DNA of 64,000 nucleotides from Sulfurospirillum sp. (GTDB lineage: Bacteria; Campylobacterota; Campylobacteria; Campylobacterales; Sulfurospirillaceae). Below are positions 1 to 64,000 of this stretch, one piece after another. The DNA lies in contig JACUTU010000002.1 of the NCBI GenBank assembly GCA_014859685.1, positions 62,001-126,000 of the forward strand, given 5' to 3'. Positions within the stretch are counted from its first letter, which is position 1. Each line of letters begins with the position of its first letter. Made by a program: the position numbers and the translations under genes. The notes beneath the pieces are model-generated. The model did no database searches, was not told where the DNA came from, and saw only the letters and a program-made list of their open reading frames with translations.

Positions 1-588
1 ACAATGCTCGATATAGATCACGGAACTTACCCTTATGTAACAAGTTCAAACACGGTAAGTGCTGGGGCGTGTTGCGGACTTGGCCTCAATCCAAAAGATA
101 TCGGTGATGTTACCGGCATCGTAAAAGCATACTGTACTCGTGTCGGCAATGGAGCATTTCCAAGCGAGGATTTTGGAAAAGATGGCAAAATGATGGCAGA
201 AATTGGCAAAGAAGTAGGTACAACAACAGGACGCATAAGACGATGTGGATGGTTTGATGCGGTCAGTGTTCGCTATGCTTCAAGGCTCAATGGATGCGAT
301 AAATTTGCTCTTATGAAACTCGATGTGCTTGATGGATTTGAACGCATTAAGATCTGTAGCGCGTATGAATATAAAGGTGAAATTATCGATTTTGTACCAA
401 GTGATCTTGAAAATGTCAAACCAATTTATGAAGAAATGAAGGGATGGGATAGTGTTGTTGGTATTAGCGATTTTGAGTCATTACCAGAAGCCGCAAAAGA
501 GTATATTTGGCGTATTGAAGAATTGACACAAACAAAAGTTGGTATCATATCAACAAGTCCAGAGAGAAATGATACGATAATTTTATAA
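1..588 (+). CDS. purA: Adenylosuccinate synthetase, C-terminal part (5' end outside window)
   Basis: The reading frame is already open at base 1, so this is the last 195 codons of a longer gene; the ATG at base 4 is internal. The product catalyses GTP-dependent joining of IMP and aspartate, the first step from IMP to AMP. The family signature [15 protein letters not shown] is present near the left edge, followed by the [12 protein letters not shown] segment and a C-terminal TGVGPERxxTI-like tail (here [13 protein letters not shown]). It lies 26 bases before the fliJ-like gene on the same strand, as in Campylobacter. Identification is secure; only the N-terminal GTP-binding half cannot be judged. 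Confidence 0.96.
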
Positions 589-614
589 GCCATAGATTAT
601 GCTAGGGGATTCTT

Positions 615-1037
615 GTGGAGCAAACATTTTCTCAAATTGCAAAGATAAGAAAACAAAAACTAGACACAATAGAGTCGCAACTCTTACATGTAAGGCGACA
701 AAAACAAGACGCACAAAAAGAACTTACGGCACTTTTTGAAAAGATAGAAAAATGCAATGTTCCAAAAGCTGGAAAGGCTTCTTTGATGAGCATTTTTGTA
801 GAAAATTTGCGATTGTTGCGTGTGCAAAAAACAGCGTGTGAAGCCCTGTTTGCAAAACTCATACAAGAGTTTGAACAGCTTCAAAAAGCGTACAAAGATG
901 CCAATATAGAGTTAGAAAAGATACGCTATTTGCAGCAGATGGCATATAAAGAACGCATAAAAAAAATAAACAAAAGAGAAAAGATAGAGATGGATGAGAT
1001 CGCAACGATGCTCTTTTCCAATGCAAAAGGTGGCTAG
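615..1037 (+). CDS. FliJ-like flagellar export chaperone (coiled-coil protein)
   Basis: A 140-residue, almost wholly helical and charged protein made of heptad-rich coiled coil, with no signal peptide or membrane segment. Size and composition fit the FliJ family, the small cytoplasmic stalk/chaperone of the flagellar type III export ATPase, which is poorly conserved in sequence. The GTG at 615 follows an AGGGG ribosome site at 604. The neighbouring motE-like gene and the purA-carA surroundings match the Campylobacter position of a FliJ candidate. The family call rests on shape and context, not on an invariant motif; another coiled-coil flagellar accessory protein is possible. Confidence 0.65.
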   Translation: MEQTFSQIAKIRKQKLDTIESQLLHVRRQKQDAQKELTALFEKIEKCNVPKAGKASLMSIFVENLRLLRVQKTACEALFAKLIQEFEQLQKAYKDANIELEKIRYLQQMAYKERIKKINKREKIEMDEIATMLFSNAKGG

Positions 1038-1038
1038 A

Positions 1039-1590
1039 TTGAAAATAATTGTATGGGTTTTATTTTTTTGTGGTGCACTCTATAGTGAAACTATTGATTG
1101 TACGAAAGTGTTTGAAGAGCGAAAAAGTGAGTTATTGCAAGAAATTGAAAAGATAGATGAATCTCGACAATCTTTTGAAGCACTCAAGGCGGCTACAAAC
1201 GCACTTTTTGAAAAACAACAACAAAGCTTAGAAGAGCAAAAAAAAGATATCAATACAAGTTTAGAACAAATTACTCAAAAAGAGGAAGCTATCAAAAAAA
1301 TGCTTGAGGAGAACAAACAACTACTAGCAACAATTGATGGCAAGAAAGATGATAAACTCACAAAAACATATGAAAAGATGAAAGACGCCTCAGCTGCTGC
1401 TATATTTGAAGCGTTACCGCAAAATGAAGCGGCCGCTATTTTATTTTTATTGCCTGCTAAAAAAGTTTCCTCTATTATGACAAAAATGGACGCACAAATC
1501 GCATCAAAATTAACCCAACTTTTAAAAATTGGTCCACCATTTGAAGCAACAAAAATACAAAGGGAGCAGGCAGATGGAACAGTACAATGA
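1039..1590 (+). CDS. MotE-like periplasmic motility chaperone
   Basis: Starting at TTG 1039 gives a clean signal peptide (KIIVWVLFFCGALYS), with AAAGGTGG six bases upstream and the fliJ-like stop only one base before; ATG 1021 is the alternative. After the signal comes a long coiled coil (about residues 25-115), then a C-terminal helical domain with AAAIFEALPQNEAAAILFLLPAKKVSSIM, resembling the MgtE N-terminal domain. That combination is the hallmark of MotE, the Campylobacterota chaperone for the stator protein MotB. It follows the fliJ-like gene directly, so both probably share a transcript. The 3' end overlaps the next gene by 17 bases. Confidence 0.75.
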   Translation: MKIIVWVLFFCGALYSETIDCTKVFEERKSELLQEIEKIDESRQSFEALKAATNALFEKQQQSLEEQKKDINTSLEQITQKEEAIKKMLEENKQLLATIDGKKDDKLTKTYEKMKDASAAAIFEALPQNEAAAILFLLPAKKVSSIMTKMDAQIASKLTQLLKIGPPFEATKIQREQADGTVQ

Positions 1591-2230
1591 TGTTTTGCAA
1601 ACCATCACTTTGGCGATGGGTGCATCGTGGGCAAGTGGCTTAAACCTCTACGCAACGCTTTTTATATTAGGTTTTAGTGCTATAAATGGATCTTTTGTAC
1701 TTCCAGCAGGACTCGAAATACTCGCCAATCCTTTGGTGATAGGGGCTGCTGGGCTTATGTACTGTGTTGAATTTTTTGCTGATAAAATTCCTGGAGTCGA
1801 TACGAGCTGGGATGTTTTGCACACTTTTGTAAGAATTCCAGCTGGCGCATTACTAGCAGCTGGAATCCTTGGAGATATGGGAGCTGGTGCCGAACTTGCA
1901 GCAGCAATTTTGGGAGGTTCAATAGCAGCTACAACACACGCCGCAAAGTCTGGAAGTAGAGTGCTTATCAACACATCTCCCGAGCCTTTTAGCAATTGGG
2001 GAGCTAGCATCAGTGAAGATATCGCCGTTTTTGCAGGATTGTGGGCAGCAATCAATCACCCAGTATGGTTTTTACTTGCTTTTATCGCTTTTATAGTTTT
2101 GATGATCTGGTTACTTCCAAAAATTTGGCGTGGTATCAAAAAAGTGTTTGGTTTTTTTGCAAAAATTCTTGGATTGAAAAAAACGGAAAATGTACAGCAT
2201 GCCAGCCTAGATGAAAAAGAGCATCAATGA
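1574..2230 (+). CDS. DUF4126 family membrane protein
   Basis: About 218 residues from ATG 1574, which is preceded by AGGGAGCAGGC; a longer frame begins at ATG 1529 but overlaps motE much more. The protein has several hydrophobic, glycine- and alanine-rich segments (ASWASGLNLYATLFILGF near the start, ISEDIAVFAGLWAAINHPVWFLLAFIAFIVLMIWLL near the end) and a lysine-rich cytoplasmic tail. This matches the DUF4126 family of multi-pass inner-membrane proteins, whose function is unknown. It sits last in the fliJ-motE cluster and is followed by a palindrome that may end the transcript. Confidence 0.75.
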   Translation: MEQYNDVLQTITLAMGASWASGLNLYATLFILGFSAINGSFVLPAGLEILANPLVIGAAGLMYCVEFFADKIPGVDTSWDVLHTFVRIPAGALLAAGILGDMGAGAELAAAILGGSIAATTHAAKSGSRVLINTSPEPFSNWGASISEDIAVFAGLWAAINHPVWFLLAFIAFIVLMIWLLPKIWRGIKKVFGFFAKILGLKKTENVQHASLDEKEHQ

Positions 2231-2271
2231 AACTATTATTTTAGCAGTCACAATAACTTCGCTCTTCAAAC

Positions 2272-2299
2272 AATAGTTCCTTACATGTAAGGAACTATT
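2272..2299. repeat. 28-bp perfect palindrome centred on TTACATGTAA
   Basis: AATAGTTCC on the left and GGAACTATT on the right flank TTACATGTAA, making a perfect palindrome of 28 bp. It lies 40 bases after the DUF4126 stop. As RNA it would form a strong hairpin, but no uridine run follows, so it is either a factor-independent stop of unusual form or a copy of the iterated palindrome embedded in a longer one. Confidence 0.75.
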
Positions 2300-2390
2300 T
2301 CTGTGACACTTCTTGGTATAAAATCTTCACCTCAACAGATATTTACCTTAACTTTGATAAAATTGCTGAAATTCTAATGAAGGTTTATGG

Positions 2391-2945
2391 ATGAAAATCA
2401 GATTGCCGCATGCACCCTATATAGCAAGTAAGATAGCGATTGATTTGTTGAATAGTGGTTCAGTTACGATTAAAAAAGGTTTGGAGCCTATTGTTCAAAT
2501 CGCTCAGGGATTTATTTCACAAGATATTGAAAAAGAGATGTCTCTCGAGGAGCGCGTGAGCGAGCTTCTGGATGAAAATGAAGACGATATGGAGTTTATG
2601 CAAGTTGATAGACGAAGTATGTTTTGGCTTATCAAGAAAAGACTTGCCACTGAGTATAAAGTAACACTTTCATATGAAGATAGATACAATGATTTGGCAC
2701 ATCAAATTCTTGAAAAACTTTGGAAAGATGACCTTGTAGAGTATAGTATTTCAGAAAATAGAATTAAAAATATCATCTATAACGCTATGGAAAAATACTT
2801 TAAAAACTTTGAAATAGTAGAAGAGATTGTTGCTGAGAAGATTGATAATTATAAAAGAAAACTTCTTCCTGGAACGCCTGAATATGACCTTGTTTTTGAG
2901 CGATTGTATGAAGAGGAGCTCCGTAAAAAAGGATTGTTGCTATGA
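2391..2945 (+). CDS. DUF507 family protein
   Basis: 184 residues, highly charged, no signal peptide or membrane segment. It begins MKIRLPHAPYIASKIAIDLLNSG and contains the internal pattern VDRRSMFWLIKKRLA and a C-terminal YEEELRKKGLL, typical of DUF507, a small cytoplasmic family found in Campylobacterota and Aquificae with no known function. The ATG at 2391 follows AAGGTT. Its stop overlaps the start of carA by four bases (ATGA), so the two are translationally coupled, the same pairing as in Campylobacter. A possible -10 (GATAAAAT) lies about 30 bases upstream. Confidence 0.85.
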   Translation: MKIRLPHAPYIASKIAIDLLNSGSVTIKKGLEPIVQIAQGFISQDIEKEMSLEERVSELLDENEDDMEFMQVDRRSMFWLIKKRLATEYKVTLSYEDRYNDLAHQILEKLWKDDLVEYSISENRIKNIIYNAMEKYFKNFEIVEEIVAEKIDNYKRKLLPGTPEYDLVFERLYEEELRKKGLLL

Positions 2946-4075
2946 GTAAACTTATTCCTGTTTGGATTTATATCGAAAATGGTATATTTTTAGAAGCAAA
3001 AAGTTTTGGTTTTGAGGGTACTCGCGTTGGCGAAATCGTGTTTAACACTTCTATGAGCGGATATCAAGAAATCATAAGTGATCCTAGTTACGCTGGTCAA
3101 TTTGTAGTTTTTACAATGCCAGAGATTGGAATTGTTGGATGTAATGATGCAGATATGGAGAGCACAACAGTTTTTGCTAGCGGAATGATAGTACGAAATT
3201 ATAATGCTTTTCATTCAAACTTTCGTGCAGGTAGTTCACTTGATGCTTTTTTAAACCAGCACAAAGCACTAGGTATTTGTGATATAGACACAAGATATCT
3301 TACAAAAATGATTCGTGATGGCGGCCCTAAAATGATGATCGCCTCAACACAGATCGCAGATAAACAAGAATTAGCGGCAAAATTACAAGCCTCACCCCGC
3401 ATTGAAGAGGTAAACTATATCCAACAAGTTAGTACAAAAAAGCCTTATGTACACAATTATGGCGCTTGGGATTGCGATTCGTTGTGCTACAAAAAAGCAG
3501 AGACATCTCTTGGTAAAAAGATAGTTGCTATTGATTTTGGCATAAAACGAAATATCCTCAATGAATTATGTGAAGTTGGCTTGGAAGTTGAGGTACAAGC
3601 CAATAGTTTTGATCCAGACACACTGATACAACGCTTTAAAAAGCAAGAGATAGCGGGCGTTTTTCTCTCTAATGGTCCAGGAGATCCACTGATCTTGAGC
3701 GAGGAAATTGCAAAGATTAAAAAACTCATTGAAGCAAAAATTCCACTTTTTGGTATATGTTTAGGACATCAACTCCTTAGCATAGCGCATGGTTATCCTA
3801 CATATAAACTCAAATTTGGACAGCACGGCGGCAACCATCCTGTAAAAAATCAAGACTCACGAGTAGTTGAGATAACAGCGCAAAATCATAACTACAATGT
3901 TCCAGATACTATCACACAAATTGCAAAAGTAACACATGTAAATTTATTTGATGGAACGATTGAGGGATTGCGGTACAATGATGCACCTATTTTTTCAGTG
4001 CAGCATCATCCAGAGGCAAGTCCAGGACCACATGATAGTAAATATATATTTGCAGAATTTGCAAAAGGCTTATAG
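2942..4075 (+). CDS. carA: Carbamoyl-phosphate synthase small subunit
   Basis: 377 residues, the usual length. This is the glutaminase subunit that feeds ammonia to CarB for carbamoyl phosphate, used in pyrimidine and arginine synthesis. The N-terminal CarA domain has GEIVFNTSMSGYQEIISDPSYAGQ; the C-terminal class I amidotransferase domain carries the nucleophile elbow GICLGHQLLSIA and the catalytic HHPEASPGPHD. ATG 2942 overlaps the DUF507 stop. The large subunit gene is not in the window, which is common in Campylobacterota. The following membrane gene starts only about ten bases downstream. Confidence 0.97.
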   Translation: MSKLIPVWIYIENGIFLEAKSFGFEGTRVGEIVFNTSMSGYQEIISDPSYAGQFVVFTMPEIGIVGCNDADMESTTVFASGMIVRNYNAFHSNFRAGSSLDAFLNQHKALGICDIDTRYLTKMIRDGGPKMMIASTQIADKQELAAKLQASPRIEEVNYIQQVSTKKPYVHNYGAWDCDSLCYKKAETSLGKKIVAIDFGIKRNILNELCEVGLEVEVQANSFDPDTLIQRFKKQEIAGVFLSNGPGDPLILSEEIAKIKKLIEAKIPLFGICLGHQLLSIAHGYPTYKLKFGQHGGNHPVKNQDSRVVEITAQNHNYNVPDTITQIAKVTHVNLFDGTIEGLRYNDAPIFSVQHHPEASPGPHDSKYIFAEFAKGL

Positions 4076-4084
4076 GAGAAAATC

Positions 4085-4768
4085 ATAGAAACTATTAATC
4101 TAGCAGCTATTATCGGTGTTGCCTTGCTTGGTAGTTTCGGTCATTGCATAGGCATGTGTGGCGGTTTTATAGTGGCATATAGCAGTGTCAAAATAGATGC
4201 AAATACACCAAAATCAAGACAATTTTTTTCCCATCTTTTCTATAATCTCGGTCGAGTGAGTTCCTATACTTTTTTGGGAGTTATCTTTGGATTGTTGGGC
4301 AGTGTTATATCATTTTCAAAAACTTCTACAGGATATTTCTATTTTTTAGTAGGACTTTTTATGATCTTGATGGGACTTTCGCTTATGGGCAAGATAAAAT
4401 TTTTAACCTCACTTGAATCTATGCTTGCAACAAACACTCTTATCAAACCTCTCTTTTCAAAACTTATCCACGCAAAATCTTTCGCAAGTTTTTATGGATT
4501 AGGTATGCTCAACGGCTTTTTGCCATGTGGCTTGGTGTATTTTTTTGCTATTTCTGCCGCTGCAAGTGGTTCCGCTTTTTGGGGTGCTGTTATTATGCTT
4601 ATTTTTGGACTTACAACCATTCCATCATTGCTCAGCTTCGGCTATATCATCGGCTTTTTGAAGAGTGGTAATTTTCGTGAAATCATGATCAAATTAGCTT
4701 CAATTCTTATCATCTTATATGGCTTATATATGTCATATACCGGCTATACAGCAGTGGTAAATCTATGA
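4085..4768 (+). CDS. TauE/SafE-like membrane protein with probable ATA start
   Basis: A 227-residue protein with about six membrane segments, beginning (if read from ATA 4085) METINLAAIIGVALLGSFGHCIGMCGGF. The GHCxGMCGG motif marks the sulfite-exporter TauE/SafE-like group that often accompanies cytochrome oxidase and copper-handling genes (YtfL/CcoS-associated H-family). No ATG, GTG or TTG exists between the carA stop (4073-4075) and 4124. AGGAG at 4074-4078 sits six bases before ATA 4085. TTG 4124 would remove half of the first membrane helix and has no ribosome site. The stop overlaps the histidine kinase start by four bases. Confidence 0.75.
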   Translation: METINLAAIIGVALLGSFGHCIGMCGGFIVAYSSVKIDANTPKSRQFFSHLFYNLGRVSSYTFLGVIFGLLGSVISFSKTSTGYFYFLVGLFMILMGLSLMGKIKFLTSLESMLATNTLIKPLFSKLIHAKSFASFYGLGMLNGFLPCGLVYFFAISAAASGSAFWGAVIMLIFGLTTIPSLLSFGYIIGFLKSGNFREIMIKLASILIILYGLYMSYTGYTAVVNL

Positions 4769-5991
4769 TTAAACTCGAAGAGTATCAACGCGCAATAGAG
4801 CAAAGCAATATCGTTTCCAAAACCGACACAAATGGCATCATTACCTTTGTAAATGATGAATTTTGTCGTATTTCTGGATATAGTAAAGAAGAACTAATCG
4901 GAGCCAACCATAACATAGTGCGCCATCCTGATGTGCCGAAAGAAATTTTTGAAAATCTTTGGGGAAAACTACATGCAAAAAAGACTTATGTAGCAACTGT
5001 TAAAAATAGAGCAAAAAACGGTAGCACATTTTATGTCAATACTACTATCATTCCTATGCTAGATGAAAATGGTGAGATTCAAGAATTTATCGCCATAAGA
5101 CATGATGTCACCAAAACGATCGAGCTTACTGAAAAACTTCGAGCCAAAGAGGAAGAGTTGCAAAACCTCAATGCCACGCTCGAGCAAAGAGTCAAAGAGC
5201 AAACTTTTCAACTGTGGAGTCTCAATCAAACACTTGAAAACAGAGTAGCTGAAGAGGTAGAAAAAAATCGAGAAAAAGACAGAGTGCTTTTTCAACAATC
5301 AAGGCTTGCCTCGATGGGTGAAATGATCGGCAATATAGCACATCAGTGGAGGCAGCCACTGAGCGAACTTGGCATTATTTTATATAAAATTAAAAAAATT
5401 ATGAGTAAAAACAACGACGATGACCCACTTTTTTTAGAAAATTATAATGCAGCTAAGACAGTTATTAAAAAAATGTCAGATACGATCGATGATTTTCGTG
5501 ATTTTTTCAATCCGCATCGCCCTAAAGAAATTTTTTTTATCGAAGATGTGTTGCATGAGGCGATGGTAATGATGCTAGGCACGCTCAAAAAAAATGAGAT
5601 TGCAGTAAGTATCGATGTGATAGAAAATGTAAAAGTTAAGGGCTATCTTAATGAATTTTCACAAGTTTTAATCAACTTATTTAACAATTCAAAAGATGCG
5701 TTCAACGCAAATGTGATAAAACAAAAAAGAGTCAATTTAAAGATTCAGGCAATCGATAAGAATTATGCTATGATTACTTATCAAGATAATGCAGGCGGAA
5801 TTCCAGAAGATATTATTGATAAGATATTTGAACCCTACTTTACAACAAAGCATGCAAGTATTGGCACAGGTATAGGTCTTTATATGAGTAGAATGATCGT
5901 GCAAAATAGTATGAAAGGCACAATCGAAGCAAAAAATTGCAACGGCGGTGTCTGTTTTTTTATCAAAATACCAATGTACATCGAGGAGTGA
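4765..5991 (+). CDS. PAS-domain sensor histidine kinase
   Basis: 408 residues without membrane segments, so a cytoplasmic sensor. Residues about 15-120 form a PAS domain (TDTNGIITFVNDEFCRISGYSKEEL, IAIRHDVT), followed by a coiled coil to about 180, a HisKA region with phosphoacceptor His in the NIAHQWRQPL motif typical of Campylobacterota kinases, and a HATPase domain with N box (INLFNNSKDA), G1 (DNAGGIP), F (FEPYFTTK) and G2 (GTGIGLYMS). It overlaps the upstream membrane gene and lies four bases before its cognate response regulator. Position next to the cbb3 operon suggests oxygen, redox or respiratory control, but the signal is not visible in sequence. Confidence 0.92.
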   Translation: MIKLEEYQRAIEQSNIVSKTDTNGIITFVNDEFCRISGYSKEELIGANHNIVRHPDVPKEIFENLWGKLHAKKTYVATVKNRAKNGSTFYVNTTIIPMLDENGEIQEFIAIRHDVTKTIELTEKLRAKEEELQNLNATLEQRVKEQTFQLWSLNQTLENRVAEEVEKNREKDRVLFQQSRLASMGEMIGNIAHQWRQPLSELGIILYKIKKIMSKNNDDDPLFLENYNAAKTVIKKMSDTIDDFRDFFNPHRPKEIFFIEDVLHEAMVMMLGTLKKNEIAVSIDVIENVKVKGYLNEFSQVLINLFNNSKDAFNANVIKQKRVNLKIQAIDKNYAMITYQDNAGGIPEDIIDKIFEPYFTTKHASIGTGIGLYMSRMIVQNSMKGTIEAKNCNGGVCFFIKIPMYIEE

Positions 5992-5995
5992 GACA

Positions 5996-6673
5996 ATGAA
6001 AAAGTTATCAAGTTTAACGGTTTTGTGTGTAGAAGATGAAAAAGAGTTGCGAGAAGCACTTCAAAGTGCTATTGGCGATGAGTTTGCACAATTTGTAACC
6101 GCAAGAGATGGTGATGATGGATTAAAAAAATTTAAAAAATTCAAACCAGATATCGTTATTACAGACATTATGATGCCTATCATGGATGGGCTTGTGATGG
6201 CAAATGAGATCAAAAAACTCTCAAGAGAAACACCTATTGTGATTTTGAGTGCTTTTAGTGAAAAAGAACGACTTTTGAAAGCAATCGATACAGGCATAGA
6301 CAAATATATCATCAAACCAATTGATCCAGATGAACTTATGGCAACTATCACTTCCATAGCAAAAGAGCAGCTTGCACTCAATGAATTGGTGCAGCTAGGA
6401 GAGGGTTTTGCTTTTGATAAAAGTCGCAAGGTACTTGTAAAAGATGGTAACACAATTGCATTGACAAAGAAAGAATTACTATTTATTACGGTTTTAGTGA
6501 AAAATCTTGGTGTTTTTGTTTTGCATGAAGAGATCAAAAAACATGTATGGACAAATGCAAAAGTTACTGACTCTGCGATAAGAACATTTATAAAACGCAT
6601 CAGAGAAAAAACAAGTAAGGAGTTCATTAAAAATGTTCCAGGGCTTGGCTACAAAATCAAAATAGACGAATAA
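5996..6673 (+). CDS. OmpR-family response regulator
   Basis: 225 residues from ATG 5996, which has GAGGAG at 5983-5988; an earlier in-frame start at 5948 lies inside the kinase gene. The receiver domain (residues about 7-120) has the acidic pair VEDEKE, phosphoacceptor Asp in VITDIMMPIMDG and Lys in YIIKPI. The C-terminal winged helix (about 135-225) ends GLGYKI, as in OmpR/PhoB proteins. Partner of the preceding kinase. It sits 169 bases upstream of ccoN and is a natural candidate regulator of that operon, although this is inferred from position only. Confidence 0.93.
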   Translation: MKKLSSLTVLCVEDEKELREALQSAIGDEFAQFVTARDGDDGLKKFKKFKPDIVITDIMMPIMDGLVMANEIKKLSRETPIVILSAFSEKERLLKAIDTGIDKYIIKPIDPDELMATITSIAKEQLALNELVQLGEGFAFDKSRKVLVKDGNTIALTKKELLFITVLVKNLGVFVLHEEIKKHVWTNAKVTDSAIRTFIKRIREKTSKEFIKNVPGLGYKIKIDE

Positions 6674-6685
6674 CTGCATATCTTC

Positions 6686-6706
6686 ACATGTAGTTATGCT
6701 ACATGT
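6686..6706. repeat. Hairpin built from two copies of the ACATGT palindrome
   Basis: ACATGTAG (6686-6693), loop TTATG, CTACATGT (6699-6706): a perfect 8-bp stem starting 13 bases after the response regulator stop. There is no clear uridine run immediately after it. It may slow or end transcription before the cbb3 promoter. Confidence 0.65.
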
Positions 6707-6783
6707 AGCTCAATTAAACAAATAATTAACAAATATTTAACACAAATTTAATCTTGTTAAGCTTTTTTAAATTTAGCTTATAT

Positions 6784-6789
6784 TATAAT
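6784..6789 (+). promoter_or_regulatory. Probable -10 element of the cbb3 oxidase operon
   Basis: TATAAT in the AT-rich leader, 52 bases before ccoN ATG 6842, with AGGAGG at 6831-6836. The upstream stretch 6720-6780 is a run of A/T tracts, typical of Campylobacterota sigma-70 promoters that lack a strong -35. Confidence 0.55.
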
Positions 6790-6841
6790 TACCATAACTA
6801 TGTGACATTCTTGTGACATAAACTACTTTTAGGAGGAATTG

Positions 6842-8308
6842 ATGCAGTCTAGTAATGTTATTAACTATGACTATACAATTGCGAAGTATTTTGCAATTGC
6901 GACGATTGTCTTTGGCATCATAGGCATGAGCGTCGGTGTTCTTATAGCTTTTCAAATGGCTTTTCCAGAACTAAACAATTTAGCTGGAGAATATGGCACA
7001 TTTGGAAGATTGAGGCCACTACATACAGATGCAGTTGCATTTGGTTTTACGCTTAGTGGTATCTGGGCAACATGGTACTATGTAGGGCAGAGAGTTTTAA
7101 AGGTTTCTTTGGCAGAGTCGCCATTTCTTATGTTTATGGCAAAGCTCCATTTTTGGCTTTACATCGTAGGAGTTGCAGCAGTTGTAGTTTCGCTCCTTAT
7201 GGGTATAACTACTTCAAAAGAGTATGCTGAGTTTGAATGGCCGATTGATATAGCAATCGTGCTTGTTTGGGTTATTTGGGGTATAGGACTTTTTGGTCTC
7301 ATCGGTATAAGAAGAGAAAAAACACTTTACATCTCAATATGGTACTACATCGCAGCGTTTTTAGGTGTGGCTATGTTGTATCTTTTTAACAATATGGAAG
7401 TTCCAACTTACTTTGTGGCTGGAATGGGTAAATGGTACCATTCTGTTTCTATGTATGCCGGTAGCAATGATGCTATGGTACAGTGGTGGTACGGACACAA
7501 TGCTGTTGCATTCGTTTTTACAGTTCCAATTATCGCGATGATTTATTATTTCTTACCAAAAGAATCAGGACAACCTGTATTTTCTTATAAACTTTCACTT
7601 TTGAGCTTCTGGGGATTGATGTTTGTTTACCTTTGGGCCGGTGGACACCATTTGCTTTACTCAACTGTTCCTGATTGGGTGCAAACTATGGGATCTCTTT
7701 TCTCAATTATTCTTATTCTTCCATCATGGGGTAGTGCTATCAATATGCTTTTAACCATGAAAGGTGAATGGGGACAAATCAAAGAAAATCCATTGATAAA
7801 ATTTTATGTGCTTGCTTCAACTTTCTATATGTTAAGCACTATAGAAGGACCTATCCAAGCTATCAAATCAGTCAATGCGCTTGCACACTTTACGGATTGG
7901 ATTCCAGGACATGTACACGATGGAACGCTAGGCTGGGTTGGATTTATGATTATAGGCGCACTTTTCCACATGGCTCCTCGCATGTATAAAAGAGAGATTT
8001 ATAGCAAAAAACTCATAGAGATACAATTTTGGATTCAAACAACAGGTATTGTATTTTACTTTACAAGTATGTGGATCGCTGGTATCACGCAAGGTATGAT
8101 GTGGAGAGCAACTGACCAATACGGTAACTTAGCGTATTCATTTATAGATACGGTAACCGTTTTACATCCATACTATACACTCAGAGCTGTAGGTGGAGCA
8201 CTCTATTTGTTAGGTGTGTTTATGTGGGCTTACAATATGTATAAAACAATGACTGCAAGTAAAGCTATTGAGTTTGAACCTCAAAATGCTTCACCTATGG
8301 CAGCTTAA
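6842..8308 (+). CDS. ccoN: cbb3-type cytochrome c oxidase subunit I
   Basis: 488 residues with about twelve membrane segments; the catalytic heme-copper subunit that reduces oxygen with high affinity. Visible ligands include the low-spin heme His in LRPLHTDAVAFG, the WWYGHNAVAF segment with CuB His and cross-linked Tyr region, the GGHHLLYS pair, and IPGHVHDGTLGW with the last heme ligands. ATG 6842 is chosen because AGGAGG lies five bases before it; TTG 6839 adds only one residue. First gene of ccoNOQP, followed after 15 bases by ccoO. Confidence 0.97.
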   Translation: MQSSNVINYDYTIAKYFAIATIVFGIIGMSVGVLIAFQMAFPELNNLAGEYGTFGRLRPLHTDAVAFGFTLSGIWATWYYVGQRVLKVSLAESPFLMFMAKLHFWLYIVGVAAVVVSLLMGITTSKEYAEFEWPIDIAIVLVWVIWGIGLFGLIGIRREKTLYISIWYYIAAFLGVAMLYLFNNMEVPTYFVAGMGKWYHSVSMYAGSNDAMVQWWYGHNAVAFVFTVPIIAMIYYFLPKESGQPVFSYKLSLLSFWGLMFVYLWAGGHHLLYSTVPDWVQTMGSLFSIILILPSWGSAINMLLTMKGEWGQIKENPLIKFYVLASTFYMLSTIEGPIQAIKSVNALAHFTDWIPGHVHDGTLGWVGFMIIGALFHMAPRMYKREIYSKKLIEIQFWIQTTGIVFYFTSMWIAGITQGMMWRATDQYGNLAYSFIDTVTVLHPYYTLRAVGGALYLLGVFMWAYNMYKTMTASKAIEFEPQNASPMAA

Positions 8309-8323
8309 AAGAAGGAGTAAAAT

Positions 8324-8989
8324 ATGTTTCATTGGTTAGAAAAAAATCCATTCTTTTTCGCAGTAGGAGTATTTTTAGTGATTGCTTATGCTGGGATCGT
8401 CACAGTTTTGCCTGATTTTATGGAAAGTGCGCGACCACTCAAAGGTACAAAACCTTATACAGTTTTGCAACTAGCTGGTCGTCATGTTTACATCAAAGAT
8501 AGTTGTAATGCTTGCCATTCTCAAATGATAAGACCGTTTAAATCTGAAACTGATCGATATGGAAAATATTCTATGAGCGGTGAGTATGCGTATGATAGGC
8601 CATTTCTTTGGGGTTCAAAAAGAACAGGTCCAGATTTGATGCGTGTAGGAAATTATAGAACAACAAATTGGCATGAAATTCACATGTATAAGCCATCAAG
8701 TATGGTTCCAGGCTCGATTATGCCATCATACAAACATATGTTTACAAACACTGCTGATATAGAAACAGCATATGCAGAAGCTTATACAGTAAAATCAGTT
8801 TTCAATGTTCCTTACGATGAGGAAGATATGCCAAAATTAGGAACTTGGGAAGAGGCACAAAAAACTGCTATAGCTGAAGCGCAACTGATTGTGGATGATA
8901 TGAAAGATCCACAAGTAAAAGAAGCTTTTGCACGAGGCGAGATAAAAGAGATAGTAGCAATCATAGCATATCTCAATAGTTTACAATAA
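8324..8989 (+). CDS. ccoO: cbb3 oxidase monoheme cytochrome c subunit II
   Basis: 221 residues: one N-terminal membrane anchor (FFFAVGVFLVIAYAGIVTVL) and a periplasmic cytochrome c domain with a single heme site CNACH at about residue 63, followed by QMIRPF as in CcoO/FixO. The distal methionine is likely within VPGSIMPSY. It carries electrons from CcoP to CcoN. GAAGGAG lies before ATG 8324. The length is near the family norm. Confidence 0.96.
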   Translation: MFHWLEKNPFFFAVGVFLVIAYAGIVTVLPDFMESARPLKGTKPYTVLQLAGRHVYIKDSCNACHSQMIRPFKSETDRYGKYSMSGEYAYDRPFLWGSKRTGPDLMRVGNYRTTNWHEIHMYKPSSMVPGSIMPSYKHMFTNTADIETAYAEAYTVKSVFNVPYDEEDMPKLGTWEEAQKTAIAEAQLIVDDMKDPQVKEAFARGEIKEIVAIIAYLNSLQ

Positions 8990-8999
8990 GGCGCAAACA

Positions 9000-9245
9000 G
9001 TGGATATGGAAACAATTAGAGAGTTGCAAGCGTATGGTTATGCTTTTTTCACCGTCTTTCTTGCTGTGATTTTGTATGCGTATATCTACCATCTTTACAA
9101 ATCAGAAAAAAATGGTAGAAGAGATTATGAAAAATATGCAAGAATGGCATTGGATGATGAGATCACCGACTCTCCAGTTGAGAAAATTGAACCTGAATAT
9201 CAAGAGAAAGACAAAGAGGAGCGTTTAAATGAATTGGCTAAATGA
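9000..9245 (+). CDS. ccoQ: cbb3 oxidase small subunit CcoQ
   Basis: 81 residues, one membrane span (FFTVFLAVILYAYIYHLY) and a charged cytoplasmic tail, as in CcoQ/FixQ, which stabilises the oxidase. GTG 9000 is taken as the start because AAGG lies eight bases before it; ATG 9006 would shorten the protein by two residues. The 3' end overlaps the ccoP start at 9229 by 17 bases. Confidence 0.88.
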   Translation: MDMETIRELQAYGYAFFTVFLAVILYAYIYHLYKSEKNGRRDYEKYARMALDDEITDSPVEKIEPEYQEKDKEERLNELAK

Positions 9246-10077
9246 TAGCATAAGTCTGTTTACTCTGATTGGCATTGGAGCTGTAATCGTAATTACGGTT
9301 TTTGTAGTTGGCAAATATGTTAGACAGATGAAAACAGATAGCAGTACGGGTGAATTGGCAAAAGAAAAATGGGACGGCATAGGTGAGTATAAAAATGAAC
9401 TTCCAATTGGTTGGGCTCTATCTTTCTTCGGAACAATTATATATGCACTTTGGTATTTTCTAGCAGGATATCCTCTTGCTGCATATTCCCAAATAGGTGA
9501 GTATAATCAAGAGGTAAATGCCCACAGCGATAGATTTGAGAGCAAGTGGAGCAATGCTGATGAAGCTACATTGCAAGATATGGGAAAAGGTATTTACTTC
9601 GTACAATGTGCATCATGTCACGGTGTTGTAGGCGATGGTATGGACGGTAAAGCACAAAATCTTACTTTCTGGGGAAGTGAAGAGTACATCGTAAAAACAA
9701 TCGAGATAGGTGCAAAAGGCTCTGGATATCCGCTTGGCGAAATGCCAGCTGGTCTTTTAGATCCACAAAGTGCAAAAGCAGTTGCTGCATATCTAGTCGA
9801 GAAAATTGCCAAAACAGGCAAAAGCAAAAATCCAACTCTTGTAAGTGAGGGTGAAGCATTATGGGCTACATGTGCTGGTTGTCATAGTGAAGATGGTACG
9901 GGAATGTTTGGCATGTCTGCAAATCTGAGTAATTATGGCAAGAGCGAATTTATCGTAGAGGTACTCAATCGAGGCAAAAAAGGAATGATCGGCAATATGC
10001 CAGCATTCAATGACGGCCGACTCACTGACATACAAAAACTTGCTGTTGGCAAATATGTCACAACATTAGTAGAGTAA
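9229..10077 (+). CDS. ccoP: cbb3 oxidase diheme cytochrome c subunit III
   Basis: 282 residues. Two N-terminal hydrophobic segments (the first from about residue 8, the second ALSFFGTIIYALWYFLAG) are followed by two cytochrome c domains with heme sites CASCH (about residue 127) and CAGCH (about 216), each with a later methionine in GEMPAG and GNMPAF. It receives electrons from the bc1 complex or soluble cytochrome c and passes them to CcoO. GAGGAG lies just before ATG 9229. The N-terminal two-helix form is the common Campylobacterota type. Confidence 0.97.
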   Translation: MNWLNDSISLFTLIGIGAVIVITVFVVGKYVRQMKTDSSTGELAKEKWDGIGEYKNELPIGWALSFFGTIIYALWYFLAGYPLAAYSQIGEYNQEVNAHSDRFESKWSNADEATLQDMGKGIYFVQCASCHGVVGDGMDGKAQNLTFWGSEEYIVKTIEIGAKGSGYPLGEMPAGLLDPQSAKAVAAYLVEKIAKTGKSKNPTLVSEGEALWATCAGCHSEDGTGMFGMSANLSNYGKSEFIVEVLNRGKKGMIGNMPAFNDGRLTDIQKLAVGKYVTTLVE

Positions 10078-10087
10078 GGATGAGATG

Positions 10088-10294
10088 ATGGAAAATACAA
10101 ACAGAAGCGTTTTTGGATTAAATGGCGTGAGTGGTATGCTCATAGCAACAGTGCTTTTGCTATCGATACTTGTAGTCTTGACAGTTTTAGGTATCAATGC
10201 ACAACAATCAGTTGCAAACAAACCGTACGATATACCAAATGCAAGTGCTATTAAGATGATTGATAGTGCCAATGCAGATTTGAAAAAGAAATAG
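10088..10294 (+). CDS. DUF4006 family small membrane protein
   Basis: 68 residues with one strongly hydrophobic helix (GMLIATVLLLSILVVLTVLGI) and a short polar tail. DUF4006 proteins are found behind ccoP in Campylobacterota and are presumed to aid cbb3 oxidase assembly, but nothing is proven. AAGGA at 10076-10080 favours ATG 10088; ATG 10085 is three bases earlier. Part of the cco transcript. Confidence 0.85.
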   Translation: MENTNRSVFGLNGVSGMLIATVLLLSILVVLTVLGINAQQSVANKPYDIPNASAIKMIDSANADLKKK

Positions 10295-10304
10295 GGAGGA
10301 TATC

Positions 10305-10406
10305 ATGAATCAAAATATGAATAAAATCATCACGGTAGCCCTTATTGTTCTAGCAGCTGTTACAGCTTGGGCAGTTCTTACTCCAAATCATTTGTATATT
10401 GGCTAA
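10305..10406 (+). CDS. 33-residue single-span membrane peptide in the cbb3 operon
   Basis: A complete tiny gene: ATG 10305, GGGAGGA at 10293-10299, stop TAA 10404-10406 that overlaps the next ATG by one base (TAATG). It encodes a short basic N-terminus, one hydrophobic helix (TVALIVLAAVTAWAVL) and the ending NHLYIG. Strong ribosome site, tight spacing and coupling to the next gene support translation. Campylobacter has a similarly tiny gene at this place. It may be an oxidase accessory subunit, analogous to other one-helix cbb3 peptides; function unproven. Confidence 0.8.
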   Translation: MNQNMNKIITVALIVLAAVTAWAVLTPNHLYIG

Positions 10407-11020
10407 TGAATACGGTAAAAGTATTGCGATGTAGAGTCTTTTGGCTCTACATCGTAGCTTCTTTATTTCTTGCAAGTACACTCAGTGCAAATTTTGTTTT
10501 AGTAAATGATAATGTCTTAAACGATAAAGTTACAACAAAAATAGAAGAAATGGCAAATGAACTCCACGCACAGACAGGCATAAGTGCTTATGTTGCGGCG
10601 CCAAAAACGCTGGAACAAGTTGGTATTGTTGCGTATGCACAGCAAATGATTCCACAAATGAAAAAACCTTTTGTATTGCTCACGATTGCTAAAAATGATC
10701 ATCAAGTTGATATTTTTCATTCACAAGAACTTGAGGGAAAGTACGACAAAGAAGCGATTTTGAGTCCCTATCCTTGGAGGGGAACTATCATCCCTTTGCT
10801 TACAGGCAAAAAAGATAATGACCAATATAACGCAGCTACACTCAATGGATTTGCTGATTTGGTTGAACGCATCGCAAAAACATATGGCGTTTCGCTACAA
10901 AGTGCTTTGGGAAATACAAATAGAAATATTCTTTTTATTGTAAAGATAGGAATTTATGGATTTTTACTCTTTGTAATTGTTGGATATTATTTAAAAAAAG
11001 TGAGAAGAAAAAATGTCTAA
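10406..11020 (+). CDS. TPM-like periplasmic domain protein with C-terminal membrane anchor
   Basis: 204 residues from ATG 10406, coupled to the stop of the 33-residue peptide. It has an N-terminal signal or anchor (VFWLYIVASLFLASTLSA), a periplasmic domain (about 25-165) and a C-terminal membrane helix (IGIYGFLLFVIVGYYLKK). The pattern FVLVNDNVLNDKVTTKIEEMANEL and the later IDIFHS segment resemble TPM/repair-type domains seen in the cco clusters of Campylobacterota. Its job is unknown; the place in the operon suggests oxidase biogenesis. The end overlaps fixH by eight bases. Confidence 0.7.
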   Translation: MNTVKVLRCRVFWLYIVASLFLASTLSANFVLVNDNVLNDKVTTKIEEMANELHAQTGISAYVAAPKTLEQVGIVAYAQQMIPQMKKPFVLLTIAKNDHQVDIFHSQELEGKYDKEAILSPYPWRGTIIPLLTGKKDNDQYNAATLNGFADLVERIAKTYGVSLQSALGNTNRNILFIVKIGIYGFLLFVIVGYYLKKVRRKNV

Positions 11021-11510
11021 AAGTTCAAAATTAGAAAGCAATTACTGGCCACACGCAATAATAACCATGATACTTTTAACCATAGGTGCGTGTGCATGGA
11101 CAATACAAATAGCTTTAGATAATCCTGTTGAAATGGATAGTTTTTATCTTGAGAAACACCAAAGTGTTGAGCGAAATATCAATGAAATAAATGCAAATCA
11201 AGAAAAATTTGACGCAAATTATGCGATCAAGCATGAAAGTGTAAAGTTTTCTATGAATCAAGAAAATAGTGTCATATTTTCCATTATTGATAAAAGTGGC
11301 AAAGTTGTAGAAAACGCTAAGATACGACTCATGATTTCCCGACCTGAGACAAATAAATTTAACCAAGAATTTACGCTAGAGAAAGCTACAAATGGCAAGT
11401 ATTCAGTTAATGGCATACAAGCGATTAAACCAGGCCGCTGGCAAGTTCTTACGCGAATTAGTTTAGATGGAATCGAAGCTTTTAATAAGTACGAAGTTTT
11501 TGCAAATTAA
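11013..11510 (+). CDS. FixH-family cbb3 oxidase assembly protein
   Basis: 165 residues: one N-terminal membrane helix (HAIITMILLTIGACAWTIQIAL) and a periplasmic domain with beta-rich sequence ending in an immunoglobulin-like segment (IRLMISRPETNKFNQEF, GRWQVLTRISLDG). FixH/CcoH proteins bind the oxidase during assembly and help copper insertion. The NPVEMDSFY motif after the helix is characteristic. It is the last gene of the cco transcript; a 16-bp palindrome TACTTACATGTAAGTA follows at 11565. Confidence 0.85.
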   Translation: MSKSSKLESNYWPHAIITMILLTIGACAWTIQIALDNPVEMDSFYLEKHQSVERNINEINANQEKFDANYAIKHESVKFSMNQENSVIFSIIDKSGKVVENAKIRLMISRPETNKFNQEFTLEKATNGKYSVNGIQAIKPGRWQVLTRISLDGIEAFNKYEVFAN

Positions 11511-11621
11511 GCTCTTCAAGCTATAAATTTTTGTAAAATATTTACTTTTTTGTAACTCATATTTTACTTACATGTAAGTATTGCATATTGTAATCTTTTT
11601 ATCAAAATTTAGTACCTATGC

Positions 11622-11627
11622 TATAAT
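11622..11627 (+). promoter_or_regulatory. Probable -10 element for addB-addA
   Basis: TATAAT 26 bases before addB ATG 11654, within CTATGCTATAATGCC. The -35 region is weak. GAAGAGAG precedes the ATG. Confidence 0.55.
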
Positions 11628-11653
11628 GCCATATTTAAAAATGAAGAGAGACA

Positions 11654-13987
11654 ATGACGCAAATATTTCCAACTTCAAGGTGCGTGCGGGAATTTTATGC
11701 CTCTTTTGCCCACACCGATCAGCTTCTCCCGAAAGCTTTGAGTATCGCAGAGTTTGAAGCTCGCAGTGTATTTGTGCCAAATAAGGTGCTTGCAGATGAA
11801 GATACGCGGGTTTTGCTTATGCACGAGGCAGCAAAGTTTAAAAATTTTTCTCAACTGAAGATTGAAAGAGAATTTCTCAGTTTTCTAAAAAATGCAAGCT
11901 ATTTGTTTGCTTTTTTTGAAGAATTGGCACATGAGGGCGTGAAGATAGAGGCACTTCACATTGCAGATACTTATGCAAATTTTGAAGAACATCTACTTGT
12001 CCTTGAACAATTACTAGAAAATTATCTACAACTTCTAGAAAAAAACCAACTTTATGATAAAATCTCATTGCCATGTGTGTATGAACTCAATGAAGATTTT
12101 TTGCATCAAAGTGATGGTTTTTTTATCCATCTTGAGGGTTTTTTAAGCCATTTTGAATTCACTCTCTTAAGTCAGATAGCACGCCTCACAACCCTTAAAA
12201 TATACTTACATGTAGGTGTATATAACAAAAAAATGCGTACACTTTTTAGTGATTTTGACCTTGAAGAAGGCTACAGCTATACGCTCAATCTAAGTACTAA
12301 AGAGGTTGAAAGTAAGCAAGTCTTTAGTCAAAATATCACAAATGCTGATGTCCGAGGATTTGGTTCGCGTTTTTTACAGTCTGCTTTTGTGCAAGAAAAA
12401 ATCAACGAATTTGTAACAAAAGGCATTGATCCTGAGCGAATTGCGGTAATCTTGCCTGATGAAAAATTTGCAAGCGTACTGAAAAATTTTGATTATTATA
12501 ACAATCTCAATTTTGCGATGGGTGAGAGTTTTCGCCACAATCCACTAAGTCAAAAACTCCACGCACTTGATAAGTTTTTACGAAAAAATGAACTCGAACA
12601 TTTTTATAGATTGCAACGACTTGGCATAACAGATGAGATAGTGCAAAGATTTAAAGATGTGTGGAGAAAAAAATTAACCCCTCAAGAGATCGTTGTTTTA
12701 TTGCAAGTTTTTTGTGATGATTTGCCAGAGCTAAAAGAGTTTGAAATCCAATTGTTTCGTTTTGAAAAGTTTATGTGCCGCATCGGCGAAATAAACTTTG
12801 AACAAGCAATGCAGCTATTTTTAAATCGATTAGACGGCGTGAGTGTTGATGATGTAAGAGGGGGTAAGGTTACTGTTATGGGGCTACTTGAGAGCCGTGG
12901 AGTTGCTTTTGATGGAGTTATCATTGTAGATTTTAATGATGAATTTGTACCAAAAAGAAGTAAAAAAGATCTCTTTTTAAGCTCACATGTAAGAAAAATT
13001 GCACATTTGCCTAACAGGGAAGATCGAGAAAATCTGCAACGCTATTTTTATGCACAACTTTTAAGTCGTGCCAAAGAAGTTGCGATTAGTTTTTGCGTTG
13101 ATGAACAAAGTAGTGGATCTCGATTTTTAGATGCTTTACATTTGCAAGCGGTTGAGCAATTTGATGAAAAATCTTACATGCAAGCTTTATTTAGGCAAAA
13201 ATCTTTGCTTCCGCGATTTGATAGGGAAAAAATCGAAGGAAGCTATGATCTCAAAAAATATCCACTCTCAGCAAGTAAACTAAAAACTGTGCTTACATGT
13301 AAGCGACAATTTTATTTCAAATACATACAAAAATTCAAAGAAGCAAAAATCCCAAGTACTCATATGAATGAAGCAGACATTGGCACTTTTTTACATAAAA
13401 CATTGTTTATGCTGCTACAAGAGCAAAAACCAAGTGATGCAAATGAGCTTATGATTGCATTGCGTTCCAAGATGATGCAGTACAATAGCTCCTTATTGTG
13501 GCAATTTCACACAGATATCTGGATGCAATACCTCAAAAAATTTTGTGAAAATGAAGTACAAAGATATGCACAAGGATATGAGGTATTTGCTCTTGAAAAA
13601 GAGTATAAAACGCACTATAAAGATTTTTTGCTAGAGGGAAAAATAGATAGAATTGATGTTTTGGATACAAAGCTATCTATCATCGATTATAAAAGTGGGA
13701 AGCTTCCTACATGTAGTGAAAAAACGCTCGAAAAATGTGTAGATTTTCAATTAGAATTTTACTACCTGCTGTGCAAAGATATAGCTGAAATTGAGGGAGT
13801 TTATTATTATCCTCTTAAAATTGGCAAACTCCAAGCTGAAGATCTATTTGAGCAAAAACTTGCACAACTTGATATGATCTTGGCAGATCTCAAAGAGCCT
13901 CTTAGGGATTTTGAAAAGTGTGCAACAAAAGAACCTTGTAAGTTTTGTGCGTATGCCACAATATGCGGGAGGAATGGGGATGTCTGA
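11654..13987 (+). CDS. addB: AddB-like helicase/exonuclease subunit (PD-(D/E)XK nuclease)
   Basis: 777 residues. Partner of AddA in double-strand break resection and recombination. The N-terminal half is helicase-like without a Walker A motif. The C-terminal nuclease (about 540-770) has LLEGKIDRID, IIDYKSGK and a later Tyr motif. Cysteines in VLTCKRQFYF and in KEPCKFCAYATICG form the four-Cys iron-sulfur staple of AddB nucleases. It overlaps addA by eight bases. Campylobacter Cj1482c occupies the same place. The divergence of N-terminal halves makes naming dependent on context, which is strong here. Confidence 0.85.
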   Translation: MTQIFPTSRCVREFYASFAHTDQLLPKALSIAEFEARSVFVPNKVLADEDTRVLLMHEAAKFKNFSQLKIEREFLSFLKNASYLFAFFEELAHEGVKIEALHIADTYANFEEHLLVLEQLLENYLQLLEKNQLYDKISLPCVYELNEDFLHQSDGFFIHLEGFLSHFEFTLLSQIARLTTLKIYLHVGVYNKKMRTLFSDFDLEEGYSYTLNLSTKEVESKQVFSQNITNADVRGFGSRFLQSAFVQEKINEFVTKGIDPERIAVILPDEKFASVLKNFDYYNNLNFAMGESFRHNPLSQKLHALDKFLRKNELEHFYRLQRLGITDEIVQRFKDVWRKKLTPQEIVVLLQVFCDDLPELKEFEIQLFRFEKFMCRIGEINFEQAMQLFLNRLDGVSVDDVRGGKVTVMGLLESRGVAFDGVIIVDFNDEFVPKRSKKDLFLSSHVRKIAHLPNREDRENLQRYFYAQLLSRAKEVAISFCVDEQSSGSRFLDALHLQAVEQFDEKSYMQALFRQKSLLPRFDREKIEGSYDLKKYPLSASKLKTVLTCKRQFYFKYIQKFKEAKIPSTHMNEADIGTFLHKTLFMLLQEQKPSDANELMIALRSKMMQYNSSLLWQFHTDIWMQYLKKFCENEVQRYAQGYEVFALEKEYKTHYKDFLLEGKIDRIDVLDTKLSIIDYKSGKLPTCSEKTLEKCVDFQLEFYYLLCKDIAEIEGVYYYPLKIGKLQAEDLFEQKLAQLDMILADLKEPLRDFEKCATKEPCKFCAYATICGRNGDV

Positions 13988-16712
13988 ATTGAAACCATTT
14001 TTAGCACTCCATGCGAGTGCGGGGAGTGGAAAAACTTATGCACTGAGTGTTCGGTATATCTCTTTGCTTTTTTTAGGAGCAAATCCGAACAAAATCCTTA
14101 CGCTTACTTTTACAAACAAAGCCGCAAGTGAGATGAAAAATAGAATTTATAAGACTCTTAAAAACTTAGAAAATAGTTCAGAATTAGAGAAAATTTGTTT
14201 ACAAACTGCCAAAAGCAAAGAACAAATTCTTGCTTTGCAAAAAGAGGTTTTACAAAAATTTTTAACACAAGATTTGCTCATCTGTACGCTTGACGCTTTT
14301 TTTGCTTCAATTTTGCGAAAATTTTCTTTACATGTAGGCTTGATGCCAGATTTTAAGATCGATGTATCGCTTTATGAAGAGGATTTTCTTGAGCGATTTT
14401 TAGCTACATGTAAGCGCGAGGGCAAGTATGATTCTTTAGTTGCATTGAGTTTCAATGAAGAGAAAAAACTCAGAGATATTTTTGTAACACTTGAGAATTT
14501 TTATGCCAAAGAGGGCGAGTTTGATGCGAGTGCCGCAAAACAACACGATTATAAAAATCCACAAAAAGTTCTCGACATTTGTAACCAGCTACAAGAAAGT
14601 TTGCAAAAAGCTAGTGTAAGTCAAAGAGGAGTTGAGAGTTTTAATAATCCAGATATAGCCAAACTCTTAAGCCGAAGTTTTTTAGCATATGAAAGCCTTG
14701 AAGAAAATAGATTGTATAAAAAATATATGACCCCGCAGATAAAACAACTCTATGCGGATCTACGCGATGAGTTGTTATCTTTTATCAATGCAAGAGAGCA
14801 GTATATATTAGGTGAGCTAGCAGCACTTTATAATATCTACAAACAATCAAGAAAGGCGTACAATAAAGAGTTTTCACTGCTAGCATTTGGCGATGTGAGC
14901 AGCCTTGTTTATACGCTTTTACAAGATGAAATCTCACAAGAATTTTTGTATTTTAGACTTGATGGAGCGGTTGAACATATCTTGCTTGATGAATATCAAG
15001 ATACAAATATATTGCAATATAAAATTCTAGAGCCATTGATGCGAGAGATTACTTCAGGCATCGGCGCACACCAACATCGCACGCTTTTTTTTGTAGGCGA
15101 TATTAAACAATCAATTTACCGTTTTCGTGGCGGCTCAAAAGAGTTGTTTGACTACACAATGACACAATTTGGTATGCAAAAAGATTTCTTGGACACAAAC
15201 TATCGTAGTTGCAAAAATATCGTGGAATTCGTAAATACAATTTTTGGCACAAAGATGCGTGATTATGAAATTCAAAAAGCACATGTAGATCAAGAAGGTT
15301 ATGTGGAGGTAGTTTGTTGTGAGGATATGAGCCAAGAACTTATTGGGCGTATCACATGGCTTCTTGAAAATGGTGTTGCAAGCAAGGATATCGCCGTGCT
15401 TGTGCATCAAAACAAGGATGCGCAAGTGTTTCGCGATCTTTTGTGTGAGCATTTTCCAAATCTTCAAGTGCAAACAGAGGCTGCTTTAAAACTCATAAAC
15501 ATTCCCCTTATCCGTGGAATTTTAGATTTTCTTGCTTATTTGTATTTTCAACAAGAACTTTTTTTGAAAAACTTTTTAGTTACTATTGGGATAGATTGGT
15601 GTGAAAATGTTGCTGTAAGTGGTTTTGATAGCAACAAAACACCACTTACACTCATCAGTGAAATTATACGAAGATTTGAAATCTTTGATGCGGATCTTGA
15701 TCTTATCAAACTTTTAGAGGTAGCAAGTCGCTATGATGATCTTGAGTCATTTCTTTTTGCGTGTCAAAAGTTCAGCGATGATGCAAAAATTCAAGACAAT
15801 AATGGCATCAAAATCCTTACGATCCACAAATCAAAAGGGTTGGAGTTTGCACATGTTATCTTGGTAGATAGACTTACAGCACCAAAACCAAATACCAATC
15901 CATGGCTCTTTGAACATGATGGCATAGCATTACAAGGTATTTATCAACGCACAAAAAATCGAGAATATTTTGATATAGATTATAAAAATGCAAAAGAAGG
16001 AGAGGCAAATTTAGCCTATGATGATACGCTCAATATGCATTATGTGGCATGTACTAGAGCTGCACAATCTTTGATCATTTGCAAAAAAGAAACGCACAGT
16101 GCTTTTGAGGCATTGGATTTGGAAGCAATGCAAAAAGGAAAGATAGAGGCGCAAAAGCCTATAGAGCAAAACGACAAAAAAATTCTCTCAATGCAGGGAG
16201 GTTTTCGTAGTTTTGGGTCGCAAAAGAAGGGAAAAGATGCGTTAAATGTGCATGACGAAGCGTTGCAAATTGCCGCAATTGAGTACGGTCTTGCGTTGCA
16301 TTATATGCTCGAAATGATGGTAAATTTTCAACAAACTTCACTACAAAACGCATTTGAGAGTATGCGTAACAGATATGCTATGACGCTTGATGCTAAGAGT
16401 TTGGATTCTATCTTGCAACGCGTATCTAGACTTGTTGCAAATGAGTATTTTCAAAAACTTCAATGCAATGCAAAAATCTATAAAGAACAGCCAATTTCCT
16501 ATGGGGGCGAGCGAAAACAGATAGATTTGCTCTTACAAACACAAGAATGCTACACGATCATAGACTATAAAAGTTCTGCACATACGCAAGAAGAACATAT
16601 TTTACAAGTAAAGGGCTATAAAAAGGCACTCACACAAATCCAGCCAAAACGAGTACAGGCATATTTGTGTTATCTGAAAGAGGATAGTGTGGAATTTGTA
16701 GAAGTGATATAA
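13980..16712 (+). CDS. addA: AddA-like UvrD/RecB helicase-nuclease
   Basis: About 910 residues from ATG 13980, which has GGGAGG upstream; a longer frame begins at 13911 inside addB. It is a superfamily 1 helicase: Walker A LHASAGSGKT, motif Ia LTFTNKAASEM, Walker B LLDEYQDTN, motif III FVGDIKQSIYRFRGG, motif V LTIHKSKGLEFAHVI, motif VI YVACTRA. The C-terminal nuclease carries GERKQIDLLL and IIDYKSS. Together with AddB it processes broken DNA ends for RecA. Shorter than the roughly 1200-residue Firmicutes AddA, normal for Campylobacterota. Confidence 0.9.
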   Translation: MSELKPFLALHASAGSGKTYALSVRYISLLFLGANPNKILTLTFTNKAASEMKNRIYKTLKNLENSSELEKICLQTAKSKEQILALQKEVLQKFLTQDLLICTLDAFFASILRKFSLHVGLMPDFKIDVSLYEEDFLERFLATCKREGKYDSLVALSFNEEKKLRDIFVTLENFYAKEGEFDASAAKQHDYKNPQKVLDICNQLQESLQKASVSQRGVESFNNPDIAKLLSRSFLAYESLEENRLYKKYMTPQIKQLYADLRDELLSFINAREQYILGELAALYNIYKQSRKAYNKEFSLLAFGDVSSLVYTLLQDEISQEFLYFRLDGAVEHILLDEYQDTNILQYKILEPLMREITSGIGAHQHRTLFFVGDIKQSIYRFRGGSKELFDYTMTQFGMQKDFLDTNYRSCKNIVEFVNTIFGTKMRDYEIQKAHVDQEGYVEVVCCEDMSQELIGRITWLLENGVASKDIAVLVHQNKDAQVFRDLLCEHFPNLQVQTEAALKLINIPLIRGILDFLAYLYFQQELFLKNFLVTIGIDWCENVAVSGFDSNKTPLTLISEIIRRFEIFDADLDLIKLLEVASRYDDLESFLFACQKFSDDAKIQDNNGIKILTIHKSKGLEFAHVILVDRLTAPKPNTNPWLFEHDGIALQGIYQRTKNREYFDIDYKNAKEGEANLAYDDTLNMHYVACTRAAQSLIICKKETHSAFEALDLEAMQKGKIEAQKPIEQNDKKILSMQGGFRSFGSQKKGKDALNVHDEALQIAAIEYGLALHYMLEMMVNFQQTSLQNAFESMRNRYAMTLDAKSLDSILQRVSRLVANEYFQKLQCNAKIYKEQPISYGGERKQIDLLLQTQECYTIIDYKSSAHTQEEHILQVKGYKKALTQIQPKRVQAYLCYLKEDSVEFVEVI

Positions 16713-16757
16713 GCTTATAAAAAGCTAAAATTAAGCAATATATAAGAAATATTTTAA

Positions 16758-16763
16758 TACAAT
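16758..16763 (+). promoter_or_regulatory. Possible -10 element for rplM-rpsI
   Basis: TACAAT in an AT-rich stretch 71 bases before rplM. The leader contains one TACATGTA copy (about 16795) and GGCAAAGG before the ATG at 16835. Confidence 0.4.
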
Positions 16764-16834
16764 CTCACTTCTTAAATTTATGTGTCTCGAAAGCTACATG
16801 TAAAGATTAAAAATATTTCGGCAAAGGTCTTCAA

Positions 16835-17266
16835 ATGAAATTGACTAAATCATTAAAGCCAGCTGAGGTGCAACGCGATTGGATCGTTGTTGATGCAGCA
16901 GGTAAAAAATTCGGTAGAGTTATTACCCAAGTTGCAACACTTTTGCGTGGTAAACATAAGCCTTCTTTTACTCCAAATGTAGATTGCGGTGATTTCGTTA
17001 TCATCATCAACGCAGAAAAAGTAGAAGTAAGTGGCAATAAAATGGATGCAAAACTCTATCACAGACATTCAGGTTACTTTGGAAGTGTAAAAAGTGAAAA
17101 GATGGGCGACCTTTTAGTAAATAACCCAGCTAAACTTTACAGATTAGCAGTAAGAGGAATGTTACCAAAGACAAATCTTGCAAAAGATATGATCAAGAAA
17201 TTGAAAGTTTATGCAGGTAGCGAACATCCACACACAGCTCAAGTTAGCAAAACAGAAGGAAAATAG
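16835..17266 (+). CDS. rplM: 50S ribosomal protein L13
   Basis: 143 residues, the standard length. Recognisable L13 segments are [45 protein letters not shown] and [29 protein letters not shown]. It binds 23S rRNA early in assembly. The gene lies two bases before rpsI, the universal bacterial L13-S9 operon. Confidence 0.98.
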
Positions 17267-17268
17267 AG

Positions 17269-17658
17269 ATGGCAAAAGTATATGCAACTGGAAAAAGAAA
17301 AACTGCGATTGCTAAAGTTTGGGTTGCTCCAGGCAAAGGAAGCATTATCGTAAATGGTATGGATGTTGAAGCATGGCTCGGTGGCCATGAAACAATCAAA
17401 AAAAGAGTACGCCAGCCACTTGCACTCACAAAACAAGAGAGCAATTTTGATATAAAAGCGGTTACAATGGGTGGTGGTTATTCTGCGCAAGCAGACGCAC
17501 TTAGACATGGTATCTCAAAAGCTCTAGCTTCTATGGACCATGATTTTAGAGCTACACTTAAGCCATTTGGATTGCTTACTCGTGACTCAAGAGTCGTTGA
17601 GAGAAAAAAATTCGGTAAGAAAAAAGCAAGAAAATCACCGCAGTTTTCAAAAAGATAA
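17269..17658 (+). CDS. rpsI: 30S ribosomal protein S9
   Basis: 129 residues. It has [15 protein letters not shown] near the start and ends RKSPQFSKR, the conserved basic tail that reaches the ribosomal P site. [19 protein letters not shown]-type and [17 protein letters not shown] segments are conserved. Coupled to rplM and followed by a strong terminator. Confidence 0.98.
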
Positions 17659-17667
17659 TCTGCACTG

Positions 17668-17696
17668 TACAAAGAAAGGCATCGCCTTTCTTTGTA
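17668..17696 (+). terminator. Intrinsic-type hairpin after rpsI
   Basis: A perfect 13-bp stem, TACAAAGAAAGGC (17668-17680) and GCCTTTCTTTGTA (17684-17696), around a 3-base loop, ten bases after the rpsI stop. The U-rich right arm is part of the stem. It ends the ribosomal operon. Confidence 0.85.
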
Positions 17697-17770
17697 TGTT
17701 TACAAAATTTTACAAAATACTTCTTTTACAAAAAAATTCATATACACTTCTCATTTTCTCAAAAAGCAGC

Positions 17771-17870
17771 CTTTTCTTAGCTTTAGAGGATTGTAGAGAC
17801 ATCTGTGCGTGTCATAAAATGCAATTTTTAAAAAAAACGAACGCGTTTGTTTTGGCGTGTAACATCAGTT
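17771..17870 (+). repeat. Dispersed palindromic repeat, copy A
   Basis: The 3' core (17834-17870) is an imperfect palindrome AAAACGAACGCGTTTGTTTT followed by GGCGTGTAACATCAGTT. The 5' part has TTAGCTTTAGAGGATTGTAG. It matches copies near 32260-32343, 33413-33450 and, reversed, 35234-35316. Intergenic, non-coding. Confidence 0.75.
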
Positions 17871-17940
17871 AAAAAAGAGTTTTTCACTCTTATTTAACTT
17901 TTATTTATCATAGATTAATACTTCATTAAATCATTTACTT

Positions 17941-17946
17941 TATACT
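17941..17946 (+). promoter_or_regulatory. Possible -10 element of the candidate small RNA
   Basis: TATACT within TTTACTTTATACTTTC, in a strongly AT-rich stretch. A start about seven bases downstream would give a transcript of about 85 bases ending at the terminator near 18038. Confidence 0.4.
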
Positions 17947-17952
17947 TTCACT

Positions 17953-18038
17953 TACCAAGACAAAAACCTCCTTTTTGTAGATAGAACCTAAAATTTTTTT
18001 AAAAAGCGCTCGGGTTGCCCGCCCTGAGCGCTTTTTTT
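17953..18038 (+). ncRNA. Candidate small RNA with CCTCC hairpin loop and own terminator
   Basis: No open frame of note lies here, yet a very strong free-standing terminator stands 340 bases after the previous gene's own terminator. The preceding bases form a perfect 7-bp stem ACAAAAA (17960-17966) and TTTTTGT (17972-17978) with the 5-base loop CCTCC, the exact complement of a GGAGG ribosome-binding site. A possible -10 (TATACT, 17941) is correctly spaced. Architecture fits a trans-acting RNA that blocks Shine-Dalgarno sequences. Not matched to any known family; expression is inferred. Confidence 0.5.
18001..18038 (+). terminator. Strong free-standing intrinsic terminator
   Basis: AAAAAGCGCTC (18001-18011) pairs with GAGCGCTTTTT (18026-18036), with further GGG/CCC pairing inside and a 7-T run at 18032-18038. 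It has no protein gene directly upstream. Confidence 0.85.
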
Positions 18039-18061
18039 ATGTTCAAAATAAATCCATTTGG

Positions 18062-18067
18062 TATAAT
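18062..18067 (+). promoter_or_regulatory. -10 element placed for a leaderless transcript
   Basis: TATAAT ends six bases before ATG 18074, so the transcript of the peptide-binding protein gene would begin at or next to its start codon. No Shine-Dalgarno sequence is present. Confidence 0.5.
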
Positions 18068-18073
18068 GTGCAT

Positions 18074-19576
18074 ATGAAAATATTTTTATTTATACTCTTA
18101 CTCGTCTTACATGTAAACGCATCAACCTTGCATCTTGCACTTTCAGCAAGTCCTGCCCGTATCAATCCGATACTTGCGACAGACTCGGCAAGTTCTGAGA
18201 TAACAAGATGGATTTTCAATGCGCTTGTTACTTATGATAAAGATGCTAGCATAAAACCAGAACTTGCGAAAAGTTACCGATTTATTGATGATATTTCGTT
18301 GGAATTTACACTCAGAGATGATGTGTATTGGAGTGATGGAGAAAAGTTTAGCGCACGCGATGTGGTATTTACTTATGAAACTATCATCTCACCTGATATA
18401 TTCACGCCCTATGCTTCTGGATTTGTACATGTAAAGAGTGTTGAAGCGCTGGACGATTACACTATTCTTGTGAAATACAAATATCCCTATTTTAAAGCAC
18501 TTGAAACTTGGATGATGGAGATATTGCCAGCACATGTACTCAAAGATGAAAAAAATCTTATGAGTGCAAAGTTCAATCAAAAACCTCTCGGAACAGGTTC
18601 ATATATCCTTGAGAATTTTTCTATCTCAAGTGATATCACTTTGCGTGCAAATGCAAATTATTTTATCCACAAACCAAATATTGACAAAATCATCTACCAT
18701 TTTTTACCCGATAGTTCTGCCCAATTTTTGATGCTTAAATCCAATAAACTAGATATAGGCTCGCTTACACCATTGCAGTTAGAGCGACAGATTGATGATG
18801 CGTTTAAGGAAAGATTTGACATAATCGAAGATATCGCCCACTCTTACACTTATATAGGGTTTAATTTGCGGTTGCCAAAATTTCAAGATCCATTAGTGCG
18901 AAGAGCGTTAAGTTTGGCGATTGATCGAGAAGAGATTGTGGATATTCTTTATTTTGGACATGGCGCTGTTTGTCATGGACCATTTTTGCCAGGAACTAGA
19001 GCGTTTAATGACACTATCAAATCACCAAAACAAGATATACAAGAAGCAAAAAAACTACTAAAAAAAGCTGGATATGATGCAAATAACCCCTTTGAATTTA
19101 CCATTAGCACAAACACAGGCATTAGAGGAACTTATCTAGCACAAATACTCCAACACCAGTTGCAAAAAGCTGGCATCATTTTAAAACTTCGTGTGATGGA
19201 ATGGCAAGCTTTTTTAAACACAGTGGTAAACCCGAGAAATTTTGAAGCTGTTTTGATGGGTTGGTCTTTGGGACTCAAGCCAGATGCTTATAGTCTTTGG
19301 CATTCAGAATCAAATAAAAAAGGTGGCTTTAATTTTATAGGTTATAAAAATGAAAAAGTAGATGCCCTCATCAAAAAAGCAGAAAAAACAGTCAATCAAG
19401 AGGCATTTGATGCAATGTATAGGGAGATATTTTATGAGATAGTTTATGATAACCCTTATCTTTTTTTAGTGATTCCAAACTCTATCACCGCCGTAAGTAA
19501 AGATATCAAAGGCGTGCAGCCATCGCTTATCGGGATCATGCACAATGTAGTTGATTGGAAAAAATCAGCGTTTTAA
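18074..19576 (+). CDS. Family 5 extracellular solute-binding protein (peptide/nickel type)
   Basis: About 500 residues with a signal peptide (KIFLFILLLVLHVNAS). It is an SBP_bac_5 protein (DppA/OppA type): LAPELAKSY-like IKPELAKSYRF, DVVFTYE, LPDSSAQFLMLKSNKLDIG, RALSLAIDREEIVD, and the C-terminal NPYLFLVIPNSITAV. It would bind peptides or nickel in the periplasm for an ABC importer. No permease or ATPase genes are adjacent, so it is an orphan or works with a distant transporter. ATG 18074 is chosen over GTG 18068. Confidence 0.88.
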   Translation: MKIFLFILLLVLHVNASTLHLALSASPARINPILATDSASSEITRWIFNALVTYDKDASIKPELAKSYRFIDDISLEFTLRDDVYWSDGEKFSARDVVFTYETIISPDIFTPYASGFVHVKSVEALDDYTILVKYKYPYFKALETWMMEILPAHVLKDEKNLMSAKFNQKPLGTGSYILENFSISSDITLRANANYFIHKPNIDKIIYHFLPDSSAQFLMLKSNKLDIGSLTPLQLERQIDDAFKERFDIIEDIAHSYTYIGFNLRLPKFQDPLVRRALSLAIDREEIVDILYFGHGAVCHGPFLPGTRAFNDTIKSPKQDIQEAKKLLKKAGYDANNPFEFTISTNTGIRGTYLAQILQHQLQKAGIILKLRVMEWQAFLNTVVNPRNFEAVLMGWSLGLKPDAYSLWHSESNKKGGFNFIGYKNEKVDALIKKAEKTVNQEAFDAMYREIFYEIVYDNPYLFLVIPNSITAVSKDIKGVQPSLIGIMHNVVDWKKSAF

Positions 19577-19624
19577 TAAAAGTATGATAAAATAGCAACT
19601 ACTTCAAAATACAAAGGATTTTTG

Positions 19625-20248
19625 ATGAAGAAAATACTCTTTTTTATGAGTGTGCTGTCTTTGCTGATAGTGAATGCGTCAGAATACAAAACGATAAAAA
19701 TAGGCGAGGGTGCAACTATAGAAAGTCCTAGCAAGGAGATCTCTATACCAGATGAAAAAAGACCAATGGGTTTTATAATCAGGCAAGCCAAAGAGGATAT
19801 GAGAGCAAAAGCGCCGATGGATAGCGATGGAGATGGTGTGCTTGATGGTGCAGACAAATGCCCAGACACGCCAAGAGGGAAAGTTGTGGATGAAGATGGC
19901 TGTATGAAACTCATCCGTTTACGAGTAAATTTTGATTTTGATAAGTATGAAATCAAAGATGAATTTCTTTCTCAAATTCAAGAAGCATATGATTTTTATA
20001 AAATCAACAAAAATCTCAGCATAGCAGTTGATGGACATACTGATAGCGATGGAAGTGAAGCGTACAACCAAAAATTGAGTGGAAAAAGAGCAGCAAAAGT
20101 TGCAACAAAACTGATAAATATGGGAGTTGACAAAGAAAATATACAAGCACAATCCCACGGTGAACTAAAACCACTCGTTCCAAATAGTTCAAAAGAAAAT
20201 AAAGCGCAAAATAGACGCGTAGATATCACATTTGATAAGGATAAATAA
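19625..20248 (+). CDS. OmpA-family protein with thrombospondin type 3-like calcium motif
   Basis: 207 residues from ATG 19625; TTG 19622 adds one residue. After a signal peptide (about 18 residues) comes a polar region, one TSP3-like motif DSDGDGVLDGADKCPDTP, then a C-terminal OmpA domain (about 100-205) with the peptidoglycan-binding signature VDGHTDSDGSEAYNQKLSGKRA and NRRVDI. It probably links the outer membrane to peptidoglycan. Two bases separate it from a second OmpA-family gene with the same module order, suggesting an old duplication. Confidence 0.9.
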   Translation: MKKILFFMSVLSLLIVNASEYKTIKIGEGATIESPSKEISIPDEKRPMGFIIRQAKEDMRAKAPMDSDGDGVLDGADKCPDTPRGKVVDEDGCMKLIRLRVNFDFDKYEIKDEFLSQIQEAYDFYKINKNLSIAVDGHTDSDGSEAYNQKLSGKRAAKVATKLINMGVDKENIQAQSHGELKPLVPNSSKENKAQNRRVDITFDKDK

Positions 20249-20250
20249 TC

Positions 20251-21276
20251 ATGAAAAAAATAGTTTTAAGTTTAGCACTTGCATCATCATTGCTGTTCGC
20301 AGCAAATGATCACAGCGTAGAGATGATGGCAACCATAGGCGGTGTGAAACCAGAGGGAAATCTTGATCTTAAAAATCAGCTCAATTTTGGTTTGCGTTTT
20401 GGTACCTTTGTTGAAGATAAATTCTTTGACATGATAGAGTTTGGAATTGAGCGAGTAAACTCAGCTGATTATAAAAATTCTACAAGCGATACATCTATTA
20501 ATCGTTTCTTTGTTGATCTCATCAAAGAATACCCAATAACAGAAGCTACTTCGTGGTACGGTCTTGCTGGAGTTGGTTATGAAAATATACGAACCCCGCT
20601 CTTTGCCAATGATGATGATAGTTTTGTTCAGTATGGTATCGGTTTGAAACATTGGATCAATGAAAACTTTGCACTCAAAGCAGAAGCTAGACATGGTATC
20701 ACATTTGAGGGAAATAACAATCTTTTTTACACTCTAAGTTTTGTAATTCCATTTGGTGAAAAAAAACAACCAATACAAGCACAACCTGTAGTGCAACCAC
20801 AGCCAGCCCCAGCCCCAGCACCGGTGTTCGTTCCAGCTCCAGTGGTTGATGATGACATTGACAAAGATGGCGTGCCAAATGCGCTTGATAAATGTCCAAA
20901 TTCACCGAAAAATCAAATCGTAAACCAAGATGGTTGTATGAAAGTTATCCGCTTACATGTAAACTTTGATTATGATAGCGCAAAAGTGCAAACGCAAGAG
21001 CTTAAAAAAATTTATGAAGTCATTGAATTTATGATCGCAAATCCAGATTTTAGTGTAACGCTTGATGGACATACTGATGCAAAAGGCTCACAAAAATATA
21101 ATCAAGCTTTAGGATTAAAAAGAGCAAATGCGATGGCAAAACTCTTAGAATCAAAAGGTATTTCAGCTGCAAAAATAACCACAAATAGTTACGGTGAAGA
21201 TAATCCTGTTGCTTCCAATGACGATGAAGCAGGAAGAGCTATGAATAGACGTGTTGATGCACATTTTGATAAGTAA
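20251..21276 (+). CDS. OmpA-family outer membrane porin-like protein
   Basis: 341 residues. A signal peptide (KKIVLSLALASSLLFAA) is followed by an eight-strand barrel-like domain (about 20-170, ending in YTLSFVIPFG), a Pro-Ala-Gln-Val linker (QPVVQPQPAPAPAPVF), one TSP3-like motif DIDKDGVPNALDKCPNSP and an OmpA domain with LDGHTDAKGSQKYNQALGLKRA and NRRVDAHF. A structural outer-membrane protein binding peptidoglycan, like Campylobacter CadF-type proteins, though adhesion is not implied. Follows the shorter OmpA gene closely. Confidence 0.93.
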   Translation: MKKIVLSLALASSLLFAANDHSVEMMATIGGVKPEGNLDLKNQLNFGLRFGTFVEDKFFDMIEFGIERVNSADYKNSTSDTSINRFFVDLIKEYPITEATSWYGLAGVGYENIRTPLFANDDDSFVQYGIGLKHWINENFALKAEARHGITFEGNNNLFYTLSFVIPFGEKKQPIQAQPVVQPQPAPAPAPVFVPAPVVDDDIDKDGVPNALDKCPNSPKNQIVNQDGCMKVIRLHVNFDYDSAKVQTQELKKIYEVIEFMIANPDFSVTLDGHTDAKGSQKYNQALGLKRANAMAKLLESKGISAAKITTNSYGEDNPVASNDDEAGRAMNRRVDAHFDK

Positions 21277-21287
21277 AAAGAGTTTTT

Positions 21288-22094
21288 ATGGAATTTAGTT
21301 TAGAAATAATCTGGTCTTATATTGCATTATATGGAGTGCGTTTTATCATTTCGCTCGCTATTTTTATCGTGGGGAAAAAACTCGCATCATACGCTGTGGA
21401 TATAGCAGAAAAATTGATGGATAGATCAAAAGTTGATAAAACACTGAGTAAGTTTTTAGGAAGTGTTGTCTATGGATTGTTGCTAGTTGTTATCTCTTTA
21501 GCAGCACTCAGCAATCTAGGCGTGAATACAACCTCTTTTGTAGCAATTCTTGGTGCAGCTGGTTTGGCTGTTGGTTTGGCATTTAAAGATACAGTTGCAA
21601 ATATTGGAGCAGGCGTACTTATCATCTTCTTTAGACCTTTTAAGGTGGACGATTTTATACAAGCGGGCGGTGAATCTGGTACTGTTGAAGAGATCAATCT
21701 TTTTAGTGTTATCATGAAAACGGGAGACAACAAACAGATCATTGTCCCTAATTCTGGGATCATCGGAAAGACTATTACAAATTTTTCTGCCAATGATACA
21801 AGACGCGTAGATATGACTTTTGGTATAGGATATGATGATGATCTCAAGCTTGCAAAAGAAACTTTGATGCAGATAGTTAGTGATGATGAACGCGTACTTA
21901 GTGATCCAGCTCCTTTTGTTGCAGTGAGTGAACTTGCAAATAGTAGTGTCAATTTTGTCCTCAGAGCATGGGTAAAAAAAGAGGATTATTGGAGTGTTTA
22001 CTTCGATACAAATGAAAAAGTAAAGCTTGTATTTGATGAAAAAGGTATATCCATACCATTTCCGCAGATGGCTATCCATACAAAAAATATATGA
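21288..22094 (+). CDS. Small-conductance mechanosensitive channel, MscS family
   Basis: 268 residues with three N-terminal membrane helices. The pore helix AAGLAVGLAFKDTVANIGAGVLIIFFRPF is the MscS signature, followed by the beta domain (VDDFIQAGGESGTVEEINLFSVIMKT) and the C-terminal ring. It releases solutes under hypo-osmotic stress. Length is close to E. coli MscS (286). The stop overlaps the start of the HAD phosphatase (ATGA), so they are coupled. Confidence 0.94.
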   Translation: MEFSLEIIWSYIALYGVRFIISLAIFIVGKKLASYAVDIAEKLMDRSKVDKTLSKFLGSVVYGLLLVVISLAALSNLGVNTTSFVAILGAAGLAVGLAFKDTVANIGAGVLIIFFRPFKVDDFIQAGGESGTVEEINLFSVIMKTGDNKQIIVPNSGIIGKTITNFSANDTRRVDMTFGIGYDDDLKLAKETLMQIVSDDERVLSDPAPFVAVSELANSSVNFVLRAWVKKEDYWSVYFDTNEKVKLVFDEKGISIPFPQMAIHTKNI

Positions 22095-22726
22095 AGACTA
22101 TACTCTTTGATCTTGATGGTACGCTTATAGATTCTACAGATGCTATCGTAGAGGGATTTGAAGTGGCTTATGATAGCCTTGGACAAATTCCTCCAAACAA
22201 AACAGATATCATCAAACATGTAGGTTATCCACTTGAGATTATGTTTGAAAGGCTTGGTATGCGTGGAAATGTTGCAGATTATGTCCGTGCATACAAGGAG
22301 CATTATCGAACTATCTCAAAAGCTAAAACAACACTTTTGCCTTTCGCAAAAGAAGCAATAGATACAGCTTCACAGTATGCGCAATTAGGTATCGTTACGA
22401 CGAAAACTTCAAGATTTTCTCAAGAACTTTTGGAGCATTTGGGCATTTTAAATTATTTTAAGGTACTCATAGGTCGTGAAAATGTAACCCATCCAAAACC
22501 AGATCCTGAGCCTATCTACAAAGCCATGGAGCAACTTAAGGCTAAAAAACAAAAAACTTGGATGATTGGTGATACAATTTTAGATATCGATGCTGCAAAC
22601 AAGGCTGGAATCAAAAGTGTTGGCGTAGTGTGTGGCTATGGTTCAAGACAAGAGTTATTAAGATATACCAAAAATATACGCGCCGATGCTTATGAGGCGG
22701 TATATTTTATCAGGGATAACACTTGA
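22091..22726 (+). CDS. HAD hydrolase, phosphoglycolate phosphatase-like
   Basis: 211 residues. Haloacid dehalogenase fold with motif I FDLDGTLIDST, motif II VTTKT, motif III Lys in HPKPDPEP and motif IV IGDTILDIDAANKAG. The family removes phosphate from small metabolites, often phosphoglycolate formed during DNA repair or from Rubisco. Substrate cannot be told from the sequence. Overlaps the mscS stop by four bases. Confidence 0.88.
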   Translation: MKTILFDLDGTLIDSTDAIVEGFEVAYDSLGQIPPNKTDIIKHVGYPLEIMFERLGMRGNVADYVRAYKEHYRTISKAKTTLLPFAKEAIDTASQYAQLGIVTTKTSRFSQELLEHLGILNYFKVLIGRENVTHPKPDPEPIYKAMEQLKAKKQKTWMIGDTILDIDAANKAGIKSVGVVCGYGSRQELLRYTKNIRADAYEAVYFIRDNT

Positions 22727-22908
22727 ATTGTTATGTCTTTTTCATTTTTTTTTACTATCATTGCGAATTGGTAAAAGACTAATAAGCGTTAAATTAATAT
22801 AAAAAAATACGAGATGTATTGTTATTTATTTTATATTAAGATAATCATAAGTAGAATAGGTGACTTACATCACGACACGGTTTTAAAAACTTATAAAAAG
22901 GAAAAATT
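22727..22908 (+). promoter_or_regulatory. AT-rich promoter region of the PFOR gene
   Basis: A 182-base gap before the PFOR gene with dense A/T tracts, several TATAT-like -10 candidates near 22835 (TTATATTAAGATAAT) and AAAAAGGAAAA before the ATG. No hairpin terminator for the upstream genes was recognised. Confidence 0.35.
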
Positions 22909-25900
22909 ATGGCAAAAGTCATGAAAACGATGGATGGTAATGAAGCTGCTGCTCATGTATCCTACGCATTTACAGAAGTAGCTGGTATCTATCCAATTAC
23001 TCCAAGCTCGCCAATGGCAGATTTCACAGATATGTGGGCTGCACAAGGAAAAAAAAATCTTTTTGGAATGCCTGTAAAGATAATTGAATTACAAAGTGAA
23101 GGTGGAGCTGCTGGTACAGTACACGGATCATTGCAAGCAGGCGCTTTAACAACAACTTATACAGCTTCTCAAGGGTTGCTTCTTAAAATTCCAAATATGT
23201 ACAAAATAGCTGGTCAATTACTTCCAGGCGTTATACATGTAAGCGCAAGAACACTTGCTACACACGCACTTTCTATCTTTGGAGATCATCAAGATATTTA
23301 TGCTACTCGTCAAACAGGTTTTGCTATGCTTGCCACAAGTAGTGTGCAAGAAGTTATGGACTTAAGTGGAGTTGCCCATCTATCCGCTATAAAAGGCCGT
23401 GTTCCATTTTTGCATTTCTTTGATGGTTTTAGAACTTCACATGAAATTCAAAAAATTGAAGTGATGGATTATGCACATTTTGATAGACTTATAGACTATG
23501 AAGCAGTACAAGCATTTAGAGATGCATCACTCAACCCAGAGTCGCCAAAAACTCGTGGAACTGCTCAAAATGATGATATTTACTTTCAAGGAAGAGAAGC
23601 ACAAAATAAATTCTACGATGCACTTCCTGATATTGTTGCTGATTATATGAAAGAGATTTCAAAAATTACCGGCCGCCAATATAAACCATTTACATATTAT
23701 GGTGCACCAGATGCTGAGAGAATTATTGTAGCGATGGGTTCAGTTGTTGAGGCTACTCGTGAAACAGTTGATTATCTCAATGCAAAAGATGAAAAAGTAG
23801 GATTACTTGTTGTGCATCTTTACAGACCATTTAGTGCAAAATATTTCTTTGATGTTCTTCCGGATACTGTGAAAAAAGTAGCCGTACTTGATAGAACAAA
23901 AGAAGCTGGATCGGTTGGTGAGCCATTGTATTTAGATGTTAGAAGTATCTTTTATGGTAGGGCAAATGCTCCTGTAATTGTAGGCGGACGGTATGGTCTT
24001 TCATCAAAAGATGTGAATCCAGCACAAATGCTTGCTATTTATGATGAACTCAAAAAAGATGCTCCTAAAAATAACTTTACAGTAGGTATCGTTGATGATG
24101 TTACGCATACTTCACTTGATGTTGGAGAAAATGTTTCTTTAGGTGGAGAGGGTGTAAAAGAGTGTTTGTTTTATGGTCTTGGAGCTGATGGTACCGTCGG
24201 TGCCAATAAAAACTCTGTAAAAATTATTGGTGATAAAACAAATCTTTATGCACAAGCTTATTTTGCATATGACTCTAAAAAATCAGGCGGTTACACAAGA
24301 AGTCACCTCCGTTTTGGACCACACCCAATTCGATCAACTTATCTCGTAAGCACTCCAGATTTTGTAGCATGTTCTGTTGCTGCATACCTTGATCTTTATG
24401 ACATGATAGGCGGTTTGAAAAAAGGTGGAACATTCTTACTGAACTCTATCTGGTCAGTCGAAGAAACAGTAAAACGAATTCCAAATCACATCAAAAAAAC
24501 ACTAGCAGATAAAGACGCAAAATTTTATATCATTAACGCAACAAAATTAGCTAGAGACATCGGACTAGGCAATAGATCAAATACGATTATGCAATCAGCG
24601 TTCTTTAAGTTAGCACAAATTATTCCTTTTGAAGAAGCACAAAGCTATATGAAAGAATACGCATATAAAGCGTACATAAAAAAAGGTGAAAAAATTGTTG
24701 AGATGAATTACAAGGCAATCGATACTGGTGCAAATGGACTTGAGCAAGTGCCAGTAGATCCAGCTTGGTCAAATCTCTCAATACAAACAGCTGCAGTAGA
24801 AGACAAGTATGTAGGAACAGCATTTGTTGAGCGAATTGCAAAACCAATTAATGCAGCAAAAGGTGATAGTTTACCTGTTTCAGCTTTTAAAGATTATGAA
24901 GATGGTTCTTTTGAAAATGGCACAACACAGTATGAAAAACGCGGTGTTAGCGTTATGGTTCCAAAATGGATTGAAAGCAACTGTATCCAATGTAACCAAT
25001 GTTCATTTGTTTGCCCACATGCAGTTATCAGACCATTCTTAATCAATGATGAAGAGTTGGAAAAAGCACCAGCTGGCGTGAAAAACCATGTACTCGATGC
25101 AAAAGGTAAAGAACTGAAAGGATTTAAATACAAAATCCAAGTTTCAGATCTTGATTGTACTGGCTGTGAACTCTGTACTGAAATATGCCCAACATCAGAA
25201 AAATCTCTTGTTATGGTTCCACTTGAAGAGGAACTCAATGCAGGCGAGCAAGAAAATGCGGATTATCTATTTAATGATGTTCGCTATAAAGATGACATTG
25301 TTTCGAAAACAACAGTTAAAGGCTCACAATTTGCAAAACCACTTTTTGAATTCCACGGTGCATGCCCAGGTTGTGGCGAAACTCCATATATAACTCTTGC
25401 AACGCAACTCTTTGGTGAGAGAATGATGATCGCAAATGCAACTGGATGTTCTTCAATCTATGGTGGTTCAGCTCCATCAACTCCGTATGTAAAAAATCAA
25501 AATGGAGAAGGTCCGGCTTGGGGTAACTCACTATTTGAAGACAATGCAGAGTTTGGTTTGGGTATGCGTGTTGCTGATGAAACATTGCGACATCGCATCG
25601 AAAATATCATGCTTGACACTATTGAAACTGTACCAAATTCTCTTAAAGCTTTGTATAAAGATTGGATTGAATTTAAGGCTGATGGCAAGAAAACACAAGA
25701 GATCAGAGATAGGCTTGTACCAATTCTTGAAGCAAACAAGGATCTTGCAGGTGTAAAAGATATACTCAGTATCAAACGGTATCTTGTAAAAAAATCACAA
25801 TGGATTATTGGTGGTGATGGCTGGGCTTATGATATTGGTTTTGGTGGTCTTGACCATGTACTTGCAAGTGGCGAAGATGTAAATGTGCTTGTATTGGATA

Positions 25901-26466
25901 CCGAAGTGTATTCAAATACAGGCGGTCAAAGTTCAAAATCATCTCGAACAGGATCTATAGCGCAATTTGCAGCTTCTGGTAAAGCTATGCAGAAAAAAGA
26001 TCTAGGCTACATTGCGATGACTTATGGCAATATCTTTATAGCTCAGGTTAATTCAAATGGCTCACAAGCACAACTTGTAAAAGCTATGGAAACTGCTGAA
26101 GCTTACGATGGTCCATCGTTGATTATTGCGTACTCCCCATGTATTGCTCATGGTATAAAAGGCGGTTTGGGAAAATCTGGAAATCAAGGTGAACTTGCTA
26201 CCAAATGTGGTTACTGGCCACTTTATACTTACGATCCGCGATTGATAAAAGAGGGTCAAAACCCTATCAAAATCACCGGAAAAGAGCCTAACTGGGACAT
26301 GTATCAAGACTTCTTAATGAATGAAGTACGATATGCGGCGCTCAAAAAATCGAATCCAGAACATGCAGATGCACTTTTTGCAAAAAACAAAGCAGATGCA
26401 CAAAGACGCTGGAGACAACTCAAACGAATGGCTGAAGCTGATTATGGCAATGAGGCAGAAGCGTAA
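22909..26466 (+). CDS. Pyruvate:ferredoxin (flavodoxin) oxidoreductase, single chain
   Basis: 1185 residues, the full length of the NifJ/PorA-type fused enzyme. It oxidises pyruvate to acetyl-CoA and CO2 with reduction of ferredoxin or flavodoxin, or runs in reverse for carbon fixation. Domain order: pyrimidine-binding domain (GIYPITPSSPMAD), gamma domain, two [4Fe-4S] motifs CIQCNQCSFVCP and CTGCELCTEICP (about residues 690-765), then the thiamine domain with CPGCGET, GDGWAYDIGFGGLDH and the metal-binding EVYSNTGGQSS. Monocistronic between an AT-rich promoter region and a clear terminator. Key to anaerobic or reductive carbon flow. Confidence 0.97.
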   Translation: MAKVMKTMDGNEAAAHVSYAFTEVAGIYPITPSSPMADFTDMWAAQGKKNLFGMPVKIIELQSEGGAAGTVHGSLQAGALTTTYTASQGLLLKIPNMYKIAGQLLPGVIHVSARTLATHALSIFGDHQDIYATRQTGFAMLATSSVQEVMDLSGVAHLSAIKGRVPFLHFFDGFRTSHEIQKIEVMDYAHFDRLIDYEAVQAFRDASLNPESPKTRGTAQNDDIYFQGREAQNKFYDALPDIVADYMKEISKITGRQYKPFTYYGAPDAERIIVAMGSVVEATRETVDYLNAKDEKVGLLVVHLYRPFSAKYFFDVLPDTVKKVAVLDRTKEAGSVGEPLYLDVRSIFYGRANAPVIVGGRYGLSSKDVNPAQMLAIYDELKKDAPKNNFTVGIVDDVTHTSLDVGENVSLGGEGVKECLFYGLGADGTVGANKNSVKIIGDKTNLYAQAYFAYDSKKSGGYTRSHLRFGPHPIRSTYLVSTPDFVACSVAAYLDLYDMIGGLKKGGTFLLNSIWSVEETVKRIPNHIKKTLADKDAKFYIINATKLARDIGLGNRSNTIMQSAFFKLAQIIPFEEAQSYMKEYAYKAYIKKGEKIVEMNYKAIDTGANGLEQVPVDPAWSNLSIQTAAVEDKYVGTAFVERIAKPINAAKGDSLPVSAFKDYEDGSFENGTTQYEKRGVSVMVPKWIESNCIQCNQCSFVCPHAVIRPFLINDEELEKAPAGVKNHVLDAKGKELKGFKYKIQVSDLDCTGCELCTEICPTSEKSLVMVPLEEELNAGEQENADYLFNDVRYKDDIVSKTTVKGSQFAKPLFEFHGACPGCGETPYITLATQLFGERMMIANATGCSSIYGGSAPSTPYVKNQNGEGPAWGNSLFEDNAEFGLGMRVADETLRHRIENIMLDTIETVPNSLKALYKDWIEFKADGKKTQEIRDRLVPILEANKDLAGVKDILSIKRYLVKKSQWIIGGDGWAYDIGFGGLDHVLASGEDVNVLVLDTEVYSNTGGQSSKSSRTGSIAQFAASGKAMQKKDLGYIAMTYGNIFIAQVNSNGSQAQLVKAMETAEAYDGPSLIIAYSPCIAHGIKGGLGKSGNQGELATKCGYWPLYTYDPRLIKEGQNPIKITGKEPNWDMYQDFLMNEVRYAALKKSNPEHADALFAKNKADAQRRWRQLKRMAEADYGNEAEA

Positions 26467-26485
26467 GCTAACTTTTGATATACGG

Positions 26486-26515
26486 GGAAGCAGTTTAGAT
26501 CTGCTTCCTTTTTTT
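26486..26515 (+). terminator. Intrinsic terminator after the PFOR gene
   Basis: GGAAGCAG (26486-26493), loop TTTAGAT, CTGCTTCC (26501-26508), then seven T. Twenty bases after the stop codon. Confidence 0.92.
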
Positions 26516-26675
26516 GTGTTTTCTCAAAAATTTCATCTACAAAATGTAAAATTTTCCTCCATATCTTCCGCGGTTCTCTCTATGCTTGAAATGTTCGTCC
26601 AAAAAGTGTTCAATTGTTTTGGTTGAAAAACACAAATATTTAGTGTAAAATTGCACAAAAAATAAGAGGTAAAAG

Positions 26676-26969
26676 ATGGATGATTTGAGTAATAAATTAA
26701 AAGAGTATGGATGTTCAAGTGAATTTATAGCTGATGCCATTCGCTTTGAAAAGCTTTACAGCGGAAATCTTGAGGATTTTATCGATTCTGTTGAAGAGAT
26801 ACTTATTCGTGAAGATGATTATGAAAGAGATGAAGACGAGGATGAAGACGAGGATGATCCTATCTACAGAAGCGATTATAACTATGAAGGCAATGATGAA
26901 AATATCTATTTTGAAGATGCAGATGGGGAAGAAGAGTTTGAAGATGATGAGGAAGATGAAGAGTATTAG
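26676..26969 (+). CDS. Small acidic protein, unknown function
   Basis: 97 residues. The N-terminal half looks like a small helical domain (MDDLSNKLKEYGCSSEFIAD); the C-terminal half is a run of Asp and Glu with scattered Tyr, ending DDEEDEEY. AGAGG lies before ATG 26676 and the gene stands alone between the PFOR terminator and tag. The repetitive GAT/GAG/GAA codons create long open frames on other phases, but this frame has the ribosome site. I do not recognise the family. Similar in style to the 76-residue protein at 60629. Confidence 0.7.
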   Translation: MDDLSNKLKEYGCSSEFIADAIRFEKLYSGNLEDFIDSVEEILIREDDYERDEDEDEDEDDPIYRSDYNYEGNDENIYFEDADGEEEFEDDEEDEEY

Positions 26970-27006
26970 GTTTTTTTTAAATCCCTAATATAGTGATGAA
27001 TGAAAT

Positions 27007-27579
27007 ATGCAAAGAAAGATTATGCAAAAAAAACGCTGTGCTTGGGTAAAAAATAATGACGCAACTTATGTTGTGTATCATGATGAAGAGTGGGGGGTGC
27101 CACTTTTTAATGAGCGGGGTTTGTTTGAACTTTTTTCATTGGAAACACAAGCGGCGGGTTTGAGTTGGCTGACTGTTTTAAAAAAGCGAGAAAGTTACCG
27201 CAGTGCTTTTGCAAACTTTGATATAGCTACCGTAGCTGGCTTTACATGTAGGGAAGTTGATGCGATAATGCAGATGAATATCATCAAAAATCGAGCCAAA
27301 ATCGAAGCTATCATTCACAATGCAAAATTGTTCTTACATGTACAAAAAGAGTACGGCTCGCTTGTAAAGTTTTTTTGGGGTTTTGTGGGCGGAAAGCCCA
27401 TCGTAAATTCGGTAGAGGATTACAAAATTGCACCATGTTCTTCGCCGATTTCTGATGCTATTACAAAAGAGTTAAAGAAAAGAGGCTTCAAATTTATCGG
27501 CACTATAACCATATATGCTTTTATGCAAGCATGTGGAATGGTGAATGATCACGAGCATAATTGTTGTGTACATTCTTAG
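27007..27579 (+). CDS. tag: DNA-3-methyladenine glycosylase I
   Basis: 190 residues. It excises 3-methyladenine from alkylated DNA. Typical Tag features: RCAWVKNNDATYVVYHDEEWGVP near the start (Cys zinc ligand, Tyr and the HDxEWG motif), LFELFSLETQAAGLSWLTVLKKRESYR, and the C-terminal zinc ligands in GMVNDHEHNCC. ATG 27007 gives a few extra residues; ATG 27022 with AAGAAAG upstream is a good alternative. Stands alone. Confidence 0.95.
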   Translation: MQRKIMQKKRCAWVKNNDATYVVYHDEEWGVPLFNERGLFELFSLETQAAGLSWLTVLKKRESYRSAFANFDIATVAGFTCREVDAIMQMNIIKNRAKIEAIIHNAKLFLHVQKEYGSLVKFFWGFVGGKPIVNSVEDYKIAPCSSPISDAITKELKKRGFKFIGTITIYAFMQACGMVNDHEHNCCVHS

Positions 27580-27802
27580 CGTCTCAGATGCAACTAGGTT
27601 TTGCTATAGAATAAGCGAAAAGATGTTGCAATGTATACAAAGTTTTTAACCATCACGGCAATCCATAATGCTCTTGGCAACTTCAACGATATTGCAACGC
27701 ACAAGATTACTCAAAAAACAACTTAATCAATTAATGAAAAATGATAAAAAAGTTATACTATTGCTAGAAGGGATTAGCATATTTTTTTCTACACAAAAAC
27801 GG
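27580..27802. other. Gap between tag and the convergent fcl gene
   Basis: About 220 bases, AT-rich. Short frames exist but have no ribosome site or recognisable product. No repeat, RNA gene or convincing terminator was seen. Confidence 0.5.
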
Positions 27803-28807
27803 TTAATTTTCTTGCTTTGTTTGGTTCAAATACCACTCATAAACAGTTTTAATCCCATCTTCAAGCTCAACTTTATGTTTCCATCCAAGAGCGTGAAGTT
27901 TTGATGGGTCTGTGAGTTTAACCATCGTGCCGTCTGGTTTGTCTGTGTTGAAGTAGAGTTCGCCTCTATAGCCGACTATGTCTTTTATGAGGTAGGCGAG
28001 CTCTTTTATGCTGATGTCTTCGCCTGTGCCTATGTTTATGTGGGTGTTGGTTATTTGTTCGCATCCACTAGTACACGAATCACTAATATACGATTCAACT
28101 ACATCTTTAAAGTCTCTGTTTTGCATTAAAAACACGCATGCATCTGCCATGTCTTCTGAGTATAAAAATTCTCTTCTAGGATTTCCGCTTCCCCAGATTT
28201 CTACTTTTGGTTCATTGTTTATTTTTGCTTCGTGTATTTTTCGCAGAAGTGCAGGCAATACATGAGAAGTCTCTAAATCAAAGTTGTCATTTGGACCGTA
28301 GAGGTTTGTCGGCATCACACTTATGAAGTTTGTGCCGTACTGTATATTATAACTCTCACACATCTTTATCCCTGCTATCTTTGCTATAGCGTACGGTTCG
28401 TTTGTGTACTCTAGCGGACTTGTTAGCAAAGAGTCCTCACTCATAGGCTGTGGAGCATTTTTTGGATAGATACATGTAGAGCCTAAAAAGAGCAGCTTTT
28501 TTACTCCGTGAACGAAGCTTTGGTGGATAACATTGTTTTGAATTTGTAAGTTTTCATAGATAAAGTCCGCTCTGTAAGTGTTGTTTGCAACGATGCCACC
28601 GACTTTTGCAGCAGCGAGAATTACAAACTCTGGCTTTTCTTGCTCAAAAAACTCTGCTACTGCTTGTTGATTTATAAGGTCTAGTTCTTTATGGGTTTTT
28701 GTGATGAGATTTGTATAGCCCCTAGACTCAAGGTTTTTGACTATGGCACTTCCCACAAGTCCACGATGTCCTGCTATGTATATTTTACTAGTTTTACGAA
28801 TCGGCAT
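27803..28807 (-). CDS. fcl: GDP-L-fucose synthase (GDP-4-keto-6-deoxymannose epimerase/reductase)
   Basis: 334 residues. An extended SDR enzyme turning GDP-4-keto-6-deoxymannose into GDP-L-fucose with NADPH. Nucleotide-binding [18 protein letters not shown], substrate-binding [19 protein letters not shown], catalytic YxxxK in [10 protein letters not shown] and NLYGPNDNF are all present. A short insertion (about residues 240-255, [12 protein letters not shown]) makes it a little longer than usual. Expected to follow gmd directly, but a toxin-antitoxin pair separates them. AGAGAGG precedes the ATG at 28807. Supplies sugar for surface glycans. Confidence 0.95.
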
Positions 28808-28830
28808 TTAGTGCCTCTCTGTACTGAATT

Positions 28831-29196
28831 TTAATTCTTGTGTTCATTTGTCAGCTCCAGCTCTTCAATATATTTAAAGTCTTTTTTATTATATGTCCAT
28901 AGCGGCAAATCATACACTAGACAAGTAGCAGCGATGATAGAATCATAGATACTCATACCATGAGAGAGTGTATATTTTTCCATAAACGAATCGGCTAAGT
29001 TTAAAATTGACTGGTCTGTATCTACAAGTTTTATTTGCGATAGTATTCTGTTTATCTTTTTTAGTTCTCTTTTATTTAGAGCACCTGCTTTAAACTCCAA
29101 TCTTACGATAGAGCTAATACAATAGTTTTGTTTAAAATCTAAAACTATTTTATCTTTAGAGCAATCTATTAATATGCAGGTATCTAAAAATATCAT
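28831..29196 (-). CDS. VapC-like PIN-domain toxin
   Basis: 121 residues. PIN nuclease fold: MIFLDTCILIDCS with the first Asp, RLEFKAG with the conserved Glu, and DSIIAATCLVYDLPLWTYNKKDF with the later acidic residues. VapC toxins cut tRNA or rRNA unless bound by their antitoxin. It overlaps the upstream antitoxin gene by four bases (ATGA), the standard arrangement. It lies between gmd and fcl in the same orientation, so it probably rides on the sugar operon transcript as well. Confidence 0.85.
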   Translation of the reverse strand: MIFLDTCILIDCSKDKIVLDFKQNYCISSIVRLEFKAGALNKRELKKINRILSQIKLVDTDQSILNLADSFMEKYTLSHGMSIYDSIIAATCLVYDLPLWTYNKKDFKYIEELELTNEHKN

Positions 29197-29480
29197 TTTT
29201 CTCTTTCTCTTCTTAGATTATGAACATATAGAGCACTATCTTCTACATGACTGTAAGGCTTTACATCGTTTAAGTCTTCCCCATCATCTTCATATTCTAC
29301 TTTATGAAGATGTTTCATAGGGTCTTTTTTAACATAAATCAATTCATCATCTTGCCTTTGTATATCTAAAAACATTTTCAGGGCTTCACTTACCAAATCA
29401 TCCACAGCTTTTTTTTGCTGTTTTGCATACTGCTTAAATTTGTTCTCTATTTCAGGGTTATCTATTTTGATTGCTAACAT
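29193..29480 (-). CDS. VapB-like antitoxin
   Basis: About 95 residues. The N-terminal part (LAIKIDNPEIENKFKQYAKQ, VDDLVSEALKMFL) looks like a ribbon-helix-helix DNA-binding domain; the acidic C-terminal part (EDDGEDLNDVKPY) would wrap the toxin. GGAG lies seven bases before ATG 29480; ATG 29483 is too close to it. Such antitoxins normally repress their own promoter, here in the 38 bases after gmd. Family assignment rests on size, fold pattern and the overlapping PIN gene. Confidence 0.75.
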   Translation of the reverse strand: MLAIKIDNPEIENKFKQYAKQQKKAVDDLVSEALKMFLDIQRQDDELIYVKKDPMKHLHKVEYEDDGEDLNDVKPYSHVEDSALYVHNLRREREK

Positions 29481-29520
29481 CATTGACTCCTTTTTTAAAT
29501 ACTATTTAATTTTACCAAAA

Positions 29521-30669
29521 TTACTCAAAATAACTCATAATCTTATATCCACCCTCTTTTAGGTACTGATCTTTTGTCATAAGCTTTAAGTCACTTTCCA
29601 TCATGTCGTTTACTAAGTCTTGAAGGTTGTACTCTCTGCTCCAGCCTAGTTTTTGCTCAGCTTTTGTAGGGTCACCTAAAAGTAAATCAACCTCTGTTGG
29701 ACGGAAGTATCTTGGGTCTACAGCAACAACTGTTTGGTTTATTAGTGTATTTGTATATTTGTTATTGGTTCTTTCTTCATAGATTTTTTCATCGATACTA
29801 TCTATTATTCCAATTTCATCTACACCTTTTCCTTCAAATCTTAGATTGATTCCAGCATATGCAAACGATAATTTCACAAAGTCTCTCACAGCTGTAGTTT
29901 GTCCCGTAGCAATTACCCAATCTTCTGGCTGAGGAGCTTGAAGTATCATCCACATCATACGCACATAATCTTTTGCATGTCCCCAATCTCTTTTAGCATC
30001 AAGATTACCGAGGTAGAGTTTATCTTGAAGTCCAAGAGCTATTTTACTTGCAGCACGAGTAATCTTTCTCGTTACAAAAGTCTCACCTCTTACAGGGCTT
30101 TCATGGTTGAAAAGTATACCGTTACATGCAAACATCCCATAAGCCTCTCTATAGTTTACAGTTATCCAGTAAGCGTACATTTTAGCTACCGCATACGGGC
30201 TTCTTGGGTAAAATGGTGTGGTTTCACTTTGTGGTGTTTCTTGCACTTTTCCATAAAGTTCGGATGTACTTGCTTGATAGACTTTTGTTTTTTCTGACAA
30301 GCCTAAAAGTTTTACAGCTTCAAGGATTCTAAGGGTTCCGGTGCCATCTGCATTTGCTACATATTCCGGTGTTTCAAAAGATACTGCCACATGGCTCATT
30401 GCAGCAAGATTGTATATCTCATCTGGTTGAGTTTCTTGGATGATACGAGTAAGATTCATAGAGTCCGTCATATCTCCATGATGAAGAAACAGCTTGACAT
30501 TTTTTTCATGAGGGTCTTGGTAGAGATGGTCTATTCTGTCAGTGTTAAACAGCGACGCTCTTCTTTTTATGCCATGAACAATGTACCCTTTTTTGAGTAA
30601 AAACTCAGCCAAATAACTTCCATCCTGCCCTGTGATGCCTGTAATGAGTGCTACTTTTTGTTGTGCCAT
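29521..30669 (-). CDS. gmd: GDP-mannose 4,6-dehydratase
   Basis: 382 residues. Converts GDP-mannose to GDP-4-keto-6-deoxymannose, the precursor of GDP-fucose and related sugars. It shows [19 protein letters not shown] (cofactor site), [18 protein letters not shown], the catalytic Thr/Glu in [21 protein letters not shown] (YxxxK) and [22 protein letters not shown]. Thirty bases after manC on the same strand. Length and motifs are standard. Confidence 0.97.
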
Positions 30670-30698
30670 ATTATTATTTTTCCTCTGTTGTTTTATTT

Positions 30699-32120
30699 TT
30701 AACGCTTAAAATCATCATCGATTCTTACGATATCATCTTCACCCGTATATTCTCCTACTTGTGCTTCTATCAATACTACAGGAATTTTTCCTTCGTTTGC
30801 GAGTCGATGCACTTCACCCATTTTTATATATATAGACTCATTTGGTCGTACTAGACTTGTTTGGCTTCCAACCCTCACAGTTGCGGTTCCACTTACAACT
30901 ATCCAGTGCTCATTTCTATGAAAGTGCTTTTGAAGTGAAAGCCTCTTGCCGCACTTTACCTCAATGCGTTTGATCTTGTACCCTTCTGATTCTTCGAGTA
31001 TTGTGTATGTTCCCCATGGTCTGTACCCCGTGAGGTGAATATTGTGCAATTCACTTTTTTGCTCTCTGAGTTTTTCTACTACTTGTTTTACTTTTTGGCT
31101 TGAGCCTTTTTTACTTACCAAGAGTGCATCGCCTGTATCTACGATGATACAATCCTCTATGTCAACCGTAGCGATTTTTCTTTCATTTCCATAGATTAGA
31201 TTGTTCTTGCTGTCTATAGCTATATGATTTGAGTTTTGAGAATTGCCATTTTCATCTTTGGGGAGTTCATCATAAAGACTATCAAAACTTCCTACATCAC
31301 TCCACGCTATATTTGATGGAACAACCTTTACTTTTGAGCTTTTTTCCATCACGGCATAATCGATACTATCTTCTGGGATAGCTAGCATATAAGAGTGCTG
31401 AATTCTTAATGTTGCATTCTCAATTTTTTTATTTTCAAAAGCAATTACACAAGGCTCGTATATATATGGAGCATGATTTTTTAGTTCTTCTAAAAATACT
31501 CCTGCTTTGAAACAGAACATTCCAGAATTCCAATAATATTTTGATGGTAAATTTTGAATGCTTAATTTAGAATTTTCTTCAATGTATTGTTCTGCTAATT
31601 TTAAGTTTGGTTTCTCTTTGAAGCATTCAACATCCATCATCAAACATTTATAATTTTCAAGCTTAGCTTGAATGTATCCAAATCCCGTCTCTGCAAAAGT
31701 TGGCGTTATGCCAAATGTTACTAAGTTGTTTTCTAGAGCTAATTCTTGTGCGATTTGAAGTACTTTTACATATTCAGTTTCATCTTTGATTAAGTGATCC
31801 GATGGGGTTACTAAGACTATTTCATCTGGATCTAGTGCGAGACATGCCAAAGCTATAGCAGGAGCTGTATTTCTTCCAACCGGTTCTAGTAAATATTTGT
31901 TATTTGTTTTTTGGAGTTCTTCGAGTTGGTCGAGGGCTAGAAAATATTGCTCTGCATTGGACACGATAAATTGACTCTCACATACTTTGCTATTTCGCTC
32001 AACTGTGAGTTGAAAGAGTGATTTGTCATCAAAGAGTTTTACAAACTGTTTTGGCATAAGTGTTCGACTTATCGGCCATAATCTGGTGCCATTGCCTCCG
32101 CATAAAATTATGTTAGTCAT
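30699..32120 (-). CDS. manC: Mannose-1-phosphate guanylyltransferase / mannose-6-phosphate isomerase
   Basis: 473 residues, the bifunctional type II enzyme. The N-terminal nucleotidyltransferase has [16 protein letters not shown] and MPKQFVKLF, with [10 protein letters not shown] further on. The C-terminal cupin isomerase has [30 protein letters not shown] and NESIYI. It makes GDP-mannose for gmd and fcl downstream. First gene of the operon; no promoter was singled out in the 250 bases before it, which hold a dispersed repeat. Confidence 0.96.
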
Positions 32121-32259
32121 TTATCTTCCTTGTATCCGTTTGGCTTGTGATGAATATAGCCATGAATCTAGCTTTTTAAGTTATTTATGATTTTAAATGG
32201 TATTGTTTTTCCACTTTGAAAGGGATTAAGTTTTGATTATCATCTTTTCTCGAAAAGTA

Positions 32260-32343
32260 CTCTTCTCGTAGTTTTAGGGGGTTGCAAAGACATTTGTTTC
32301 TGCTGCTAAAACGGACGAGTTCGTTTTAGTGTGTAACATCAGT
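32260..32343 (+). repeat. Dispersed palindromic repeat, copy B
   Basis: Core 32308-32343: AAAACGGACGAGTTCGTTTT followed by AGTGTGTAACATCAGT. The 5' part has TCGTAGTTTTAGGGGGTTGC. It lies between the divergent-end genes manC and glsA (intergenic 32121-32374, otherwise featureless AT-rich DNA). Confidence 0.78.
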
Positions 32344-32374
32344 AAAATAAATTTTTATCCCTCAAAAAAGGTCT

Positions 32375-33334
32375 TTAGAAGATAGAAAAACCTGTTTTTG
32401 TCGTAAAAAGTTCTAGCGCTTTAGTACCAGCTAACGAATTGCCGTTTTCATTGAGTCTTGGAGAATAAACACATAAGGACATAAGATTTGGGATGATGGC
32501 AACTATGCCTCCTCCTACGCCACTTTTGCCGGGAAGTCCTACTCTAAAAGCAAAATCTCCCGACGCGTCATAGTGTCCACATGTAAGCATAAGTGAGCTG
32601 ATGCGTTTGGATTGGGATTCTGTGATGAACTCTTTGCCGCAAAGTGGATCCTTTCCGTGATTTGCTAAAAACAGCATCGCACGACAAAGTTGTTTTGAAC
32701 TCATCGATATCGAACATTGGTGAAAATAAGTTCTCATAATTTCAAAAATAGAATTGTTGATATTGCCAAAACTTTTCATCATATTTACAAGTGCTAGATT
32801 TCTAAAACCATTTTCCTCCTCCGAATTTGCGACCTGTGCATCAAAACTCACGCTACTATCATCACTCAACTCTTGTATAAAACGCATAATGACTTCAAAA
32901 GTTTCCTCTTTGTAGTGTGAAGTTAATATGTCAGTAACCACTATGGCACCGGCATTAATGAATGGATTTCGTGGGATTCCTTTTTCATATTCAAGTTGCA
33001 CAAGTGAGTTAAAAGGGTTTCCTGATGGCTCATGCCCCATGCGTGGGCAGAGGTCTTGATGTAAAAGTTTTAACACAAGTGTAAAAGCAAAAATTTTTGA
33101 GATGCTTTGGATAGAAAATCTCCAATCACACTGCCCAATTTCAAAAATCCTTCCATCTAAAAGTTGTATGCTCATGGCGAATCTATCTGGATTTACCTCC
33201 GCAAGTGCTGGAATATAATCAGCCACCTTACCCTTGCATAACAGCGGCTCAATCTCGCTTTTTATCTCTTGTAAAATCTTTATATAATCCACGAGCAAAT
33301 CCTTAAAAGAGTTTTTAAAATTATCATAAAACAT
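32375..33334 (-). CDS. glsA: Glutaminase
   Basis: 319 residues. Hydrolyses glutamine to glutamate and ammonia. It is the serine-dependent beta-lactamase-like type: catalytic SxxK in SIQSISKIFAF, NPFNSLVQLEYE, NPFINAGAIVV, Tyr motif TCGHYDASGDFAFRVGLPGKSGVGGGI. Length is typical. It stands alone on the minus strand between two copies of the dispersed repeat. Confidence 0.96.
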   Translation of the reverse strand: MFYDNFKNSFKDLLVDYIKILQEIKSEIEPLLCKGKVADYIPALAEVNPDRFAMSIQLLDGRIFEIGQCDWRFSIQSISKIFAFTLVLKLLHQDLCPRMGHEPSGNPFNSLVQLEYEKGIPRNPFINAGAIVVTDILTSHYKEETFEVIMRFIQELSDDSSVSFDAQVANSEEENGFRNLALVNMMKSFGNINNSIFEIMRTYFHQCSISMSSKQLCRAMLFLANHGKDPLCGKEFITESQSKRISSLMLTCGHYDASGDFAFRVGLPGKSGVGGGIVAIIPNLMSLCVYSPRLNENGNSLAGTKALELFTTKTGFSIF

Positions 33335-33412
33335 TATATCTTTATTGGTTGAAGACTTAAATTAAGAAATTCTAACTGCCCGTATGCACTTTTGCAAAAC
33401 GCAGTTTTTTTA

Positions 33413-33450
33413 AAAAAATGGATGTGTTCGTTTTAGTGCGTAACATCAGA
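33413..33450 (+). repeat. Dispersed palindromic repeat, copy C (shorter)
   Basis: AAAAATGGATGTGTTCGTTTT followed by AGTGCGTAACATCAGA. Only the 3' core is clear. It lies in the 173-base gap between the superoxide reductase-like gene and glsA. Confidence 0.7.
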
Positions 33451-33507
33451 TAAATTTTGCTATGAAGATAGTAGATTGTATGGGGGATAAGCCCCATACC
33501 AATATGA

Positions 33508-33933
33508 TTATATACTGCGTGTTGTTGTGAAGATTCCGTGTAGGTTACATTTAGAAACTGCCGTGAGTTGTTTGATATTTTTTGTATCAACTCTTGCTGC
33601 AAGATAGCCTCTTGAAGTCACAGGCTCAAGTGCAACTGTTGCAATTTTTTTATCATCACCAAAAAGTTCTATCTCATAAATCCAGTGGTTTGCAACACTT
33701 GGATGGATGACGCTTTTTTGTCCGATATTGACCTCAACAAGTACAAATCCTTTCGCATCAGCTTGTGAAACCGTGATTTCAGGAGAGTGTTTAAGTTCAA
33801 AATCTGTAGGGTTTGTTGGATCTTTTACTAGCATATCTTTTGTGTTTGTGATGAGTTTTGCATCATAAGCATTCACACTTGTTATCGCCAAAGCAGCCAT
33901 AGCCGCAATCTTTATTGCATCTCGTCTTTTCAT
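33508..33933 (-). CDS. Tat-exported superoxide reductase-like (desulfoferrodoxin domain) protein
   Basis: 141 residues. A twin-arginine signal (MKRRDAIKIAAMAALAITSVNA) precedes a domain with all five ligands of the superoxide reductase iron centre: His in ELKHSP, two His in HPSVANHW, and Cys and His in CNLHG. There is no N-terminal rubredoxin-like cluster, so it is the neelaredoxin-like single-iron type. Predicted to work in the periplasm, reducing superoxide before it enters the cell. Related Tat-exported proteins occur in Campylobacterota; activity is inferred from ligand conservation. Monocistronic. Confidence 0.82.
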   Translation of the reverse strand: MKRRDAIKIAAMAALAITSVNAYDAKLITNTKDMLVKDPTNPTDFELKHSPEITVSQADAKGFVLVEVNIGQKSVIHPSVANHWIYEIELFGDDKKIATVALEPVTSRGYLAARVDTKNIKQLTAVSKCNLHGIFTTTRSI

Positions 33934-34125
33934 AAAAATCTCCTTAATTTTTTTACATTTTATTGTAATTCTTAAAAGATTACTACTATGTAACTAAAAA
34001 ATTATTGAAATGTGTAAAAAAGTACTCAATGACTACAATTTTATCTATATTTATGTATTTTTCGATGTTTGCTTTTATTTTTTGTTACAATATGGCACAT
34101 TATTTTCCAAAGTGAGGGTTGATTT

Positions 34126-35235
34126 ATGAAAAAGATTTTATATGTTACTGATAGAGAAGAGTACAGCGAACACAATTTTATTGGACCGCTTTTTGAAAAA
34201 TATTTGCCCTTATATGCACACATAGACATCGTTTATTTTTCCGATTATAAATCGTACGCAGAGCGAAAAAACAAGAGTATTATCATTCCGACATTTGATC
34301 GCAAAAAACTCTTTGCTGCGATGCAAGAGATTGGTATTGACGCTGCAAATTATGATTTTGTACTTGTTCGCAATATGCACGATGTACTTGAATATGTGCT
34401 TGATCAAAAGCAAAAATACAATTTTAAAGTGGGTTTTCGTCTCTCTTTTCCAAAAATTGCTGCGAGTTTGGAGAAAGCAAAAGCAGAAAAAAGTTCCAAT
34501 TTGCTCCAAGTGGTTGATAACAAAATCAAAACCTACACCAAATCAAAACTTATCAATAAGTGTGATATTTTTCTCCCTACTTCCAAGCAGATGCAAGAGG
34601 TTTATTATCCAGATGTGAATGTTCCGATTTTTACTATTCCATCAGCAATAGATCCACAAAGAGTGCAGAAAAAAGAGTGCAATATAAGTGAAAAAATAAT
34701 TTTTGCTTATATAGGAACCCTTAGTGAACTAAGAGATTTTAAGAGCGTTTTGGCCGCTTTTAGTACCCTTACAAAAGACAATTGGGCGCTGCATATCTCA
34801 ACCAATGATGTTACATATGCACAAGATTGTATCAAATCATACGGTGATATCGCTGATAAGATACAAATCATCAGCGTTAAAACAAAAGATGAACTTTTTG
34901 CGTTTATGGCACAATGCGATGTAGGTTTGTCACTCTTGCCAGATTTGAATATTTTTAATACTTCAGTCCATCTAAAAATTATGGATTATTACACCGCAGG
35001 AATGCCAGCTTTGATGTCTGAAAATCAGCTCAACAGTACGATTTTTGAAGACGAAAAAAATGCGTGGCTTTGTGATTTTAGTGTCACATCTATGGCAAAA
35101 AAACTTGAGAAAATCATCAGCATGCCAAAACAAAAGATTTGCGAAGTCGGTGATGCTGGGCAAACAAGACTTCTTGAAGTGCGAAACTATGAAACTATCG
35201 CCAAAAAACTTTCTGAAATGCTAGCCAAATTATAA
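34126..35235 (+). CDS. Glycosyltransferase, GT-B fold (family 4-like)
   Basis: 369 residues, no membrane segments. It begins KKILYVTDREEYSEHNFIGPLFEKYL and has a C-terminal Rossmann half with FAYIGTLSELRDFKSVLAAF, CDVGLSLLPDLNIFNTSVHLKIMDYYTAGMPALMSEN, the GT4-type donor-binding region. Acceptor and sugar cannot be told. Monocistronic, with TACAAT as a possible -10 near 34086 and GTGAGGG before the ATG. Likely part of surface polysaccharide synthesis, given the nearby GDP-sugar genes, but this is only context. Confidence 0.82.
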   Translation: MKKILYVTDREEYSEHNFIGPLFEKYLPLYAHIDIVYFSDYKSYAERKNKSIIIPTFDRKKLFAAMQEIGIDAANYDFVLVRNMHDVLEYVLDQKQKYNFKVGFRLSFPKIAASLEKAKAEKSSNLLQVVDNKIKTYTKSKLINKCDIFLPTSKQMQEVYYPDVNVPIFTIPSAIDPQRVQKKECNISEKIIFAYIGTLSELRDFKSVLAAFSTLTKDNWALHISTNDVTYAQDCIKSYGDIADKIQIISVKTKDELFAFMAQCDVGLSLLPDLNIFNTSVHLKIMDYYTAGMPALMSENQLNSTIFEDEKNAWLCDFSVTSMAKKLEKIISMPKQKICEVGDAGQTRLLEVRNYETIAKKLSEMLAKL

Positions 35236-35316
35236 CTGATGTTAGGCACTAAAACGAACGCATCCTTTTGACTGTAGGAACATTTTTCCTACAAGCCCCG
35301 AAAGCTACAAGAAGGA
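35234..35316 (-). repeat. Dispersed palindromic repeat, copy D (reverse orientation)
   Basis: On the minus strand, AAAAGGATGCGTTCGTTTT is followed by AGTGCCTAACATCAGTT, and the 5' part has TTGTAGCTTTCGGGGCTTG. It overlaps the stop of the glycosyltransferase gene by two bases and fills much of the 239-base gap before modE. Confidence 0.75.
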
Positions 35317-35437
35317 TACTTTTATAACTTTAAGCTCGTGACACAATAACTTCAACGAGCCTTTAACGCTATGTAAAAACATATTTTATTCCATCTTTTT
35401 GCTTCATTATGGTTTAAGCTATATAACGGTATATTTT

Positions 35438-35461
35438 CGTTGTATTTGTTAAGAAATAACG
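35438..35461 (+). promoter_or_regulatory. ModE operator upstream of the molybdate operon
   Basis: CGTTGTAT, eight bases, AAATAACG. The E. coli modA operator, as I recall it, is CGTTATAT, eight bases, ACATAACG; each half differs here by one base and the spacing is identical. It lies 14 bases before modE ATG 35475, where bound ModE would block transcription or translation start. Confidence 0.7.
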
Positions 35462-35474
35462 ATAAGGATTACAG

Positions 35475-36257
35475 ATGGACATCTCTTCAAACCTGATTTT
35501 AGGTAAAGCAGATCAGCCTTTTTTGCTTGAAAAACGCATTGAACTTTTGCATGCTATAGAACAGGAAGGGTCTATTTTAAAGGCTGCCAAAGCGGTTCCT
35601 ATGAGCTACAAAAGTGCTTGGGAAGCGATAGATACTATGAATAATCTCTCATCTTCACCGATTGTTATACGAGAAACCGGTGGTGTCGGTGGTGGAGGAA
35701 CGAGACTCACTCCTTATGGAAAAAATCTATTAGAAACTTACGAGATATTCAAAAAAGAACAGGCAAAGTTTTTGAAAAAATTGATGCTCTTAGCAGACAT
35801 GGACAAAGGAACAATAAAAACAATAAGGAGGCTTTCGATGCATATAAGTGCAAGAAACCAGCTATTTGGCAAAATCGATGATATCAAAACTTCACATGTA
35901 AGTGCTGAGGTTAGCATAGTTTTAAAAAGTGGTATTGTGTTGGTTTCAAATATCACAAAAAGTGCGGTAGAGGAGTTGGGATTGGAGGTTGGTGATGAGG
36001 TGGTTGCTATTATCAAAGCAAGTTCCGTGATGATAACAACGGTGCTTGATTTTGAAACAAGTGCAAGAAATAAACTCATTGGAACTATAACCCATATCAA
36101 AAGAGGAGATGTTAATTCACAAGTGAGCGTGGATGTTGGCGACAATGATGTTGTAGTTGCTACTATCACGACAGGTTCGGTTGAGACATTGGGTTTAGAG
36201 CTTGGTTTAAAAGTGTGTACACTCATAAAATCAAGTAATATCATCATAGGCAAATAA
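35475..36257 (+). CDS. modE: ModE-type molybdate-responsive regulator
   Basis: 260 residues. The N-terminal winged helix (about 1-110) has the ModE/LysR-like HTH (EQEGSILKAAKAVPMSYKSAWEAIDTMNN) and GGVGGGGTRLTPYGKNLLETYE. Two tandem TOBE (molybdate-binding) domains follow (about 125-190 and 195-260), starting SARNQLFGKI and SARNKLIGTI. With molybdate bound it represses transporter genes. First gene of the mod operon, with AAGGA before the ATG and an operator just upstream, indicating autoregulation. Confidence 0.93.
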   Translation: MDISSNLILGKADQPFLLEKRIELLHAIEQEGSILKAAKAVPMSYKSAWEAIDTMNNLSSSPIVIRETGGVGGGGTRLTPYGKNLLETYEIFKKEQAKFLKKLMLLADMDKGTIKTIRRLSMHISARNQLFGKIDDIKTSHVSAEVSIVLKSGIVLVSNITKSAVEELGLEVGDEVVAIIKASSVMITTVLDFETSARNKLIGTITHIKRGDVNSQVSVDVGDNDVVVATITTGSVETLGLELGLKVCTLIKSSNIIIGK

Positions 36258-36265
36258 GAAAAAAA

Positions 36266-37015
36266 ATGTTAAAAAAAGTAGTTTTAGTTTTATTGTTTTT
36301 GGCAAGCAGTGTAATGGCAGGAAGTATCAATATAGCAGTTGCAGCAAATGTGAGCTATGCGATGGATGCACTTATATCAAAGTTCAATGAATCAAATCCA
36401 GATACGAAAGTCCAAGTCACTCTTGGTAGTAGTGGCAAGCTCACAGCGCAGATAAAAAATGGTGCTCCATACCAAGTTTTTTTATCAGCAAATATGAAAT
36501 TTCCGCAAGCTTTGTATGATGCAAATATAGCCATCACAAAACCTATTATTTATGCCCAAGGCTCCCTTGCGATGCTCAGTGACAAAAAGATTGATTTTAC
36601 ACAAGGTATCGATGTGATTACGCAAGATTCTGTTGCTAAAATAGCGATTGCAAATCCACAAACAGCTCCTTATGGAAAAGCGGCACTTGAAGCTATCACT
36701 AAAAAAGGCTTGCTTGAGCGGACTGAGAAAAAATTTGTTTATGCAGAGTCGATTACACAAACAGTTGCTTATGCACTCACAGCCGCTGACATAGGCTTCA
36801 TTGCAAAATCATCATTATACTCATCAAAGATGCAACAATACAAACAAAATGAGCATTGGGTAGAAGTGGATGCCACACTTTACACTCCGATAGACCAAGG
36901 CATAGTGATACTCAAAAATGCAACTGAAAACCAAGAGGCAAAGGCATTTTATGATTTTATCCTCTCAGAAAGTGCAAAAGTTATTTTTAGAAAATTTGGG
37001 TATATGGTGCCATGA
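36266..37015 (+). CDS. modA: Molybdate-binding periplasmic protein
   Basis: 249 residues with a signal peptide (KKVVLVLLFLASSVMAG). ModA features: INIAVAANVSYAMDALISKF, VTLGSSGKLTAQIKNGAPYQVFLSANMKFPQAL, and ANPQTAPYGKAALE. It captures molybdate or tungstate for ModBC. The stop overlaps the TOBE gene start by four bases. Confidence 0.95.
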   Translation: MLKKVVLVLLFLASSVMAGSINIAVAANVSYAMDALISKFNESNPDTKVQVTLGSSGKLTAQIKNGAPYQVFLSANMKFPQALYDANIAITKPIIYAQGSLAMLSDKKIDFTQGIDVITQDSVAKIAIANPQTAPYGKAALEAITKKGLLERTEKKFVYAESITQTVAYALTAADIGFIAKSSLYSSKMQQYKQNEHWVEVDATLYTPIDQGIVILKNATENQEAKAFYDFILSESAKVIFRKFGYMVP

Positions 37016-37404
37016 ATTATCTTGATGGCGTAGTGAGTAACATTGAAAATTGTGATAGCCTTCATATCGTCGAATTTGCAGTGGAAAACGAACATCTCTA
37101 TATGATGAGTTTGGAGATACCAACGATACATGTAGGTCTACATGTAAGGCTTGCCATCAAGCCTTTGAGCATCGCAATAGCCAAGAGATTTTTAGGTTCT
37201 ATCAGCTTTTCAAACAAGCTTTTTGCAACCGTCAAACAGATCAGCGAAGGGGTTCTTTTGTGCAGTGTAAAGTTAGATTTTAAAACCCATGAACTCGAGG
37301 CTGTGTTGCGTAAAAAAGCATTAGAAAATATGCATCTTAAAGTTGGTGATTCGGTAGTGCTTTTTATCAAGGCAAGTGATGTGTTTATTAAAGAGGTGTT
37401 ATGA
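37012..37404 (+). CDS. TOBE-domain molybdate-binding protein
   Basis: 130 residues. Two TOBE-like halves; the second is clearer ([36 protein letters not shown]). Similar small proteins act as molybdate stores or accessory sensors (ModG/Mop type). It lies between modA and modB with overlaps on both sides, so it is part of the uptake operon. The coding sequence contains two copies of TACATGTA almost back to back (about 37128 and 37140). The first half is divergent. Confidence 0.75.
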
Positions 37405-38087
37405 TGTTTGAGAACTTAGAATTTGCTCCATTTATCCTCTCTTTTAAACTAGCTGGCATTACGACAGCTATACTTTTTACGCTTTCTCTTCCTCTTGCTT
37501 GGTGGCTCTCTCAAAGCAAATCCAAAATCAAATCTTTTATAGAAGCTGTTACCGCTTTGCCTATCGTTTTGCCCCCATCTGTTTTGGGATTTTATATCTT
37601 GTGGGCGCTCTCTCACAACTCTCCTATTGGGGCTTTTTTTGATGAAATTTTTGGGATAAAGCTCGTGTTTAACTTCACAGGACTTGTGGTTGCAAGTTGT
37701 TTTTACTCTTTGCCTTTTATGGTGCAACCACTCCAAGGAGGCTTTGAGAGTTTGAACAAAAATATGCTTGAAGCTTCTTATATCAGTGGTAAGAGTAGGT
37801 TGAAAACACTTCTAAGAGTTGCGTTGCCAAATATCAAGCCAGCACTCCTCAGTGCCATCATCATCACTTTTGCACATACCGTTGGTGAATTTGGTGTGGT
37901 CTTGATGGTGGGTGGAAGTATCCCTGGTGAAACAAAAGTGGCTTCAGTTGCGATTTACGAGATGGTGGAAATCATGGATTATACGAGCGCACATATCTAT
38001 AGCGCTATCATGGTGAGTATTAGCTTTTTGGTGCTTTTGAGTGTGTATATTTTTAACAAAAGATATGTCAAAAAGGTTGGCTTGTGA
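37401..38087 (+). CDS. modB: Molybdate ABC transporter permease
   Basis: 228 residues, five to six membrane helices. Binding-protein-dependent permease with the EAA-like loop [30 protein letters not shown] and [16 protein letters not shown] near the start, [22 protein letters not shown] as in ModB/CysT. ATG 37401 or 37404. The stop overlaps modC. Confidence 0.95.
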
Positions 38088-38938
38088 TACATATAGATAT
38101 CCAAAAAATGCTACATGGCTCAAGTGGACAGATGCTCTTGGGTGTGGACTTGAAGATAAAACAGGGCGATTTTGTTGCACTTGCTGGGCGTAGTGGAAGC
38201 GGAAAAACAACTTTGCTTCGCATTTTAGCAGGCTTAGAGAGTGCAAGCGGAGAGATAAAAGTAGGTGATGAGATATGGCAAGATAAGCTTACATGTAAGA
38301 GTGTCCAAAAAAGAGGGATAGGTTTTGTTTTTCAAGATTATGCACTCTTTGCCAATATGAGCGTCATAGAAAATCTTTTGTTTGTGCAAAAAGATAAAGC
38401 CCTTGCAAAACATCTTTTAGAACTTACAGAACTTGAGGAATTGCAAGATAGACTCCCCTCCACGCTCAGTGGTGGACAGCAACAAAGAGTGAGTTTGTGT
38501 CGAGCCTTGATGAATCGTCCCAAAATCCTCCTCATGGATGAGCCACTCTCCGCACTTGATCCATTCATGAGAGCAAAACTGCAACAAGAGATACTCATCC
38601 TCCATAAAGAGTTTCAAACAACCACTATCATGGTGAGCCACGACCCAAGCGAAATGTACCGTTTAGCTAATCGAGTAGTGGTTTTGGAAAATGGAAAAAT
38701 CATTCAAGACGGCAGTGCGAAAGATGTTTTGCTCAAAACAAGTGGAAGCCAAAAATTCTCTTTTGAAGGTGAGATTTTGGATATCAAAAAGATAGATGTG
38801 ATCTATGTTGCCATCATTTCGATAGGGCAGCAAATAGTGGAAGTAGTTGTAAGCGAAAATGAAGCAAAAAATTTACATGTAGAACAAATCGTCAGAGTTG
38901 GTACAAAAGCATTTGCACCAACAATATCTTCAAGGTAG
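38084..38938 (+). CDS. modC: Molybdate ABC transporter ATP-binding protein
   Basis: 284 residues from GTG 38084, overlapping modB. Walker [17 protein letters not shown]-loop [13 protein letters not shown], signature [16 protein letters not shown], Walker [14 protein letters not shown] and H-loop VSHDP are present. The C-terminal regulatory region (about 225-284) is a short TOBE-like domain rather than the full length seen in E. coli ModC. Confidence 0.95.
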
Positions 38939-38942
38939 TAAA

Positions 38943-39097
38943 ATGTTTGAACTCAATAATTATGAACTTTTTACTAGAGATGAGGTAGTGGTTTCTTGCT
39001 CATATGAGGTGAATCTTATAGTGTAACTTTTAGGATCACAAATGCTTTATGCGGACAAGGTATGGCAGATATGGGAACGAGAATGTGTACCTTGTAG
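38943..39097 (+). pseudogene. Frameshifted small gene after modC, unknown family
   Basis: ATG 38943 opens a 27-codon frame (MFELNNYELFTRDEVVVSC...) that stops at 39024. A second frame continues at the same point as GESYSVTFRITNALCGQGM and runs to TAG 39095. Restoring one base in the GAGG run near 39012 would join them into a protein of about 51 residues. The start is four bases after the modC stop, as for an operon member. I do not recognise the family; it could also be two chance frames. Confidence 0.4.
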
Positions 39098-39172
39098 TTT
39101 TATCCTTTAAAATATCAAATTTATCGTGATTTTAAGTACTTTCGATACGAAACGATAAGTAACTCTATGCTC

Positions 39173-40309
39173 TTATTGCAAAGAATCCATAGCTTTTTGC
39201 ATTCTTTTTAAAATAGTTTTAAGTGTTTTTTTGTTTGTACCAAAGTTTAAGCGAACGAAGTTTTTATCACCAAAGTGTGCGCCATCGCTTAGTCCTACGC
39301 CATGTTGCAAGAAAAATTCATAAGGACTCTTTACATGTAAGCTTGTAGCATCGATCCAAGCTAAAAATGTGGCATCTTGACTCAATAGCCTCAGTTGTGG
39401 ATTTTTAGTTACAAATTGCTCTACCATGTGCAGATTTTCCCGCAGATAGACCAAAAGTGCTTCGAGCCAAGGCTCGCCTTGTTCATAGGCAACTCGCATA
39501 GCGGTTATGCCCAAAAGGTTGATGCCTCCGATTGTATTGCCCATAGTTTTTTGAAATTGCCCTCGCAATATAGGGTTTGGAATGATCACAAAAGAGCTTT
39601 GCAATCCTGCTATATTGAACGATTTGCTAGGTGCCATGAGGGTTATGGATTGCTGTGCTATTCGCTCATCTAAAGAGGCTATGGGGATATGTTTTGCGTT
39701 AGGATTTAAGATGAGATCCGCATGAATTTCATCGCTACAGATGATGAGATTATGCTCAAGACAAAATGCACAAAGCTGTGTAAGTTCCTTTTGGGTAAAA
39801 ACTGTGCCGCCAGGATTGTAAGGGTTGCAAAGCATAAAAAGCTTACTTGAATACTTACTTAACCGCTCAAGAGCATCAAAATCGATACACCACCGCCCAT
39901 CTTTTTCGATCATGGGTGCAGCGATGACTTTTTGCCCCATATTTTTAGGAGCTTTTGTAAAATGCGGATAGATAGGCGTTGTCATCAGTACACTCTCACC
40001 GCCCACACTTTTGCAAGCAATATTCATGCTACTTACTACTCCATGCGTAAACAAAATCCACTCTTTCTCAATCTTCCAACCATAGCGTTTATGCACAAAA
40101 TTGATAATCGCATCAAAAGTTTGTGCATCAACACTTGTGTAGCCAAAAACACCCTCATTAACTCGTTTTTGTAACGCATCAATAACACAAGGCGGAGAGC
40201 GAAAATCCATATCCGCAACCCACGCAGGTATAACATCCAAACCCTTATACTTATCCCATTTTTCACAAGAACTTTGGCTACGATCGATGATATTATCAAA
40301 ATGAAACAT
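39173..40309 (-). CDS. PatB/MalY-type PLP-dependent C-S lyase (cystathionine beta-lyase)
   Basis: 378 residues. Fold type I aminotransferase family: GVFGYTS near residue 55, ILFTHGVVSSMNIA, LCNPYNPGGTVFTQKEL, SDEIHADL and the PLP lysine in MAPSKSFNIAGLQ. Members cleave cystathionine or cysteine-type C-S bonds, and some have a second regulatory role. Monocistronic on the minus strand, divergent from mutY. Substrate is not certain. Confidence 0.9.
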   Translation of the reverse strand: MFHFDNIIDRSQSSCEKWDKYKGLDVIPAWVADMDFRSPPCVIDALQKRVNEGVFGYTSVDAQTFDAIINFVHKRYGWKIEKEWILFTHGVVSSMNIACKSVGGESVLMTTPIYPHFTKAPKNMGQKVIAAPMIEKDGRWCIDFDALERLSKYSSKLFMLCNPYNPGGTVFTQKELTQLCAFCLEHNLIICSDEIHADLILNPNAKHIPIASLDERIAQQSITLMAPSKSFNIAGLQSSFVIIPNPILRGQFQKTMGNTIGGINLLGITAMRVAYEQGEPWLEALLVYLRENLHMVEQFVTKNPQLRLLSQDATFLAWIDATSLHVKSPYEFFLQHGVGLSDGAHFGDKNFVRLNFGTNKKTLKTILKRMQKAMDSLQ

Positions 40310-40387
40310 TTTTATCCTTTATTTATGGGGAAAATTGTAACATATTTACTACTTTTTTTGCTATGGTTGCAAAGCTAAAATTTGGAG

Positions 40388-41326
40388 ATGCGGATTTTGA
40401 AAAATGTACATGTAAGCTTGTTGGATTGGTTTAAACAATACGGTCGTCATGGGCTTGCATGGCGAAAAACAGATGATATTTATGCTATTTTTTTATCCGA
40501 AGTGATGTTGCAACAAACGCAAGCTAGTCGCGTGGCAGAGTATTATTATCCACATTTTTTGCAAAAATATCCCACACTGAAGCATTTTGCTAGAGCAAGC
40601 CTTGATGAGATTTTAAGTGATTGGAGTGGACTTGGATATTACTCAAGGGCTAGAAATTTACACAAAGCACTCAATCTTTGCAAAAAAACAGGTTTGCCAC
40701 AAACCATGGAGGCGCTACAAAAACTCCCAGGAGTGGGCAGATACACAGCAAGCGCGGTTTGCAGCTTTGCACTCAATCAAAAAGTAGCCGTGATCGATAC
40801 AAATATCAAAAGAGTTCTGAAGCGATATTTCGCCCAGATGAATGATAAAGAAATTCTCAAAGAAGCAGAAATATTCCTTAACCAAGATACCCCAAAAGAA
40901 CACAATCTAGCACTTATGGATTTAGGTTCACTGCTTTGTACCTCGAAAAATCCTCGTTGTCCTAAATGCCCTTTAATGCTTACATGTAAGGGAATAAATG
41001 AGCCTGAAATTTATACGAGCAAACAAAAAATTCAGTATGAAAAACTCGATATTTTTTTAGGAATTTGTCTTGTGAATAAAAAATTAGCCCTCGTAAAATC
41101 AAGCGAAAAACTCTATAAAGGACTTTTTGTTTTGCCAGAAGTTGAGCCACTTGAGGAGAATTTTATCGCAAGTTTTAAGCATAGTTATACAAAATACCGC
41201 CTCAGCGTTTTTTTATATACAACGGATTATGCTCCACAAAATGCGAGCTACTTTACATATGAAGAACTTTTGCAAGCACCAATTTCCTCGATGATAAAGA
41301 AAGCTGTATCGTTTCTAGACTTCTAA
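40388..41326 (+). CDS. mutY: A/G-specific adenine glycosylase
   Basis: 312 residues. It removes adenine paired with 8-oxoguanine. HhH-GPD core with LSEVMLQQTQASRV (catalytic Glu), LPGVGRYTASAVCSFAL, catalytic Asp in AVIDTNIKRVL and the [4Fe-4S] cluster CTSKNPRCPKCPLMLTC. The C-terminal NUDIX-like 8-oxoG domain (about 215-312) is short. Start is uncertain: ATG 40388 and TTG 40397 are possible, the second being better spaced from TTGGAG at 40382. Confidence 0.95.
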   Translation: MRILKNVHVSLLDWFKQYGRHGLAWRKTDDIYAIFLSEVMLQQTQASRVAEYYYPHFLQKYPTLKHFARASLDEILSDWSGLGYYSRARNLHKALNLCKKTGLPQTMEALQKLPGVGRYTASAVCSFALNQKVAVIDTNIKRVLKRYFAQMNDKEILKEAEIFLNQDTPKEHNLALMDLGSLLCTSKNPRCPKCPLMLTCKGINEPEIYTSKQKIQYEKLDIFLGICLVNKKLALVKSSEKLYKGLFVLPEVEPLEENFIASFKHSYTKYRLSVFLYTTDYAPQNASYFTYEELLQAPISSMIKKAVSFLDF

Positions 41327-41345
41327 AATTAAAGCAGCCTGTCCC

Positions 41346-41718
41346 GAATGGCACTTACTTAAGCAAAAAGTACACTAAAAAAGTGGAATGAAACTGGCTT
41401 TAGAGGAAGTATCGTAACCAAACGAAATACTCCATAAAGCCAGCAATATGAATCATAACAAAAAAAGAGTAAAACTACGCAAAAACAAGATTATAAACAG
41501 TATTAAAGATATGGCTATAGATAGCTTTGATCAACTGCTTGCACAAGTACTTATCTTTGATAGGCAAAAAAATTATAGGGAACAGAGGAGAAAGAATTGA
41601 GCCAAGAGCTATAAAAAAATGGCACAATGATTTTTCTTTGTTGATGCAACCTAAGAAAATAGCAAGAGAAAAAATGAGGGCAAATGGTCACCTTAAAAAG
41701 CTTAAGTAAGTGCCATTC
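41346..41718 (+). mobile_element. Mini insertion element with 19-bp perfect inverted repeats (IS4-type remnant)
   Basis: GAATGGCACTTACTTAAGC (41346-41364) is matched exactly in reverse by bases 41700-41718. The 373-bp element holds a 50-codon fragment from ATG 41448 and, in another frame (41560-41709), a transposase tail with NRGERIEPRAIKKW and MRANGHLKKLK, typical of the C-terminus of IS4-family transposases. The catalytic DDE core is missing, so it is an internally deleted, non-autonomous copy. GCCTGTCCC motifs flank it on both sides. Confidence 0.8.
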
Positions 41719-41733
41719 TAGCCTGTCCCCATT
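41719..41733 (+). repeat. GCCTGTCCCC repeat, left copy beside the restriction island
   Basis: TAGCCTGTCCCCATT. The same motif, in the same orientation, is at 44442-44457, on the other side of the restriction-modification genes. A shorter copy, CAGCCTGTCCC, is at about 41335-41345 on the left of the mini-IS. Confidence 0.7.
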
Positions 41734-41896
41734 AATTTATTAATTTTCAGCTTTTTAGTTACTATTGCTTTTATTTGTGTTAAAATGTTGATTGACTAAT
41801 AGTTGGGATACAGTTCTTACTTTAAATTATATTGCAATTTAACATACTTTTTTATCTTTTTGAAATTTCATTATATAGTTCAAAAAATATTTGGGT

Positions 41897-41934
41897 AATA
41901 GCTAAAATTAGTTCAAAAGTGAATTTTAGCTATT
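41897..41934. promoter_or_regulatory. Inverted repeat in the leader of the restriction gene
   Basis: AATAGCTAAAA (41897-41907) and TTTTAGCTATT (41924-41934), a perfect 11-bp inverted repeat with a 16-base spacer, ending 33 bases before the ATG. It could be an operator or a translation-controlling hairpin. The rest of 41734-41967 is very AT-rich and holds promoter-like tracts. Confidence 0.5.
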
Positions 41935-41967
41935 ATTTAAATATTCATACTAATAAATGGAACATAA

Positions 41968-42951
41968 ATGAAAAAAGAATCTATTCAAACAAAGAATGGT
42001 AAAGCATTTGAATATGCTATTTTAAAAGAATTTAAAGAAAAACTAGAAAGAGCAACGACAGTAGAGGTTTTAGAAAACAATGCATTATTTACAGCACAAA
42101 AGCACTTTAATTCTTTTGAAAAAATAGAACAAGGAGAATTTCTACTTTATGCAAGTTTTGCAGTTAACTTTTTAATTGATATAGAACCAAGATTATCTTA
42201 CAGCTTTGATGAAAATGATATTTTACAATTAGAAATACTTATAGATGACAAGGGACAAGACGGTGATGTGAGAGATGTTGTTGCTATAAGGTTATTGCAA
42301 AAATGGGAAATAGGAATTTCAGCTAAAAATAATCATAAAGCTATAAAACACTCAAGACTTTCTAGTAAAATTGATTTTGGAGAAAAATGGCTTGGAATAA
42401 AATCATCAACACAATATTTCGATGAAATAAGACCAATATTTGACTCTCTTGAAAAAATGAGAACAGAAAATAATAAAACTAAAACTTGGAACTCTTTAGG
42501 CAATTATCATCTTGCAATATACACTCCTATATTAGAAGCCTTTAAAACAGAATTATTAAGAATATATAATACAAACCCTTCTCAAGTTGCTTCTACTTTA
42601 GTAGAGTACCTAATAGGAACTAAAGATTTTTACAAAGTAATTAAAAGTAAAAAGAATATTGAAATTCAAGCGTATAATTTGCATGGCACTTTAAATTTAC
42701 CTTTTAAAGATATTCATCCTAAATTTAATACACCAAAAGTTAATTTACCAACTGAAATTATCAATATATCGTATAAAGAAGATACCTTAACAACTTTAAT
42801 CGTTGAATTAAATAATGATTGGACACTATCTTTTCGAATTCATAATGCAAGTTCTAGAATTGAACCATCACTAAAATTTGATATAAATTTACTAAAAGCA
42901 CCTAATTCATTATTTACCAATAAACTTTCTATTGGAGGAGGAGAAGAATAA
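41968..42951 (+). CDS. HaeIII-family type II restriction endonuclease
   Basis: 327 residues, close to HaeIII (318). The start ([14 protein letters not shown]) and the region [23 protein letters not shown] followed by [20 protein letters not shown] resemble the HaeIII endonuclease family, with Asp and SAK as candidate catalytic residues. It would cut GGCC by analogy with its methylase partner. It comes first in the operon, and its stop overlaps the methyltransferase start by one base. Codons are strongly A/T-rich compared with flanking genes. Confidence 0.8.
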
Positions 42952-44036
42952 TGAATATAATATCTTTATTTTCTGGAGCTGGTGGATTAGATTTAGGTTT
43001 TGAAAAAGCAGGTTTTAAAACTATTTGGGCGAATGAATATGATAAGGAAATTTGGGAAACATTTGAAAAAAACTTCCCAAATACAATATTAGATAGAAGA
43101 AGTATCTCTAAAATTCCATCAGATGAAATTCCTGAAACTTTAGGGCTTATTGGTGGACCCCCGTGTCAAAGTTGGAGTGAAGCAGGCAAATCAAGAGGAA
43201 TAGATGACCACAGAGGACAACTGTTTTTTGAATTCATTCGTGTTTTAAGAGATAAGAAGCCCCTATTTTTCTTAGCAGAAAATGTTTCAGGAATGCTAGC
43301 CCCAAAACATGAAGAAGCACTTGAAAATATAAAAAATCATTTTATTGACAGTGGATATACTTTATCGTTTAAACTCATGAATGCTCATGATTACAAAGTG
43401 CCTCAAGATAGAAAAAGAATATTTTTTATTGGATTTAGAGATGACCTAAATATCACTTTTAAATTTCCAAAAGAGTTTGAAAAAAAATGCTTTTTAAAAG
43501 ATGTAATTTCTGATTTAAAAGATAATGTACTTCCTGCTAAAGAAAAAAACTATACAAATGGTGATAAATGTAAAATAGAAAATCATGAATTTATGACTGG
43601 TGGTTTTTCATCTATGTTTATGTCTAGAAATAGAGTTAGAGGTTGGGATGAGCCATCATTTACAATACAAGCAGGTGGAAGACATGCACCACTACATCCA
43701 CAAGCACCTAAAATGCAATTTGTAGAGCAAAATAAAAGAATATTCGTTCCACATAGTGAACATCTGTATAGAAGACTTAGTGTTAGAGAGTGTGCTAGAA
43801 TACAGACATTCCCAGATGGTCATAAATTCTATTATAAAAATGTAACTGCTGGCTATAAAATGGTAGGCAATGCAGTACCCCCTAATCTGGCATATTACTT
43901 AGCAAAAAAAATAATTGAAGACTTAGCGAGTGTATATCCTAACAAATCGTTGGAACTAACAAGTGTACCAGTCACTGGTAATTCTAATAATTATGAAAAT
44001 TGTTATAATTCTGATATAAATATTGCATCTTATTAG
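42951..44036 (+). CDS. DNA cytosine-5 methyltransferase, HaeIII-like
   Basis: 361 residues. All C5-methyltransferase motifs are in order: [29 protein letters not shown] (catalytic Cys), [25 protein letters not shown], the target-recognition region about 190-275 ([23 protein letters not shown]) and [19 protein letters not shown]. It is close to M.HaeIII along its length, so GGCC is the expected target. A C-terminal extension of about 30 residues (from VYPNKS) is not conserved. Protects host DNA from the endonuclease. Confidence 0.93.
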
Positions 44037-44274
44037 AGGTACACTTGTCCAGTTGGGAGTAAATGGGCAAACTGAAATGCTACAAGGCGACAAAAGGGTA
44101 TTTGTCCAAAAAGAAAACAGATATGTGTTGCTCAAAAAGTTAGGAAACAGTTATAGATTGGCACTTAAAAACATAGTAGATAAAGATGAGATATTTGCTA
44201 CAAGCTTAGTGAAAATAATTGATATAGAAAAAGAAGCTTATAAATTAAGACGATTTGAAGAGGTGCAAGAGTGA
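44023..44274 (+). CDS. Hypothetical 83-residue protein behind the methyltransferase
   Basis: The frame starts with TTG 44023 inside the methyltransferase end or possibly TTG 44053, 14 bases after AGAGG. The protein is charged and soluble ([35 protein letters not shown]). I do not recognise a family. It is in the same operon orientation and may belong to the restriction island. Coding status is uncertain because there is no good start. Confidence 0.4.
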
Positions 44275-44400
44275 CCGGCTCTTGCTAATTTAGAGTAACA
44301 AGTTGGGCAGTTCTTGTTATTAAGCTACTTACCGAGGGGTCAATCTCATTGCCGTTTGGAGCCCGACGCTCTAGATATTTGATAAATTATAACACAAAAG
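44262..44400. other. Structured intergenic segment, possible antisense RNA
   Basis: Three short hairpins in a row: GCAAGAG/CTCTTGC, TAACAAG/CTTGTTA around TTGGGCAGTT, and GAGC/GCTC around CCGAC. On the minus strand a TATAAT-like box lies just right of them (about 44388-44395), so a minus-strand RNA running toward the 83-residue gene is possible. GC content is locally higher than in the neighbours. No match to a tRNA could be made. Confidence 0.35.
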
Positions 44401-44441
44401 GATTGAAAAGTGCCAACGCAGATAAAAGGACTTGATGAAAA

Positions 44442-44457
44442 GTAGCCTGTCCCCATT
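44442..44457 (+). repeat. GCCTGTCCCC repeat, right copy beside the restriction island
   Basis: GTAGCCTGTCCCCATT, preceded by GATGAAAA as in the copy at 60470-60498. Direct repeat of 41719-41733. Confidence 0.75.
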
Positions 44458-44510
44458 TCTTTTGAAGTTTATGCTAAAATGTGGTTTTAAATTTTATAAA
44501 AGAGAGAAAA

Positions 44511-45374
44511 GTGAAACAGTATTTAGATCTATTGCAATATATTTTAGATAAAGGGGTGCAAAAAGCTGATAGAACAAATACGGGGACGCAATCCGTTTTT
44601 GGTTATCAGATGCGATTTGATCTAAGCGAGGGGTTCCCGCTTGTGACTACTAAAAAAACGCACTTAAAAGCTATCATTAGTGAGCTTTTGTGGTTTATCG
44701 AGGGTAGTTGCGATGAGAGAAGACTTGCTGAGATACACTATGGTGATAGTAGAGAAAATCTTATGGATAAAAAAACGGTTTGGAGTGCAAATGCCGATGC
44801 ACAAGGCAAAGCTTTGGGATATAAAAACTCAGATTTGTTTAAAGAATTAGGCCCTATTTATGGCGTGCAGTGGCGATCTTGGAGTGGGGCTGATGGAAAA
44901 AAATTTGATCAATTAGCTACTGTTATAGAGCAGATAAAAACAAATCCACATAGCAGAAGAATCATCTTGAGTGCATGGAATGTAGCTCAGATTGATCACA
45001 TGGCATTACCCCCTTGTCACACATTTTTTCAGTTTTTTGTAGCGGAAGGAAAGCTTTCTTGTCAAATGTATCAAAGAAGTGCGGATGTGTTTTTGGGTGT
45101 TCCTTTTAACATCGCCTCTTACGCACTTTTAACCATGATGATCGCACAAGTTTGTGGACTTAAGGTGGGAGATTTTGTGCATACTTTTGGAGATGTTCAT
45201 ATTTATGCCAACCACATGGAGCAGGTAAAGTTGCAACTTAGCAGATCACCTTATGCAAAACCAAAGATGCGCATCAACCCAAATATCAAAGATATTAATG
45301 ATTTTCGTATGCAAGATTTTGAACTTGTAGATTATAAATGCCATGATGCAATCAAAGCCGTGATGGCCGTATAG
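44511..45374 (+). CDS. thyA: Thymidylate synthase
   Basis: 287 residues from GTG 44511 with AGAGAG upstream; a longer frame from 44481 lacks a site. It methylates dUMP to dTMP with methylene-tetrahydrofolate. Signatures: [68 protein letters not shown] (catalytic Cys) and [18 protein letters not shown]. Two bases before folA. A -10-like TAAAAT is at 44475. Confidence 0.97.
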
Positions 45375-45382
45375 GAGTGATG

Positions 45383-45889
45383 ATGAAGATTTCAATGATA
45401 GTAGCATATGGAAAAAATTGGCAAATAGGGCTTAACAATGCAATGCCATGGCACATTCGTGAAGATTTTAAAAACTTTAAACAAATCACTTTAAATCATC
45501 ACATATTGATGGGAAGAAAAACTTTTGAGAGCATAGGCAAGCCACTTGCGGACAGAACTTCACTGATACTTTCAAGAGGTAATTTTTCACACGAAGATGT
45601 AAATGTATTTACGAGCGTTCAAGAGGCTTTTGATTTTGCTAGAATAAGGGGTGAAGAGGAACTTTTTGTCATTGGTGGAGCAAATATTTATGCGTCACTT
45701 TTCCCATTTGTGGACAAGATGTATCTTACGCAAGTGGATTACGATGGTGAGGCTGATGCGTACTTGCCAAAGATAGATTTTTCTTCATGGGAATTAATTG
45801 AACAAAGAGAATACGCCGCGATTGTAGATGAATGCAATGTTACAAAATCCCCAGCATGGGATTTTAAGGTTTGGGTAAAAAAAAATTAA
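45383..45889 (+). CDS. folA: Dihydrofolate reductase
   Basis: 168 residues from ATG 45383, five bases after AGGAG; GTG 45377 and ATG 45380 are adjacent alternatives. Regenerates tetrahydrofolate used by ThyA just upstream. ISMIVAYGKNWQIGLNNAMPWHIREDFKNFK, ILMGRKTFESIGKPLADRTSLILSR and FVIGGANIYASLFPFVDKMYLTQV are the family motifs. The thyA-folA pair is a common operon. Confidence 0.96.
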   Translation: MKISMIVAYGKNWQIGLNNAMPWHIREDFKNFKQITLNHHILMGRKTFESIGKPLADRTSLILSRGNFSHEDVNVFTSVQEAFDFARIRGEEELFVIGGANIYASLFPFVDKMYLTQVDYDGEADAYLPKIDFSSWELIEQREYAAIVDECNVTKSPAWDFKVWVKKN

Positions 45890-45957
45890 CTTCACTGCTT
45901 ACACAGTAACTCCATATCATTAGTCTATAATTTTGACATAATCACAAGGAGGATGCA

Positions 45958-46191
45958 ATGTTTAATGCTTCACATATGTTTTATGATGGCACACATTGGT
46001 TTATAGGATTTCCTATGATGTTTATGTTATTAGGTTTTTTTATTTTTGTTTATTTGTTGCTGCGGGCAACTTCTTGGGGGCAAAAAGATAGCAAAGAAAC
46101 GCCGCTGGAAATTTTAAAAAGGCGTTTGGCAAATGGGGAAATTTCGCATGAAGAATTTGATATTATGAAGAAAAAAATAGATGATATCTAA
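45958..46191 (+). CDS. Small membrane protein with C-terminal SHOCT domain
   Basis: 77 residues: one membrane helix (FPMMFMLLGFFIFVYLLL) and a C-terminal SHOCT motif (PLEILKRRLANGEISHEEFDIMKKKI). AAGGAGG precedes ATG 45958. SHOCT domains are short oligomerisation or association modules. Function is unknown. Stands alone. Confidence 0.85.
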   Translation: MFNASHMFYDGTHWFIGFPMMFMLLGFFIFVYLLLRATSWGQKDSKETPLEILKRRLANGEISHEEFDIMKKKIDDI

Positions 46192-46222
46192 AAGATGAAA
46201 GTTTGAGAGAAAATCTCTCAAC

Positions 46223-46411
46223 TTATATCTGTGCTTTGACCGTTTCGTTTGATTTGACGATATCACCACTTCCGTGAATGATGTGTGGGATACAGCCTGT
46301 GCATACATGTATCTCTTCATCGTTGCAGATGGCTTTGATGTAAACGGTATTTGCTTCTGCATCACTTGGTTTGAGACAAATGTTGCATATTGTTTTATTT
46401 TCGATTTGCAT
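46223..46411 (-). CDS. Small Cys-rich protein, probable zinc ribbon
   Basis: 62 residues with two Cys pairs, CNIC near residue 9 and CTGC near 37, spaced like a zinc or iron-binding ribbon, and an acidic middle. AGGAAAG precedes the ATG on the minus strand. I do not recognise the family. It faces the SHOCT gene and is divergent from luxS. Confidence 0.6.
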   Translation of the reverse strand: MQIENKTICNICLKPSDAEANTVYIKAICNDEEIHVCTGCIPHIIHGSGDIVKSNETVKAQI

Positions 46412-46511
46412 TTTTCTTTCCTTGTTTAAATTTTGTACATTCTACATAAAATTTTGTGATAAAACAATGAAAAAGATCAAGAAAAAATGAGAGCGTTTAT
46501 CAAGACTATGA

Positions 46512-46517
46512 TATAAT
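46512..46517 (+). promoter_or_regulatory. -10 element of luxS
   Basis: TATAAT within CTATGATATAATCTCC, 22 bases before ATG 46539; AAAGGAT is the ribosome site. Confidence 0.6.
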
Positions 46518-46538
46518 CTCCTAAAAAAAGGATATACC

Positions 46539-47042
46539 ATGCCACTTTTAGATAGTTTTACGGTTGATCATAAAAAGATGCCAGCTCCTGCTGTGCGTTT
46601 GGCAAAGAAAATGCATACTCCAAGTGGAGATACTATCAGCGTTTTTGATTTGCGATTTTGCAGACCAAATCACGAATTGCTCTCGAGTGAGGGCATTCAC
46701 ACACTTGAACATCTCTATGCTGGCTTTATGCGAAATCATCTCAATGGCGGTGGTGTTGAGATCATTGATATTTCGCCTATGGGTTGTCGCACAGGTTTTT
46801 ACATGAGTTTAATAGGCTCACCAGATGAGCAAAGAGTTGCTGATGCGTGGAAAGCTTCCATGCAAGATGTTCTTGAAGTCAAATCACAAGAGGATATCCC
46901 TGAACTTAACATTTATCAATGCGGAACTTATAAAATGCACTCCTTGGACGAAGCAAAAAATATAGCAAAAAATATCCTCTCTAAAGATATAGGTATCATG
47001 GATAATGAGGTTTTAAAATTAGATTTATCAAAATTAGGGTAA
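46539..47042 (+). CDS. luxS: S-ribosylhomocysteine lyase (AI-2 synthesis)
   Basis: 167 residues. Cleaves S-ribosylhomocysteine to homocysteine and the AI-2 precursor DPD. Metal ligands in [15 protein letters not shown] and a later Cys in [13 protein letters not shown], catalytic Cys in [12 protein letters not shown], substrate region [17 protein letters not shown]. Monocistronic. Confidence 0.98.
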
Positions 47043-47105
47043 AATTTTATTTACAATTTATTCACGATTTTGTGAAATAATGCGACAAATTTAAAAGGAG
47101 ATTGA

Positions 47106-47444
47106 ATGAAGAAAATTTTAGGATTGCTTTTAGCAGTTTTTGTGTTAGTAGGTGTTATGAGTACATCTGCTTTGGCCGATGCGGCAAAGGGACAAAAATA
47201 CTATCTTAAGTATATGAAAAAGTCTACAGGCATTAACGGTGGTCAGTTTGCTGCAAAGCATACACAAGCAGAATGGAAAGAACTTTTTGCAAGTGATGGT
47301 GTAAAGTTCATCGAAACTTACTCTGTAGAATTTCCAAATGCTGCAGATTTTTTAAAAGGTGATAAATTTAAAAAATATATGGGTGATATCTCTGATTTCT
47401 TGATCAATTTTGCTAGCGATAGCGGAAATGTTCCATCTTGCTAA
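47106..47444 (+). CDS. Exported cytochrome c-like protein without a heme-binding motif
   Basis: 112 residues with a signal peptide ending ALA-DAA. The mature part (KGQKYYLKYMKKSTGINGGQFAAKHTQAEWKELF, FKKYMGDISDFLINFASDSGNVPSC) has the shape of a small class I cytochrome c, as seen in Campylobacterota, but the CxxCH site is missing: STGINGG stands where it is expected. The only Cys is the last residue. Function unknown; a heme-free relic or a protein with another role. AAAGGAG precedes the ATG, and a terminator follows. Confidence 0.75.
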   Translation: MKKILGLLLAVFVLVGVMSTSALADAAKGQKYYLKYMKKSTGINGGQFAAKHTQAEWKELFASDGVKFIETYSVEFPNAADFLKGDKFKKYMGDISDFLINFASDSGNVPSC

Positions 47445-47451
47445 ACCTTTT

Positions 47452-47480
47452 AGGGCTTCTTAGCTGAAGCCCTTTTTTTT
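47452..47480 (+). terminator. Intrinsic terminator after the cytochrome-like gene
   Basis: AGGGCTTC (47452-47459), loop of six, GAAGCCCT (47466-47473), then a T run to 47480. It abuts the stop codon of the convergent gene. Confidence 0.92.
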
Positions 47481-47892
47481 ATACTTCAAAATTAAATTCT
47501 AGTTTTTTTCCAAATCCAAGCGTATTGTCGGTAAATTTTATATAACTTACATGTAAGGTCCAAATAGTCGGATTGAGGGCTAAAGCATAAGGAAATGTTG
47601 CTAGATAAAGTGCCTTTTCGCCTAAATTTGCTCTTTGCATCAAACCACAAAACTGCAAACCCTGTATCTTGCCGATCTCTTTTGTTTCAAGTGCAATTGC
47701 ACCAGCGATATTTTCATTTTGCAAGGCTTCTTTGGCATGTCTTGTGGCATCATCTGTGGCAATTATGAACGAAAAAGGATCACTTTTGAAAGCATAAAAA
47801 CAGTTGGCACAATAAGGAATGTTATCCTTACATGTAGCCAAAGTGAGCAGATGATGTTGCGCAATAAATGCAGTAATCTTTTTTAAATTCAT
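47479..47892 (-). CDS. Pyridoxamine 5'-phosphate oxidase-like FMN-binding protein
   Basis: 137 residues, a split-barrel flavoprotein of the YhbP/UPF0306 type: FIAQHHLLTLATCKDNIPYCANCFYAF, SFIIATDDATRHAKEAL and IQGLQFCGLMQRA. Such proteins bind FMN or heme; substrate unknown. Its start overlaps the end of the DUF1294 gene by four bases. Confidence 0.8.
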   Translation of the reverse strand: MNLKKITAFIAQHHLLTLATCKDNIPYCANCFYAFKSDPFSFIIATDDATRHAKEALQNENIAGAIALETKEIGKIQGLQFCGLMQRANLGEKALYLATFPYALALNPTIWTLHVSYIKFTDNTLGFGKKLEFNFEV

Positions 47893-48272
47893 AGCGTTAG
47901 TGCATGTAGAGCATTTTGAATTTGATCAAGATTTTGTAATACCAAGAAGATTGATACAAACCAAAAAAGAGCGATGAGTAAAAGAACGGTGAGAAAAACT
48001 TTTTTTTGAATTTTGTGTTTGAATGCAAACATACTGAGTAAAATCCCCAAAACTCCGCCAGCGATAGCAAAAAAGATAAAATTTGCTTCGCTTACCCGTT
48101 TTGCATTTTTGATGGCATTGAGTTTGTCGATGGCTGTGAGAAAAAATGCAAATATATTAATAGAAACAAGATACCAAAGTACAACTGGAATATTTGGTAA
48201 AGTATTATTGCCAAAATATGCGATAAAAACGAAAGCAAATAGGAAAAGGATTCTAAAACTATTGCAACACAT
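47889..48272 (-). CDS. DUF1294 family membrane protein
   Basis: 127 residues with about three membrane helices. The core LTAIDKLNAIKNAKRVSEANFIFFAIAGGVLGILLSMFAFKHKIQKKVF is the DUF1294 signature. Function unknown. Coupled to the flavoprotein gene downstream. Confidence 0.85.
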   Translation of the reverse strand: MCCNSFRILFLFAFVFIAYFGNNTLPNIPVVLWYLVSINIFAFFLTAIDKLNAIKNAKRVSEANFIFFAIAGGVLGILLSMFAFKHKIQKKVFLTVLLLIALFWFVSIFLVLQNLDQIQNALHALTL

Positions 48273-48332
48273 CTTAAGCCTTTTTTAGGTGAGTATAGCA
48301 TATTTTTGTACTAAAATTAACAGAAATTATAG

Positions 48333-48338
48333 TATAAT
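48333..48338 (+). promoter_or_regulatory. -10 element for the dUTPase gene
   Basis: TATAAT in ATTATAGTATAATCC, 70 bases before ATG 48408. Confidence 0.5.
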
Positions 48339-48407
48339 CCAAGACTTTTGTGGAAAATATTTTCATGACTTTGAGCAAAATTATCGAAAACATAAAGAGA
48401 GGAAATG

Positions 48408-49103
48408 ATGACTAATCGTGAATATATAAAAGAGATGTTTGCCTTACAGCAAAAACTCAATGATGAGACAAATGGTATAGACTGGGAAAATGGATACACA
48501 AAAAATAACCGCATTATCAATTGGAAACGATGTATCTATATGGAAAGTGCTGAACTCATTGACAGTTTTAATTGGAAGCATTGGAAAGATTTGGATAAAG
48601 CTATAGACTGGGAAAATGCTACTGTTGAGCTTGTTGATATTTGGCATTTTATCATGAGTCTGGTGCTTGAGGATTATAAAACTAACCATAGAGGAGATCT
48701 TGATCAACTTGTTTCTGATGTGCTTGATGTACATGGGTTTGAGCAATTTTCTAAAGAAGCAAGTGATCGAGAAAATGCTGAATTTATGGAAATCATTAAT
48801 GAAGTTGAGTCACTTATTCACGAAACTACAAAGATGCAAGTAGATGTATTTGACAGACTTTTAAAAGAGTATTTCGCACTTGCTTTAAAGTGTGGTGTTA
48901 ATTTGCATGTACTGTATAAATTTTATGTTGCCAAAAATATCCTCAATAAATTTCGTCAAGATCACGGCTATAAAGAGGGGACATATAAAAAAGTGTGGGG
49001 TCAAAAAGAGGATAATGAAGTGATGATTGAGTTGCTTGAGAGCGGATCTCTTGGCGCTAATTTACTCTATGCGCAACTAGAAAAAATCTATCAAAAAGCG
49101 TAA
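48408..49103 (+). CDS. dut: Dimeric dUTPase
   Basis: 231 residues, the all-alpha dimeric type found in Campylobacter, unrelated to the trimeric beta enzyme. It splits dUTP to dUMP (ThyA substrate) and pyrophosphate. The metal-binding helices are in CIYMESAELIDSFNWKHWK and NATVELVDIWHFIMS, plus a later DHGYKEGTYKKVW. AGAGAGG favours ATG 48408 over 48405. Confidence 0.95.
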   Translation: MTNREYIKEMFALQQKLNDETNGIDWENGYTKNNRIINWKRCIYMESAELIDSFNWKHWKDLDKAIDWENATVELVDIWHFIMSLVLEDYKTNHRGDLDQLVSDVLDVHGFEQFSKEASDRENAEFMEIINEVESLIHETTKMQVDVFDRLLKEYFALALKCGVNLHVLYKFYVAKNILNKFRQDHGYKEGTYKKVWGQKEDNEVMIELLESGSLGANLLYAQLEKIYQKA

Positions 49104-49105
49104 AA

Positions 49106-49828
49106 TTGAAAAATATTATTTTTTTTAAATCTTTGCGAGATTTTTTCTCAAAGAGATTTCTTTTTCTCTCACTTGCTCCTTTTTTGATTCCCGTGATTTT
49201 ACTTTTTTCACTTTTTTATTATGGTGGCAGTGAATTTAGTGCCGTTTTGGTACAAGGGGCTCAAAGTGGTGACTTTACTTTTTTAGATGAAAATGCACAT
49301 CCGATAATTGCATTTTTGCTTTCTTTGAGCGTGATACACTGGATTATCATCACGCTTATTGGTGTTTTTGGAAGTTTGGGAATTATACTGCTTTCACTTA
49401 TTATCGCGATGATTGTAGTTGGATTTTTAACGCCAGTTGTGATAAAAATAGTACGAGAAAGACACTATATGCACATACAACCAGCAAAGCCAGAGAGTTT
49501 TTTTGCAACAAGCAGTGCTTTGGGCTTTGTTTTGTTAAAATTTTTAGCTCTGTTTGTCTTGTGCTTACCTTTTTTGCTACTACCTTTTGTTTCATTTTTT
49601 ATTCTCAATATTCCGTTTTTTTATCTTTTTTACAAATTTTTACTCTTAGATATACTTGCAAATGGCGTAAGTGAAGATGCCAAGACAATCGTTGATACAC
49701 ATAAAAATTGGCTTATTTTAGTGATGCTCGGATTTTATACACTCTCGTTGTTTCCATTTTTTGGCTTGTTTTTTGGCTTATTTTTTGTGATCTACTTGAG
49801 CCATTTTATCCTCTCTCGATCGCATTAA
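49106..49828 (+). CDS. EI24-domain membrane protein
   Basis: 240 residues with five to six membrane helices. The basic N-terminus FFKSLRDFFSKRFLFLSLAPFLIP and the later GFVLLKFLALFVLCLPFLLLPF fit EI24/CysZ-type proteins. Starts with TTG 49106, two bases after the dUTPase stop, so the genes are coupled. Role unknown. Confidence 0.82.
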   Translation: MKNIIFFKSLRDFFSKRFLFLSLAPFLIPVILLFSLFYYGGSEFSAVLVQGAQSGDFTFLDENAHPIIAFLLSLSVIHWIIITLIGVFGSLGIILLSLIIAMIVVGFLTPVVIKIVRERHYMHIQPAKPESFFATSSALGFVLLKFLALFVLCLPFLLLPFVSFFILNIPFFYLFYKFLLLDILANGVSEDAKTIVDTHKNWLILVMLGFYTLSLFPFFGLFFGLFFVIYLSHFILSRSH

Positions 49829-49939
49829 TTGTCGCATTTTGTAACTTGATAAAATATATAAATAAATAATTTTTTAATTTAACCTTAAATTTATTAAAAA
49901 ATAGATAATATATCCGACATTTTAAATTTAGGAATACAA

Positions 49940-50485
49940 ATGAAGAATTTTTTCTTTTTTTCATTCCTAAGAAGCATACTTATTCTAGGACTTTACTCAA
50001 GCATCGCAACAGCCGATGTTTTCTCCCCAAAACAACTAGAAACTTTAAAAATGGTTCGTGAGATAGCACTTGCGTATCCAAATGCACAAGGTGAAACTTT
50101 TGCAAATACTGCGATGGCAATTTGTTTGAGTGAAACAAGTGCGGGTGTATTTAAAGTTGGCGATATAGGTAAAGATCCAAATATCTTCAAAGCTTCTTTA
50201 GGAATTATGCAAGTCAGATTAGAGACGGCTAAATTTTTAGCTCAAAAACTTGATTGGAAAGAAGTTTTAGCGATGAGTGATGTAAAACTTGTCAATAAAC
50301 TTTTAGGTGATGACAAATTTAACGCCACTGTGGCTGTTAGATTTTTAGTGTGGCTCAATGATTACACAAATCAAAATTACTTCAAAACAGTCAGTCGCTA
50401 CAATGGTGGTAACTATAACCATCCATACTACCAACGAGTGATGAAAAATATGCAACTCATCAGAAGTAAGGCAAAGCTAGATTAG
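49940..50485 (+). CDS. Lytic transglycosylase-like (SLT domain) exported protein
   Basis: 181 residues with an N-terminal signal or anchor (about 25 residues, ending IATADV). The SLT-type core has ICLSETSAG with the catalytic Glu, SLGIMQVRLETAKFL and VSRYNGGNYNHPYYQ. It would cut peptidoglycan glycan strands. Small and divergent compared with Slt or MltC. Monocistronic, converging on queD. Confidence 0.75.
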   Translation: MKNFFFFSFLRSILILGLYSSIATADVFSPKQLETLKMVREIALAYPNAQGETFANTAMAICLSETSAGVFKVGDIGKDPNIFKASLGIMQVRLETAKFLAQKLDWKEVLAMSDVKLVNKLLGDDKFNATVAVRFLVWLNDYTNQNYFKTVSRYNGGNYNHPYYQRVMKNMQLIRSKAKLD

Positions 50486-50488
50486 TTT

Positions 50489-51034
50489 CTAGCTTTGTGT
50501 ATTGTAAACGATACTTCTACTTTTTGGTGTTTCAAAAAATTCTATATGTGATACATGTACGCCAATTTTGGACATTTTTTCTTGAACAATGCCAAGTAAC
50601 CAAGTGGAAATATTTTCGCTTGTTGGCACAAAATCCACGATGATATAGCCCTCATACAATTCATATAATGCCTCATTTTTGCCTTCTAACACTGAAGTAT
50701 CGGGTCTCTTAAAGCCCCCAGAACATTCTATGAGATTTATTTTATCGGCAAAATCAGGAAGCAAAGTTGAAAAAAGTGGATCATTGCTATCGATGATGAA
50801 CTTATGGTCAAGTGTTTTGTCTAAAAAAATTTTAAACCAGTTGAGATGATGAAAATCTGTCACCATTCCTCGTTCCAACTTATCGCTGCTAAGATAGACT
50901 ATAAGTCTGCCTTGATGACCGTGCAGATGACGACATGCCAAACAGCTATCCATGGAGTATTCGACATCGAGTGTCTGCGACCAAACACGATGTCCATAAC
51001 AAAAATCAAACTGCTTGGCTATTTTCCACTTCAT
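50489..51034 (-). CDS. queD: 6-carboxytetrahydropterin synthase (QueD family)
   Basis: 181 residues, longer than E. coli QueD (about 120). Zinc His in CYGHRVWS and HLHGHQG, catalytic Cys in SCLACRHLHGH, VTDFHHLNW and LDHKFIID. Makes carboxytetrahydropterin for queuosine. Divergent from queE with about 60 bases between starts, which contain the shared promoter region. Confidence 0.9.
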   Translation of the reverse strand: MKWKIAKQFDFCYGHRVWSQTLDVEYSMDSCLACRHLHGHQGRLIVYLSSDKLERGMVTDFHHLNWFKIFLDKTLDHKFIIDSNDPLFSTLLPDFADKINLIECSGGFKRPDTSVLEGKNEALYELYEGYIIVDFVPTSENISTWLLGIVQEKMSKIGVHVSHIEFFETPKSRSIVYNTQS

Positions 51035-51094
51035 TGTACACCTTATTTATTCTTAATTGCTATTATATCAGATAAGAAATTAATAGAGGTTTTG

Positions 51095-51673
51095 ATGAAT
51101 AAGATAGTAGATATTTTTTACTCCTTGCAAGGCGAGGGGACTTTTGTGGGAACTCCTAGCATCTTTATACGGTTTTATGGATGCAATTTAGAGTGTTCTT
51201 TTTGCGATGATATAAAACACACGGAATCTTTTGAGCATTTTAGCAATGAGGAGCTTTTGCAAAAGATACAGGGCTTTACATGTAAGCAAGTTGTAATAAC
51301 GGGCGGAGAGCCAAGTATCTATAATCTCAATGCTTTTATAGAGTTTTTGCAAGCATATGGATACTTTGTTTGCGTTGAAAGTAATGGCTTCAAATTTGCC
51401 AATATACAAAGTGCAAATTGGATAACTTATAGTCCAAAAGATTGGGATACGATAGCGCTTAAGGGATGTGATGAGTACAAATTCATCGTCTCGTCTGCAA
51501 GTAAAGTGGACAAAATTTTGGCATTACAAACAAACAAACCGATTTTTATACAGCCACAAAATGATTTTCTCACTGCCAATGCCACAAATGTCAAGTACTG
51601 TATAGAATTAGTCAAAGCACATTCACGCCTCAGACTAAGTGTGCAATTGCACAAGTATTTAGGCGTAGAATAG
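51095..51673 (+). CDS. queE: 7-carboxy-7-deazaguanine synthase (radical SAM)
   Basis: 192 residues from ATG 51095 with TAGAGG upstream; the open frame extends further upstream but overlaps queD. Radical SAM enzyme of queuosine synthesis: YSLQGEGTFVGTPSIFIRFYGCNLECSFCD contains the CxxxCxxC cluster site, then VITGGEPSIYN. Short form without extra domains. Converges on the hydrogenase-like operon. Confidence 0.94.
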   Translation: MNKIVDIFYSLQGEGTFVGTPSIFIRFYGCNLECSFCDDIKHTESFEHFSNEELLQKIQGFTCKQVVITGGEPSIYNLNAFIEFLQAYGYFVCVESNGFKFANIQSANWITYSPKDWDTIALKGCDEYKFIVSSASKVDKILALQTNKPIFIQPQNDFLTANATNVKYCIELVKAHSRLRLSVQLHKYLGVE

Positions 51674-51681
51674 ATTTATTA

Positions 51682-52431
51682 TCACAATTTTCCTAGATAA
51701 TTAAGCAAAGCATGCAGTGTAGTGTATGGGTGTGGCGGACATCCAGGAATGTAGAGATCTACATGTAAGAGCGTATCAAGTCCTTGTGAACAAACATCGT
51801 TTGCGTGAAAAATACCGCCACTAATCGCACAAGCACCTGAGGCTATGACTATTTTTGGCTCGCTAATCGCTTCATAAGTTCGCAATAACGGCTCTCGCAT
51901 ATGTTCATTGATGGGACCTGTAACGATGATACCATCGCTATGTCTTGGAGATGCTGCGAAACTAATGCCAAAGCGAGCAAGATCATAAGTTGGCGTTCCT
52001 AAAACATTGAGATCGGCTTCACAAGCATTACATCCTCCCGCACTTATCTGCCTTAGCTGTAAGGATCTGCCAAAAAGTGCTCTAATCTCTCGCTTGACTA
52101 GCATACCTATATGTTCTATCTCACCGCTTACATGTAAAGCTTCACGGCTTGTTTGGGCTAAGCGGTATTCATTTGAAAACGAGATTACTCCCTCCTCGCA
52201 CACATCTTCACAATCTTTACAAAAGATGCAACGCCCTAAATCAATCATAGGTTTAGTTTCTAGTTTTATAGCATCACTTGGGCAGATATCTTTACATGCA
52301 GTACAATTTGTAGCACAAGCTCCTTTAATCTGCGGAGTGCCTACAAATCGAGGTGAGAGTATTGGTGCAACTTTAGGAAATGCACTTGTGTTGTATCCTT
52401 GAATCCAGCGTTCTTTGAGTATAAAAAACAT
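51682..52431 (-). CDS. Fused ferredoxin-NuoB-like small subunit of the Ehr/hydrogenase-4-like complex
   Basis: 249 residues that join two proteins usually separate in hydrogenase 4 (HyfH and HyfI). Residues about 38-95 form a two-cluster ferredoxin: CATNCTACKDICP and CIFCKDCEDVC. Residues about 110-249 are the NuoB/HyfI-like small subunit with all four proximal-cluster cysteines (GGCNACEAD, SGACAISGG, IPGCPPHP). It would carry electrons to the catalytic-like subunit. Last gene of a six-gene minus-strand operon, nine bases after the large subunit. Confidence 0.9.
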   Translation of the reverse strand: MFFILKERWIQGYNTSAFPKVAPILSPRFVGTPQIKGACATNCTACKDICPSDAIKLETKPMIDLGRCIFCKDCEDVCEEGVISFSNEYRLAQTSREALHVSGEIEHIGMLVKREIRALFGRSLQLRQISAGGCNACEADLNVLGTPTYDLARFGISFAASPRHSDGIIVTGPINEHMREPLLRTYEAISEPKIVIASGACAISGGIFHANDVCSQGLDTLLHVDLYIPGCPPHPYTTLHALLNYLGKL

Positions 52432-52440
52432 TATATTTCC

Positions 52441-53931
52441 TTAGAGATCGAAGCCACAATAAGAGAGATTGAAGCTTTTATTGCAGAGTGGAAAATCAGA
52501 GATTTGCCCATCACGCATTGCAAGAGAGAGTGCGGTCCAATTGAAAAAAGAGGGATCAACTACTTTATATCGTTGTATGTCGCCCTTGTCGTCTGTGATT
52601 ATAGTATGTGCTACGCCGCCACGCCATCCCTCGCTCATCGAAAATGAAAAATACTCTGCCGGCAAAGCTGTATTTTGTTGCTTTTGAATTTGTACATGTG
52701 CGATCATTTCTAATTCTTTGAGGAGTGTTTGCACAAGTTCAAAACAGATAAGTATCTCCTCTTTACGCACTTTTGCTCTAGCAAAAACATCGCCACTTTT
52801 TTCTAAACTAGTTTTGAGATCACGATCTATATAGCTACCATATGGATAGGATGTTCTCACATCACGCAAACAATTAGAAGCTTTTGCTACTAAACCTGTA
52901 AAACCATAGGCCATAACCCATTCTTGGGGAATGATACCTGTTTTTTCAAGACGATCTAAAACACTCGGTGAGCGAAAAAAAAGCTCTATTGCGCCCATGA
53001 TTTTTGGTTGCAATGCTTTGAGTTGTGTTTTGAGTGTTTGTGCGAGTGCATAATCAATATCATATCTAGTGCCACCGATGCAGATACCACCTCTGCCAAA
53101 ACGATTTCCCGTAATCTGTGCTGTGAGATTGAGGATATTCCCACGCAATTTACCACAATATGAAGCGGTTGTTAAAAAAGCAACATCCCCTGAAAGTGCG
53201 CCGATGTCACCTACATGATTTGCGATGCGTTCAAGTTCCAAAAGAATAGCTCGAATAAGCGCCTCTTTTTCAGAGATTTTGATGCCCGTGAGCGCTTCCA
53301 TATTTTGCGCATAACATGTGCTATGCGCAGTAGTAGAGTCGCCACAGAGTGCTTCTACTTGTTTGAGATGATTTGCTTTTGGCATGCCGAGTAAAGCTTT
53401 TTCTACTCCTCTATGTTGGTATCCCAAGGAGATTTCAAGATGTCCAACTTTTTCGCCGTAGCATTGAAAACGAAAATGTCCCGGTTCAATAATCCCCGCA
53501 TGCACAGGTCCAACGGCTACTTCGTGGATATCTTCACCCTCGATACTATAAAAATCCATCTGCGAACATGCGCTTTGATGAGGAGAGCGAACAGGCTTGA
53601 GCCATGGATGGTTCCGTGGCAAAATGCCGCTTTGCTCATAAATCTCTCGCTCAAATAGATGGATGCAAGATAAAAGTTCAGTGCGAGATGTGTATGCGTT
53701 ATCAACCACTCTAAATCGTCCAACTTTAATGAGTCCCGTTGCATCATTGCCTAAGACAATCCAGATTTGCCATGTTTGTTTTAGGCTTGCACTAAAGAGG
53801 CTTAATACGCGAAATTGTTCCTCATTTACGGCTAAAATAACTTTGTCCCAAAAGAGATCTTCGCTCAAAAGTGGGATCGCATCTATGGGTGAGGCAAATG
53901 GATTAGTAAAAAAAGGTTTAAAATCCTCCAT
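52441..53931 (-). CDS. Large subunit of the complex (NuoC-NuoD fused) lacking normal nickel ligands
   Basis: 496 residues: a NuoC-like N-terminal domain (about 1-115) fused to a NuoD/HyfG-like domain. The first metal motif reads ALCGDSTTAHSTCY, where active group 4 enzymes have CGICxxxH, so the second Cys is replaced by Ser. The C-terminal motif reads NKSFNLSYCGFDL, where active ones have C-Y-x-C, so the pair is displaced or lost. The nickel-iron site is therefore unlikely to form. AGGAGG lies five bases before ATG 53931. It overlaps the upstream NuoN-like gene. Confidence 0.88.
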   Translation of the reverse strand: MEDFKPFFTNPFASPIDAIPLLSEDLFWDKVILAVNEEQFRVLSLFSASLKQTWQIWIVLGNDATGLIKVGRFRVVDNAYTSRTELLSCIHLFEREIYEQSGILPRNHPWLKPVRSPHQSACSQMDFYSIEGEDIHEVAVGPVHAGIIEPGHFRFQCYGEKVGHLEISLGYQHRGVEKALLGMPKANHLKQVEALCGDSTTAHSTCYAQNMEALTGIKISEKEALIRAILLELERIANHVGDIGALSGDVAFLTTASYCGKLRGNILNLTAQITGNRFGRGGICIGGTRYDIDYALAQTLKTQLKALQPKIMGAIELFFRSPSVLDRLEKTGIIPQEWVMAYGFTGLVAKASNCLRDVRTSYPYGSYIDRDLKTSLEKSGDVFARAKVRKEEILICFELVQTLLKELEMIAHVQIQKQQNTALPAEYFSFSMSEGWRGGVAHTIITDDKGDIQRYKVVDPSFFNWTALSLAMRDGQISDFPLCNKSFNLSYCGFDL

Positions 53932-55336
53932 AAACACCTCCTAATAATTGTGTAGCTTCAAGCAAGACTTGTGATACGAATGAGGGCATATAAAGACCGA
54001 TAAAAGCCACGATGCCTAAGAAAAGAAAGGGACTCACAAACATAAAAGAGCGTTCATGAAACCTTTGCATACCAGTAGGCGGCTTACCGCGAACAACCCC
54101 TAGGATGGTGCGGCTCATACCAAAAAAAGCGATAACTAAACCAAAGATGAGTGCAAAAAATAGCAAGATAGAATAAGAAAATGTACCTTGAATGATATGA
54201 AAAATGGATACAAAACTTCCAAAAGGAGGTGTTCCTACGATCGCAAAGAGAGCAATTAGCAGGGCAAAAGCACTATATGGCATGATACGAATTGCTCCAG
54301 AAATGCCTTTCGCATCTCGCGTACCAAAAACTCTTTTGACATTGCCAAGGGCGATAAAAACAGTGCCTTTAAGTAAAGCATTGTTAAAAAGATGGTACAT
54401 AGCCGCCCAAATACCAGCACCGCCTAAGCCAAAGCCAATGGCGATAAGCCCCATCTGTTCTACGCTTGAATATGCCATCAGTCTTTTGGTGTCATTTTGT
54501 TTGAGCATAGAAAATGCACCGAAAAGCACCGAAAGAATACCAAATACGATCAAGGCATCACGCATACAAGCTTCTTGATGTGCTGCGTGCATGATCTGCA
54601 TCAAGCGCATCATAGCAAGCCATGAAAGTGTTGTCATGCCACCAGCCATCAATGCCCCAAACAATCCAGGTTCTTCACTATAAGCATCAACTTTCCAAAG
54701 ATGCAGAGGAAAAAGTCCGATTTTGGTTGCAAAGCCTATAAAGATGAAAACAAAAGCGATGAGAAACCATGTTGTGTTAAACTCTTCTGCTCTTGCAAAA
54801 AGTGTGAAAAAATCAAGATCCATATGTTCGATATTTGCAATCAGTGAAGAGTAAGCTAAAAATAAAATCCCAATAAGTGCGAGTAAAATTCCGATGGAAA
54901 CTAAGAAGAGGTATTTCCAAGTTGCTTCGATGGAGCCTTTATTTTTTGTGTAGTAGATGAGCGGCGCACACGAGAGTGAGGAGGATTCGAGAAAAATCCA
55001 CATACTAATGAGATCTTTGGCCATCATCATGCCAGTTGCAAAAAATAAAAACAGATGTAAACTGATGATAACTACAAGATTGGAATTATCCTTCAAACAA
55101 TGTGAAAAATATCCAATAGCGTGCAGAGCAATGCCTCCAAAAAGCAGTGAGAGTGTAACTAAAATCCAGACCGAAAGCGCGTCCATGCCACTATTTTGTC
55201 CAAGCAATACAACAAAGCTCATGCTTACATGTAACAAAGCAGTGATCCCTAAAATCACAGCTCTTTGATGATTTGTTTTGCCAAAATAGCTCAAGCCTAT
55301 TGCTAAAAGTGTCCAGATAAAAAAAGCTATGAGCAT
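53918..55336 (-). CDS. NuoN/HyfF-like antiporter-type membrane subunit
   Basis: 472 residues, about 14 membrane helices. Proton-translocating module of the complex I antiporter family: MDALSVWILVTLSLLFGGIALHAIGY, ATKIGLFPLHLWKVDAYSEEPGLFGALMAGGM, KRLMAYSSVEQMGLIAIG and FNNALLKGTVFIALGNV are the conserved segments with the key Lys and His. Lies between the HyfE-like and large subunit genes. Confidence 0.92.
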   Translation of the reverse strand: MLIAFFIWTLLAIGLSYFGKTNHQRAVILGITALLHVSMSFVVLLGQNSGMDALSVWILVTLSLLFGGIALHAIGYFSHCLKDNSNLVVIISLHLFLFFATGMMMAKDLISMWIFLESSSLSCAPLIYYTKNKGSIEATWKYLFLVSIGILLALIGILFLAYSSLIANIEHMDLDFFTLFARAEEFNTTWFLIAFVFIFIGFATKIGLFPLHLWKVDAYSEEPGLFGALMAGGMTTLSWLAMMRLMQIMHAAHQEACMRDALIVFGILSVLFGAFSMLKQNDTKRLMAYSSVEQMGLIAIGFGLGGAGIWAAMYHLFNNALLKGTVFIALGNVKRVFGTRDAKGISGAIRIMPYSAFALLIALFAIVGTPPFGSFVSIFHIIQGTFSYSILLFFALIFGLVIAFFGMSRTILGVVRGKPPTGMQRFHERSFMFVSPFLFLGIVAFIGLYMPSFVSQVLLEATQLLGGVYGGF

Positions 55337-55337
55337 T

Positions 55338-55982
55338 TTATTCCTTCAGCATTGTAAGCAGTTTGCCACTATCTTCATCATCAAAAATAGAAGCGATATG
55401 ATTGAGTACGACACCCATGATAAAAACTCCAGCAAGTGCATCGAGCAAAACGCCTATTTCTGTTAAAAAAGTCATCGAATCCGTGAGCATGGAGCTGAGG
55501 ATAAACACCGCATTTTCCATGATCAAATACCCGATAACATGTGTCACTGCTTTTTGTCTTGCGATCACTAAAAGCATGCCACCTAAAAGGGTTGCAAAAA
55601 AGATTGGCACGATGATACTCTCTTTATGTTCGCTCAGCAATGGTAAAGTGGTAGCGATATAAAAAGAGAAGATAACGCATAAACCATAGATGAGCAGTGT
55701 GGGCGTATAGCCTATAAGCGGACGCATCTCTTGATCGATGGAAACTTTTCGCACAACTCTTATGAGCAAATAGGGCATTACAAAACCTTTGATAACTATG
55801 ATAATGCTAAAGAGTAATGCTTCTGTGTTATTGGTTTCTTTTGATAAAAACGCTAAAAGAACGAGTAAAACACCTTGAAAAGCAATGGCACGGATCGCAC
55901 TTATTATGCGATTGCTTCCCATGACATACATGTTTATTAAAACGGTTATCAGTAAAAAACTATTCATAAGTGAGATATTCAT
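55338..55982 (-). CDS. HyfE/NuoK-like membrane subunit
   Basis: 214 residues, six to seven membrane helices. Resembles hydrogenase-4 subunit E, an enlarged NuoK relative: IIIVIKGFVMPYLLIRVVRKV, VIGYLIMENAVFILSS with the membrane-buried Glu, and DALAGVFIMGVVLNHI. Overlaps the HyfC-like gene by four bases and is one base from the HyfF-like gene. Confidence 0.88.
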   Translation of the reverse strand: MNISLMNSFLLITVLINMYVMGSNRIISAIRAIAFQGVLLVLLAFLSKETNNTEALLFSIIIVIKGFVMPYLLIRVVRKVSIDQEMRPLIGYTPTLLIYGLCVIFSFYIATTLPLLSEHKESIIVPIFFATLLGGMLLVIARQKAVTHVIGYLIMENAVFILSSMLTDSMTFLTEIGVLLDALAGVFIMGVVLNHIASIFDDEDSGKLLTMLKE

Positions 55983-56905
55983 AATGATTGCCTTGTGATC
56001 ATGATAATTCCAAAAAGTGCAATAACAAAAGTACCTAAAAGAATATTTTTGATTGCTACGATACGCAATCTAGCTATGAGCGATTCACAGATCCCCACGC
56101 ACGCAACTACGCCCATCGACACAAAAGCACTCAGCACAAGATCAAGCCAAAAAATATCCGTATGCAATGGCAGTAAAAGATGACTGATAAGCAGGGCAAA
56201 AAGTGTCAATTTTAAAGCAGAGCCGAGCGTGATGAGTCCCAATAATGGCCCACTGTGATCAAGCACCATCACCTCATGTACCATGGTAAGTTCAAGGTGT
56301 GTGTTTGGATCATCAAAAGGAACACGAGAATTCTCGGCGAGCATCACTACAAAAAGTGAAAAAACAACGATAGTAAGCACAGTGCTGTCGTGTGTCCATG
56401 AGGTGAATGAGTGGATGCCAAAGAGATTTTCTAAGGCAAGAGAGTTTGAGATTTTTGCAAGTATAATAAAACAGACAAATAAAATAGGCTCAATCAAAAC
56501 AGAAAAAGTTATCTCTCTAGCCCCACCCATACCCTCAAAACTTGAGCCTGTGTCAAGAGCACTAGCAACTGTGAAAAATCGTAAGAGTGCAAAAAGGTAA
56601 AGAAAAAGTATAAAATCACCCTCAAAAGAGATGAGTGCATGCACAGAGCCAAAAGGAACCATGGCAAATGCAATCAAAGGCACGAGAACACTCAAAAAAG
56701 GTCCAGCAAAAAATATCCACGAAGTAGTTGTGCTTAAAGTGATGTCTTTTTGCCATAATTTGATGATGTCATAGAGTTTTTGTAGCACAGGCGCACCTTT
56801 ACGCCCACCAAAAAAAGCTTTGACTTTAGTGATGATACCCATGTTGAGAAGCGAAAGTGCGATAAAGACCGCAAAAATGAGTGCATATTGCCAAAAAATA
56901 TTCAT
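55979..56905 (-). CDS. NuoH/HyfC-like membrane subunit
   Basis: 308 residues, eight helices. Anchors the soluble arm to the membrane: KAFFGGRKGAPVLQKLYDIIKLWQK, and the loop LAENSRVPFDDPNTHLELTMVHEVMVLDHSG with the conserved acidic residues of NuoH and HyfC. Overlaps both neighbours by four bases, so the operon is translated in step. Confidence 0.94.
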   Translation of the reverse strand: MNIFWQYALIFAVFIALSLLNMGIITKVKAFFGGRKGAPVLQKLYDIIKLWQKDITLSTTTSWIFFAGPFLSVLVPLIAFAMVPFGSVHALISFEGDFILFLYLFALLRFFTVASALDTGSSFEGMGGAREITFSVLIEPILFVCFIILAKISNSLALENLFGIHSFTSWTHDSTVLTIVVFSLFVVMLAENSRVPFDDPNTHLELTMVHEVMVLDHSGPLLGLITLGSALKLTLFALLISHLLLPLHTDIFWLDLVLSAFVSMGVVACVGICESLIARLRIVAIKNILLGTFVIALFGIIMITRQSL

Positions 56906-58869
56906 AAGAAACTCACATATAAAAGCATCACAATAAGTGTTGCTAAGATATACAATACATATAATCCCATGTAGCCATTGTGTACGAAAGCGCGTAAGCG
57001 ATTGGCAAAAGATTGTATCGCAAGCCCCATAAAGTTGAGTGCAGCGATATTTTTGTCATCAAAATGTAGATGGAAATTCAATGATTTTGGAAAAAGACCA
57101 GAAATCTCAAAGAGATGTCGTTTGCCCTTAAACATCCATCCATAATACTCTAAAAGCATCTGCGCAAGTGAACCTGCTGTATATTGTGCTCTTTTTGGTG
57201 GTGCGTGGTAGCCACATCCCCAAGTGCCAACACATTTACTCGATTTTTTAGAAAGTTTGAGCCAAAGTACCGTGATAACTACCACCGCAAGCGGCAAAAT
57301 ATATAGATATGCTTCACTAAGATCTTGCAAAGCAAGCAGAGAAATTTCAGGTGTACTGACTCCAAATAAAACAGCGACACTAAAGAGCATTTGCATCATT
57401 AAAAATGGCATCAATCCAAGTACTATGCAGATAAATGCAATCACACCCATAGGCAACAACATCCAACGCGATGATTCGTGTATCCCCTCAAGTGAGATAT
57501 CCCGAGGTGTACCTAAAAATGTTGCACCAAAGACTTTTATGAAACATGCAAGTGCGAGAGTGCCAATAGTAGCGAGACCTAAAATGCCAAGCAAAAGGAT
57601 GATCATTTGCTGGCTTGCAAAGATATTTTTAAACATGCCTAGATATAAAAGCCATTCGCTTGCAAAACCATTAAGCGGCGCAATGCCCACAATTGCTACA
57701 GCACCTATGAGAAAAAACAAAGCAGTGTAGGGCATCACGCGCAATATTCCTCCAAAAGCAGCAATATTTCGTGTATGAAACGCTTCGATTACAGAACCGG
57801 CACTGTAAAAAAGAAGTGGTTTAAACAAGGAATGGTTGAGTACATGAAAAACAGCCCCAGCAATTCCAAAAAGCATTAAGCTTTGATTGCCATAACTCTG
57901 CCCTAGCATCGCCATGCCTATACCTATCATAATAATGCCGATATTTTCGATACTATGGTAGGCCAAAAGGCGTTTAATATCGTGTTGCGCAATAGCATAA
58001 ATTACGCCTAGAAGTCCTGATATGATTCCAATGATAAAAAGTAGCCATCCCCACCAGTGAGGCGGTTGTGCAAATAAAAGACAGATGCGAAGTATCCCAA
58101 AGATGCCCATCTTGATCATCACGCCAGAAAGCAAAGCCGAAACAGAAACCGGGGCATTTGCATGTGCTGATGGAAGCCAAAAATAGAGTGGAAAAATGCC
58201 GGCTTTGAGTCCAAAACCAAACAAACCCAATAGAAAAATGATACTCGCCACACTACTGTTTTGATCGATAATGTGCCAAGAAGCACTGAGCGTTGTCACA
58301 CCAAAATAAGTATATAAAAGACCAAAAACACCCAAAAGTGCAATGACACCTGTGTGTGTAGCGATGATGTAGATAAATCCAGCTTCGTTAGCTTCTTTGT
58401 CATCTTCATCGATGCTGATGAGTCCATAAGCTAATAGCGACATCATCTCCCATGCGAGCAAAAACAGCATAAAACTATCAGAAATAACCAATAAAACCAT
58501 AGAAAAAGTAAAGAGTCCAAAAAGTAAACGATAATACCAAGAAGCCCGTACGCCTCTATGCTCATACGAATAATAACTCAAGCCATACAAACAACTAGCG
58601 CTACTGATGAGAAGAATCGAGAGAAGAAAAAATGCACTCAAGGCATCGCAATGCAAGACAAGCGTTTGCCCTAAAAGAGAAAATGGAAAGGTTACATGTA
58701 GGGCTATTGGGTTTTGAAAAAAGTTTATAACAAAGCCTAAGCCAAACAATGCGCCGATGATATGCAAAAGAGCGCCTAATTTTTCAGACATAGCTATATG
58801 GTTGCGAAAAAAAATCGGTATAAAAGCTGATATGAAGATGAAAAATAGAGAAAAATATAATAATATCAA
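56902..58869 (-). CDS. NuoL/HyfB-like antiporter-type membrane subunit
   Basis: 655 residues, about 15 helices; first gene of the operon. Antiporter core with LLAWEMMSLLAYGLISIDE, LKAGIFPLYFWLPSAHANAPVSVSALLSGVMIKMG, DIKRLLAYHSIENIGII and LNHSLFKPLLFYSAGSV. The C-terminal part has GTWGCGYHAPPKRAQYTAGSL, typical of HyfB. Together with the HyfF-like subunit it gives the complex two ion-pumping modules. Confidence 0.94.
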   Translation of the reverse strand: MILLYFSLFFIFISAFIPIFFRNHIAMSEKLGALLHIIGALFGLGFVINFFQNPIALHVTFPFSLLGQTLVLHCDALSAFFLLSILLISSASCLYGLSYYSYEHRGVRASWYYRLLFGLFTFSMVLLVISDSFMLFLLAWEMMSLLAYGLISIDEDDKEANEAGFIYIIATHTGVIALLGVFGLLYTYFGVTTLSASWHIIDQNSSVASIIFLLGLFGFGLKAGIFPLYFWLPSAHANAPVSVSALLSGVMIKMGIFGILRICLLFAQPPHWWGWLLFIIGIISGLLGVIYAIAQHDIKRLLAYHSIENIGIIMIGIGMAMLGQSYGNQSLMLFGIAGAVFHVLNHSLFKPLLFYSAGSVIEAFHTRNIAAFGGILRVMPYTALFFLIGAVAIVGIAPLNGFASEWLLYLGMFKNIFASQQMIILLLGILGLATIGTLALACFIKVFGATFLGTPRDISLEGIHESSRWMLLPMGVIAFICIVLGLMPFLMMQMLFSVAVLFGVSTPEISLLALQDLSEAYLYILPLAVVVITVLWLKLSKKSSKCVGTWGCGYHAPPKRAQYTAGSLAQMLLEYYGWMFKGKRHLFEISGLFPKSLNFHLHFDDKNIAALNFMGLAIQSFANRLRAFVHNGYMGLYVLYILATLIVMLLYVSFL

Positions 58870-58985
58870 ATATAGAACCTCTAAAAATATGAATAGCTAT
58901 TTTACAACAAATCAAATAAATAAGCCTTTAAGTCATATAATTTTATAATTGATTTTATAGCTTTACATGTAAGGAACGAAAAAAT

Positions 58986-59660
58986 ATGTCAAATGCCCTT
59001 GTGGTTTTTAGTGGAGGACAAGATAGTACAACTTGTTTGGGTTGGGCTAAAAGTCGTTTTGAAAAAGTTGAAACGCTTACTTTTGATTATGGACAAAAGC
59101 ACCGTGTTGAAATTTATCAAGCAAAAAAGATAGCACAGCTTTTGGGAATTGAAAATTTTGTTTTAAAATTTGATGCTTTCTCGCAACTTGGCGATTCTGC
59201 ATTGATAGATAGTGGAATGGATATCTCTAGCGCACATAAACACAAACCAAATCTACCCGCTTCTTTTGTACCCAATCGTAATGCAGTATTTTTTACACTC
59301 GCCCACGCTTATGCACAAAAACAAGGGATAAATCACATCATAACAGGCATAAACCAAACAGATTATTCAGGGTATCCTGATTGTCGGCAAAATTTTATTG
59401 AATCCTTAGAACTCGCACTCAATCTAGGCAGTGAATCGATTATCAAGTTTCATTATCCACTGATTCATTTGAGCAAAGCACAAACATTTTTACTCGCAAA
59501 AGAAACAGGTATTTTAGATATTGTGTTGCAACAATCCCATACTTGTTACAATGGAGATCACAATACTTGGAATGATTGGGGTTATGGATGTGGCATCTGT
59601 CCTGCTTGCATGTTACGGGCAAAAGGCTGGCAAGAATATGAAGAGAAATTCACTAAATAA
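58986..59660 (+). CDS. queC: 7-cyano-7-deazaguanine synthase
   Basis: 224 residues. ATP-dependent conversion of carboxy-deazaguanine to preQ0 in queuosine synthesis. PP-loop VVFSGGQDSTTCLGWA, VPNRNAVFFTLAHAYA, GINQTDYSGYPDCR and zinc Cys in QQSHTCYN and GCGICPACMLRAKGW. A TACATGTA copy is directly before its AGGAACG ribosome site. Sister genes queD and queE lie on the far side of the Ehr-like operon. Confidence 0.97.
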   Translation: MSNALVVFSGGQDSTTCLGWAKSRFEKVETLTFDYGQKHRVEIYQAKKIAQLLGIENFVLKFDAFSQLGDSALIDSGMDISSAHKHKPNLPASFVPNRNAVFFTLAHAYAQKQGINHIITGINQTDYSGYPDCRQNFIESLELALNLGSESIIKFHYPLIHLSKAQTFLLAKETGILDIVLQQSHTCYNGDHNTWNDWGYGCGICPACMLRAKGWQEYEEKFTK

Positions 59661-59695
59661 GAAATTTTTGCATTGACAATAATTTATCATTTAGC

Positions 59696-59701
59696 TATAA
59701 T
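59696..59701 (+). promoter_or_regulatory. -10 element of the desulforubrerythrin gene
   Basis: TATAAT in TTTAGCTATAATACAC, 25 bases before ATG 59726; TTGACA at 59673-59678 is a good -35 with 17-base spacing. AAGGAG is the ribosome site. Confidence 0.75.
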
Positions 59702-59725
59702 ACACAAAATTTGCAAGGAGTAAGA

Positions 59726-60385
59726 ATGAGACAATACGAAAGTTACAAATGCCCAAAATGCGGCAATGTAGTAGAAGTACAAAAAGTAGGTGGCGGGGAA
59801 CTTGTTTGTTGTGGCGTTGCCATGGAATGTATCACAGAAAATCTCACAGCGGTAAATCTTGGTAAAGCTTTTGCAGGTGAGTCGCAAGCAAGAAACAAGT
59901 ATGAATATTTTGCAAAAGTAGCTCAAAAAGAGGGTTTGCGAGATATAGCCGAGCATTTCCAAAGAGCCGCAAACAATGAAAAACAACATGCCAAGATGGA
60001 GTTAAGACTTCAAAATAAAATGCTTTATGCTCTACAAGATGGTTTTGGCGACACAAAAGCAAACTTGCAAGTTGCTATCGACGGTGAAAGTTATGAAAAT
60101 ACTACCATGTATCCAGATTTTGAAGCGGTCGCAAAAGCTGAGGGTTATAAAGATGCAGCAACACTTTTTAGAGGCATAGGTAAAGTAGAAGTTGAGCATG
60201 AAAAAATGTATCGCGCCTTGTTGAAGCGTTTAGAAAGTGGTGAAGAATTTATGAGTGAAGATGGCGATGAAGCATGGATCTGCGAAGTGTGCGGACATAT
60301 TCACTATGGTAAAAAGCCGCCAAAAGTTTGTCCTGTTTGTGCGCATGAACAAGAATATTTTTCACGATTTAACACTCAAAAGTAA
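59726..60385 (+). CDS. Desulforubrerythrin (desulforedoxin-rubrerythrin fusion)
   Basis: 219 residues from ATG 59726, chosen because AAGGAG is at 59715-59720. Three parts: an N-terminal desulforedoxin-like site (YKCPKCGN and LVCCGVAM), a ferritin-like diiron domain (about 40-175; GESQARNKYEYF, EKQHAKMEL, EVEHEKMYRAL) and a C-terminal rubredoxin (WICEVCGHIHYGKKPPKVCPVC). It reduces hydrogen peroxide. The same architecture is known from Campylobacter jejuni (Rrc). Monocistronic with a good promoter. Confidence 0.95.
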   Translation: MRQYESYKCPKCGNVVEVQKVGGGELVCCGVAMECITENLTAVNLGKAFAGESQARNKYEYFAKVAQKEGLRDIAEHFQRAANNEKQHAKMELRLQNKMLYALQDGFGDTKANLQVAIDGESYENTTMYPDFEAVAKAEGYKDAATLFRGIGKVEVEHEKMYRALLKRLESGEEFMSEDGDEAWICEVCGHIHYGKKPPKVCPVCAHEQEYFSRFNTQK

Positions 60386-60445
60386 ACTGTGAAAGTATCG
60401 CTTTGAGTGCAAAAACACTCGCAATTTCTTCAGGCTCAGGAAATT

Positions 60446-60498
60446 AATGGGGACAGGCTACTTTTTGATGAAATCAAAAAAAGTAGCCTGTCCCCATT
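60446..60498. repeat. Inverted pair of the GCCTGTCCCC repeat
   Basis: AATGGGGACAGGCTAC (60446-60461) and GTAGCCTGTCCCCATT (60483-60498), extended by TTTTTGAT and ATCAAAAA, with a small loop and T run after. Could act as a terminator for the desulforubrerythrin gene. Same motif as at 41719 and 44442. Confidence 0.8.
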
Positions 60499-60628
60499 TT
60501 TTTATAAAATAATTACTTAAGATATTTTTTAGCGATATTTCTTTTCTTTTTTATTATAATTATCGATATTTGAATTTTGGGAAATTTTGATAATTTCTCC
60601 AAATAATTATAAAAAATAAGAGAGTGAG

Positions 60629-60859
60629 ATGAGAGCGATTATTTATGAATTGAGAGCCAACGATGTAAGTGAAGAGGATATTGAAACGATACTTAAAAAT
60701 GTAAAAAATAGAGTTTCAGATAAAAATCTTGATCGAGAATTGGAAAAATTAGGTTATTCAAAAATCTTTACTGTAGATTATGATGACATGGAAGGATATG
60801 ATGATGATTTTGATGATTTTGAATACATCAAAAAGCCTAAAAACTTCAATTTAGATTAA
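60629..60859 (+). CDS. Small acidic protein, unknown function
   Basis: 76 residues. The first part (MRAIIYELRANDVSEEDIETILKNVKNRVSDKNLDRELEKLGYSKIF) is helical and UBA- or DNA-binding-like in pattern; the tail is acidic (DYDDMEGYDDDFDDFEY). AGAGTGAG precedes ATG 60629. I do not recognise the family. The upstream gap 60386-60628 holds the inverted repeat and an imperfect hairpin at about 60576-60602. Confidence 0.65.
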   Translation: MRAIIYELRANDVSEEDIETILKNVKNRVSDKNLDRELEKLGYSKIFTVDYDDMEGYDDDFDDFEYIKKPKNFNLD

Positions 60860-60895
60860 AAATACCAAAGAGCCAAAAGCTCTTTGGATATAAAA

Positions 60896-61660
60896 TCAAC
60901 CAAATTTTCCTGTTATGTATTGTTGCGTTTTTTCCTCGCGAGGATTGACAAATATCTGCTCAGTTTCACCGTATTCTATCAAATCACCAAGATGAAAAAA
61001 TGCCGTCATATCTGCAACTCGTGCTGCTTGTTGCATATTGTGTGTCACGACAATGAGTGTAAATTTTTCTTTTAATTCTACCATGAGATTCTCTATCGTT
61101 TGGGTACTGATAGGATCAAGCGCGCTTGTTGGCTCATCCATTAAGATGACATCTGGTTGCACCGCAATGGTTCTAGCGATACAAAGTCGTTGTTGCTGTC
61201 CTCCTGAGAGTGCAGTTCCTGGCTCTTTGAGTTTGTCTTTCACCTCTTCCCAAAGACCTGCATTTTTAAGTGAGTTTTCAACTAGAGCATCACACTCTTT
61301 TCCTTTTTTAACGATATCATGCATGATTGGAGCATAAGCGATATTGTCATAGATACTTTTTGGAAATGGGTTTGGCTGTTGAAAAACCATACCTATCTTT
61401 CTTCGCACGGCTACTTCGTCAACTTCTGGAGCGTAGATATTGTGTCCATCTATCTCTACTGTTCCTGCAATCCTTACACCATCGATGAGATCATTCATGC
61501 GGTTTAAGCATCTGAGATATGTTGATTTTCCACAACCTGATGGCCCTATGAAAGCAGTAATCTGATTTTGAATGATATCAAGATCAATTCCTTTAAGAGC
61601 TTGATTGTCTCCGTACCAAAGTTTCAGATCTCTTGATTTTATTTTTATTTCGTTATTCAT
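60896..61660 (-). CDS. pstB: Phosphate ABC transporter ATP-binding protein
   Basis: 254 residues from ATG 61660 with TAGGAAA upstream; TTG 61675 would add five residues. Walker [21 protein letters not shown]-loop [19 protein letters not shown], signature [16 protein letters not shown], Walker [14 protein letters not shown]-loop [11 protein letters not shown]. Energises phosphate uptake. Last gene of pstCAB here; no phoU follows. Confidence 0.97.
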
Positions 61661-61668
61661 ATTATTTC

Positions 61669-62847
61669 CTACCAAGTTTTTGTAAATTTTTTTCTAAGAT
61701 AAATCGCGATTGCATTAAGTGAGAGTAAGATGGTTAAAAGCACTAATATTCCAGCCGCTGTCTTTTCTGTATACATTCTCTCAGGCATACCTGACCAAGT
61801 ATAAATTTGTGCCGGCATAACAGTTGCAGCATCAAAGATGCTCGTTGTTGCATCTGGGACAAAGGCAATCATACCTACGATGATGAGTGGTGCAGTTTCT
61901 CCTATGGCTTGAGCAAGAGCAATGATAGAGCCTGTGAGCATTCCTGGAAATGCGATAGGTAAAACATGATCACGCACTATCTGCCATCTTGTAAGTCCTA
62001 GTCCAAAACCAGCTTGGCGAATTGTGTCAGGGACAGCTTTGAGGGCTGCTTTTGAACTTACGATGATGACTGGTAAGCTCATAAGTGCCAAAGTCATACC
62101 TCCAACTATCGGGGAGCTTCTTGGCGCTCCAAAGAAGTTGATAAAAATTGCAAGTCCTAATAAGCCAAATAAGATAGAAGGAATGGCTGCGAGATTGTTG
62201 ATGTTTATCTCAACCATTTGTGTCCATTTGTTGTCTTTTGCAAATTCTTCAAGATAGATAGCAGTCATAATGCCAAGTGGTACAGCGATAGCCATAGTTA
62301 CTAACATTGTGAGTAATGAACCCAAGATAGCTGAATAAAAACCAGCATTTTCAGGGATTTTAGAATCTCCCGTAAAGAAGAAAATGGTACTAAATTGAGA
62401 CTGGATTTTTCCCTCATCTTTAAGTTTATTGACTTTTTCTTTGAGTGCATCTGTGAGTTTATTTGTATGATTTTTAAGATATTGATCAACTTCTGCAGCA
62501 GTTGGAGCCCAGATAGTAGCAGTTGTTTCTAAAAGCGTTGGATCATCTTTCATCATCATGGGCAGACTTCTTATCCATGCACGGCTGATGATTTTCATCT
62601 CATCTTTTGTAAATGCACTGTATGGATTGTTTTGTACATCTTGTGTCAAATTTATATCGACTTTGACATAAGCCTGATTAAAAGCTGGGTAACCTTGTCG
62701 CACCATCTCATATAAAAAGAAAACCAAAAAAGCTAGCGAAAGAAAAAGGGCCGATTTTGCAAAAAGTTCAAATCTTCTAGCTTTTACCTTTCTTTTTTGG
62801 AGCTGTGGGATATAAAAGTAGTTATCATTTTTCATTGTGTGCCTCAT
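61669..62847 (-). CDS. pstA: Phosphate ABC transporter permease A
   Basis: 392 residues with an N-terminal membrane helix ([16 protein letters not shown]), a periplasmic insertion (about 60-165) and the six-helix permease core. The permease loop is [42 protein letters not shown]. Longer than E. coli PstA (about 296) because of the insertion, common in Campylobacterota. Overlaps pstC by four bases. ATG 62835 is an alternative start. Confidence 0.95.
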
Positions 62848-64000
62848 AGATTAGATACTTTATATTTTTTATGGAATGCCCTGATTGTATAAACTGAAAC
62901 GATGTTTATGATGAGTGTAACAGCAAATAAAACAAGTCCAAGTGCAAAAGCTGAGAGTGTTAAAGAGCTGTTAAACTCTTGATCTCCTACCAAAGATTCC
63001 ACTATCTTGACAGTGACCGTTGTCATATCTTCTAGCGGATTCCATGTGAGATTTGGTCGTAAGCTTGCTGCCATAACCACAATCATGGTTTCGCCCAAAG
63101 CTCTTGATACTCCAAGGAGTGTTGCTGCTATGATTCCTGGCATGGCTGATGGAAGAACAACATTTTTGATAGTTTCTGCTTTATTCATCCCAAGAGCAAG
63201 TGAGCCGTTTCGAATATTTTGAGGAACAGAACTTATAACATCATCTGAAAGTGAAGCGATGATAGGGACAATCATAATACCCATAACAACACCTGCTCCA
63301 AGTGCGCTTTCATAAGAAGCTCTAATGCCAAGGTTTTCAAAAAGATTGACTAAAAAAGGTGCTACGGTGATTGCTGCAAAGAAACCGTATACAACAGTAG
63401 GAATACCAGCCAATATCTCAAGAGCTGGTTTTACACGATTTCTTGTTTTGGTTGTAGCATATTCGCTCATATAGATTGCAGAAAACAAACCAATAGGAAC
63501 TGCGACAAGCATAGCAATAGCAGTGATGTAAAATGTGCCCGCAAAAATAGGAACTGCTCCAAACTTAGCTTGAGCCACATCTTCCCCAGTCCTTCCAGCT
63601 CCCTCTAAGAATGCTGTGTCTGGATTCCAATTTGTACCTGTGATAAATGCAATGATACTCTCACGCTTGAAAAACTCTAATGCCTCAAACAATATAGAAA
63701 CTAAAATACCAAAAGTAGTGAGAATAGAGATAAGAGAAGCTAGTATTAAAAGTCCCTTAATGACACCTTCTACTTTATCTCTTGCTCTTGTTTTTTCATT
63801 CATAGATTTAAAAACAAGAAAAAAGCTTAACGCCCCAAGAGCAAATGAAGCACTTATGAGCATCAACGGTGGAATACCATTAAATCCAAAAAGATATAAG
63901 AACATCCCAACGCTTGCGAGCGTCAATACGGGTAATGTTGTATAAAGTGCCACAAACCAACCATACTGTTCTGGTTGAGAATGTATTTTTATGCCTTTGA
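62844..64000 (-). CDS. pstC: Phosphate ABC transporter permease C (5' end outside window)
   Basis: The frame is open through the right edge: codons before GTG 63953 read HSQPEQYGWFVALYTTLP, a segment typical of long PstC proteins, so GTG is not the start and the N-terminus lies beyond 64000. About 385 residues are visible, with the permease loop SLALGMNKAETIKNVVLPSAMPGIIAATLLGVSRALGET. It forms the channel with PstA. The binding protein PstS would be expected further right. Confidence 0.95.
   Translation of the reverse strand, partial: KGIKIHSQPEQYGWFVALYTTLPVLTLASVGMFLYLFGFNGIPPLMLISASFALGALSFFLVFKSMNEKTRARDKVEGVIKGLLILASLISILTTFGILVSILFEALEFFKRESIIAFITGTNWNPDTAFLEGAGRTGEDVAQAKFGAVPIFAGTFYITAIAMLVAVPIGLFSAIYMSEYATTKTRNRVKPALEILAGIPTVVYGFFAAITVAPFLVNLFENLGIRASYESALGAGVVMGIMIVPIIASLSDDVISSVPQNIRNGSLALGMNKAETIKNVVLPSAMPGIIAATLLGVSRALGETMIVVMAASLRPNLTWNPLEDMTTVTVKIVESLVGDQEFNSSLTLSAFALGLVLFAVTLIINIVSVYTIRAFHKKYKVSNL

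What the first reader, a model, noticed from the sequence alone, without database searches (positions are those of the whole stretch)
1..64000. TACATGTA is a highly iterated palindrome across the window
Reading through the sequence I counted about 34 TACATGTA and about 52 ACATGT sites. For DNA of this base composition about two TACATGTA are expected in 64 kb. The fullest form is GCTTACATGTAAGC (for example 13292, 38287, 40979, 47545, 51277, 58960). It sits inside genes in different frames (coding LTCK, LHV or TCR) and in spacers. No TACATGTA occurs in 41.3-46.2 kb, the region of the mini-IS, restriction island and thyA-folA, nor in 59-64 kb. This resembles HIP1 of cyanobacteria or DNA-uptake words of Neisseria and Pasteurellaceae. 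I know of no such word described for Campylobacterota.
Basis: partly seen in the sequence, partly recalled or inferred. Interest (0 to 1): 0.8.

Follow-up and report, generated by a model that had tools for sequence, protein, structure and literature searches.

The report
Genome-wide iterated palindrome TACATGTA in Sulfurospirillaceae
A family of sulfur-cycling bacteria carries the same eight-letter palindrome, TACATGTA, about once every two kilobases, kept in place by something acting on the DNA itself and statistically tied to a DNA-methylating enzyme, much like the still unexplained HIP1 word of cyanobacteria.

Summary
The window has 34 TACATGTA against about 1 expected; its genome has 1110 against 38 for the reversed control word. 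In the family (Sulfurospirillaceae) 42 of 44 genomes have at least three times the control. In a second family (Sulfurimonadaceae, inferred) 43 of 228 do. None of the 309 other genomes sampled in the order reaches 80 copies. Sites are randomly spaced, mostly inside genes, and conserved as DNA: with the amino acid unchanged, motif codons stay identical 85% of the time against 56% expected. Density associates with an HpyIM/NlaIII-type (CATG, m6A) D12 methyltransferase: 24 of 38 carriers enriched against 19 of 190 non-carriers, and 18/28 against 17/155 in genomes not used to form the hypothesis. Two other methyltransferase classes show no association. Exceptions run both ways, so the enzyme is neither necessary nor sufficient. 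Best reading: a HIP-like word built on a methylation site, read by an unidentified factor. Uptake, possibly methylation-dependent as in Campylobacter, is the main rival. Methylation, reader and function are untested here.

The parts
685..692 (.). TACATGTA site
   Evidence: exact match
2282..2289. TACATGTA site (intact at the aligned place in L008, not in L052)
   Evidence: exact match
6700..6707 (.). TACATGTA site
   Evidence: exact match
11569..11576 (.). TACATGTA site
   Evidence: exact match
12207..12214. TACATGTA site (intact at the aligned place in L009, L012, L036, L037)
   Evidence: exact match
13291..13304. GCTTACATGTAAGC, the only full 14-mer in the window; core intact at the aligned place in 10 relatives
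13708..13715. TACATGTA site (not intact in any aligned relative)
   Evidence: exact match
14329..14336. TACATGTA site (intact at the aligned place in 6 relatives)
   Evidence: exact match
14405..14412 (.). TACATGTA site
   Evidence: exact match
16795..16802 (.). TACATGTA site
   Evidence: exact match
18108..18115. TACATGTA site (intact in L036)
   Evidence: exact match
18426..18433 (.). TACATGTA site
   Evidence: exact match
20954..20961 (.). TACATGTA site
   Evidence: exact match
23234..23241 (.). TACATGTA site
   Evidence: exact match
27243..27250 (.). TACATGTA site
   Evidence: exact match
27335..27342 (.). TACATGTA site
   Evidence: exact match
28471..28478 (.). TACATGTA site
   Evidence: exact match
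37127..37134 (.). TACATGTA site, starting 12 bp before the next one
   Evidence: exact match
37139..37146 (.). TACATGTA site
   Evidence: exact match
38290..38297 (.). TACATGTA site
   Evidence: exact match
38874..38881 (.). TACATGTA site
   Evidence: exact match
39332..39339 (.). TACATGTA site
   Evidence: exact match
40407..40414 (.). TACATGTA site
   Evidence: exact match
40981..40988 (.). TACATGTA site
   Evidence: exact match
46304..46311 (.). TACATGTA site
   Evidence: exact match
47548..47555 (.). TACATGTA site
   Evidence: exact match
47829..47836 (.). TACATGTA site
   Evidence: exact match
50552..50559 (.). TACATGTA site
   Evidence: exact match
51277..51284 (.). TACATGTA site
   Evidence: exact match
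51760..51767 (.). TACATGTA site
   Evidence: exact match
52129..52136 (.). TACATGTA site
   Evidence: exact match
55226..55233 (.). TACATGTA site
   Evidence: exact match
58693..58700 (.). TACATGTA site
   Evidence: exact match
58964..58971 (.). TACATGTA site
   Evidence: exact match

Best explanation
TACATGTA is a highly iterated palindrome of the HIP kind, carried by nearly all Sulfurospirillaceae and by scattered Sulfurimonadaceae. SHOWN: genome-wide iteration, random dispersal, DNA-level conservation of individual sites, and a strong but imperfect association with an HpyIM/NlaIII-type alpha-class (D12) adenine methyltransferase whose expected site, CATG, is the core of the word. INFERRED: the enzyme (at the Sulfurospirillum place examined, an orphan with no endonuclease recognised beside it) m6A-methylates CATG; the methylated CATG in the TA-flanked palindrome is read by a second, unidentified dimeric DNA-binding factor as a genome-wide mark (strand or self identity for repair, recombination or uptake); that reading keeps existing sites from changing; when the enzyme or reader is lost the word erodes.
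For: 1110 copies against 38 for the control in this genome; 42 of 44 family members at 3x control or more. Dispersed: 186 of 248 sites in ORFs, no preferred part of the ORF, no divergent-promoter excess, random gaps. DNA-level conservation: 65% of 466 aligned comparisons intact against 16.5% of control 8-mers at 70-80% identity, and only 5% one mismatch away against 28%; 960 of 1135 motif codons kept given the same amino acid (85%) against 56% expected, although the amino acids there are less conserved (48% against 71%). Near-misses in this genome concentrate on the outer base: CACATGTA 70 against 6.9, as Elhai 2015 describes for HIP1 (PMC4390886 section 2.6). Enzyme association: second family 24/38 against 19/190, Fisher p 1e-11; hold-out 183 genomes 18/28 against 17/155, p 6e-9; within the first family p 0.02-0.03 and within genus g2 p 0.007-0.013 by rank test. 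In the same 36 f17 genomes the enzyme gives 6/8 against 3/28 (p 0.001) while PF01555 gives 4/8 against 16/28; PF00145, in 24 genomes, 4/8 against 9/16. In one sub-clade of a single-gene tree, carriers have 848, 527 and 221 copies, non-carriers 113, 61, 54 and 32, one of these with an enzyme relic at the same dxr-tsaD place; that genome's 4 aligned TACATGTA are all intact in its relative, against 17% for controls, so they look ancestral. [quoted passage not shown] HP1208 methylates CATG as m6A, alpha class (PMC3936762 passages).
Against: The enzyme is not necessary: G006 (1124 copies), G028 (1201), G160 (611), G471, G474, G476 and G478 (682-737) lack it (G006 and G160 have no D12 match at all). 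It is not sufficient: 14 of 38 carriers in the second family are not enriched, G005 carries an intact gene with only 28 copies, and genomes of other families carry it without the word. Within genera g4 and g5 no trend is visible. The association is not corrected for phylogeny and was found after three methyltransferase families were tried. In one search at most 5 candidates per genome were scored, so some absences there may be misses. Only G000 shows the outer-base near-miss excess strongly; G030 has no CACATGTA beside 51 TACATGTA. Methylation was not measured and no reader was found.
Confidence: 0.45

Rival explanations
1. TACATGTA is a DNA uptake sequence: the competence machinery prefers DNA carrying it, so the word accumulates by recombination of taken-up DNA. 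In a variant specific to this order, the machinery recognises the methylated word, as Campylobacter jejuni recognises its CtsM-methylated motif.
For: Density and random dispersal are like uptake words; ComEC is present in 77 of 80 genomes; sites outside ORFs of 90 aa or more are 1.7 times over-represented (62 against 35.7; short and RNA genes count as spacer there); methylation-dependent uptake is reported for C. jejuni in the same order (PMC8468864 passages), which would also explain the enzyme association; the word lies at variable protein positions.
Against: ComEC is equally present in genomes without the word. Known uptake words are not palindromes (recalled). Plasmid pSDCE1 carries 14 sites in 39.9 kb, 0.35 per kb, not far below the 0.49 per kb of genome G003. 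Near-miss sites are rarer than drive by uptake would suggest. No receptor candidate was tested.
Confidence: 0.25
2. TACATGTA is the site of a nucleoid or chromosome-organising protein that binds as a dimer, with no role for methylation.
For: A symmetric site with symmetric weaker flanks (CTTACATGTAAG in G000, CTTTACATGTAAAG in G030) is typical of dimeric binding; site-by-site conservation.
Against: Random spacing; it does not explain the methyltransferase association.
Confidence: 0.15
3. A by-product of biased mutation or repair at a methylated site, without function, as Elhai proposed for HIP1 (a methyl-cytosine-directed mismatch repair ratchet).
For: Association with a methyltransferase; plasmid DNA carries the word too; another genome has another palindrome (G005: ATCATGAT 32 against 7.3 per 100 kb).
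Against: Sites are conserved at aligned places far above controls over large divergence, which needs lasting maintenance. The published model needs a methylated C after G (PMC4390886 section 3.4 part 1); here the expected mark is m6A in CATG and the word holds no GC step.
Confidence: 0.12
4. Ordinary composition or codon-usage effect.
For: None found beyond the A+T-rich genome.
Against: Markov orders 2, 3 and 5 leave it above expectation; the reversed word is at 38; 248 against 6.8 while no other 8-letter palindrome in this genome's 444 kb has p below 1e-5; the codon given the amino acid is conserved.
Confidence: 0.01

Closest known systems
HIP1 (GCGATCGC) and alternate HIPs of cyanobacteria
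   Same: 8-bp palindrome about once per 1-2 kb, in genes and spacers; core equals a methyltransferase site; lineage losses and replacement words; near-misses (in G000) at first and last base; a CRISPR-like repeat containing the word (in Synechocystis the CRISPR1 repeats match seven of the eight HIP1 bases; PMC6604393 passages).
   Different: Different phylum and sequence; A+T-rich arms; expected mark m6A in CATG rather than m5C in CGATCG; no GC step for the published repair model; the enzyme association has clear exceptions in both directions.
DNA uptake sequences of Neisseriaceae and Pasteurellaceae (DUS, USS)
   Same: Hundreds to thousands of dispersed copies; excess in spacers; family-wide with variation between genera.
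   Different: Palindromic; no uptake evidence; competence gene ComEC does not separate word-rich from word-poor genomes.
CtsM-methylated uptake motif of Campylobacter jejuni (RAATTY, recalled; printed as RATTY in PMC8468864)
   Same: Same order; a methylated short motif marks self DNA.
   Different: Other motif; over-representation of the word is the striking feature here; uptake untested.
HpyIM / M.HpyAI (HP1208) and NlaIII-type CATG methyltransferases
   Same: The associated enzyme belongs to this group by annotation of a 48.5% identical homologue and by the D12 profile.
   Different: No endonuclease recognised next to it at the Sulfurospirillum (g2) place (gene functions there judged by eye, not scanned); its specificity was not tested, and no direct comparison with HpyIM or NlaIII was made.

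Membership tests
Highly iterated palindromes (HIP) | One short palindrome grossly over-represented genome-wide | tested here: met
   1110 against 38; top of 256 palindromes
Highly iterated palindromes (HIP) | Dispersed in genes and spacers without regulatory placement | tested here: met
Highly iterated palindromes (HIP) | Present when a methyltransferase for the core is present, absent when it is not | tested here: inconclusive
   Strong association with exceptions both ways; specificity inferred, not measured
Highly iterated palindromes (HIP) | Near-misses concentrated at first and last base | tested here: inconclusive
   Clear in G000; CACATGTA beside TACATGTA: G160 7 and 37, G139 2 and 31, G030 0 and 51, G006 1 and 36, G012 2 and 23
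Highly iterated palindromes (HIP) | Sites methylated in the cell | not testable with these tools
   No modification data held
Cyanobacterial HIP1 proper | Sequence GCGATCGC | tested here: not met
   The word is TACATGTA; GCGATCGC is not among the five most significant palindromes of G000
DNA uptake sequence | Raises uptake or transformation of DNA carrying it | not testable with these tools
   needs an uptake assay
DNA uptake sequence | Carrier has competence machinery | tested here: met
   ComEC in 77 of 80 genomes; only this gene was searched; not discriminating
DNA uptake sequence | Depleted in foreign or mobile DNA | tested here: inconclusive
   pSDCE1 14 sites in 39.9 kb (0.35/kb), none inside its annotated transposase genes
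Restriction site under avoidance | Site under-represented | tested here: not met
   over-represented

The most novel reading that the evidence does not exclude
A methylation-dependent self-DNA password: an orphan CATG methyltransferase marks TACATGTA, the competence (or recombination) machinery accepts only the marked word, and the genome has filled with it. This would be a palindromic, methylated uptake sequence in two families of free-living Campylobacterota, uniting HIPs with uptake sequences.
Probability: 0.17. Interest if true: 0.87.

Novelty: new variant of a known kind. Interest (0 to 1): 0.66.

Why it matters
HIP1 has had no agreed function since it was described, and the papers seen treat it in cyanobacteria. 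An independent case in another phylum, with a different core and an expected m6A mark, argues against explanations tied to GATC or methyl-cytosine repair, and gives natural contrasts (related genomes with about 50 and about 850 copies) and cultured non-pathogenic species. If uptake is involved it would extend methylation-gated transformation beyond Campylobacter.

Tried and rejected
Methyltransferase families PF01555 (80 genomes) and PF00145 (44 genomes): some complete word-rich genomes lack them (for example G003 lacks both) and the tests in f17 show no association. The whole D12 family (44 genomes) was too broad and was narrowed to the HpyIM type.

ComEC as discriminator: present almost everywhere.

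Autoregulation: the plasmid copy of the enzyme gene holds four TACATGTA, but the chromosomal copies examined in word-rich genomes hold 2 against 6.9 expected; rejected. Broken enzyme genes as an excuse for enzyme-bearing, word-poor genomes: the stops reported inside matches are the terminal ones in G005, G334, G014, G025, G015, G090 and G076; G339 begins in a run of N and cannot be judged.

A common TA-flanked rule for alternate palindromes (TACCGGTA, TATCGATA): not supported once Markov order 3 was used. Absence from the restriction island: not unusual.

PDB search with the enzyme profile: no match at E 0.001. NCBIfam scan of two enzymes: only sub-cut-off matches. Literature: no mention of the word in these bacteria was seen in the listings; one search listed 10 papers holding the letters tacatgta, none of them by title or abstract about a bacterial genome. 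PMC8112702 (passages) gives m5C motifs of S. denitrificans DSM1251 (CGCG, CCNGG, GATC, CCGG), none holding ACATGT; the method targets m5C. Papers: PMC4390886 abstract, section 2.6 and section 3.4 part 1 (of 2), and a term search; PMC8468864, PMC4687069, PMC3936762, PMC6604393 and PMC8112702 passages only; all others as search listings.
Full report
THE OBSERVATION. The window has 34 TACATGTA; 100 dinucleotide-preserving shuffles give 1.06 on average and at most 4. ACATGT occurs 52 times. The window is part of a genome of 2,096,005 bases in 23 contigs, which has 1110 TACATGTA against 38 of the reversed word ATGTACAT. Over the window plus 400 kb of sampled stretches the word occurs 287 times. One stretch (L093) holds a CRISPR-like array with the word in each of 33 repeats; without that stretch it is 248 against 6.8 expected at Markov order 3, and no other 8-letter palindrome comes near. 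The site-free stretches it noted are within chance.

WHO HAS IT. Among the 80 nearest relatives of the window's CcoN protein the best named ones are Sulfurospirillum, beside unnamed metagenome bins. The 44 family genomes held were counted: 42 have at least three times the control, G013 has 109 against 50 and G005 28 against 25. Of 398 genomes over the order, outside this family (44) and family f17 (45) none of 309 reaches 80 copies; the highest is 51. The 228 f17 genomes held were counted; 43 have at least 80 copies and three times the control, up to 1768.

ANATOMY. The strict part in this genome is ACATGT with T/A outside; CACATGTA is the one common variant (70 against 6.9), TGCATGTA (28 against 13) and GACATGTA (11 against 3.4) are milder, and the other single changes are at or near background. 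In other genomes CACATGTA is rarer (G030 0 beside 51 TACATGTA, G139 2 beside 31, G160 7 beside 37). Weaker symmetric flanks differ between genera: CTTACATGTAAG in G000, CTTTACATGTAAAG in G030.

PLACEMENT. Of 248 sites 186 lie in ORFs of 90 aa or more (86% of the DNA) and 62 outside (35.7 expected; short and RNA genes count as outside); there is no preferred position within ORFs; among 49 outside sites with both neighbouring ORFs seen, 9 are divergent, 12 convergent and 28 co-directional; gap CV is 0.94 against 0.96+-0.06 simulated. The reading frame that would put TAC ATG TAA/TAG in register is nearly absent (9 of 186), as expected from the stop codon.

CONSERVATION. Seventeen of the 80 loci (those with two or more sites, except the two Sulfurimonas-titled ones; 21 loci have at least one) and the first 30 kb of the window were aligned pairwise. 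At 70-80% identity 65% of 466 TACATGTA comparisons are intact and 5% are one mismatch away, against 16.5% and 28% for control 8-mers of equal G+C. Below 70% identity: 24.6% of 945 against 8.1%. At 80% or more: 88% of 59 against 30%. At protein level (gene pairs of at least 45% identity) the residues coded by motif codons are less conserved than others (48% against 71%); where the residue is unchanged the codon is kept in 960 of 1135 cases (85%) against 56% expected from the same codons elsewhere. These comparisons share sequences and are not independent, but the direction is clear: something maintains the DNA word, not the protein.

METHYLTRANSFERASES. PF01555 (80 genomes) and PF00145 (44) are absent from some complete word-rich genomes. 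PF02086 (44) contains a subtype of about 330 aa. A profile of eight of these (A1) was searched over 398 genomes of the order (at most 5 candidates scored per genome) and the 228 of f17. [quoted passage not shown] HP1208 methylates CATG as m6A and is alpha class (PMC3936762 passages). CATG specificity is thus inferred for our enzymes. At the Sulfurospirillum (g2) place the gene stands with the same neighbours in several genomes and no endonuclease was recognised by eye; in f17 it sits, in five of the genomes examined, at a variable spot between dxr and tsaD (gene names there from recall of the sequences).

ASSOCIATION. In f17, 24 of 38 carriers and 19 of 190 non-carriers are word-rich (Fisher p 1e-11). 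In the 183 f17 genomes not seen when the hypothesis was formed it is 18 of 28 against 17 of 155 (p 6e-9). In the 36 f17 genomes the enzyme gives 6/8 against 3/28 (p 0.001), PF01555 4/8 against 16/28 (p 1); in the 24 PF00145 gives 4/8 against 9/16 (p 1). In the first family carriers (31 of 44) are denser (rank test p 0.02-0.03), most clearly within genus g2 (p 0.007 at 90% completeness, 0.013 for all). In one f17 sub-clade of a TsaD tree of 34 genomes (single gene, supports not examined), carriers have 848, 527 and 221 copies, non-carriers 113, 61, 54 and 32; G284 (54) keeps a 43-residue relic of the enzyme at the same place, and all 4 of its aligned sites are intact in G210, while only 4 of 45 G210 sites are intact in G284 (75% DNA identity). 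Against this: word-rich genomes without the enzyme (G006, G028, G160, G314, G411, G471, G474, G476, G478 and others); carriers without the word (14 in f17; G005, whose gene is intact); no trend within g4 and g5; and occurrence of the enzyme in other families without the word. The association has no phylogenetic correction.

ALTERNATE WORDS. G005, the family member with no enrichment, instead has ATCATGAT (32 against 7.3 per 100 kb), also centred on CATG, and carries the enzyme. G334 has CGATCG at 37 against 17. Two f17 genomes and one Sulfurimonas-titled locus show an asymmetric word AGATGC.

MECHANISM. I commit to a HIP-like mark built on a methylation site, read by an unidentified dimeric factor, at 0.45. 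Uptake, perhaps methylation-dependent as in C. jejuni (PMC8468864 passages), is the main rival at 0.25. ComEC is in 77 of 80 genomes, so competence is possible throughout but does not discriminate. Plasmid pSDCE1 of S. diekertiae has 14 sites in 39.9 kb, none inside its annotated transposase genes. The published HIP1 repair model needs methyl-C after G (PMC4390886 section 3.4 part 1) and does not carry over directly.

LIMITS.

Noticed in passing
L093 6138-8395 (same genome, contig C7): CRISPR-like array (by repeat-spacer pattern; cas genes not searched): 33 TACATGTA 68-75 bp apart, one per repeat (TTACATGTAGACCCGATAAAAAGGGGATTGAAAC), parallel to HIP1 in Synechocystis CRISPR1 repeats.
   Followed up: partly
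window and L085-L104: ACGT is almost absent: 15 sites in 464 kb. Samples of eight other genomes vary from 13 (G369) to 275 (G013) per 100 kb. It looks like restriction avoidance.
   Followed up: no
L200-L204 (G329), L210-L214 (G369), L080: The asymmetric word AGATGC is strongly over-represented on both strands in some Sulfurimonas-type genomes (266 against about 71 per 100 kb in G329), a candidate uptake- or Chi-like word of its own.
   Followed up: partly
L195-L199 (G005): Replacement palindrome ATCATGAT (32 against 7.3 per 100 kb; TATCATGA 52 against 8.8) in the family member with no TACATGTA enrichment.
   Followed up: partly
L377 1918-2468 and L379 30218-31141: The methyltransferase gene copy on two S. 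diekertiae plasmids holds four TACATGTA in two pairs 38-39 bp apart.
   Followed up: yes
L337-L356, L295-L299: The dxr-tsaD interval in family f17 is a variable spot holding the methyltransferase, other R-M-like genes, a protein of 1216-1257 aa, or nothing (not scanned against families).
   Followed up: partly
   Followed up: no
L287 around 6953-7196: Beside the methyltransferase of this genome lies an 80-aa remnant resembling the start of a second methyltransferase (longer relatives in G229 and G334), suggesting an R-M locus that decayed to an orphan.
   Followed up: partly
window, GGGGACAGGC family: GGGACAGGCT and overlapping words recur (5 copies, both strands read) and CTGTCCCC is also enriched in other stretches of the genome (15 against 0.7); not identified.
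   Followed up: no

Follow-up and report, generated by a model that had tools for sequence, protein, structure and literature searches.

The small RNA locus described here lies at positions 17893 to 18038 of the window, by which we mean the whole stretch of 64,000 nucleotides analysed, between rpsI (ribosomal protein S9) and an ABC substrate-binding protein gene that starts at 18074. The unit is laid out as a conserved promoter, a single-stranded ACCUCCUUUUUG, an A/U-rich linker and an intrinsic terminator, with the following features:

17667 to 17697, plus strand: separate hairpin after rpsI, a neighbour outside the small RNA (-18.8 kcal/mol, z = -4.7)
17893 to 17940, plus strand: promoter region 5' of the -10 element, lacking a -35 box and marked by T-rich blocks in phase
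17900 to 17907 (TTTATTTA), 17914 to 17918 (ATTAA) and about 17925 to 17930 (the position of GTTTAA in other copies): T-rich blocks of the promoter
17941 to 17946, plus strand: -10 element TATACT
17953 to 18038, plus strand: predicted small RNA of about 85 nt, from the covariance model match and the fold
17960 to 17978, plus strand: 5' hairpin of the window copy (ACAAAAA, 17960 to 17966; loop CCTCC, 17967 to 17971; TTTTTGT, 17972 to 17978)
17966 to 17977, plus strand: exposed anti-Shine-Dalgarno segment ACCTCCTTTTTG, the seed, with columns invariant or nearly so
18001 to 18038, plus strand: intrinsic terminator of the small RNA (stem 18001 to 18014 with 18023 to 18036; T-run 18032 to 18038)
18015 to 18022, plus strand: terminator loop TTGCCCGC, containing the near-invariant UGCCC
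18074 to 19576, plus strand: ABC substrate-binding protein gene, the downstream neighbour, Opp4A/NikA-like with a score below the NCBIfam cut-off

A preliminary description of this DNA had placed a TATACT element, a 7-bp stem, a CCTCC loop and a terminator here, and all are present where it put them. It had also regarded the terminator as one that no gene needs, which agrees with our observation that rpsI has a strong hairpin of its own.

The 98-nt segment from 17941 to 18038 is predicted to fold with -24.7 kcal/mol (z = -4.0), a value that none of 200 shuffled sequences equalled. In 41 copies with unrelated flanks, conservation sets in about 48 nt 5' of the -10 element and ends just past the T-run, and the promoter region carries a mean of 0.70 bits of information versus 0.14 far upstream. 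The -10 element of these copies has an invariant TATA, partly by construction because the copies were anchored on it, followed by C in 85% and T in 88% at the last two places. We infer that transcription starts at about 17952 to 17955. No ATG occurs in the part of the window copy that is predicted to be transcribed, and since the length of the linker varies between copies, no reading frame is kept.

A blastn search of 60 related genomes with a 146-nt query returned strong multi-copy matches across the Sulfurospirillaceae, among them another copy from the genome of the window itself (G000:C23:16888-16968 by blastn; 16881-16982 by the covariance model). From 70 loci we extracted 75 copies, of which 54 non-redundant ones were aligned (alignment A1) and used to build a covariance model, R1. 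This model gave 134 matches in 41 of the 44 Sulfurospirillaceae genomes, with 1 to 9 per genome; the three genomes lacking a match are draft assemblies of 77 to 92% completeness. The window copy (G000:C15:79948-80045, equal to window positions 17947 to 18044) scored 97.6 bits (E = 1.3e-13), which is not an independent score as this copy is itself part of R1. Outside the family, the 227 genomes of other Campylobacterales families yielded one weak, doubtful match, a near-absence as seen with one model and strict filters. In other collections the host names were Sulfurospirillum species and Sulfurospirillaceae bins. An exact-pattern search of 257 Gb outside the family found about 14 occurrences versus about 14 expected by chance, as computed from 20 fixed bases and 29 gap lengths, and the covariance model drops them. 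IMG/VR gave a single match with a chance-level score, the phage collection contained no copy, and the whole window had no match to Rfam 15 at the gathering threshold. No published study of Sulfurospirillum small RNAs was found in the open literature, subscription journals lying outside the search. Nearly every Sulfurospirillum-type bacterium thus carries 1 to 9 copies of a previously undescribed small RNA family; the preliminary description had noticed neither this family nor the second copy in the same genome.

Two copies lie on plasmids. That of pSDCE1 (L145:4024-4124) is located just upstream of parA-parB-rep, and that of pSulSP (L144:5007-5106) is surrounded by phage- or plasmid-like hypothetical genes; a plasmid-borne copy could change the dose of the small RNA in its host. 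One genome, G005, has three near-identical copies inside 1.4 kb (L382:1064-2488), and several genomes of the same genus have pairs about 1.2 to 2.2 kb apart, with a related opposite-strand gene between the paired copies in some loci. In another family, a candidate of 35.5 bits upstream of a moaC-like gene (G235:C1:1285635-1285709; L380:2036-2110) consists of CAAGATAAAAACCTCCTTTTTGTATT followed directly by a GC-rich terminator, the loop of which lacks GCCC. It is a possible short-form relative, and such forms may exist beyond the Sulfurospirillaceae.

Mean column identity among the aligned copies is 65%, and what has been kept is unevenly distributed. Of 68 distinct copies, 67 have CCUCC, which is predicted to be unpaired with a mean probability of 0.96, compared with 0.66 for the 5' region as a whole; the ACCUCCUUUUU columns of the 54-copy alignment are invariant or nearly so. 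The two helices behave differently. At all 10 modelled pairs of the terminator stem we observed compensatory double changes, with 97.2% of cells paired, whereas the first 7-bp stem has 81% of cells paired and lacks double changes altogether at its 7 pairs (for both helices together, 155 double-change cells versus a shuffle mean of 45). Some copies carry ACAAUUACCUCCUUUUUGU, others a shifted ACACA/UGUGU stem, and one genus has GACGCAACCCUCCUUUUUAG, with neither the ACACA/UGUGU-type nor the 7-bp first stem. With no pair showing compensatory change, the first stem was rejected as a covarying conserved element: the 7-bp stem presenting CCTCC, as first described, exists in the window copy but is not a conserved feature of the family. 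The question of whether relatives keep the loop or only the terminator is answered in favour of the loop, the terminator stem having exchanged its sequence with compensation. These comparisons indicate that constraint is on the exposed sequence and not on any single hairpin, and the idea of a small RNA with an anti-Shine-Dalgarno segment is, at the level of sequence, well supported by the conserved, exposed CCUCC. The UGCCC of the terminator loop, which the preliminary description had not mentioned, is a second near-invariant, strongly constrained element. In a sample of 45 terminators, drawn from the window itself and from 40 loci, a GCCC loop was found in 28/28 terminators of the small RNA and in 0/17 others (Fisher p of about 1e-12, a descriptive value since the copies are related).

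Pattern searches were the sole means of identifying candidate targets. A full AAGGAGG lies 3 to 10 nt 5' of an ATG at 29 sites in the window's genome, versus 20 in a reversed control, and 20 of the 29 sites open a frame of at least 30 aa. With so few full AAGGAGG sites near ATG, the seed can act on selected messages instead of globally. When the lists of five genomes were compared (for G002 and G022, among the matches listed), the sites common to genomes, among the matches listed, lay 5' of nosZ, flaG, ccoO and a gene for a 66-aa twin-arginine protein, which we take to be a formate dehydrogenase accessory protein (it has no family match). Further shared sites, again among the matches listed, preceded genes for a SoxA-like cytochrome c, a CxxCH heme-motif protein and an Opr porin, and a response-regulator cluster included non-orthologous members. 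The full AAGGAGG precedes flaG in 9/12 family members versus 0/12 outside (p = 0.0003), and still in 6/9 versus 0/12 (p = 0.0015) once the three genomes that suggested it are left out. The corresponding contrasts for nosZ (8/9 versus 3/5) and ccoO (7/12 versus 4/13) were not significant. The sole tested candidate with a stronger ribosome site where the small RNA occurs, flaG is therefore the best candidate for a putative target; its choice from about a dozen shared clusters and the phylogenetic dependence of the genomes weaken the case. The likeliest regulon, as predicted from these sites, would comprise flaG and perhaps nosZ, ccoO and the twin-arginine leader protein of formate dehydrogenase.

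The flaG leaders of several genera (for example L318 and L316) contain an inverted repeat, TGTC-AAGGAG-GACA, just before the start codon, with GGAG in the loop; kissing of this ribosome-site hairpin with the loop of the small RNA was set aside as marginal and confined to some genera. Two other target patterns were also rejected. AAAAGGAGG(T)-ATG gave few sites per genome, mostly unshared. GGGCAA, the complement of the terminator loop, occurs near ATG at 196 sites versus 34 in the reversed control, yet this is uninformative: its frequency in the window is exactly as the Markov model predicts, so the excess reflects composition. At L257 (G019:C1:1441597-1442120), a full AAGGAGG (TTTTTTAAGGAGGAAGTATG), the ideal partner of the small RNA, lies 5' of a putative pceA, presumably the tetrachloroethene reductive dehalogenase gene of S. 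diekertiae, for which there was no family match. As for the window itself, AGGAGG had been attributed to ccoN, ccoP and the Ehr large subunit. We found it near the start codons of ccoN (6831) and of a gene at 53942 (minus strand, 496 aa) that may be the one for the Ehr subunit, but not of ccoP, and the three are unsupported as a set of targets. The ribosome site AGGAGG also precedes a gene for a 361-aa protein that is C5 DNA methyltransferase-like by its N-terminus (42936 to 44040, plus strand). Across the window (1 to 64000, both strands), TACATG/CATGTA was seen 105 times versus 61 expected under a Markov model, and ACATGT 104 times versus 64.

In the window, the substrate-binding protein gene starts 36 nt past the terminator, and the same gene follows 22 of the 75 copies, making it the commonest downstream neighbour. 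This arrangement would suit a cis-acting leader or attenuator of that gene, its terminator being read through in some condition. The remaining copies, however, precede other, unrelated genes, about one fifth (approximately 16/75) have a downstream gene of opposite strand, the plasmid copies have other neighbours, and the RNAalifold consensus holds no conserved alternative anti-terminator pairing. The conserved same-orientation downstream gene expected of a leader is thus lacking, and adjacency in 22/75 copies shows no link in function between the small RNA and the substrate-binding protein gene. Because 41 copies have unrelated flanks around a conserved unit that spans promoter to T-run, and because in about one fifth of copies the downstream gene runs in the other direction, the small RNA is not a leader; for the family as a whole that explanation is largely refuted, and we consider it highly improbable. 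By its sequence, the small RNA is shown to be an independent gene with its own promoter and terminator and no conserved neighbour or reading frame. The unrelated flanks, the many copies, some on plasmids and some near-identical within one genus, might also describe a mobile or amplified promoter-terminator cassette, copied around the genome with no regulatory role. Copies that have diverged to a mean column identity of 65% have nonetheless retained the promoter blocks, both unpaired segments and the base pairing of the terminator, the latter with compensatory changes at 10/10 pairs, and the commonest locus is maintained across several genera; a mere repeat is accordingly very unlikely. The simplest explanation, a plain terminator preceded by a chance hairpin, draws on the chance frequency of the short motif: a 15-mer with two mismatches should turn up about once in the window, so the motif by itself is weak evidence. 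The strong multi-copy matches found family-wide raise the motif above chance, and this explanation, refuted by the family-wide conservation, has a negligible probability.

An explanation of another kind is a mimic: the exposed ACCUCCUUU would imitate the anti-Shine-Dalgarno tail at the 3' end of 16S rRNA, and the RNA, instead of regulating particular mRNAs, would have a global effect or would serve as a decoy for proteins recognising this tail in rRNA processing, ribosome maturation or initiation. The invariant ACCUCCUU is indeed the sequence of the bacterial 16S tail and is kept more strictly than many small RNA seeds; in the window's draft genome, a pattern search did not find the 16S end pattern. 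A conserved second, unrelated loop, UGCCC, would be out of place in a pure mimic of the tail, and the flaG pattern fits mRNA targets. We judge the mimic unlikely. The reading we favour, with a probability of roughly three in four, is that of a multicopy, trans-acting, presumably Hfq-independent anti-Shine-Dalgarno small RNA that tunes the translation of selected genes. Two things expected of such an RNA were observed here, namely an independent intergenic gene with its own promoter and intrinsic terminator, and a conserved, accessible seed. Against it stand the modest excess of AAGGAGG over the reversed control and a seed of 7 to 8 bp, which is shorter than many well-studied small RNA interactions.

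In the favoured trans-acting mechanism, the RNA would be transcribed from a sigma70-type promoter, and its CCUCCUU would pair, probably without Hfq, with selected mRNAs whose Shine-Dalgarno site, AAGGAGG, is unusually strong, blocking ribosome loading; the terminator loop may add a second contact or specificity. The ribosome sites of the clade are presumably mostly short, so that an anti-Shine-Dalgarno seed could be selective. In Campylobacter jejuni, the usual ribosome site is aAGGa, and Hfq is absent (PMC3847290). A more elaborate proposal is a family of two-site riboregulators peculiar to the Sulfurospirillaceae: the anti-Shine-Dalgarno segment would work jointly with the UGCCC loop, through dual-site recognition or a protein partner, and up to nine copies, plus those on plasmids, would tune flagellar and respiratory genes by dosage without Hfq. 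This we regard as possible but doubtful.

What is known of small RNAs in Campylobacterota comes from a handful of RNAs of Helicobacter and Campylobacter. The present family adds a well-delimited, easily testable multicopy small RNA across environmental Sulfurospirillaceae, organohalide-respiring strains included, whose lineage is expected to be without Hfq. It is a clear example of evolution retaining the seed and replacing the stems, and would mean that multicopy anti-Shine-Dalgarno small RNAs arose in one more phylum. That AAGGAGG is so rare suggests how such a seed can be selective where the usual ribosome sites are weak. Helicobacter pylori and C. jejuni have no common small RNA apart from stable RNAs such as 6S (PMC3847290).

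Several known systems resemble the family in part; in its presumed mode of action it is like LhrC, the alpha-r14 RNAs and the NmsR siblings. RepG of H. pylori is likewise small, with two stem-loops and a C/U-rich terminator loop as its mRNA-binding site, but it targets a G-repeat and is single copy, and its authors reported no homologue outside Helicobacter, Sulfurospirillum included (PMC8295292). Set apart by this description, RepG is an analogue and not a relative. The C. jejuni RNAs CjNC1/CjNC4 (CJnc10/CJnc170) and CJnc230 come from the same order as Sulfurospirillum (PMC4626219, PMC11187230). CjNC1 and CjNC4, which are paralogues, base-pair with sigma54 flagellar genes in the region of the ribosome site and did not need Hfq for their action in a reporter host (PMC4626219); CJnc230 uses the ribosome sites of flgM and Cj1387c to repress these two genes (PMC11187230). 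Both are precedents for the predicted pairing. Their expression is sigma28- or RpoN-linked, whereas the copies described here have TATACT and T-rich blocks in place of the sigma28 (CGATwt) promoter of CjNC1/CjNC4, which are set apart by promoter only; on the sampled genomes of other Campylobacterales families, R1 found no homologue beyond the one doubtful match. NmsRA and NmsRB of Neisseria are also sibling RNAs with anti-Shine-Dalgarno motifs and directly repress metabolic enzymes (PMC5362039), but they are two tandem copies with two such motifs, under stringent-response control, in an unrelated organism. The alpha-r14/NfeR1 RNAs of rhizobia share an ultraconserved, unpaired anti-Shine-Dalgarno motif, freely varying stems and paralogous copies (PMC10746234). 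They have three hairpins, each with CCUCCUCCC, and an alpha-proteobacterial promoter, compared with one CCUCCUU segment here (CCUCCUUUUU) and the UGCCC terminator loop. LhrC1-5 of Listeria monocytogenes (RF00616; PMC4132741) likewise form a multicopy family, their C-rich motifs lying in a 5' loop and in the loop of the terminator, and LhrC blocks the Shine-Dalgarno site of an mRNA, for which Hfq is not needed (PMC4132741). LhrC belongs to another phylum and is induced by LisRK, and the score against RF00616, 23.1 bits, falls below the gathering threshold of 110. With one anti-Shine-Dalgarno CCUCC segment and a UGCCC terminator loop in 1 to 9 copies, the Sulfurospirillaceae family follows the LhrC-type pattern, as a resemblance and not as homology.

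Follow-up and report, generated by a model that had tools for sequence, protein, structure and literature searches.

Complexes bearing the name energy-converting hydrogenase-related complexes (Ehr), which reportedly goes back to Marreiros et al. (2013), are spread over many bacterial phyla. They mix hydrogenase and complex I features, so the Ehr reaction bears on the origin of quinone respiration. We know of no purified Ehr, and all functional steps are therefore inferred. The Geobacter-type Ehr (Ech-hydrogenase-related complex, GSU0739-0745) is already in the literature, with its function still termed unknown in 2023 (PMC10284858); Ehr proteins of Geobacter sulfurreducens become more abundant with formate (PMC7894505), and there is a proposal of an FDH-Ehr unit (PMC6349859). 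The other systems considered here are the following: (i) formate hydrogenlyase and hydrogenase 4 (Hyc, Hyf), which share the subunit types and include the nearest solved structure (HycE, 7z0s_E), whereas Ehr is devoid of the [NiFe] ligands and of a formate dehydrogenase subunit; (ii) complex I, which has a homologous Q-module fold and pump arm and no [NiFe] ligands, but carries an NADH module that Ehr does not have; (iii) Pyrococcus MBS, in which the nickel site is gone and the antiporter module is kept; and (iv) the Ehr type that the phylum itself possesses, which was found in 28 of the 397 genomes sampled and likewise has six genes in the same order, none of the nickel ligands, and an NKSxxLSYxGxD C-terminus.

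Gene content, family membership, loss of nickel ligands, cluster ligands, pump residues and pocket conservation were computed directly for an operon of six genes, HyfB, NuoH, HyfE, HyfF, NuoC-D and ferredoxin-NuoB, located at 51682-58869 on the minus strand of the window, i.e., the whole 64,000-nucleotide stretch analysed. These genes encode a HyfB/EhrA-like antiporter subunit (655 aa, 56902..58869; NF005086, hydrogenase 4 subunit B, E 3.7e-150; PF00361), a NuoH/HyfC-like membrane anchor (308 aa, 55979..56905; PF00146, E 5.8e-32), a HyfE-like membrane subunit (214 aa, 55338..55982; NF008556, hydrogenase 4 membrane subunit, E 2.7e-17), a HyfF-like antiporter subunit (472 aa, 53918..55336; NF005044, E 1.3e-71), EhrL, a fused NuoC-NuoD large subunit without the [NiFe] ligand set (498 aa, 52441..53937; PF00346, E 1.4e-35), and EhrS, a fused ferredoxin-NuoB small subunit (249 aa, 51682..52431; PF01058, E 9.8e-28; Fer4), all on the minus strand. 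Adjacent ORFs overlap by at most 20 nt or are separated by at most 9 nt, so that the six look like a single transcription unit. The Pfam and NCBIfam matches (Proton_antipo_M twice, NADHdh, hydrogenase-4 membrane subunit, Complex1_49kDa, Fer4 and Oxidored_q6, with a weak NiFeSe_Hases match in the large subunit) agree with the inventory of six subunits given in an earlier note made from the sequence alone, and all six ORFs lie where that note had placed them.

The same note had regarded the operon as Ehr-like and as belonging to complexes noticed before by others; on sequence, gene order and phylogeny, which all agree, it is a Geobacter-type Ehr complex of the family already described. Mrp/NuoL-like antiporter subunits, a NuoH-like anchor and a HyfE-like subunit occur within one operon, and the CxxC pair is lost from a group 4-like large subunit; gene set and order, the Fd-NuoB and NuoC-D fusions, the missing nickel ligands and the LSYCG C-terminus are all shared with the Geobacter type. 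The large subunit is 41-50% identical to Geobacter-type relatives, which occur in many phyla. A search of genome contigs with an alignment as the query yielded 80 Geobacter-type loci, and a search of the same contigs with a single protein as the query gave no match. In the tree, which the note had suggested as a check, the protein falls within the Geobacter-type Ehr clade, and Ehr stands apart from Hyf, Ech and Nuo, with a deep order that is unsure because of long branches. The phylum's own Ehr type forms a separate clade, with identity of only about 28-36%; its small subunit has no ferredoxin domain. Compared to many Geobacter-type relatives, the operon has only six genes, without the second HyfB or the HTH-EIIA gene, and it is located between queE (51092..51673, plus strand, convergent with the operon) and queC (58986..59660, plus strand, divergent from it; TIGR00364). 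The operon's clade is common to two related genomes (support 100). In a congener (G377), queE is directly followed by queC with no operon between them, and the GC content of the operon is about 4 SD above that of the window; for these reasons, the operon was probably acquired horizontally. Hyf is present and Ehr absent in that congener, whereas the host has Ehr and no group 4 hydrogenase, so that Ehr may serve in the host where relatives use the H2-evolving Hyf. This makes the host a useful test case for Ehr.

The loss of the nickel site is seen directly in the large subunit. In the alignment with HycE of E. coli (PDB 7z0s), group 4 hydrogenases and 81 Ehr sequences, CGICGFAHS of HycE corresponds to CGDSTTAHS in EhrL, CGDS (residues 198-201; 53335..53346, minus strand) being at the proximal CxxC position. 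The distal SLDPCYSC of HycE corresponds to SFNLSYCG, with LSYCG (residues 491-495; 52453..52467, minus strand) at the distal CxxC position, where HycE has DPCYSC, in the alignment with HycE and the 81 Ehr. Both replacements had been read in the earlier note as CGDS for CGIC and LSYCG for C-Y-x-C, and its proposal of nickel-site loss is upheld: a search for the four ligand cysteines found C198, S201, S492 and G495 in the [NiFe]-ligand columns. The only cysteine among these is not a retained ligand, because 73 of 81 Geobacter-type relatives have Ala at position 198, 5 have Ser and 3 have Cys, so that C198 sets this protein apart from nearly all of them. The nearby C494 is one residue off the ligand register; 79/81 Geobacter-type relatives share this Cys, and the 29 sequences of the phylum's other Ehr type all have Ala there. 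A residual metal site built from C198 and C494 was rejected on these grounds. It is extremely improbable that Ehr still turns over H2 as a hydrogenase whose metal ligands have changed. Both the EPGHF loop and E151 are retained, and for Geobacter it has been suggested that Ehr is connected with the production of H2 from formate (PMC7894505), but at most one of four ligand cysteines is present, that one is not conserved, and the group 4 hydrogenases of related genomes keep all four in the same alignment. EhrL ends three residues after G495, where a group 4 hydrogenase would have an extension that a maturation protease cuts off; since the Ech-type protein L064 apparently stops there too, the lack of a tail was not used as evidence.

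The space of the former nickel site is strongly conserved. Residues H146, E151, K487, S492, Y493, G495 and D497 are identical in 110/110 Ehr sequences compared. The AF2 model of EhrL (pLDDT 90.7, pTM 0.93), in which cavity residues 145-150 and 494-498 have pLDDT below 50, has HycE of formate hydrogenlyase as its best PDB match. If the cavity bound a quinone, as happens in complex I, Ehr would be a ferredoxin:menaquinone oxidoreductase and would amount to a shortened complex I with the NADH module left off. The homology to complex I, a fold like that of the complex I CD subunits, and the futalosine-pathway genes and cbb3 oxidase of the host speak for this reading; still, we consider it unlikely. 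The quinone-site residues H38 and Y87 of Nqo4 align with I150 and G199 of EhrL, and two loci similar to complex I are already present in the genome. Furthermore, both menaquinone pathways are absent from 14 of 28 genomes with Geobacter-type Ehr (seven phyla), the genomes without these genes being mostly MAGs of unstated completeness. The menaquinone gene matches are bimodal, with at least two in 13 genomes and exactly one in none. The former nickel pocket is alike in quinone makers and non-makers, and no alignment column splits them. These Ehr genomes that have the same pocket but neither menaquinone pathway, together with the absence of the Nqo4 quinone residues, are added here to what is known of Ehr. 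A universal quinone partner is hardly possible given the same pocket in organisms without a recognisable menaquinone pathway, although gut species could scavenge quinones. The occurrence of Ehr in such bacteria suggests a substrate that is neither hydrogen nor quinone.

The iron-sulfur ligands of the small subunit, reported as complete in the earlier note, were all located (12/12). The ferredoxin domain (52198..52317, minus strand) holds cluster A (C39, C43, C46, C78) and cluster B (C50, C68, C71, C74), and the NuoB domain (51739..52032, minus strand) holds the proximal [4Fe-4S] ligands C134, C137, C201 and C231, which align without gaps with MbhJ and HycG. Across 78 sequences, cluster B ligands are complete in 77 and cluster A is incomplete in about 15, so judging from these sequences one ferredoxin cluster (A) is dispensable. 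The proximal motif SAGGCNAC aligns gap-free with NSGSCNGC of MBH and keeps the CxxC, where complex I has a CC pair; by this comparison it is hydrogenase-like and not MBS-like. In the likely host group, sulfur compounds are often respired, which counts in favor of a sulfane-sulfur or polysulfide reductase similar to Pyrococcus MBS. MBS, a relative of the group 4 enzymes that has been characterised, lost its nickel site, and its proximal cluster has one iron with a non-Cys ligand, in a motif three residues shorter than that of MBH (PMC7684303). Such a reductase is nevertheless very unlikely here. The shortened three-Cys motif of MBS and its missing counterpart of MbhL E21, the MBH proton-transfer glutamate, are MBS features (PMC7684303), neither of which is found in Ehr, where the counterpart E151 (53485..53487, minus strand) is invariant; FHL and MBH scores are also far above the MBS score. 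Thus, the choice of partners is narrowed by the present evidence: a quinone is hardly universal, and MBS-type sulfur chemistry is unlikely.

In four relatives (L117, L139, L102 and L201), the proximal-cluster cysteines are mostly or all replaced (all four are gone in two), so that electrons could not reach the cavity by the proposed route; the cavity motif is still present, as are the ferredoxin clusters. The hydrogenase-like proximal motif, the dispensable cluster A and these few relatives without proximal ligands are likewise additions of this work. The four relatives, and the presence of the same cavity motif in the phylum's other Ehr type that has no ferredoxin domain, are in line with the cavity being a coupling or ion path rather than a redox site, with redox chemistry ending at the ferredoxin domain and possibly a soluble partner. 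We regard this as highly improbable, given that by far most sequences keep the proximal cluster and that no gene for a soluble partner recurs near the operon.

The pump arm appears intact. In the HyfB-like subunit, E141, K222, K253, K299, K350 and E405 are kept in 96-100% of 115 homologues; in the NuoH-like subunit, E131, E139, E191, R194, D198, E205, E211 and E274 are kept in 99-100% of 107; and in the HyfF-like subunit, E117, K205, K284 and K323 are kept in 114/114. From these residues, redox-driven ion translocation is predicted. With slightly better than an even chance in our judgment, the Geobacter-type Ehr is a ferredoxin-linked ion pump with a small, non-quinone partner in the former [NiFe] cavity. 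Here we infer ferredoxin as the donor, the cavity as the substrate site, ion pumping, and its direction. The donor would be a cytoplasmic carrier of low potential, with ferredoxin, reduced by PFOR or an enzyme of that kind, as the most likely candidate. Electrons would enter via the ferredoxin domain fused to NuoB, in which cluster B is conserved and cluster A optional, pass to the hydrogenase-type proximal [4Fe-4S] cluster of NuoB itself, and end on a small acceptor, other than a proton or a quinone, in a cavity presumably lined by H146, E151, D200, N486, K487, S492, Y493, C494 and D497. This redox step might then drive H+ or Na+ movement via the NuoH-HyfE-HyfF-HyfB arm. Somewhat more tentatively, and with less than even confidence, the use of ferredoxin together with a small partner from the cytosol, other than H+, quinone or sulfane sulfur, held in the [NiFe] cavity by an invariant H/E/D/K/S/Y set, would be a reaction new to the complex I superfamily, with a dedicated HTH-EIIA regulator in many phyla.

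The host has PFOR, encoded in the window (22909-26466) as the earlier note had said, yet about 25 kb from the operon and unlinked; its presence does not serve as linkage evidence. The ferredoxin donor is plausible because the ferredoxin domain is fused to NuoB and the cluster B ligands are conserved, although another donor may dock to Ehr, a possibility to which the formate response in Geobacter sulfurreducens and the proposed FDH-Ehr unit point. No formate dehydrogenase linked to the operon and no hydrogenase maturation gene was found in the window, in accord with that note; contig C7 carries HypD and a [NiFe] hydrogenase, and molybdopterin oxidoreductases are spread over contigs C7, C8, C12 and C20. 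The proposed reaction might also run backward, the ion-motive force driving ferredoxin reduction from a donor at the cavity. Such a direction has been put forward for Melainabacteria, bacteria that have no Rnf but require reduced ferredoxin (PMC3787301), and complexes of the Ehr kind are reversible in principle. For the operon studied here, we find the reverse direction quite unlikely, as a donor gene linked to the operon was not found in the lineages examined and PFOR of the host can already supply reduced ferredoxin.

When neighbouring genes were clustered for 80 loci of the Geobacter type and 28 of the type that the phylum itself has, there was no recurrent linked donor or acceptor (dehydrogenase, flavoprotein or ferredoxin). 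The only recurring neighbour, also added here, is the HTH-EIIA gene, which flanks the operon in 35-38 of 80 Geobacter-type relatives. In one genome (G061, locus L050), a 5.5-kb insert between the large and small subunit genes carries cytochrome-type and two-component genes and was rejected as a conserved partner. It should be noted that a SulP transporter adjoins Ehr in two genomes (G228 and G405), and, by tblastn, in only 3 of 80 other loci.

The operon of the energy-converting hydrogenase-related (Ehr) complex lies on the minus strand, from 58869 to 51682, and its six genes in the window encode, in order, HyfB (655 aa), NuoH (308 aa), HyfE (214 aa), HyfF (472 aa), a NuoC-D fusion (the large subunit, 498 aa) and a ferredoxin-NuoB fusion (the small subunit, 249 aa). 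Adjacent genes overlap by at most 20 nt or are separated by at most 9 nt. The open reading frames and family matches agree with each name, bearing out the coordinates and gene list of the earlier note, whose finding is real and correctly interpreted. In homologue alignments, the charged residues expected of an ion path are almost invariant in HyfB, HyfF and NuoH.

Loss of the nickel site, as had been proposed, is confirmed by alignment of the large subunit with E. coli HycE (7z0s), its best HMMER alignment among solved structures. The first (proximal) [NiFe]-ligand motif, CGICGFAHS in HycE, is CGDSTTAHS in the window protein, the distal motif SLDPCYSC is SFNLSYCG, and the residues found in the four ligand columns are C198, S201, S492 and G495. 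Among 81 homologues of the Geobacter type, to which the window's complex belongs, position 198 is Ala in 73, Ser in 5 and Cys in 3, position 201 is mostly Thr, and 79 have Cys at 494, a position outside the ligand columns; each of the 29 sequences of the phylum's other Ehr type carries Ser at 198 and Ala at 494. Full ligand motifs are present, in the same alignment, in group 4 hydrogenases of related genomes. E151, which corresponds to E21 of MBH, a proton-transfer residue, does not vary, and the Nqo4 quinone residues H38 and Y87 are replaced by I150 and G199. For the large subunit AlphaFold gave a model of good overall quality (pLDDT 90.7, pTM 0.93), with HycE as its best fold match; the model, built without partner subunits, defines the loops at the former nickel site poorly.

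The Ehr assignment is likewise supported by homologues, gene order and a maximum-likelihood tree. Among named genomes, 80 loci at 41-50% identity were found; they come from Geobacteraceae, Desulfobulbales, Myxococcota, Planctomycetota, Verrucomicrobiota, Lentisphaerota, Elusimicrobiota, Spirochaetota, Melainabacteria and others, and nearly all loci not cut by a contig end share the gene order and the ferredoxin-NuoB fusion. The window protein and those of two genomes of the same family (G228 and G405) form one clade (support 100) inside the Geobacter type, adjoining one Myxococcota and one Desulfobulbus sequence (support 83-90); this type occurs in 4/44 genomes of the family. The Ehr of other phylum members forms a separate clade, in which the small subunit has no ferredoxin domain. 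This second type (loci L036-L063) occurs in 28/397 genomes of the phylum; because its small subunit is a NuoB domain only and a ferredoxin-like subunit gene is not evident in most loci, a single iron-sulfur cluster is evident. One genome carries a tandem pair of different Ehr operons (L037, G330:C27:83000-102000), one of them a long, divergent branch. Ehr as such is already known, and the window operon is a further member: complexes without [NiFe] ligands are described in PMC6349859 and PMC10284858, the latter calling their function unknown. Added here are narrower limits on the reaction, a candidate regulator and a variant without proximal-cluster ligands.

The iron-sulfur cysteines of the small subunit, reported earlier as complete, are all present in the window protein (12 cluster Cys). 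All four Cys of ferredoxin cluster B (C50, C68, C71, C74) are kept in 77/78 sequences, and about 15/78, including Desulfobulbales, Elusimicrobia and Melainabacteria, have lost some or all of those of cluster A (C39, C43, C46, C78). Loci with cluster A Cys lost and cluster B intact (L140, L146, L142, L138, L132, L110, L144 and others) belong to several lineages. Alignment of the proximal-cluster motif with MbhJ and HycG needs no gaps, whereas the motif of the sulfane-sulfur reductase MBS is three residues shorter (PMC7684303). Since the proximal cluster is thus of hydrogenase type, MBS chemistry is unlikely for Ehr.

Quinone, the acceptor used by complex I, was considered in a survey of 28 genomes with Geobacter-type Ehr, in which futalosine-pathway matches and MenD above cut-off were scored. 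Futalosine-pathway genes were found in 13/28 and MenD in 1/28; neither was found in the remaining 14, which belong to Melainabacteria, Lentisphaerota, Spirochaetota, Elusimicrobiota, Riflebacteria, Omnitrophota and Planctomycetota. Each of the 13 has at least two matches and no genome has a single one, which counts against incomplete assemblies as the cause of the absences. In agreement with these absences, Ehr-like complexes have been noted in Melainabacteria that lack quinones (PMC3787301) and in Margulisbacteria whose quinone pathway is incomplete (PMC6349859). Motifs of the cavity, i.e., the former [NiFe] site, are identical in genomes with and without menaquinone genes, and no large-subunit column separates the two groups. 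Absent menaquinone genes, an unchanged cavity and missing quinone residues together make quinone unlikely as the general acceptor. With quinone and MBS chemistry both unlikely, the partner left for the cavity is a small acceptor from the cytosol or, should the complex work in reverse, a donor.

In four relatives, most or all four proximal-cluster Cys are replaced: L117 (10459-11253, Planctomycetales; GNAAE, GAE, PGW), L139 (10446-11288, Verrucomicrobiota; GSGAE, GAE, PGW), L102 (5179-5976, Verrucomicrobiota; GDGSV, GTC, PGW) and L201 (Planctomycetota; GDGSA, GTS, the last ligand lying past the contig end). L139 and L102 are sisters (support 98), and the Cys-to-Glu and Cys-to-Trp changes are common to L117 and L139, although these are distant in the tree. 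Ferredoxin clusters and cavity motifs are intact in all four, and the loci of L117, L139 and L102 contain no second NuoB-like reading frame. In these few variants electrons cannot reach the cavity by the proposed path; therefore, the cavity may have a role separate from electron transfer.

A gene encoding HTH_17 and PTS_EIIA_2 domains recurs among loci L069-L148 (e.g., L114:3231-3950) and was found at 35/80 (tblastn) to 38/80 (blastp) loci. It lies just upstream of the operon's antiporter part or inside it, and often shares a few nucleotides with the gene that follows. A single close copy per genome was present in 8/8 such genomes checked, and the window's genome, G228 and G405 lack the gene. 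Its product is a candidate dedicated Ehr regulator; a literature search of partial coverage found no earlier report of this gene beside Ehr. In a few lineages, SulP-family transporter genes adjoin or lie near Ehr operons (L035:15822-17687, L168:2277-3971, L093, L111 and L147).

In the window the operon sits between queE and queC, which in a congener (G377) are about 256 nt apart, and in G228 and G405 it is located elsewhere. Its GC content is 40.2%, compared to a mean of 35.9% (SD 1.0) in windows of equal size. The simplest reading is that the operon was acquired horizontally. Gene content suggests that the host is a Sulfurospirillum-like member of Campylobacterota. Its genome contains two complex I-like loci and, on contig C7, a [NiFe] hydrogenase locus and HypD, but no group 4 hydrogenase; its molybdopterin oxidoreductases are on contigs other than the window's. 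The congener lacks Ehr but has a Hyf hydrogenase. For Sulfurospirillum, it has been proposed that Hyf releases PFOR-derived ferredoxin electrons as H2 (PMC6242987); Ehr could possibly act at this ferredoxin branch point in the host. Far from the operon, a molybdopterin oxidoreductase gene with one in-frame TGA (G000:C8:25467-26819) possibly encodes a selenocysteine formate dehydrogenase. The window also holds an apparent molybdate-transport cluster (35475-38938; ModE-like regulators, ModA, permease, ATPase) and, at 41968-44036, a DNA cytosine methyltransferase-like gene together with a preceding gene of unknown type that may be its restriction partner.
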